DNA of 22,035 bases from a virus: the IMG/VR virus record IMGVR_UViG_3300031673_000541, positions 1 to 22,035 of that record; one strand, given 5' to 3'. The translations under genes were made by a program, and so were the position numbers. Every line of letters begins with the position of its first letter. The first letter of the stretch is position 1. Under the pieces are notes generated by a model that saw only the letters and a list, made by a program, of their open reading frames with translations, had not been told where the DNA came from and ran no database searches. Below, piece after piece: positions 1 to 22,035 of this stretch.

Positions 1-2
1 AC

Positions 3-1553
3 ATGGCTCCCGTACCTATAGAAATTGAATTGGTATCTTATAATCCGTTAGATACAATAAGGTTGGGCTTAACCTCATTGCCCAACGCTGCTGCTGATGC
101 TGCTGGCGGTCTGCCTATTAGTGATGCTGGTGGACTTGATCTGGATGCTTTCGTAGCAGCCGCTCCCACTGTTGGACAAATTGCAGATGCAGTTTGGGAC
201 GAAGTGGCTTCTGGTCACACTACTGCAGGTACATACGGAAATTACTTTTACAGGATGATGTCTGGTGTAGGTACTCGTATCAAGATGTTTTTGGCACAGT
301 TAAATATAGAGGCAACTGGAAATGATGATGCGCTATATGCAAAAGGTTCTGGAACTGGTGCTGGTCAGAATAATATAGGTGGAGCAACAGGTATTGGTAT
401 GCTTAACTATGGCAATACCGTTGGACAAACCAACTGGGGGTCTCAAAAAGGAATGCAGAACGTAAGCACGGCTGGCGCAGGTCAATCCAATGAAGGAGTA
501 ACATACGGAACTCGCAACACTGCCAATAATGGCAACGGTGCATCCAATGAAGGTGGTGGCGCTAGTGGGATAGGCATGATTAATACTGGTGCTGGAACAG
601 GCAAAGACTTAAGTTCACCTGACAATGACCTGAGCACCGGTTCCGGTCTTTCAGCCCAAGAAGTACGTGATGCTATGTTGCTTGCCCCTGGAGATGCTGC
701 TGATAGCGGCTCAATAGATGACCAACTTGCCAGCATATTTAGCGACACACAAAACATTAGCACCAATACCAGTAACGACCTACCCAGCATAATAGGTGAC
801 TTGCAGAACACGGCTGACGCTATTGAAACCAAAGTGGATACGATTGACGGTATTGTCGATACTATCCTGATCGATACTGCTGATATGCAACCTAGGGTGA
901 CAGCAATAGAAGTTGATACAGGGACTACTATTCCTAGTCAAATATCCGGACTAAATAACATTTCTTTAGCTGGCGTGAATGCTGAAGTAGATACAGCATT
1001 GTCAGACATTAATTTAGACCATTTACTTAAAGAACAAGCCGAAACTACTGATGTAGCTGCAAGTTCTGTTATCGCTAGGCTGGCATCCGCTAATGCAGAT
1101 TTCGCTGCATTTGATTATACAACCGATTCATTAGAAGCAATTAGAGATCGAGGTGATGTAGCTTGGTTAACTGGAGCTGGTGGAAGTGCACCTACGGTAG
1201 AACAAATCAGGACAGAGATGGATACTAACAGTACGAAATTGACTGTTATCGATGGCAATATAAACGATATCGAAACATTACTTGGTGTGGTTGATGTTAA
1301 AGTTGACATCATTGATACTAATGTAGACACCATTGTTTCAAAATTACCTTCAGGAAGTATATCAGAATTTTCATTCTCCAGTGTTACAGATGGCATGACA
1401 TTTGGTTACATATCTCAGTTAATTGCTGCAATGGTCAATGGGAGATATGTCATAAATCCTGTGTCCGGTGATATGACAATATATCAAAGAGACAATGCAA
1501 CTGTACTGACAGTTGTAAAGACAACAACTGATAATAGGACAAGGGTTTCTTAA
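3..1553 (+). CDS. Tail-fibre/baseplate-like structural protein, probably 5'-truncated
   Basis: A 516-residue reading frame that is open to the left edge, so the ATG at position 3 is probably an internal Met. Residues about 25-50 (LPNAAADAAGGLPISDAGG, then a VGQIADAVWDE stretch) and later phrases (LSAQEVRDAML, VDTGTTIPSQI) are wording I know from long phage tail or collar proteins of uncultured phages. Residues about 120-200 are a Gly/Asn-rich block of eight loose 9-12-residue repeats of the form G-x-x-N-x-G. Residues about 240-310 and 400-440 carry repeated VDTI/IDT heptad-like stretches that suggest a trimeric coiled coil or fibre shaft. The gene looks more GC-rich than the replication genes. 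Its stop overlaps the next start by one base (TAATG), and two more tail-type genes follow. Structural role is fairly sure; whether fibre, baseplate or collar is not. Confidence 0.65.
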   Translation: MAPVPIEIELVSYNPLDTIRLGLTSLPNAAADAAGGLPISDAGGLDLDAFVAAAPTVGQIADAVWDEVASGHTTAGTYGNYFYRMMSGVGTRIKMFLAQLNIEATGNDDALYAKGSGTGAGQNNIGGATGIGMLNYGNTVGQTNWGSQKGMQNVSTAGAGQSNEGVTYGTRNTANNGNGASNEGGGASGIGMINTGAGTGKDLSSPDNDLSTGSGLSAQEVRDAMLLAPGDAADSGSIDDQLASIFSDTQNISTNTSNDLPSIIGDLQNTADAIETKVDTIDGIVDTILIDTADMQPRVTAIEVDTGTTIPSQISGLNNISLAGVNAEVDTALSDINLDHLLKEQAETTDVAASSVIARLASANADFAAFDYTTDSLEAIRDRGDVAWLTGAGGSAPTVEQIRTEMDTNSTKLTVIDGNINDIETLLGVVDVKVDIIDTNVDTIVSKLPSGSISEFSFSSVTDGMTFGYISQLIAAMVNGRYVINPVSGDMTIYQRDNATVLTVVKTTTDNRTRVS

Positions 1554-2263
1554 TGTCAAATGCTATTCCAACATATGATGCATTTAGAATAAGTGTGTGG
1601 GGTGTCAATACTGAGTACGACACAACACTTGTTTCTACATGGGGTTTGCATCAATTTACACCACCTTCAAACATTGTAATAAGCAATCATTGTGCACAAG
1701 CTGTTGACAGATTCATTGAACAGTATGAAGATAAACCTTTACTTGAAGGATTGATATGTTGTGCAGTACAGAACATTCAAGAACTTGAGTATGTGTACAG
1801 TGATCTTTCAATATATAGATTTATTGACAGTGCTGTAGGCTTACAACTGGATGGCATTGGTGACATAGTTGTTTTGCCACGGACATCACTGGATGATGAA
1901 ATATATCGAACAGATCTTAAAGCTAAAGTTGGAAGAAACATCTCAAGTGGTGAACCTGAGATACTCATTGCATATTGTAAGTTACTCACAGGATCTGATG
2001 TTGTCATATACACAGAACCACGAACAGCAACAGTTATGCTATATGCCAATAGAATAATAAACATTCCTGTAAATTACGCACAACTAATGAATGATGTTTC
2101 TCCAGCAGGTGTTAGAGTAGAGTCACACATCAATTACACACCAGGGGTAACACCTTTCGGTTTCGCTGATGAAGCTGGAATACCTAATGTTCCTTCAGTT
2201 TTAGGCTTTGGTGAATTAAATTATGCCCCACTGGATGGTGGAGCTTTAATAGAAAATAAATGA
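1553..2263 (+). CDS. DUF2612-like phage tail/baseplate protein
   Basis: A 236-residue protein of unknown biochemical role, probably part of the tail tip or baseplate. Residues about 45-165 follow the pattern I recall for DUF2612: a FIEQYEDKPLLEGLI segment, an acidic helical stretch (IQELEYVYSDL), then IDSAVGLQLDGIGDIV, a DDEIYRTDLKAKVGRNISSG segment in which arrays of residues are handed to the next domain, and PEILIAYCKLLTG. The C-terminus has a GFADEAG...GFGEL tail typical of such proteins, which often end in short GFG/D repeats. No signal peptide or membrane segment is seen. The start is coupled to the stop of the preceding gene by a TAATG overlap, and ten bases separate it from the next gene, so the three structural genes are likely co-transcribed. 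Confidence 0.6.
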   Translation: MSNAIPTYDAFRISVWGVNTEYDTTLVSTWGLHQFTPPSNIVISNHCAQAVDRFIEQYEDKPLLEGLICCAVQNIQELEYVYSDLSIYRFIDSAVGLQLDGIGDIVVLPRTSLDDEIYRTDLKAKVGRNISSGEPEILIAYCKLLTGSDVVIYTEPRTATVMLYANRIINIPVNYAQLMNDVSPAGVRVESHINYTPGVTPFGFADEAGIPNVPSVLGFGELNYAPLDGGALIENK

Positions 2264-2273
2264 GGTAGTACAA

Positions 2274-2858
2274 ATGGCAAAACCAGCAACTTTCCCAAAA
2301 TGGGCAGAGGTTTTAACTAATGATCCAATTAGTCTTGAGGACAATAGAGTCGCACCATCTGCTGGTAAACAAAATTCTGGATTCATCAGATCTGAAGTTC
2401 CACCAAGACAAGATTTTAACTGGAACTTCTGGATGTTGAATAAATGGATTGAATTTTTTGATGATGAGCTTATAGCATACCAAGCATGGGTTCCTACTTT
2501 TGTAATCACAGATGGTGGCGGGGGAGTCGCATCTCCTTCAGTTTCTTATGGGATCTACAACATTTTCCCTGGGAAAACAATGCAGCAAATGCATTTAATG
2601 TTAACATTTGGTTGGATAGGGTTACAAGCTTCTGGTCTGGTTAAATTAAGGACAACTTTACCTGGAAGCAAACAGGTTTTATTTGGAACTTCTTTAAACA
2701 AAATTAAGTACACTGTTGATGGTGATCAAACAATAGAAGGAAATATCGTTGTTGAAGGTGCAAAAACATACATTGATTTTGTTCTTGATGCTACAGCTGG
2801 AACTTTCAATACAGCGAATGTTAGTATCAATCTTACTCTCCCTGTAGTGGATGTGTAA
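2274..2858 (+). CDS. Small phage tail-associated protein
   Basis: A 194-residue protein with a good ribosome binding site (GAGGTAG, eight bases before the ATG). The N-terminal third contains PPRQDFNWNFWMLNKWIEFF, a phrase that recurs in short tail or baseplate proteins encoded next to tail fibres (typical form: P-x-R-x-x-F-N-W-x-x-N-x-x-x-W-I). The C-terminal two thirds are β-rich with alternating hydrophobic residues and no recognisable catalytic motif, as expected of a structural or fibre-tip domain. It is the last gene of the structural block: after its stop comes about 350 bases with no gene. A function such as receptor binding or fibre attachment is possible but not shown. Confidence 0.5.
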   Translation: MAKPATFPKWAEVLTNDPISLEDNRVAPSAGKQNSGFIRSEVPPRQDFNWNFWMLNKWIEFFDDELIAYQAWVPTFVITDGGGGVASPSVSYGIYNIFPGKTMQQMHLMLTFGWIGLQASGLVKLRTTLPGSKQVLFGTSLNKIKYTVDGDQTIEGNIVVEGAKTYIDFVLDATAGTFNTANVSINLTLPVVDV

Positions 2859-2911
2859 TTAATTACTGATTACATTTCCAAGTAATTACTCAGTATATAT
2901 AAAACGTATAT

Positions 2912-3053
2912 TTTCTTAATAAAAACGTATCCATAGATAGGGATGGCATATTCTCATATTCTCCTATCGTTAACATAATAATATATTAATATAAATATAT
3001 ATTGAATTAACAAGATTAATTCATATACTATATTAGTGCCAGGATACGTTTTT
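2912..3053 (+). repeat. Intergenic element, copy A (related to copy B at 18637-18836)
   Basis: A composite element that recurs, in the same order and orientation, at 18637-18836. Shared blocks are: 21 bases ending in AAAAACGTATCC (2912-2932, 20 of 21 identical to copy B), GCATATTCTCAT (2946-2957, identical and at the same 13-base spacing), a 21-base block CTATCGT-T-AACATAATAATAT (2964-2984, 20 of 21 identical), ATATTGAATTAA (2999-3010, identical) and a right end with ATACGTTTT. In this copy the ends AAAAACGTATCC (2921-2932) and GGATACGTTTTT (3042-3053) form a perfect 12-bp inverted repeat around a very AT-rich core. An additional AAAACGTATA lies at 2901-2910. Function unknown: operator cluster, replication origin or structured leader are all possible. 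Confidence 0.75.
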
Positions 3054-3110
3054 AATACATTTGTAATACAATCCAATTATTAAAATTTATTTTGACTTTT
3101 TTTATGTTCA

Positions 3111-3135
3111 TAAGTTATTACCAGACAATAACTTA
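3111..3135. repeat. 9-bp perfect inverted repeat
   Basis: TAAGTTATT (3111-3119) and AATAACTTA (3127-3135) are perfect inverted repeats separated by seven bases. There is no following T tract, so an intrinsic terminator is unlikely. It lies about 45 bases upstream of the -35 hexamer of the promoter at 3179-3207, a position suited to a dimeric regulator. No equivalent inverted repeat is seen at this position in copy B. Confidence 0.4.
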
Positions 3136-3178
3136 CAATAAATGACAATAAAATTTAGAAAAAAAGGTTAAAAAAAGG

Positions 3179-3207
3179 TTTACATGTCACCATTTTTTGT
3201 ATATATT
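3179..3207 (+). promoter_or_regulatory. Sigma70-like promoter P1 of the replication block
   Basis: TTTACA (3179-3184), a 17-base spacer and TATATT (3202-3207). The same architecture with 17-base spacing occurs at 18893-18921 and 19585-19613, and in all three GGAACA or GGAAACA follows the -10 by 7-8 bases. A-rich sequence lies directly upstream. It overlaps the first in-frame ATG (3184) of the following reading frame, which argues against that ATG as start. Probably a host-polymerase-driven early promoter. Confidence 0.7.
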
Positions 3208-3213
3208 AATATC

Positions 3214-3888
3214 ATGGAACAAGGACAGATGGTTTTAATACCTTACGAACGGATCATTTCAACAGGTGCTGTGTATAAGATGCAACCTGGGAATGCCACA
3301 TTGGTTACTAAGGTGTGGGAAAACAAAAGCCATCAGGCATGGCTTATAGATTTTGAGGATGGGAGATTCGCTCTACCGACTCAGTATTTATTTGACAATG
3401 AAGACTTGCCAATCACAACATCAACCGAGGAGGTAACAATGGCAACGAGAAAAACAGTTAAGAAAGTGGTTGAGAAATCTGCCACAGAACCAGTCACAAA
3501 AACAGTGGGAAAAAAATCTCCTGATAAAGCTGTTTCAAGGAAACCTAAGGCTTCAAAGCCTGAAGTTACTGAGAAACCTGTTAAGGAAGTGAAGAAGAAA
3601 TCTTCTGAAAAGAAGCCACTTAGCAAATTCATTGCAGAAATGATTGTTGAAGGAATTGATTCTGATGAGAAGATAGCTGCTTCATGTCAAAAAGCATATC
3701 CTGATTACAAAGGTACATCTGCAGGAACTGTTGAATACTATCGCAAACGTATCAACGATGGCAAGATGGTTAAATCAGGATTTGAGATTCCTAAGAAACC
3801 TCATGTAGCTGTTGGTTTGCCGCTTAAGGATTCTCCTAAGACGGAAACAGCAGAGGCTCCAGTAGCAACTCGTAGGAGAAAGAAATAG
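3214..3888 (+). CDS. Lys-rich hypothetical protein with alternative internal start
   Basis: First gene after promoter P1; function not recognised. The reading frame is open from 3184, but that ATG lies inside the promoter. Candidate starts are 3214, which falls at the expected transcription start (leaderless), 3229, preceded by AAGGA at short spacing, and 3439, which has the strongest ribosome binding site (GAGGAGG). Residues 1-75 of the long form look like a small compact domain (WLIDFEDGRFALPTQYLF). From 3439 the protein is Lys/Pro/Ser-rich and probably disordered for about 60 residues (histone-tail-like). It then has a folded segment of about 55 residues (SKFIAEMIVEGIDSDEKIAA, then an AYPDYKG...TVEYYRKRINDGKM stretch) and ends in a basic RRRKK. 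The folded part could bind DNA. The next gene starts after a 5-base gap. Confidence 0.6.
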   Translation: MEQGQMVLIPYERIISTGAVYKMQPGNATLVTKVWENKSHQAWLIDFEDGRFALPTQYLFDNEDLPITTSTEEVTMATRKTVKKVVEKSATEPVTKTVGKKSPDKAVSRKPKASKPEVTEKPVKEVKKKSSEKKPLSKFIAEMIVEGIDSDEKIAASCQKAYPDYKGTSAGTVEYYRKRINDGKMVKSGFEIPKKPHVAVGLPLKDSPKTETAEAPVATRRRKK

Positions 3889-3893
3889 TAACC

Positions 3894-5207
3894 ATGCCTC
3901 ATATGTACAGAAAAAGATCAAGACAATATCAGATGGATGCGATCAAAGCAACAAACCATCTTGACCATGTTGGGTTCTTTGTGCATGTGAGGTATGGGAA
4001 AACAATAATTACTTTAAGAAGGATTCAGCAATGGGGTTTCAAATCCCCAAACCTTATTCTTTGTCCAGGGTCTGCTATACAGAGCTGGTTAGATGATTGT
4101 AAAGAAGAAGGATATTCTGTTTTAGAACTTGAAGGTCCTAAGAAACACAGGATTGAGCAACTACAATGCTCAAAAATATATGATTATTATGTCACAAACA
4201 AGGAATCTCACCTTTCAATAGGTGATGAATTAAAAACTGTTCCGTGGAATACGGTTGTTGTGGATGAATCAAGGTTTCTTGCAGGACAATCTAAGTACTC
4301 AAGATATTGCATCAATAATTTTAGAGATGTCAACCATAGGATTACATTAACAGGTACTCCAGATTTTAGGGACAATCTAGATTATTATAATCAACTGAAG
4401 TTTTTAAGACATGATATTCTCCCATACACAAACTTTTGGCATTTCAGAAATTCTGCATTCAATTGTTTTGGGTACACCATGATAATGAAGAAAAAGCATG
4501 AAGATATTCTAAAGAAAACGATATCTGAAAATTGTGTTGTTGTTGGAAGAAATGATTTCAATGGTGGCAGAACACCTGAATATCACAGAATATATGCAAA
4601 GATGCCTAGGAAACTTCAAAAAGAATATGATAAATGTGAAAGAGCATTTGTTCTTGAAGGTAAAAAAATGACTATGAAAACTCTATATGCAACTGTAAGA
4701 TTTCAATGGCTTATGAGGATGTGTGGTGGCTTCATTGATGGTGAGAATGTATGGGAAGGAAAATACAAGGTTTTAAAAAGTCTGTTTGATGATAACAAAG
4801 ATGAACAATTCGTTGTTGCATGCAGATTCAAAGAAGAAATATACTATCTGCAATCTAAATTTAAAAAGAGTGTTGCATATTGTGGCGATGTTGAAAAGAA
4901 AGAAAGACGTGTAATAATAGAAAACTTCAAACAAAAAAAGATTCAATACTTGTTTCTTATGCCACAGACAGTTGCTCATGGTGTTAATCTCGCATCAGCA
5001 ACTAATTTTGTAAGGTATTCACAACCATCAGGACATGAAATAACAGAACAATCTGAAAAACGTTTGTTCACACTGGATGATGAGAATGTGTACCACATAT
5101 ATGATATATTGGTGAAAGACACAGTTGATGAGGATGCAAGAGAATCATTTCTTAATAACGAATCTTCAAGGAATCAATTCAATAGAGCGATACAAAGATG
5201 CAGGTGA
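3894..5207 (+). CDS. SNF2/DEAD-type helicase with degenerate motifs
   Basis: A 437-residue superfamily 2 ATPase of the small phage SNF2-like type, expected to remodel or unwind DNA during replication or recombination. Visible motifs in order: motif I as VRYGKT (residues about 33-38), Ia-like LILCPGSAIQSW, motif II as VVVDESR (about 122-128), motif III as LTGTP (about 152-156), a C-terminal RecA-fold half with FVVACRF, motif V-like PQTVAHGVNLASATNFV, and motif VI-like EQSEKRLFT. The usual second Arg of motif VI (Q-x-x-x-R-x-x-R) is Thr here. The start at 3894 has only a distant GGAG; 3903 is an alternative. The 3' end overlaps the RuvC-like gene by ten bases. It lies at the head of a recombination cassette. 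Confidence 0.8.
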   Translation: MPHMYRKRSRQYQMDAIKATNHLDHVGFFVHVRYGKTIITLRRIQQWGFKSPNLILCPGSAIQSWLDDCKEEGYSVLELEGPKKHRIEQLQCSKIYDYYVTNKESHLSIGDELKTVPWNTVVVDESRFLAGQSKYSRYCINNFRDVNHRITLTGTPDFRDNLDYYNQLKFLRHDILPYTNFWHFRNSAFNCFGYTMIMKKKHEDILKKTISENCVVVGRNDFNGGRTPEYHRIYAKMPRKLQKEYDKCERAFVLEGKKMTMKTLYATVRFQWLMRMCGGFIDGENVWEGKYKVLKSLFDDNKDEQFVVACRFKEEIYYLQSKFKKSVAYCGDVEKKERRVIIENFKQKKIQYLFLMPQTVAHGVNLASATNFVRYSQPSGHEITEQSEKRLFTLDDENVYHIYDILVKDTVDEDARESFLNNESSRNQFNRAIQRCR

Positions 5208-5704
5208 AAGTTCTTAACAACACAATAACAGTTGATCCTGGCTGGAACACAGGAATGGCTTATTGGATTGGTGATTACACACCATTAGTTTTTGTTATTA
5301 AAGAACCACCAAAAAGAAAAAAAATTAAGCTGGAACCCACACGTTTGGCATATATGTTTACTGAATTCAAATCATTCTTGATGTCTAAAAAGGTGAAATT
5401 ATGTGTAATTGAAGGAGTTGAACTATGGGCAGGAAATGTGAGATCAATGACTTCTGCAAGTAGAGGTGATTTGTTTGCATTAGCATACATTGTTGGTGGA
5501 TATCTTAGCATATGTCAACAACTCGGAATAAGAACTAAATTGGTATATCCACGTGGTAACAAGGCAAAAGAAAAGATACGATGGAAAGGACAATTGGACA
5601 ATGAAGCATTAGACGAAAGGATTATGATGATAAATGGTGTCACATATAAAGAACATGTACGTGAAGCTGTAGGGATAGGGTTTTCAATAATGGGGATACT
5701 ATGA
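5198..5704 (+). CDS. RuvC-like Holliday junction resolvase
   Basis: A 168-residue RNase H-fold nuclease expected to cut branched DNA during phage recombination or before packaging. The acidic centre is visible: D13 in TVDPGWNTG (motif 1, D-P-G-x-x-T-G), E72 and E75 in VIEGVELW (motif 2), and a C-terminal H153-x-x-E156 in EHVREAVGIG, equivalent to the H/D-x-x-D-A of RuvC, with Glu in place of the final Asp. Length matches RuvC (about 160-175 residues). The start lies inside the end of the helicase gene and the stop overlaps the next start by ATGA, so the three genes are translationally coupled. A relaxed-specificity phage resolvase is the best reading; another RNase H-fold nuclease is possible. 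Confidence 0.78.
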   Translation: MQVKVLNNTITVDPGWNTGMAYWIGDYTPLVFVIKEPPKRKKIKLEPTRLAYMFTEFKSFLMSKKVKLCVIEGVELWAGNVRSMTSASRGDLFALAYIVGGYLSICQQLGIRTKLVYPRGNKAKEKIRWKGQLDNEALDERIMMINGVTYKEHVREAVGIGFSIMGIL

Positions 5705-6762
5705 AAAAGACAGTTAGACCTGACAACATAACATGGCCTGATGACTGGAGTGTTGATAAGGATGGAATGACTCAGTCAATGTATCAGGCATGGCTTGGTT
5801 GCAGAAGAGCATTGATGCTGTATCTTAATGGTTATTACAAACCTGGTCCTCCACGATCAACTCATTTCGGTAGCATGGCTCATTACACTCTTGAAAAGGT
5901 ATTTGCAACTAATAAGATACCGACTTCAAAAAGCATCATAACTCACATAGACAATTACACTGAAGCAACAATAAAGAAAGGTAGAGAAGAAGGTGTTCTT
6001 CTTGCACAAGACATATTGGAATTTGAAGCGGCTAAGGCTGAGGCTACAATGATTCAGTATTTCAGATTCTATGAAGAAGATTTCAAAACAAAGAAGTTTG
6101 AATGGACTGAACATCTATTTGAAGTTATGTACAATGGTGTAAAACATCGTGGAAAGATTGATGCTAGGTACAGAACTTTGAATAAGAAAAAATGGCTTGA
6201 TGAGCATAAAACAAAATCACAAATACGTGAAGATGTTATTCTTAAGGTGTTAAATCTTGATTTCCAGAATCAATTTTACATAGTTGCTGATGAGATAGAG
6301 ACTGGTGAAACCTCTATGGGAATGTTGTATGATATCATACGGAATACAAAAGCAAATCTTCTTAAAGGACAAACATTGTTAACATGGAAGAATGCATTGT
6401 CTTCAACTATTGAGAAAGATCCTGAACATTTCTTCAAGAGGTTTGAAGCACCATACACACCAGATCAAATAAAGATATTTAAAGGTAATCTTACAATGAT
6501 GACGAATGAAGTTAAGAATCCAGACACACAAATATATCCAAACCCATGCAGTTGTGGTGGAATGTTCACTTGTGAATATCTTGATGCTTGCTCATCTAAC
6601 TCATGTGCAAGTCTTTCACAAAAGACAGGAACACCAGCAGAACGAATGTACCATGAACTAAAAGTAGAGGAGACAAAAGATGGCAATAAGAAAGTTAACA
6701 GGAAAAACAGTGTCGAGGAAACCACCACCGCGAAGAGGATCAAAAGGAAAAGGAAAAATTGA
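5701..6762 (+). CDS. PD-(D/E)XK nuclease, RecB/Cas4-like, probable Fe-S cluster
   Basis: A 353-residue exonuclease-like protein, probably producing single-stranded ends for the neighbouring recombinase and SSB. RecB-family motifs appear in order: C34 in WLGCRRAL, H61 in FGSMAH, G151-x-I-D154, E168-H-K170 in LDEHKTKS (the E-x-K core), and Q189...Y193 in FQNQFYIVAD. Near the C-terminus C283, C285, C291, C297 and C302 occur in a CSCGGMFTCEYLDAC context; with C34 this matches the layout of AddB/Cas4 nucleases that hold a 4Fe-4S cluster. The last 30 residues are strongly basic (AKRIKRKRKN), and the bases coding for them also code for the N-terminus of the next protein. The start is coupled by ATGA to the resolvase gene. 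Confidence 0.8.
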   Translation: MKKTVRPDNITWPDDWSVDKDGMTQSMYQAWLGCRRALMLYLNGYYKPGPPRSTHFGSMAHYTLEKVFATNKIPTSKSIITHIDNYTEATIKKGREEGVLLAQDILEFEAAKAEATMIQYFRFYEEDFKTKKFEWTEHLFEVMYNGVKHRGKIDARYRTLNKKKWLDEHKTKSQIREDVILKVLNLDFQNQFYIVADEIETGETSMGMLYDIIRNTKANLLKGQTLLTWKNALSSTIEKDPEHFFKRFEAPYTPDQIKIFKGNLTMMTNEVKNPDTQIYPNPCSCGGMFTCEYLDACSSNSCASLSQKTGTPAERMYHELKVEETKDGNKKVNRKNSVEETTTAKRIKRKRKN

Positions 6763-7558
6763 ACTGGAACTACCAACAGAACCCAATGTTCCTTCCAGTG
6801 ATCTGAATGAATCTGTAATATTGCTATATGGACAGAAGAAAATTGGTAAGACAACATTGGCATCACAGTTCTCAAAGCAAATGATGCATTTGATGGTTGA
6901 ACCACAAGCTCGTGAACTTGCAATATTCCAGGCATCATGTCCTGACTATGAGCATGTTAAGGAGTATGTTGATCTTTTAACAAATAAAAGAAATAAGTTC
7001 GATGCAGTTTCTGTGGACACATTGCCATTGTTCTACAAACTTTCAATGGAGTATGCTGGCAGAGTTGAGGGATTCAAGCATCCATCTGACAATAAAGACT
7101 TTGGCAAATCATGGGGTGTTGTTCAATCATATTTTGAGAAACCTCTTATGAAACTTCTTCATTCTAACAAAGGTGTTGTGTTTCATGCTCATGAAGCTGT
7201 TGAAGAAATACAACAACGTGATGGTGAGTCATATAACCTTATTAGACCTGAGGGATCTAAGAGTGTATGGCAATTCATAAATGCAAATGTAGAGAACATT
7301 TGGTATTATCATACACGTGGCACAAAAAGATTTCTTCAGATACGTGGAGACAATTATGCATTTGCATGTGTTTCATTTACAGATAAATTTTTCACACCAA
7401 AAGGAGATCAAATCTTTTCAATACCAATGGGCAATTCACCACAGGAGGGATACAAAAATCTAAAAATAGCTTTCGAAAACAAACAAACAAAAACCTATGA
7501 GGACTTTGATGAAGTGGAAGAATCTACAGTAAGAAGATCTTCACGTAGGAAAAAATAA
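6680..7558 (+). CDS. Sak4-like RecA-fold ATPase (AAA_24)
   Basis: A 292-residue P-loop ATPase of the phage nucleotide-binding type related to Sak4 single-strand annealing proteins and RecA. Walker A is G51-QKKIGKT-58 after the β-strand VILLY; Walker B is FDAVSVDT with D113; GVVFHAHE supplies the next strand and a polar sensor. Residues 1-30 are Lys/Arg/Pro-rich and the C-terminus is acidic then basic (RRSSRRKK), both probably disordered. The start has a clear AGGAG seven bases upstream, although it overlaps the nuclease gene by 83 bases in another frame. Its position between a RecB-like nuclease and a DUF669 SSB is the usual Sak4 setting, supporting a role in homologous recombination or recombination-primed replication. 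Confidence 0.78.
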   Translation: MAIRKLTGKTVSRKPPPRRGSKGKGKIELELPTEPNVPSSDLNESVILLYGQKKIGKTTLASQFSKQMMHLMVEPQARELAIFQASCPDYEHVKEYVDLLTNKRNKFDAVSVDTLPLFYKLSMEYAGRVEGFKHPSDNKDFGKSWGVVQSYFEKPLMKLLHSNKGVVFHAHEAVEEIQQRDGESYNLIRPEGSKSVWQFINANVENIWYYHTRGTKRFLQIRGDNYAFACVSFTDKFFTPKGDQIFSIPMGNSPQEGYKNLKIAFENKQTKTYEDFDEVEESTVRRSSRRKK

Positions 7559-7592
7559 TCTCACACAAACACATAAACAAAGGAGAACAGTT

Positions 7593-8480
7593 ATGTCATT
7601 TACATCAAAACTAAAAGCATTGGATTCAAACTATGAGGATGCTAGAAAAGAGTTTGGTGATTCTACAGGAGGATTCGATCCAGTTCCATCAGGAAATTAT
7701 GTAGTTCATCAAGTCAAGGCTGAAATTGCAGAAAGTAAATCTTCAGATGCATTGCTTGTTAAAATGAAAATGAAGATTCTTGAAGGTGACTGTGAAGGAC
7801 GTATGGTATTCAATAACATGAGTATCTCATCTGAACGTGGTCCTGAATTCATTCACAAATGGCTGAATGTCATGGGAAAGAAAGTTGCTAAACTTTCAAC
7901 TGGTCTGGAAAAAGCATTAGAAGAAATATCTGCTGATGAAGAATCATCATACGCTGTTTCAGTTAAAACAAATGCTGACAATGGCATGAGCAATGTGTAC
8001 TTCAATCGTGCACTTGATGATGATGCAGCATCAACATCTACAGAAGAGACTGGTGGCCATGACTACGATCTGGATTCTATGTCATTAAGGAAACTTAAGA
8101 AGCTTATCAAGGATGAAGAACTTGATGTGAATGCAGATGATCATGAAGACATTGAAGATCTTCGTGATGCAATTGATGAAGCACTTAATGAATCTTCTGA
8201 AGCTGCTGGTGATCCAGAACCTGCTGATGAACCTGATGAAGATGAAAAACCTGCTGCACGTCGTGGTAAGAAAGAAGAACCAAAGGAAGAAGAAGATGAA
8301 GATGAGAATCTTGATGCTTTGAAAGACCTTTTTGATGCTTTCGGAATACGCGTCAATGAAGATGATGGTATGAGCGAAATAAAGAAAGCACTTAAGAAGG
8401 TGACTTTTAAGAGGAAAGACCTTGAAGGATCTGAGATAAAACTTCTTGAAGATTGTGGCTTAGGTGATAAGATAAAATAG
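7593..8480 (+). CDS. DUF669-type ssDNA-binding protein with acidic C-terminal extension
   Basis: A 295-residue protein; residues 1-140 match the DUF669 pattern (GGFDPVPSGNYVV, KMKILEGDCEGRMVF), a family usually regarded as phage single-stranded DNA-binding proteins of OB-like fold. Residues about 150-190 (SMSLRKLKKLIKDEELDV) resemble a small helix-extended-helix (SAP/LEM/Rho-N-like) module. Residues 195-235 are a highly acidic, low-complexity linker with many Asp/Glu and Lys. Residues 238-295 form a further α-helical module (LKDLFDAFGIRV...IKKALKK). An acidic tail is common in SSBs and recruits partner proteins; here it is internal. A strong AAAGGAG precedes the ATG. It stands with the Sak4-like protein and the polymerase, its likely partners. 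Confidence 0.75.
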   Translation: MSFTSKLKALDSNYEDARKEFGDSTGGFDPVPSGNYVVHQVKAEIAESKSSDALLVKMKMKILEGDCEGRMVFNNMSISSERGPEFIHKWLNVMGKKVAKLSTGLEKALEEISADEESSYAVSVKTNADNGMSNVYFNRALDDDAASTSTEETGGHDYDLDSMSLRKLKKLIKDEELDVNADDHEDIEDLRDAIDEALNESSEAAGDPEPADEPDEDEKPAARRGKKEEPKEEEDEDENLDALKDLFDAFGIRVNEDDGMSEIKKALKKVTFKRKDLEGSEIKLLEDCGLGDKIK

Positions 8481-8498
8481 GTAAGGGGTATTGGTTTT

Positions 8499-8544
8499 GG
8501 AGGGTGACAACTCATGAAAGAAAGGAACCCTCTTTTTAATTTTT
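8499..8544 (+). terminator. Possible intrinsic terminator with long loop
   Basis: GGAGGGT (8499-8505) pairs with ACCCTCT (8527-8533, one G-U pair), followed by T runs at 8533-8537 and 8540-8544. The 21-base loop is longer than usual for an intrinsic terminator. It sits in the 77-base gap between the SSB gene and the DNA polymerase gene, the largest gap in the replication block, and may set relative expression of the two. The ribosome binding site of the polymerase (AAGGA) lies just downstream. Confidence 0.4.
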
Positions 8545-8557
8545 ATCTAAGGAATAC

Positions 8558-10513
8558 ATGCAAGAAGAAATCAGAGTAATTGACTATGAAACAACTGGAC
8601 TCAATCCTTACAAGGGTGACAGGATATTTGCTTTCATTGTCACTAATCCTGAAGATTTCAAATCTGAGGTGTATCGTTTTGATTGGGGATCTAACAGAAA
8701 AAATAACATGTCTAAATTGATGTTTAATAAATACCATTCTAAAAAATACATTAAGGTTGCACACAACTCTAAATTTGAGATGGGCTTCACTGCTATGTAT
8801 TACGATGGTGTACTTCCTGAATCTACATGGGAAGATACTTTTATCATGTCAAAAATGCTTAAGAACATCTTACCACAACACAAGTTGGAATTCCTTGCAA
8901 AGTTATACTTCAGAGATCTGTACCCTGAAGAATTTGAAAGATGGGAAATGTATGATGCAGAAGTTAAAAAACATCTTACAATGCAAAAGAGATTAATGAA
9001 CAATTATCCTGACCGTGTTGAACCTGAAATCCTTGAGCCCCTTTACTCCAGTGGTGTAAAACCTTTTGTTATAGACACACCAAACTATGGTTTAGTTCCA
9101 GTTGATATTATGAATGGGTATCAAGAAGCTGATGGGGAAAGATGCAGTTTGCTTTACTTACTCTATATAGAAAAGATTAAAGCAAATAAAGACTTGTATC
9201 TTGACTATCTTAATGAGATGAGATTAATAACTACAACTCAAAAGATGGAACAAAGAGGTATGATGGTTCACGTAAGAAATGCAAAAAATCTTATAAAGAA
9301 ACTTTCAGTGCAATTGGATGAACTTCATAAAGAAAAGGTTGAAGTGTTTGGATTTGATATAAATCTTAACAGCACTGATCAAATTCAAAAGCATCTTTTC
9401 GGTTATATAAATCCAAAAAAACATGAAAAATTGGATGATATTTGGAAGACAAAAAGTCCAGCATTTAAACTTCATCATCTGACAGAGACAGCTGGTGGTG
9501 CACCTTCAGCTTCTAAAGATGACATATTGAATTTAATAGCACAGTATCCTGAAAATGAAGGTCTTGACATAATACTTAAATACAGATCATGGTCTAAAGG
9601 TGTCACAATGATCCAGTCTTACCTGGACAAGGCTGATAATAATGACATAATACACCCAAACACTAGAACAAACCAGGCTGCCACTGGAAGGCAATCAGTT
9701 ACAGATCCTAACTTGCAAAATGTATCTAAAATGGATGGCAGAAGATCTGTTTATGGTATTCCTGCAAGAGTATGCTTCAAACCTAAATCTGGGTATGTGA
9801 TGTTTCTTGGTGATTATGCAGGAATTGAGATGAGATTGATAATTGGCGCATCTGGTGAGATGGAATTGATTGAGAAACTTAATGCTGATTGGGATTATGA
9901 TGTTCATACTGATAATGGTATAATAATACTTGCTGATGAGTTTCTTAATGCTAAAAAGAATGACAAATCTTTGTTCAAAAAAATGAGAGCTAACATCAAG
10001 GATTGCACATTTGGTAAATGTTATGGTGCAAATTTCCCAACATTCTGTGGCTCTATTGAAAAGACACATGAAGAAGGTAAACCTTGTTGGGAAAGGTTCA
10101 AAGAAGCACGTCCACAACTATTCAATTTCACTCAAAACATGATGACTGAGATTAAGAGATATGGATATATCACCACAGCATTTGGCAGACAGTTACGAGC
10201 TGAAAAAGATTACTTTGCTGCAAATTACAGGATTCAGGGTGATGCCGCTGGCATTCTTAAGCGTGCACAAAACAATGTTGATGAATACATTCTTAATGTC
10301 TGGGATGGTGACTATGACAGAATGCATATGTCTCTTACAGTTCATGATGAGATAATATTTGAGTTACACAGAAGTATGCTCAATATGAAATATGATATAC
10401 TTCATGACATAACATATTGCATGACAAACATGCCTGAAATAAAAGTTCCTTTGTGTGCTGAATGGAAGCTGACAACAACAAACTGGCAAGATGCTAAAGG
10501 TATGGAAATATGA
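8558..10513 (+). CDS. DNA polymerase family A with 3'-5' exonuclease domain
   Basis: The phage replicative polymerase, 651 residues, with no 5'-3' nuclease domain. Exonuclease motifs: D9 and E11 in VIDYETTGL, N70...E74 in HNSKFEM (Glu where Asp is common), and Y188...D192 in YQEAD. Polymerase motif A is D419 in GDYAGIEMR; motif B (O helix) has R477, K481, F485 and Y489 in RANIKDCTFGKCYG; motif C is H596-D597-E598 in VHDE. F485 corresponds to E. coli Pol I Phe762, the position linked to dideoxynucleotide discrimination. AAGGA precedes the ATG. Length fits T7-like or other marine-type phage PolA enzymes lacking a 5' nuclease. The stop overlaps the next gene by ATGA, and the TOPRIM primase-helicase lies two genes downstream. 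Confidence 0.93.
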   Translation: MQEEIRVIDYETTGLNPYKGDRIFAFIVTNPEDFKSEVYRFDWGSNRKNNMSKLMFNKYHSKKYIKVAHNSKFEMGFTAMYYDGVLPESTWEDTFIMSKMLKNILPQHKLEFLAKLYFRDLYPEEFERWEMYDAEVKKHLTMQKRLMNNYPDRVEPEILEPLYSSGVKPFVIDTPNYGLVPVDIMNGYQEADGERCSLLYLLYIEKIKANKDLYLDYLNEMRLITTTQKMEQRGMMVHVRNAKNLIKKLSVQLDELHKEKVEVFGFDINLNSTDQIQKHLFGYINPKKHEKLDDIWKTKSPAFKLHHLTETAGGAPSASKDDILNLIAQYPENEGLDIILKYRSWSKGVTMIQSYLDKADNNDIIHPNTRTNQAATGRQSVTDPNLQNVSKMDGRRSVYGIPARVCFKPKSGYVMFLGDYAGIEMRLIIGASGEMELIEKLNADWDYDVHTDNGIIILADEFLNAKKNDKSLFKKMRANIKDCTFGKCYGANFPTFCGSIEKTHEEGKPCWERFKEARPQLFNFTQNMMTEIKRYGYITTAFGRQLRAEKDYFAANYRIQGDAAGILKRAQNNVDEYILNVWDGDYDRMHMSLTVHDEIIFELHRSMLNMKYDILHDITYCMTNMPEIKVPLCAEWKLTTTNWQDAKGMEI

Positions 10514-10755
10514 ATAAAGAATCAGTCAAAGACAGATTGGCAAAACTTGACATAAAAACTTCATGGGATTTGGATCACATAATGTCATTTGGGAAATACA
10601 AAGGCTGGTCTGTTTATAGTGTTCTACAAGAAGATGCACAGTATATACAATGGATATCTGGTGTTAGAGGTGTGGAATTGACAAATGCAACATACGAAAT
10701 GATGATACATAACATTGAGTTACAGAATGATAACCGTGAATATAGGGAAGACTGA
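10510..10755 (+). CDS. Small ExoX-C/DUF3820-like protein
   Basis: An 81-residue protein containing IMSFGKYKGWSVYSVL and QYIQWIS, the signature of the small domain found at the C-terminus of exonuclease X and as stand-alone DUF3820 proteins (typical form: M-x-F-G-K-Y-K-G-x-x-x-x-x-V-x-x-x-D-x-x-Y-x-x-W). Its biochemical role is not established; its place directly after the polymerase, coupled by ATGA, suggests a DNA-replication accessory. It lacks any nuclease domain. Confidence 0.6.
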   Translation: MNKESVKDRLAKLDIKTSWDLDHIMSFGKYKGWSVYSVLQEDAQYIQWISGVRGVELTNATYEMMIHNIELQNDNREYRED

Positions 10756-10756
10756 T

Positions 10757-10957
10757 ATGGGAAAACAACTAAAACCTGATGTTCCTACATTGATTAAGAG
10801 AATCATACAGGAGGCATCATTGCCAGACAATGAAAAGGATATATTAAGCAAATTTAACAGGAATCAACTGGTTGAATTATATGTGTATCTATCAGAGCTA
10901 AAGAGATCTAACGATGAATTAACAGACAAAATCAACCAACTGAATGCAGGGGACTAA
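10757..10957 (+). CDS. Small hypothetical protein with coiled-coil C-terminus
   Basis: A 66-residue protein of unknown function. I place the start at 10757 because AGGGAAG lies just upstream and the preceding gene ends at 10755; an earlier in-frame ATG at 10715 would overlap that gene. Residues 40-62 (LVELYVYLSELKRSNDELTD) are heptad-like and probably form a short coiled coil. The stop and the start of the primase gene overlap as TAATG, so it is translated together with the primase-helicase and may be its small partner, though nothing in the sequence proves it. Confidence 0.5.
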   Translation: MGKQLKPDVPTLIKRIIQEASLPDNEKDILSKFNRNQLVELYVYLSELKRSNDELTDKINQLNAGD

Positions 10958-13023
10958 TGGCTTCTAATGACCTATCTACTCATAAAAATCTCACAGTATT
11001 CAAGCAACATGGCTTTGTGTACAAAGGACAAACAGGCAACCAAGTATATGGTTACTCTATATTCTCAGGAAAGGACAACTTCTGGATAAACCCTGAAACA
11101 AAACAATGGGATTGCAAGAATTCAGGATTGCACGGTGGCTACCAAATGTTTCTTAAGAGTGTTAACACATTCTGTCTTGCACATATGAAAGGTGAAAAAC
11201 TTTCATGGTTAAAGAAAAAACGTGGGTTCCAAAGACAGACACTTAAGAAACATTCTGTTGGATTCAATCCAAGCACAAACAACTATGTAATCCCTGTGTG
11301 GGATGCAGCAAATGAAAATATCTGGGATCTTCGGATATATAATCCTCAATTGAAAAAGATAATGGGTACATCTGGATGCACAGTTGGTTTATTCGGATGG
11401 GATTCAATTCAACATGCAAAGAAGATTTGGTTGGTTGAGGGTGAGTGGGACAAGATGGCTATGTGGGAAATACTGTACAAATGTGACTTACTTGAGACTG
11501 AGACAGTGATATCTGTTCCTGGTGCCAACACATTCAAAACAGAATGGCATGCAATGTTTAAAGAAAAAGATGTTGTTTGTGTGTATGATAAGGATGATCC
11601 AAAAACAATGAATGGCATTGTTAGGTTAGGTGCTGGTCCTGAAGGAACATTAAAGATATTCAGAAGTTTGAAGAATATCACAAAGAATCTTTCATTCGTT
11701 CATTGGCCAGAAGATTCAAAAGATGGATACGATCTTAATGATTTCCTAATTGAAGTTAAGAATCATAAAAATGCGTACAATATGCTTGATGGTAGATGTA
11801 AATCAGAACCTCCTGTTGAGGAAAAGTTTAGGAAAGACATTGCAATTGAAGATAAGTCTGATGAAGAAATATACATCGGTGAACATGTTCCATGTGAAGA
11901 TGTCTATACTGCATACAAAAAATGGCTTTACCTTCCAGAGACAACAGTGATTGATGTACTTTACGGTGCAATGATATGCAATAGAATGCCTGGTGATCCA
12001 TTGTGGATATTCATAATTGCACCATCAGGAGCAACTAAAACTGAATTCATACTTAGTGTGTCAGAGGCTGTGAAAGTAATGGCTGTCACAACAATGACAC
12101 CTCACTCATTAATATCAGGTGCAAATTTTGCAGGTGGTGGTGACCCATCACTGATACCACGATTAAATAAAAAGAATCTATTGATAAAGGATTTCACAAC
12201 AATACTTAATATGCCACAAACATCTAGAGATGAGATATTTGGTATATTACGTGATGCTTACGATGGTAGAACTGAAAAGATGTTTGGAAATGGTGTGTTT
12301 AGGAGTTATGAATCAACTTTTGGAATAATAGCTGGTGTGACACCTGCAATTGAATTGTACATCTCTGGAAATACAGCTTTTGGTGAAAGGTTTCTTGGAT
12401 ACAGAATAAATATACCTGATTCACACATTGAAAGAATGAAATATTTGTCAGCAGCAATGGCCAATGTTGGATCATCTGAAAGTATGCACAAAGACTTAAG
12501 TGAACTTGGCAGCAGAGTTCTTCTTTATGATTACTCAAAAATACATGTTGAGATTTCTGATAAAATACGTATGAAACTTATGATACTTGCACAATGGACA
12601 TCTGTGATGAGGGGGACAATCACAAGAGATCCATATTCAAAAGAAGTTATTGCATCACCTTTCATAGAATTAGGCACAAGGTTGGTTAAGCAATACACAA
12701 AACTTCTAATGGGCATATGTCAATTCAGAAATAAGAGAGTTGCAACAAGAAGTGAATATTCAATTATTCGTGATTGTGCAATAAGCTCAATTGCACATGA
12801 TCTTATAAAGATATCAAAACTTCTTTACTTCAAAGGTAAGAATTCTCATCTTGAATACAAAGAGGTAGTTCAAAAAACTGGTCTACCTTCTGAAAACTGC
12901 AGAAGGAAAATTGAGAATCTCACTATGCTTAAAGTTGTTACCAAAAAGAAAGAAGGAATGAGCATATTTTACAAAATTAATGATGAAATTTATGACTTAA
13001 TTAACGAAGGGAACATATACTAA
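10957..13023 (+). CDS. TOPRIM primase fused to helicase-like ATPase
   Basis: A 688-residue bifunctional replication protein. Residues 1-90 resemble a DnaG-type zinc-binding region (FWINPETKQWDCKNSGLHGG) but keep only one Cys, so zinc binding is probably lost. The TOPRIM domain shows E161 in WLVEGEWDKMA and D211-K-D213 in VCVYDKDD. The ATPase half has a P-loop-like APSGATKTE (355-363), LLIKDFTTIL with D412 in the Walker B place, a strand ending in IIAGVTP, and GERFLGYR (R479, R483) as a likely arginine finger. The C-terminal 60 residues look like a winged helix (VVQKTGLPSENCRRKIENL). The KDFTTIL-type ATPase is not a standard DnaB helicase; a superfamily 3/MCM-like AAA+ relation is possible. 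Coupled by TAATG on both sides. Confidence 0.78.
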   Translation: MASNDLSTHKNLTVFKQHGFVYKGQTGNQVYGYSIFSGKDNFWINPETKQWDCKNSGLHGGYQMFLKSVNTFCLAHMKGEKLSWLKKKRGFQRQTLKKHSVGFNPSTNNYVIPVWDAANENIWDLRIYNPQLKKIMGTSGCTVGLFGWDSIQHAKKIWLVEGEWDKMAMWEILYKCDLLETETVISVPGANTFKTEWHAMFKEKDVVCVYDKDDPKTMNGIVRLGAGPEGTLKIFRSLKNITKNLSFVHWPEDSKDGYDLNDFLIEVKNHKNAYNMLDGRCKSEPPVEEKFRKDIAIEDKSDEEIYIGEHVPCEDVYTAYKKWLYLPETTVIDVLYGAMICNRMPGDPLWIFIIAPSGATKTEFILSVSEAVKVMAVTTMTPHSLISGANFAGGGDPSLIPRLNKKNLLIKDFTTILNMPQTSRDEIFGILRDAYDGRTEKMFGNGVFRSYESTFGIIAGVTPAIELYISGNTAFGERFLGYRINIPDSHIERMKYLSAAMANVGSSESMHKDLSELGSRVLLYDYSKIHVEISDKIRMKLMILAQWTSVMRGTITRDPYSKEVIASPFIELGTRLVKQYTKLLMGICQFRNKRVATRSEYSIIRDCAISSIAHDLIKISKLLYFKGKNSHLEYKEVVQKTGLPSENCRRKIENLTMLKVVTKKKEGMSIFYKINDEIYDLINEGNIY

Positions 13024-13613
13024 TGATTTGGACAAGAGCATATTTAATAAATAGAGATGATAGGAAAGATCGTCTTGAGCATTCAGACAATCAACTGAAA
13101 CTGAATGGCATAAAATACCAAAGAGTTTCAGCAACCGAATCTTCTGCTGGAATGCTGGGATGCAATGCATCTCATTTCAATGTGATGATGAAAGCGTACA
13201 CTCATGGAGGACAACCACTTATAATGGAAGATGATATAGTTATACATCAGCCACTATTTGCAGACACCATAGACTCAATACGTAAATCATTAGCACTTGT
13301 CGATTGGGATGTATTCTACTTTTACAATGATGGTGTACTTTCAAATTCTCATTCACTACACAATGTACGAAGTGGACCTTCTGCGTGTTGTCACTTCTAT
13401 GTGATAAATGCACACTCAATTGAAAAGATTATAAGGCTTCTAATGCAAATACCTAGTTCAGCCATTGATTTCCAACTAATAATGCTAAGTAGACAAGGAA
13501 AAATAAACTGTTTTTGTTCCAGTGATGTGTTGGTTAGTCAAACCAGATCATTGGGATCTGACATCAAACATAAAGAACCTAAGGAGGATCTCAATGGACT
13601 CTTCATTGACTGA
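13023..13613 (+). CDS. GT25-like glycosyltransferase
   Basis: A 196-residue protein with the pattern of family 25 (LPS-type) glycosyltransferases: N-terminal AYLINRDDRKDRLE, then GMLGCNASHFNVMMKAY (the G-x-x-G-C-x-x-S-H box) and LIMEDDIV with E69-D70-D71 as the metal/nucleotide-sugar site, followed by a VDWDVFYFYNDG strand. It is shorter than typical bacterial GT25 proteins (about 250), as phage members often are. It overlaps the primase stop by TAATG and is followed by a dUTPase-like gene, an unusual setting for a surface-sugar enzyme; the acceptor may be phage DNA, a virion protein or host LPS. The family call is moderate, the substrate is unknown. Confidence 0.65.
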   Translation: MIWTRAYLINRDDRKDRLEHSDNQLKLNGIKYQRVSATESSAGMLGCNASHFNVMMKAYTHGGQPLIMEDDIVIHQPLFADTIDSIRKSLALVDWDVFYFYNDGVLSNSHSLHNVRSGPSACCHFYVINAHSIEKIIRLLMQIPSSAIDFQLIMLSRQGKINCFCSSDVLVSQTRSLGSDIKHKEPKEDLNGLFID

Positions 13614-13923
13614 CATTTTTCAGAAGTGCTTCAATCTGCAGTTGTTGATTGGAAATCAAGAAAGAATGCAAACTCAGGAATTCAGGAATGAAATGGCACT
13701 TGCACTTCAATCAGAAATATTTGAAGCATTAGGAGAAACTCCATGGAAACCCTGGAAGAAGAATCAGAAATTTAATGTTAAAAAGTTTAAAGAAGAATTG
13801 ATTGATTGCCAATTCTTTCTAATAAACTTGATGCTGTCTGCAGAGATGCATCCTGATGAAATGTTTGAAATGTTTTGTGATAAGTATAAAGTTAATATTG
13901 AGAGACAAAGAAATGGCTACTGA
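13594..13923 (+). CDS. Dimeric-type dUTPase / MazG-like pyrophosphohydrolase
   Basis: A 109-residue all-helical enzyme that probably hydrolyses dUTP (or another dNTP) to the monophosphate and pyrophosphate. The metal-binding pattern is visible: E41-x-x-E44 in LQSEIFEALGE and E68-x-x-D71 in KEELIDCQFFL, with the C-terminal NIERQRNGY that is characteristic of type 2 (dimeric) dUTPases, plus WKPWK in the region that contacts the base. Start chosen at 13594 because AAGGAGG lies six bases upstream; longer in-frame starts run deep into the glycosyltransferase gene. The overlap with that gene is 20 bases. Supplying dUMP to ThyX and keeping uracil out of DNA fits the neighbours. Confidence 0.7.
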   Translation: MDSSLTDIFQKCFNLQLLIGNQERMQTQEFRNEMALALQSEIFEALGETPWKPWKKNQKFNVKKFKEELIDCQFFLINLMLSAEMHPDEMFEMFCDKYKVNIERQRNGY

Positions 13924-14137
13924 AATAAATGATTTAGATACTACACATGCACATTTGTATGATGGCACTAGAGGACAAGGACCATTCAATGGGAGAGTAG
14001 TTAAGATAGCAATTCCTGATCAAAAGAAAATAATTGCAAGATTTAGATCACATGTGTACACATACATAAGAAAAGGTATTTACGGTTTACATACAGCTAA
14101 TTTTGTTCTACAATCAAAGAAGGAGATTCAAAAATGA
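13913..14137 (+). CDS. Small hypothetical protein
   Basis: A 74-residue protein of unknown function starting at 13913 (GAGAGACAAAGAA upstream); an earlier in-frame ATG at 13856 would overlap the dUTPase-like gene more. It has a polar N-terminus with a GTRGQGPFNGRVVKIAIP stretch and a basic helical C-terminus (RSHVYTYIRKGIYGL). The end is coupled by ATGA to the deoxyribosyltransferase gene. Conserved synteny would be needed to give it a role. Confidence 0.5.
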   Translation: MATEINDLDTTHAHLYDGTRGQGPFNGRVVKIAIPDQKKIIARFRSHVYTYIRKGIYGLHTANFVLQSKKEIQK

Positions 14138-14565
14138 AATGTTACATCGCGTCTGGATGGTTTACACCTGCACAACAGAATGATTTGGATAACATTAAGT
14201 ATGTTTTAAAACAGCACAATGTTGAATACTTCTCACCAAAAGATGAATGTGAATGTCCTCCTGATGCAGGTCAACAGCATCAAAATGATGTATTCTTAGC
14301 CAACCATCACGCAATATACCAATGTGACTTCGTAGTGGCAAATACACGAGACAAAGATATGGGTACTTTGTTTGAAGCTGGTGTAGCATTCGAAATGGGG
14401 AAACCTATAATATATTATTGTGAAGGATTAGAGGGTCCATTCAATCTTATGCTTGCACAATCAGGTGTCGCTGTCGCCACTAACTATCATGAGATTTGTA
14501 AACATGTAAAAGGGATATCAGAAGACATCAATTACATTTCACTTACACAAATGAGGATAGAATAA
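14134..14565 (+). CDS. Nucleoside 2-deoxyribosyltransferase
   Basis: A 143-residue enzyme that moves the 2'-deoxyribosyl group between nucleobases, or hydrolyses deoxynucleoside monophosphates in related members. The fold is recognisable: CYIASGWF at the N-terminus, YFSPKDE after the first helix, a CDFVVANTRDKDMGT strand, and the active-site Glu E81 in D75-M-G-T-L-F-E-A-G. The C-terminal NLMLAQSG (N104) supplies the residue donated across the subunit boundary in this family. AGGAG lies upstream and the start overlaps the previous stop by ATGA. It sits between a dUTPase-like and an HD nucleotidase-like gene, suggesting nucleotide salvage or the making of an unusual nucleotide. Confidence 0.85.
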   Translation: MKCYIASGWFTPAQQNDLDNIKYVLKQHNVEYFSPKDECECPPDAGQQHQNDVFLANHHAIYQCDFVVANTRDKDMGTLFEAGVAFEMGKPIIYYCEGLEGPFNLMLAQSGVAVATNYHEICKHVKGISEDINYISLTQMRIE

Positions 14566-15071
14566 TGAAAAAAGAATTAAAAGATTTTTTAAACACAACC
14601 TACAAGATGAAGTCTCTTATACGGTACAACAATACACCTCGTCTTGTTGATGAGTCAATAGCTGAGCATCAATACTTTGTGGCTTTGATAGTTTATAAAC
14701 TGTATGATGATTACAAATTTGACATGAAGATAGCTCTTCAAATGTCATTGTTCCATGACATACCTGAAATCATGTTGAGTGATGTCCCAAGTAACACCAA
14801 GAGGATGTTTCCTGAAATATCCGATGCATTACGAAAGAATCAAAAGAAAGCATCAGATATGATTGATTCTACAATGACACCATTGATAGAAGACTATGAG
14901 AATCTTGCAACTGATGAGGCATTGGTTGTTCATTTAGCAGACATACTATCTATAATCCAGTACACAACACAAGAGGTTCATTTAGGAAATAAGTATATGG
15001 AACCTATTCTAAAAAACACCACAGAGATGATAGAAGATCTCTTCAAAAAAATGGAAGGAATAAAGAGATGA
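14565..15071 (+). CDS. HD-domain 5'-deoxynucleotidase-like protein (YfbR family)
   Basis: A 168-residue HD phosphohydrolase. The metal ligands are visible: H35 in DESIAEHQY, H64-D65 in LFHDIPEIM, and D126 in VHLADILS; E68 is the likely general acid/base and R20 in LIRYNNTPR is in the substrate-binding position, with Tyr after it where YfbR has Trp. YfbR-type enzymes dephosphorylate deoxynucleoside monophosphates; the phage dATPase DatZ belongs to the same broad group, so the substrate is not fixed by motif alone. The start follows GAGGATAGAATA and overlaps the deoxyribosyltransferase stop (TAATG); the end is coupled to the kinase-like gene. It probably adjusts the dNMP pool together with those neighbours. 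Confidence 0.8.
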   Translation: MKKELKDFLNTTYKMKSLIRYNNTPRLVDESIAEHQYFVALIVYKLYDDYKFDMKIALQMSLFHDIPEIMLSDVPSNTKRMFPEISDALRKNQKKASDMIDSTMTPLIEDYENLATDEALVVHLADILSIIQYTTQEVHLGNKYMEPILKNTTEMIEDLFKKMEGIKR

Positions 15072-15493
15072 ACTCGAAACCAATATTTTTCGAAGGCATT
15101 GACAGAGTAGGTAAGACATCTGTCATGAAAGAATTCAATAAGATTACTAAATTCCAGCATCTATGCTTTGACAGAGGTCCTATGTCATACGCAGTGTATG
15201 GCGAATTGAATTCAAAAGACAGAACACCATTGACATCTTTCAAGAACATTGACAAGATTATGAAAAATTCAATTTCTGTGTACCTGTTTAATAGTGATGT
15301 TGAAGCAATTGAGAAAAGATGTTGCAAAACATGTCATACAGATTTTAACATACTGGAGCACATGAATTGTTTTGAAGAATGCGTACTTAATCTCAAAGAT
15401 TCTGGTCATGTTGTGATTGAGTTGGATGTGGAGAATCTTACAATCGAGGGTGTGTGCAACTTGCTAATTCTTGAATTGGAGAAACTGAAATGA
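15068..15493 (+). CDS. Thymidylate kinase-like P-loop dNMP kinase
   Basis: A 141-residue P-loop kinase expected to phosphorylate dTMP or another dNMP. The P-loop is G10-IDRVGKT-17 in FFEGIDRVGKTSVM, and D35-R36 in CFDRGPMSYAVYG matches the DR motif that contacts the nucleotide. A VYLFNSDVEAIEKRC strand follows. It is much shorter than bacterial thymidylate kinase (about 210 residues), so the lid and part of the base-binding region are reduced; substrate cannot be assigned. AAGGA lies nine bases upstream and the end overlaps the next gene by ATGA. Confidence 0.72.
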   Translation: MNSKPIFFEGIDRVGKTSVMKEFNKITKFQHLCFDRGPMSYAVYGELNSKDRTPLTSFKNIDKIMKNSISVYLFNSDVEAIEKRCCKTCHTDFNILEHMNCFEECVLNLKDSGHVVIELDVENLTIEGVCNLLILELEKLK

Positions 15494-15756
15494 AAGAACC
15501 AAAAGCAGTGCGGATGCTAATGTCCAAAAAGTTACAAATCATAATTACCTGTCCAGAGTGCCCGATTTCACCTAACAAACTTGGTGGAGTTAAGAAAACA
15601 GCATGCATGGAATTGAATAAAGTTCCTGTCCCTGGAACAAACAATAAAACTTTGAAGAAAACTAAGGTATGTGAGTATTATGAACCTGATTCTTTACGTA
15701 AGGTAAATACATCTGATGGCACATTAATTGATTTAATATTATGTAATTTTTTATAG
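15490..15756 (+). CDS. Small Cys-containing hypothetical protein
   Basis: An 88-residue protein not recognised. ITCPECP (C21, C24) followed by C39 and C61 (KVCEYYEP) resembles the small phage proteins in which a CxxC pair, a later Cys and a terminal C-x-x-Y-x-P bind zinc. The residues between are basic (VKKTACMELNKVPVP). It is coupled by ATGA to the kinase-like gene and precedes the GT-A glycosyltransferase. A second in-frame Met at residue 9 is possible, but no better ribosome binding site is seen. Confidence 0.5.
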   Translation: MKEPKAVRMLMSKKLQIIITCPECPISPNKLGGVKKTACMELNKVPVPGTNNKTLKKTKVCEYYEPDSLRKVNTSDGTLIDLILCNFL

Positions 15757-15764
15757 GGGAAAGT

Positions 15765-16607
15765 ATGAAATTTAATGACACACTTGTAGCGATACCATCA
15801 AGAAACAGAGTAGAGCTTCTGTCAAAAACACTTGAAGATTTCCGTGAAACATGGAATGATGACATTGCTGTTAATTTTCAAGGTTACACAACTTCAACAA
15901 TAAAACGTTTTGATGAAGTACATTGCTTACAGTACATTGAATCTCCTGCAATCAACACAGCACATGCCAAGATGAGATTAATGCAAGAGTATGGATGTCA
16001 GTATAAATACATTATATTCATTGACGATGATTCACATTGTAGCTTATGTAAATGGGAAACAGAATTCGGAAACAAAGATTCCAATATCATGATAAACAAT
16101 ATGAAAAGGCTTATTCATATTCTACACACAAATCCTAGAATTGGTGCTTTGGCTCCATATCAATCTGCATTTTTCAGATTCATACGAGATTCTGCTGAAA
16201 AGAATGGTGTGAATGTTTCAAGGAGTATAAGAGCTGCAAATATGATTGCTGTAAGAACAGATCTTTACACTAAGCATAAATGCATATGGGATGATTCGTT
16301 AGACATACATGAAGATTTCGATTTCAATCTTCAGATTCTAACAAAATCTCCTTTTGAAGTATGTGAAACAACATTATGCAAATACTCATCAAGAACAAAG
16401 ATGGGCACAGGTGATGGTGGGATACCTAAAAGAACCTACAAGGCAAAGAAACAAGAATGCATACAAAAACTTAAAGAGAAATGGGAATCCACTGGACTGA
16501 TATCTGTAAGTTCTAAAGGGACTATATTGTTCAAGCAAAAAAATCTTGACAGAGACAGATTTGAGATATTTGTTGATCCCAAGAAAGTACCTTCATATGC
16601 CACTTAA
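15765..16607 (+). CDS. GT-A fold glycosyltransferase (GT2/TET-associated-like)
   Basis: A 280-residue GT-A glycosyltransferase. VAIPSRNRVELLSKTLED is the nucleotide-sugar binding start, YIIFIDDDS (D87-D88-D89) the metal-binding DxD, and HEDFDFNLQIL the catalytic-side acidic motif. The opening PSRNR and the ED-x-D-x-x-x-Q segment remind me of the phage TET-associated glycosyltransferases that modify hydroxymethylated bases, but no TET/JBP dioxygenase is in this window and GT2 enzymes with other acceptors look similar. GGGGAAAG precedes the start. The gene lies between nucleotide-metabolism genes, not in a surface-sugar cluster, which makes DNA or a nucleotide a reasonable acceptor to test. Confidence 0.7.
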   Translation: MKFNDTLVAIPSRNRVELLSKTLEDFRETWNDDIAVNFQGYTTSTIKRFDEVHCLQYIESPAINTAHAKMRLMQEYGCQYKYIIFIDDDSHCSLCKWETEFGNKDSNIMINNMKRLIHILHTNPRIGALAPYQSAFFRFIRDSAEKNGVNVSRSIRAANMIAVRTDLYTKHKCIWDDSLDIHEDFDFNLQILTKSPFEVCETTLCKYSSRTKMGTGDGGIPKRTYKAKKQECIQKLKEKWESTGLISVSSKGTILFKQKNLDRDRFEIFVDPKKVPSYAT

Positions 16608-16860
16608 TCAAAAATGCATTTGCACAAGCAACTACCACCATCCTGATTGTGTATCTACAGAATGCATTCATTGTGGCGATAAGAAATATGCAATGATGAT
16701 ATCTGATGCCTTTGAGCATTTTGGCATAAGCACTGAACTTTTTGTTCTTGGATTCCATTGTCAAAACTGTGGGACATTGGTCCAGGGTAAATTATTGAGT
16801 ATGTTACTAATAAAACAATGTCCGAGTTGTCATAACAAACTAACAAGAGGAGGATTCTAA
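16597..16860 (+). CDS. Zinc-ribbon protein
   Basis: An 87-residue protein with four Cys pairs: KCICTSNYHHPDCV, ECIHCGDKK, HCQNCGTLV and QCPSCHNK. Spacing fits two zinc ribbons or a treble-clef pair, with His residues also available. The start at 16597 overlaps the glycosyltransferase end by 11 bases and has only a weak A-rich ribosome binding site; a start at 16546 would overlap more. It ends in TAATG with thyX, so the two are translated together. Role unknown: nucleic-acid binding or a structural partner of a neighbouring enzyme. Confidence 0.6.
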   Translation: MPLNQKCICTSNYHHPDCVSTECIHCGDKKYAMMISDAFEHFGISTELFVLGFHCQNCGTLVQGKLLSMLLIKQCPSCHNKLTRGGF

Positions 16861-17798
16861 TGACAAAAGATAATCACATGCCTTTCCCATTTAAAAGGAA
16901 ACCTGAACACATACAGTTTCCGATGGACGTGAATTACGAAAAACCAGGTGAAACGGTGTATTATGATTCCCATAATAACCTAAAACTGCACACACTTGAC
17001 TATCCTAGAGGTGACTTTAGAGGGAGATGTGTTGAAATGATGCTGTCTACCTGGGCTGATATTCCAGTTCAGACTCTTTTATTGAAGACAGAATTTGTGT
17101 ACAGGAAGTTCAGAGAGATACTCGAAATGAAAGTTTTGCCTAACTCATTAGAACATTTACGATTCCAATTTAAGATTGAAGGATTGACATTAATTGAGGT
17201 TACTCACCTACTTAGGCATAGGTCTCTTCAATCGATACATGCACAATGTTCTGCTGATAGATTCTTACAAGATGACTCAGTCTTTATACCATCTTCAATC
17301 AAAAATTCTGCTTTTGCAGATGAATACAAAAAAGTAACTGAAGAGGCAAAAGACTTGTACTGGAAGATGATAAAATCTGGTAAAGTATCATTGCTTGATT
17401 CAAGGTATATACTCACAAGGAATCACAGATACTTCTATTATTTTGGATGTGATTTAAAAACTGCAATTGGTTTTATCCACCAGAGAAAGTGCACACAGGT
17501 ACAACCTGAAATGGATAATGTATTGGCACATTTAATGCACAATTCTATTGCTACAATCATTCCTGAGATAAGAGATGTTGTATCATTGAATTGTGATTCA
17601 AGGTGCTTTTATGTAAAATCAGAAAGTGAAGATTCTTCACGTGTGTACATGCCTGACAAAGTGCATGAGGAGTTAATAAGAACCAGATACGGTGATGACT
17701 CAGTACGTTTAGAACCTGAGTATTATCTACATAACAAAAAAAGATCTGAAATGGGTGTTGCATTTAACCCACAGGACATATCTACAGAACCACTCTAG
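16860..17798 (+). CDS. thyX: FAD-dependent thymidylate synthase (ThyX), atypical motif
   Basis: A 312-residue flavin-dependent thymidylate synthase that makes dTMP from dUMP with methylenetetrahydrofolate and FAD. The signature is LLRHRSLQSIHAQCSADRF: R119-H120-R121 as usual, but the following part is longer than the standard RHR-x7-S and reads S-IHAQCS-ADR, placing S131 and R134 two residues later. The second half keeps the ThyX layout with SRYILTRNHRYFYYF, IHQRKCTQVQPEM and IIPEIRDVV. GAGGAGG gives a strong start. It is longer than most bacterial ThyX (about 220-260). The upstream dUTPase-like and downstream dCMP deaminase genes supply dUMP. The altered motif leaves room for another one-carbon reaction on a pyrimidine nucleotide. 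Confidence 0.82.
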   Translation: MTKDNHMPFPFKRKPEHIQFPMDVNYEKPGETVYYDSHNNLKLHTLDYPRGDFRGRCVEMMLSTWADIPVQTLLLKTEFVYRKFREILEMKVLPNSLEHLRFQFKIEGLTLIEVTHLLRHRSLQSIHAQCSADRFLQDDSVFIPSSIKNSAFADEYKKVTEEAKDLYWKMIKSGKVSLLDSRYILTRNHRYFYYFGCDLKTAIGFIHQRKCTQVQPEMDNVLAHLMHNSIATIIPEIRDVVSLNCDSRCFYVKSESEDSSRVYMPDKVHEELIRTRYGDDSVRLEPEYYLHNKKRSEMGVAFNPQDISTEPL

Positions 17799-17803
17799 AG
17801 ATA

Positions 17804-17885
17804 GGCTAGATCACTTCTGGATGTATCTAGATTGTGTATAGGTTATATAACCCCCATCTAGAAATGAACCAGAAGTGATCTGGCT
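17804..17885. repeat. Large nested inverted repeat / stem-loop between thyX and dCMP deaminase
   Basis: Three nested inverted repeats. Outer: AGATCACTTCTGG (17808-17820) is a perfect match to CCAGAAGTGATCT (17869-17881), extendable to 17804/17885 with two G-U pairs (17 bp). Middle: TCTAGAT (17826-17832) with ATCTAGA (17856-17862). Inner: the 12-base palindrome GGTTATATAACC (17841-17852). No T tract follows. The structure starts six bases after the thyX stop. It could be an RNA-processing or stability element, a regulator-binding cruciform, a replication signal or a terminator of unusual type. Confidence 0.8.
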
Positions 17886-17944
17886 GATGTCTGGATCAAA
17901 CATGACTATTAACTGTGATGAAACAATTACATGACAGGAAAAAT

Positions 17945-18412
17945 ATGGCAATTTCAACAATAAATGACATACATGCACTGGCTACACAAATGTCTATGTA
18001 TGCTACATGTGATAGATTGCATGTTGGTGCTGTGCTATTTGATGATCTTGGATGTGTGCTTGGCAAGGGATGCAATAAATCTCCTGAGAATGATGTTTCT
18101 GCTGATGTACAATGTGACACCCATGGTCATTTGGTAAATGACAGTGGTGGATGCATACGAACTATACATGCAGAAATGGATGCTCTTGTTGATGCAATTC
18201 GTAATCATAGATATTGTTATAGCTCAAATTTATACACCACACATATGCCATGCTACTATTGCTCAAAGACACTTATTCATTTGAACATACGATTGGTGAT
18301 ATATGAACATGATTATGTAAGTAAGAGTTCGTATGGCAGTGGCAGAAACTTACTTGAAAAATACAAAGTTAAAGTTATTTCATTGAAAGAATGGATTAAA
18401 GAATATGAGTAA
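17945..18412 (+). CDS. dCMP deaminase
   Basis: A 155-residue zinc-dependent deaminase converting dCMP to dUMP, the ThyX substrate. CDRLHVGAVLFDD (C22 onward) is the N-terminal signature, H75-A-E77 in RTIHAEMDAL gives the first zinc ligand and the catalytic Glu, and C103-x-x-C106 in MPCYYCSKTL the other zinc ligands. LYTTHMPC and a terminal YEHDY match the dCMP/ComEB family, and extra Cys/His residues (C43, C57, H60, H62) may hold a second zinc as in T4 dCMP deaminase. Start placed at 17945 because AGGA lies just upstream; GTG 17915 or ATG 17918 would also be in frame. The 3' end overlaps the next gene by eight bases. Confidence 0.9.
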   Translation: MAISTINDIHALATQMSMYATCDRLHVGAVLFDDLGCVLGKGCNKSPENDVSADVQCDTHGHLVNDSGGCIRTIHAEMDALVDAIRNHRYCYSSNLYTTHMPCYYCSKTLIHLNIRLVIYEHDYVSKSSYGSGRNLLEKYKVKVISLKEWIKEYE

Positions 18413-18632
18413 ATTAAAAAAGTACTGGCGATGGATTTCTAATGTAATTTATCTCTACCTTTTCCAGTGCTACAAGAAGACAATTGAGAATTATGCGTGG
18501 TATGTTCAGCATGAAATGCATTATGGAAAAGTCCCTGAAGGATCATTGTTTCATGCTAAGAAAGAACTGACATTATCATGGGCAAAATTTCTATTGGAAC
18601 TTATGAACATTTTCTACAATCCAGTAGAATGA
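18405..18632 (+). CDS. Small hypothetical protein, possibly membrane-associated
   Basis: A 75-residue protein of unknown function overlapping the deaminase gene by eight bases. Basic residues at the N-terminus (SKLKKYWRW) precede a short aromatic/hydrophobic helix (ISNVIYLYLFQCY), which could associate with a membrane, though it is short for a true transmembrane segment. A second amphipathic segment (WAKFLLELMNIFY) lies at the C-terminus. It is the last gene before the copy B intergenic region. Confidence 0.45.
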   Translation: MSKLKKYWRWISNVIYLYLFQCYKKTIENYAWYVQHEMHYGKVPEGSLFHAKKELTLSWAKFLLELMNIFYNPVE

Positions 18633-18892
18633 AAACTTTCTTATTAAAAACGTATCCGCTTAATGGTATAGCATATTCTCATCATTATCTTGAACTATTA
18701 ATGTAATCAAGAACTTGATTCTTTCGTAAACCTATTCTCTATCGTAAACATAATAATATAATAATATTAATAAATATTGAATTAAAAATATTAATATATG
18801 CTATCCCTATATGGAAATACGTTTTGTATACGTTTTGACAATTATTGACAAAACAGCATGGAAAAATACTTTAAAATAAATGTAAAAAAACC
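18633..18892. other. AT-rich non-coding intergenic region (copy B region)
   Basis: Holds copy B of the intergenic element and the upstream A-rich part of promoter P2. Relative to copy A it carries about 50 extra bases (18683-18738) with small inverted repeats (TCTTGA/TCAAGA at 18688-18712 and ATCAAG-aa-CTTGAT at 18706-18719). After the element there are two TTGACA words (18834-18839 and 18845-18850). No credible reading frame is seen. Confidence 0.6.
18637..18836 (+). repeat. Intergenic element, copy B (related to copy A at 2912-3053)
   Basis: Same ordered blocks as copy A, in direct orientation: the 21-base block ending AAAAACGTATCC (18637-18657), GCATATTCTCAT (18671-18682, same spacing), CTATCGT-A-AACATAATAATAT (18739-18759), ATATTGAATTAA (18775-18786), and a right end with two inverted ACGTATT-type words, AATACGTTTT (18816-18825) and GTATACGTTTT (18826-18836). 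The right arm is less perfect than in copy A but doubled. It is followed by promoter P2 about 57 bases downstream. Confidence 0.75.
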
Positions 18893-18921
18893 TTTACAAA
18901 CGTATATTTTTTGTATATATT
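18893..18921 (+). promoter_or_regulatory. Sigma70-like promoter P2
   Basis: TTTACA (18893-18898), a 17-base spacer, TATATT (18916-18921), then GGAACA seven bases on. The spacer contains AACGTATA, the same word found in the flanking repeat element, so a regulator bound there would cover the promoter. A 56-base leader with CCGAGGAG precedes the ATG at 18978. Confidence 0.72.
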
Positions 18922-18977
18922 AGATACAGGAACATTAATATAGACAGAAACGCTAACCACAAACCGAGGAGTAGAAA

Positions 18978-19160
18978 ATGATTAACAGAACAAGGTACAC
19001 AGAGCTACGCAAAATGTTAAAGGTCGCTGGTTTTGAGCAAGAGTATTCAGCCATTGCCGGATCAACGTCTGGTTCTGTTTATTCTCATGCAGATGGCAGA
19101 ATTTTGAATTGGAATCCGAAAACAACCGAACAAGAAGTTCTGGAGGTTATTAATGGTTAA
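18978..19160 (+). CDS. Small hypothetical early protein
   Basis: A 60-residue protein of unknown function, first gene after promoter P2, with a good GAGGAG ribosome binding site. The N-terminal half is basic and helical (RYTELRKMLKVAGFEQEY); the C-terminus ends WNPKTTEQEVLEVING. It overlaps the next gene by eight bases. Position directly behind a strong promoter fits an early host-takeover protein, but no function is visible. Its bases look a little more GC-rich than the surrounding sequence. Confidence 0.55.
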   Translation: MINRTRYTELRKMLKVAGFEQEYSAIAGSTSGSVYSHADGRILNWNPKTTEQEVLEVING

Positions 19161-19554
19161 TAAAGCCGAACAAACCGAGGTGGTGAAAATCCGCCTCGGT
19201 TCTGAGGATAAAGTCAGGCTGCAAGAAATTGCAGAAAAGGAGTTTCGTTCATTTGCTAAAAGTTGTATGAAATTTAATAAAGGAAAAATTATGACAAAAC
19301 AAGAAGTTATAGATGAATTAAAAGAAATATCAGCATCAGCTTATATTAACTGGAGAAAGTTTGGTCACAAAGATTTTGAGATGAAATTCAAATCCTTATT
19401 CTTTGTAATTAGAGAACTTGAAAAACATCAACCAAGAGATGTTATCCTTACTCTTTCTTCTCAGATACAAATGAATGCATCTCTTGGTAAACTTGAAATT
19501 GTAGAACATACTTCATGGGCATTAATGACTCTTGCAAACTTACTTTCTAACTAA
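19153..19554 (+). CDS. Hypothetical protein with ribbon-helix-helix-like N-terminus and internal start
   Basis: A 133-residue protein. Residues 8-40 (VVKIRLGSEDKVRLQEIAEK) resemble the ribbon-helix-helix DNA-binding pattern of a basic β-strand followed by two helices. From residue 47 the character changes: ATG at 19291, preceded by AAAGGA, begins an 87-residue helical segment (MTKQEVIDELKEISA ... HTSWALMTLANLLSN) that could be translated on its own. The long form could be a small regulator fused to an unknown domain. It overlaps the preceding gene by eight bases and is followed by promoter P3. Confidence 0.5.
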   Translation: MVNKAEQTEVVKIRLGSEDKVRLQEIAEKEFRSFAKSCMKFNKGKIMTKQEVIDELKEISASAYINWRKFGHKDFEMKFKSLFFVIRELEKHQPRDVILTLSSQIQMNASLGKLEIVEHTSWALMTLANLLSN

Positions 19555-19584
19555 AAAAAAAATGAAAATAAATGAAAAAAAGCC

Positions 19585-19613
19585 TTTACGAACGTATAAA
19601 AATTAGATATATT
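19585..19613 (+). promoter_or_regulatory. Sigma70-like promoter P3
   Basis: TTTACG (19585-19590), a 17-base spacer starting AACGTATA as in P2, TATATT (19608-19613), then GGAAACA eight bases on. An A-rich stretch precedes the -35, as at P1 and P2. It lies in the gap before the small gene at 19648. Confidence 0.7.
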
Positions 19614-19647
19614 ATATATAAGGAAACATCAATAAAGGATATCTAAC

Positions 19648-19821
19648 ATGACAAAGACAAAGACAAAGAAGGTTTACTACACAATAACAACATATCCCGA
19701 GATGGAACCTGAGGTATGGCCTACCTTCGGTAAGACTAAGTGTATATTCGAGCATTTCGCTGATATAGAGAGATTCTTCTATTTCACAGGAGCTCATGTT
19801 AGATCCATATTCATAAAGTAA
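19648..19821 (+). CDS. Very small hypothetical protein (57 residues)
   Basis: A 57-residue frame, first after promoter P3, with AAAGGA eight bases before the ATG. The N-terminus is a TKTKTKK repeat; the rest is aromatic-rich (YYTITTYP, EVWPTFGKTKC, ADIERFFYFTG) with coherent codons. The opposite-strand frame over the same bases lacks a ribosome binding site and promoter. Function unknown; small size and promoter position suggest an early protein. Confidence 0.55.
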   Translation: MTKTKTKKVYYTITTYPEMEPEVWPTFGKTKCIFEHFADIERFFYFTGAHVRSIFIK

Positions 19822-19864
19822 TTTAATTAACCGGGAATAATCCCACAAACAACAGGAGAAAAAA

Positions 19865-20215
19865 ATGAAAAACGAAAAAACAAAAACAGAATTGATTTAC
19901 GGGAAAAATGGTGAATTGATATGTGCCACTAAAGAAGGCATAATAATTCAGGGTCTTTCTAAAGCCGATTTTACACGTAAATCAACAAACTCAGAACAGA
20001 ACAAACTTGCAATGCAAAATTTCTATCGGTACAAGGCATCAATCTCAAGGCTTCGCATGGAAAAACTGAAAGCTGAGATTGATATGTACTTGAAGAAAGC
20101 TGAAGATGCTCTGAAGGTTAAGTCTGAAGCAGAGAAACTTCAGGAACAAATTGCTAACAGTGAGAAGAAAATTCAGGAACTCAAACTAAAACTTAAAGCT
20201 GCAGGTTCTAAGTAA
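19865..20215 (+). CDS. Hypothetical protein with coiled-coil C-terminus
   Basis: A 116-residue protein with a strong AGGAG. Residues 1-35 look β-rich (TELIYGKNGELICATKEGII), and residues 55-112 are a continuous charged helix with heptads (LKAEIDMYLKKAEDALKVKS and an EKLQEQIANSEKKIQELKLK stretch) typical of a dimeric coiled coil. The stop overlaps the next start by TAATG. The following protein is also coiled coil, so the two may form a complex. No function recognised. Confidence 0.55.
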   Translation: MKNEKTKTELIYGKNGELICATKEGIIIQGLSKADFTRKSTNSEQNKLAMQNFYRYKASISRLRMEKLKAEIDMYLKKAEDALKVKSEAEKLQEQIANSEKKIQELKLKLKAAGSK

Positions 20216-20535
20216 TGAATCTCACAGGAGCTCAGCTCATTAAGGTCTATGAGGATGCCCGAAAGGAAAGGTCATCTCTCATGGTCACCTTAAAAGAACA
20301 TAACTTTGATATCGAAGATGATAGAAAAGTTCTTGAAAGAATTAAGAAAGCCATAGTCTTTCATGAGTCTAAGATAAAAGAAGTCATGAAATTGATTGAT
20401 GATCAGACTAAAATCATGAGACAGCATGAGGAACATTATTACACAGCTTCTGGAATTAAAGATGTACTTCTTGACACTCAAGAAGAACTTAGAGCATTAA
20501 AAAAGAAACAAAGGAGAATGAATGCAAGACATTAA
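20215..20535 (+). CDS. Coiled-coil hypothetical protein
   Basis: A 106-residue protein that is nearly all charged helix (RKVLERIKKAIVFHESKIKE, then a KLIDDQTKIMRQHEEHY stretch, EELRALKKKQRR), suggesting a coiled coil or helical bundle. Translationally coupled by TAATG to the previous coiled-coil gene. A basic C-terminus (KKKQRRMNARH) could bind nucleic acid. Its 3' end overlaps the next start by 14 bases. Confidence 0.5.
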   Translation: MNLTGAQLIKVYEDARKERSSLMVTLKEHNFDIEDDRKVLERIKKAIVFHESKIKEVMKLIDDQTKIMRQHEEHYYTASGIKDVLLDTQEELRALKKKQRRMNARH

Positions 20536-20719
20536 ACTTATGGATAACTGCACTAATGCTGTGCAATTCATGAACACAGCAAGATTTGACCTTGCGCATT
20601 GCATAGGCAAAATTACTGTTACACCAGACACACCTCAAGAAACAATTGACTCACTTGATAGAAAAGATATTCAACCTCATACAGTGATACTCAATGGCAT
20701 ATGCGTGAGGGAACCATGA
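20522..20719 (+). CDS. Small hypothetical protein
   Basis: A 65-residue protein with GGAG five bases before the ATG, overlapping the previous gene by 14 bases. Mixed α/β character (AVQFMNTARFDLAHCIGKIT, then TPDTPQETIDSL). No motif recognised. The stop overlaps the next start by ATGA. Confidence 0.45.
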   Translation: MQDIKLMDNCTNAVQFMNTARFDLAHCIGKITVTPDTPQETIDSLDRKDIQPHTVILNGICVREP

Positions 20720-20940
20720 CACCTAAAACAACAGGATTCAGAAAAGCTCTTACACTAAGAGAGATAAAAAATATGTGTGCAAGTGGATTAGGATGTGACG
20801 ACTGTGAATTTGTTCAACCAGGTAACAAATGCTTTTTTGGTAGACCTCCTGAAGGATGGAATATCAATGTCTTATCAACAAAGTATTCTAAAACTTTACG
20901 AAAGGAAACACGTGATCTCACAACAGCAAATGTCTCTTAA
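20716..20940 (+). CDS. Small Cys-motif hypothetical protein
   Basis: A 74-residue protein with start at 20716 (GAGGGA upstream and an ATGA overlap); 20701 is an alternative. The MCASGLGCDDCEFVQPGNKC segment holds four Cys (spacing C-x5-C-x2-C-x8-C) that could bind one zinc ion or a cluster, followed by FFGRPPEGW. Otherwise unknown. The 3' part overlaps the next gene in another frame. Confidence 0.45.
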   Translation: MTPKTTGFRKALTLREIKNMCASGLGCDDCEFVQPGNKCFFGRPPEGWNINVLSTKYSKTLRKETRDLTTANVS

Positions 20941-21130
20941 AGAGTTGAATGAAGAAATACGAAATGTCAACAGTGATATGTATTTCCGTCTGAAAGATGT
21001 TAAGACAGAGTATGCTGCAAAGATTGCAATTCTTGAAAAAGCTATCAAAAAGCATCCTGATACAATAAAAGCTGAGAAGGCTAGAAACACTGCACTCAAA
21101 ACAATGAGAAAGGAGTTGAAACGTGGCTAA
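20867..21130 (+). CDS. Helical hypothetical protein
   Basis: An 87-residue, mostly helical protein (SLKELNEEIRNVNSDMYFRL, a KTEYAAKIAILEKAIKKH segment, TALKTMRKELKRG). Start uncertain: 20867 (AAGGA about nine bases upstream) overlaps the preceding gene by 74 bases; 20930 overlaps it by only 11 bases but has no evident ribosome binding site. Coiled coil is likely. No function recognised. Confidence 0.4.
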   Translation: MSYQQSILKLYERKHVISQQQMSLKELNEEIRNVNSDMYFRLKDVKTEYAAKIAILEKAIKKHPDTIKAEKARNTALKTMRKELKRG

Positions 21131-21308
21131 AGCACCTTGGTATATGAGACCTACTTCAGGTCAATGGATTAAAGATATTCGTGGACATGAACGGTATGTT
21201 CAGGAGTTCAAAATCATCAAATGGAGATTCTACATCCATGTGTGTAGGAAACTTCTGATGATGTACCCTAAGATCGCATGGTTCAGAATGTTTGGAAAGA
21301 AAAAATGA
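21123..21308 (+). CDS. Small basic aromatic protein with GTG start
   Basis: A 61-residue protein beginning with GTG; AGGAG lies seven bases upstream, which decides the start. It is rich in Trp, Tyr, Arg and Lys (WYMRPTSGQWIKDIRGHERY, WRFYIHVCRKLLMMYPKIAW). Overlaps the previous gene by eight bases and the next by ATGA. Unknown function. Confidence 0.45.
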   Translation: MAKAPWYMRPTSGQWIKDIRGHERYVQEFKIIKWRFYIHVCRKLLMMYPKIAWFRMFGKKK

Positions 21309-21571
21309 CACTTTCAACAATCAAAACACCTGACATTATTAAGTATTATTTCGATAATTTGATATGTCAGGCTATAGTTATGAAATCATACAGAAACATA
21401 TTCTCTGATGTGTACCAGCAACTTGAAAACATGCCACCAATAGTGATATATAAGCATGCAACCTTCACCATCCAGAGAGTGTCCGGTGGCTTTTACATTG
21501 AAAGAAGTGACATGTATAGGAAAGAAATAATTGCAAGTAGAATAAAATTTTTAAAAAGGAGAATAAAATGA
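21305..21571 (+). CDS. Small hypothetical protein
   Basis: An 88-residue protein starting at 21305 (GGAAAG upstream, ATGA overlap with the previous stop); 21278 is a longer alternative. N-terminal helices (IIKYYFDNLICQAIVM) are followed by a β-hairpin-like segment (VIYKHATFTIQRVSGGFYIE) and a basic C-terminus. It ends in ATGA with the next gene. No function recognised. Confidence 0.45.
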   Translation: MTLSTIKTPDIIKYYFDNLICQAIVMKSYRNIFSDVYQQLENMPPIVIYKHATFTIQRVSGGFYIERSDMYRKEIIASRIKFLKRRIK

Positions 21572-22035
21572 CAGATAGATGTTGTAAAGATTGCATCAGC
21601 ATGGATATACTGCTTACTGCAGAGCCTTGTCACTCATGTGAAGAAGGTTGCAATTTTAACCCCATTCAAAAAGAATCTGTTAAAAAGGAAAAGATAATGA
21701 AAACATTAAATGAAATAGCAGATGCCGTGCACCAACTGGCTTGGGAAAAGGGTTGGCATTCCGAAAAGGAAAATGAGGACACATTCATAGAACGTGCGTG
21801 CAATAATCTACATGACGAAATCAGCGAGCTTCACGAAGCTTGGAGAAACAATATGTTACGCTCTCCGTGTGATAAATCAGAAAATATGATAAAGTGCGGA
21901 ATAGAACCACTATCCTGCATAGAGGAGGAGTTAGCCGATATCGTTATTCGAGTTCTCGACAACTGTCGCAAACTTAAAATCGACATTCAATCGGCAATCG
22001 AACGCAAACACAAATATAACACAACCCGGTCACAA
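21568..22035 (+). CDS. MazG-like nucleotide pyrophosphohydrolase with Cys-rich N-terminus, 3'-truncated
   Basis: The frame runs off the window after 156 codons. Residues 1-32 hold six Cys (CCKDC, PCHSCEEGC), suggesting a small zinc module. From residue 44 the protein is MazG-like: AWEKGWH, then NNLHDEISELHEAWR (E-x-x-E helix) and CIEEELADIVIRVLD (E-E-x-x-D helix), the metal-binding pairs of the all-α NTP pyrophosphohydrolases, followed by AIERKHKYNTTR. GGAG precedes the first ATG; ATG 21697, with AAAAAGGA upstream, could start the MazG part alone. The bases from about 21720 use codons such as CGC, CTC and TCG more than the neighbours. It may degrade non-canonical or host alarmone-type nucleotides; substrate unknown. 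Confidence 0.72.
   Translation, partial: MTDRCCKDCISMDILLTAEPCHSCEEGCNFNPIQKESVKKEKIMKTLNEIADAVHQLAWEKGWHSEKENEDTFIERACNNLHDEISELHEAWRNNMLRSPCDKSENMIKCGIEPLSCIEEELADIVIRVLDNCRKLKIDIQSAIERKHKYNTTRSQ

Follow-up and report, generated by a model that had tools for sequence, protein, structure and literature searches.

Two related intergenic elements were found to bracket the replication block of the virus. The favored interpretation is a pair of DNA sites that would be bound by protein and would most probably serve as replication origins, as oriL and oriR do in SPP1 (probability roughly 45%). The window analyzed was an entire IMG/VR record of 22,035 bases, the main genes of which all lie on the + strand. 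Element 1 (W1, 2912-3060, + strand) lies in the gap that separates the tail genes from the replication block, and element 2 (W2, 18637-18832, + strand) follows the replication and nucleotide genes; they sit in the two largest intergenic gaps of the window, initially listed at 352 and 345 bases. According to Pfam and PHROGs, the block between them encodes an SNF2-type helicase, a Holliday junction resolvase-like protein, a PD-(D/E)XK nuclease, an AAA protein, an SSB-like protein, a family A polymerase, a primase/helicase, a dUTPase, and ThyX. The original prediction had placed the elements directly before and directly after this block, and this placement was confirmed.

The relatedness of the two elements, claimed in the same prediction, was also upheld. 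When the 22-kb record was searched, two matching segments of W1 and W2 were returned, one of 72 bp with 87% identity (E 8.6e-20) and one of 46 bp with 80% identity (E 2.5e-7). A repeat search returned 2964-3020 and 18739-18795 as 89% identical over 57 bp, with a further match of 76% over 58 bp. Local alignment of both whole intergenic regions scored 118, against a mean of 56 and a maximum of 97 in 300 dinucleotide shuffles; hence, the similarity exceeds what AT-rich composition would give by chance, and the possibility that shuffled sequence would score as well was discarded. The anatomy described earlier needs two changes: W2 is about 55 bases longer than W1, the extra bases lying 3' of the GCATATTCTCAT block, and the element ends form inverted repeats that had gone unremarked (AAAACGTATCC...GGATACGTTTT in W1, imperfect in W2). 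The simple inverted-repeat score was reached by 28 of 200 shuffles in W1, which is not striking, and by 6 of 200 in W2, which is modest.

Each element has an AT-rich core, located at 2964-3020 in W1 (CTATCGTTAACATAATAATAT..., + strand) and at 18739-18795 in W2 (+ strand). Among 60-bp stretches across the whole window, duplex stability was lowest at 2975-3034, at the W1 core, and next lowest at 18739-18798, at the W2 core (z 4.9 and 4.7). The same measure was applied to phage lambda as a control, where the known origin was not prominent and its best window ranked only 104; low duplex stability alone therefore supports an easily melted stretch and not an origin, since by this measure origins are not distinguishable from AT-rich intergenic DNA of other kinds. 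GC skew did not change at W1 or at W2 in the window.

The octamer AAACGTAT is concentrated in the same two gaps. Eight copies are present in the window, 0.35 being expected, and seven of them fall within the gaps, where a mean of 0.11 was obtained when only the two gaps were shuffled; since the octamer was picked after inspecting these regions, on which about 15 separate tests were tried, these enrichment statistics are descriptive. The copies, considered putative half-sites, lie on the + strand at 2902-2909, 21 bp before the next one, and at 2923-2930, the left end of W1, the right end of which carries an inverted copy (3044-3051, - strand). In W2, the left end carries a copy at 18648-18655 (+ strand), and the right end carries an inverted copy at 18817-18824 (- strand) and a second one 11 bp on, at 18828-18835 (- strand). 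The seventh copy (18898-18905, + strand) is found beyond the element, in the spacer of a promoter-like site described below. Neighboring octamers, near copies counted, are spaced by 21, 11, 10, and 20 bp. Between element 1 and the promoter-like site that follows it, a dyad TAAGTTATT-7-AATAACTTA was read directly at 3111-3135 and aligned with a similar one at about 4526-4552 of L004, the closer of the two relatives presented next.

Closely related replication blocks were found in L004 of the 51-kb genome G001 (63% identity in the polymerase) and in L019 of G002 (50%). No other close relatives were detected by alignments of the helicase-primase and the polymerase against viral contigs, nor with the first gene of the block, in genome contigs, or in phage and plasmid records. 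L004 carries related elements in the two matching slots, L1 at 4332-4498 (+ strand, the counterpart of W1) and L2 at 19876-20030 (the counterpart of W2). L1 has the same orientation as W1 (shuffle z 7.8), and L2 is inverted: the comparison of L1 with L2 gave z 8.3 on the minus strand and 1.0 on the plus strand. L2 was likewise found on the minus strand by a profile of L1 only (E 1.2e-5) and by a profile of W1, W2, and L1 from which L2 had been left out (E 2.1e-5). The comparison of W2 with L2 was mixed, the plus strand scoring higher (z 5.9) than the minus strand (3.0) in an alignment that includes the promoter region. The W1 and W2 profile matched the L004 copies weakly (E 0.075 and 0.21), and the claim of conservation thus leans partly on position. 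All three copies of the octamer in L004 fall in its two gaps, a count of three also attained by 3 of 100 whole-sequence shuffles; they stand as an inverted pair at the two ends of L1, as in W1 and W2, and at one end only of L2. The L004 element cores rank third and fourth by low stability in L004. In the more distant L019, no significant similarity to the element was found in the left slot, and the contig ends before the right one. Conservation among homologues, on which the earlier proposal had been made to depend, accordingly holds for the pair in one relative and fails for the left copy in the other.

The elements are known as four copies from two genomes, and no further copies were found in the window, G001, or G002. 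A covariance model searched over 25 loci returned no new copies, its four strong matches being its own training sequences. Scans of IMG/VR with a pattern for the core gave no match; those with ACGTATCC...GCATATTCTC gave ten, none with a recognizable element on reading; and those with AAACGTATCC-N-GGATACGTTT gave two, one within a coding frame (L084) and the other unlike the element beyond the arms (L085). Within the block, two glycosyltransferase-like genes (13023-13613 and 15765-16607; GT25, and a weak, sub-threshold TAGT match) have no homologue in G001, and it could be guessed that they serve DNA base modification. A nucleoside 2-deoxyribosyltransferase-like gene (14134-14565) adjoins a YfbR-like 5'-nucleotidase gene, a pair that may point to altered nucleotide metabolism. 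A long hairpin (17794-17895; 27-nt arms at 81%, RNA fold z -5.8) separates thyX from the dCMP deaminase gene, and L004 has a palindromic TGTATACGTATGTATACA at 18918-18940, upstream of thyX.

Among known systems, the closest likeness is to SPP1, compared by its published description, in which two origins about 13 kb apart, each with repeats and an AT-rich unwinding element, are bound by one protein (PMC6316719). Two similarly organized sites are likewise present in the window, 15.7 kb apart, and also in L004, with short repeats adjoining an AT-rich stretch and one site near the replication genes, as in SPP1 (PMC6316719). The two systems differ in that oriL lies inside gene 38 and both sites are intergenic here, in that the SPP1 repeats are direct and the octamers here are mostly inverted pairs, and in that a counterpart of gp38 was not identified. 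The lambda origin also combines repeated binding sites, putative here, with an AT-rich tract (PMC7466680); nevertheless, it is a single origin with four 18-bp iterons inside the initiator gene O, whereas the present sites are two, intergenic, and built on 8-bp repeats, and a lambda-type origin was rejected because both elements lie outside genes.

We infer that W1 and W2 are the same kind of cis-acting DNA site, at which a sequence-specific protein would bind the AAACGTAT half-sites flanking the easily melted core. Occupation of the half-sites at both ends would open the core, and the opened core would allow loading of the phage replisome encoded between the sites. The same protein would probably also contact the early promoter-like site P2, and P3, through the octamer or near copy in their spacers, which could couple replication to early transcription. 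A possible, although weak, candidate for this protein is the product of the first gene of the block (3214-3888, + strand), for which a basic linker and a C-terminal three-helix domain (pLDDT about 80) were predicted; it had no Pfam or PHROGs match and no significant PDB fold match. A homologue is present in G001 and was not detected in G002, a co-occurrence with the element that is weak, being based on three genomes.

Operator function is a close rival of origin function, and both readings, already put forward in the original prediction, stand as the two best. Here, a phage regulator at AAACGTAT would control the early promoters to the right, by looping or by occlusion of P2 and P3, with no role in the start of replication; this was considered possible, and less probable than origins. 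The same promoter type had been predicted downstream of each element, and this was borne out as a pattern match, TTTACA-17-TATATT occurring at 3179-3207 (P1, + strand) and 18893-18921 (P2, + strand), both consensus matches only, with a third site, TTTACG-17-TATATT, at 19585-19613 (P3, + strand, repeat family D2). In L004, too, a promoter-like site lies 3' of each element, read directly from the sequence in the case of L1; this favors an operator, as do the octamer in the P2 spacer, the near copy GAACGTAT, one mismatch from AAACGTAT, in the P3 spacer, and half-site spacings compatible with helical phasing. Nevertheless, neither P1 nor the two L004 promoters have the octamer in their spacers, the distance from element to promoter varies from roughly 60 to 125 bp, and a core kept at 89% over 57 bp would be superfluous for a simple operator. 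In plasmid Rep iteron systems, the same short site is used at the origin and at an early promoter; AAACGTAT is similarly present at the elements and in the P2 spacer, and no Rep protein was found here. A further idea, given a very slim chance, is an orientation-free paired boundary site, at which one protein would bridge both elements, close the replication block off in a DNA loop, and link its copying with early transcription.

It is unlikely that the elements act as structured RNAs, or as RNA leaders or terminators forming hairpins in a transcript. The forward-strand folds did beat the shuffles in W1, W2, and L1 (z -4.6, -3.1, and -4.7), slightly better than the reverse strand, but L2 folded on neither strand (z -1.3 and -1.1), and inner-arm pairing (p 0.73, 0.16, 0.007, and 0.39 in W1, W2, L1, and L2) was significant in L1 only. 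Inner-stem covariation looked convincing by eye and failed the shuffle test, and covariance folding of the homologues, suggested earlier as a check, gave an unfavorable RNAalifold covariation term (+1.19) and no support for a conserved RNA; a structured RNA family with compensatory changes in all copies was rejected on these results, and no Rfam family matched. A classical intrinsic terminator with a 10-bp stem and a T run (L004 4299-4323) immediately precedes L1, with no promoter-like match between, and nothing similar was found before W1. The failure of L2 to fold, the pairing limited to L1, the covariation term, and this terminator favor a DNA site over an RNA, and the inverted L2 also fits a DNA site better than a strand-specific leader. 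The leader function proposed earlier was unsupported, as the elements lie upstream, and not downstream, of the recognized promoters. Still less probable is that they are remnants of small mobile elements, or recombination sites that allow the block to move. Terminal inverted repeats, TAATA on both sides of W1, and an orientation that differs between genomes speak for it, as does gene content: the genes on the right-hand side of element 2 (18978-22035) all lack a homologue in G001, so that shared gene content stops at this element. On the other side, the target duplication is absent at W2 and L1, the searched genomes hold no more copies, and the identical two slots are occupied despite divergence to about 60% protein identity. 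An MITE-like element was rejected on the duplication limited to W1 and the copies confined to two syntenic slots, and site-specific excision sites on the lack of a conserved direct orientation. As the L004 copies are inverted, recombination there would invert the block and not excise it, and the earlier idea of module excision, for which no other copies were found, is poorly supported.

If W1 and W2 are origins, they would supply a concrete pair of start sites open to testing, together with an octamer, in a phage group for which the searched collections contain almost no relatives; they would also be a further example, next to SPP1, of replication genes flanked by paired origins. As operators, they would supply the sequence by which the early genes are controlled. 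For origins and operators alike, the inverted copy of the relative constrains the mechanism.
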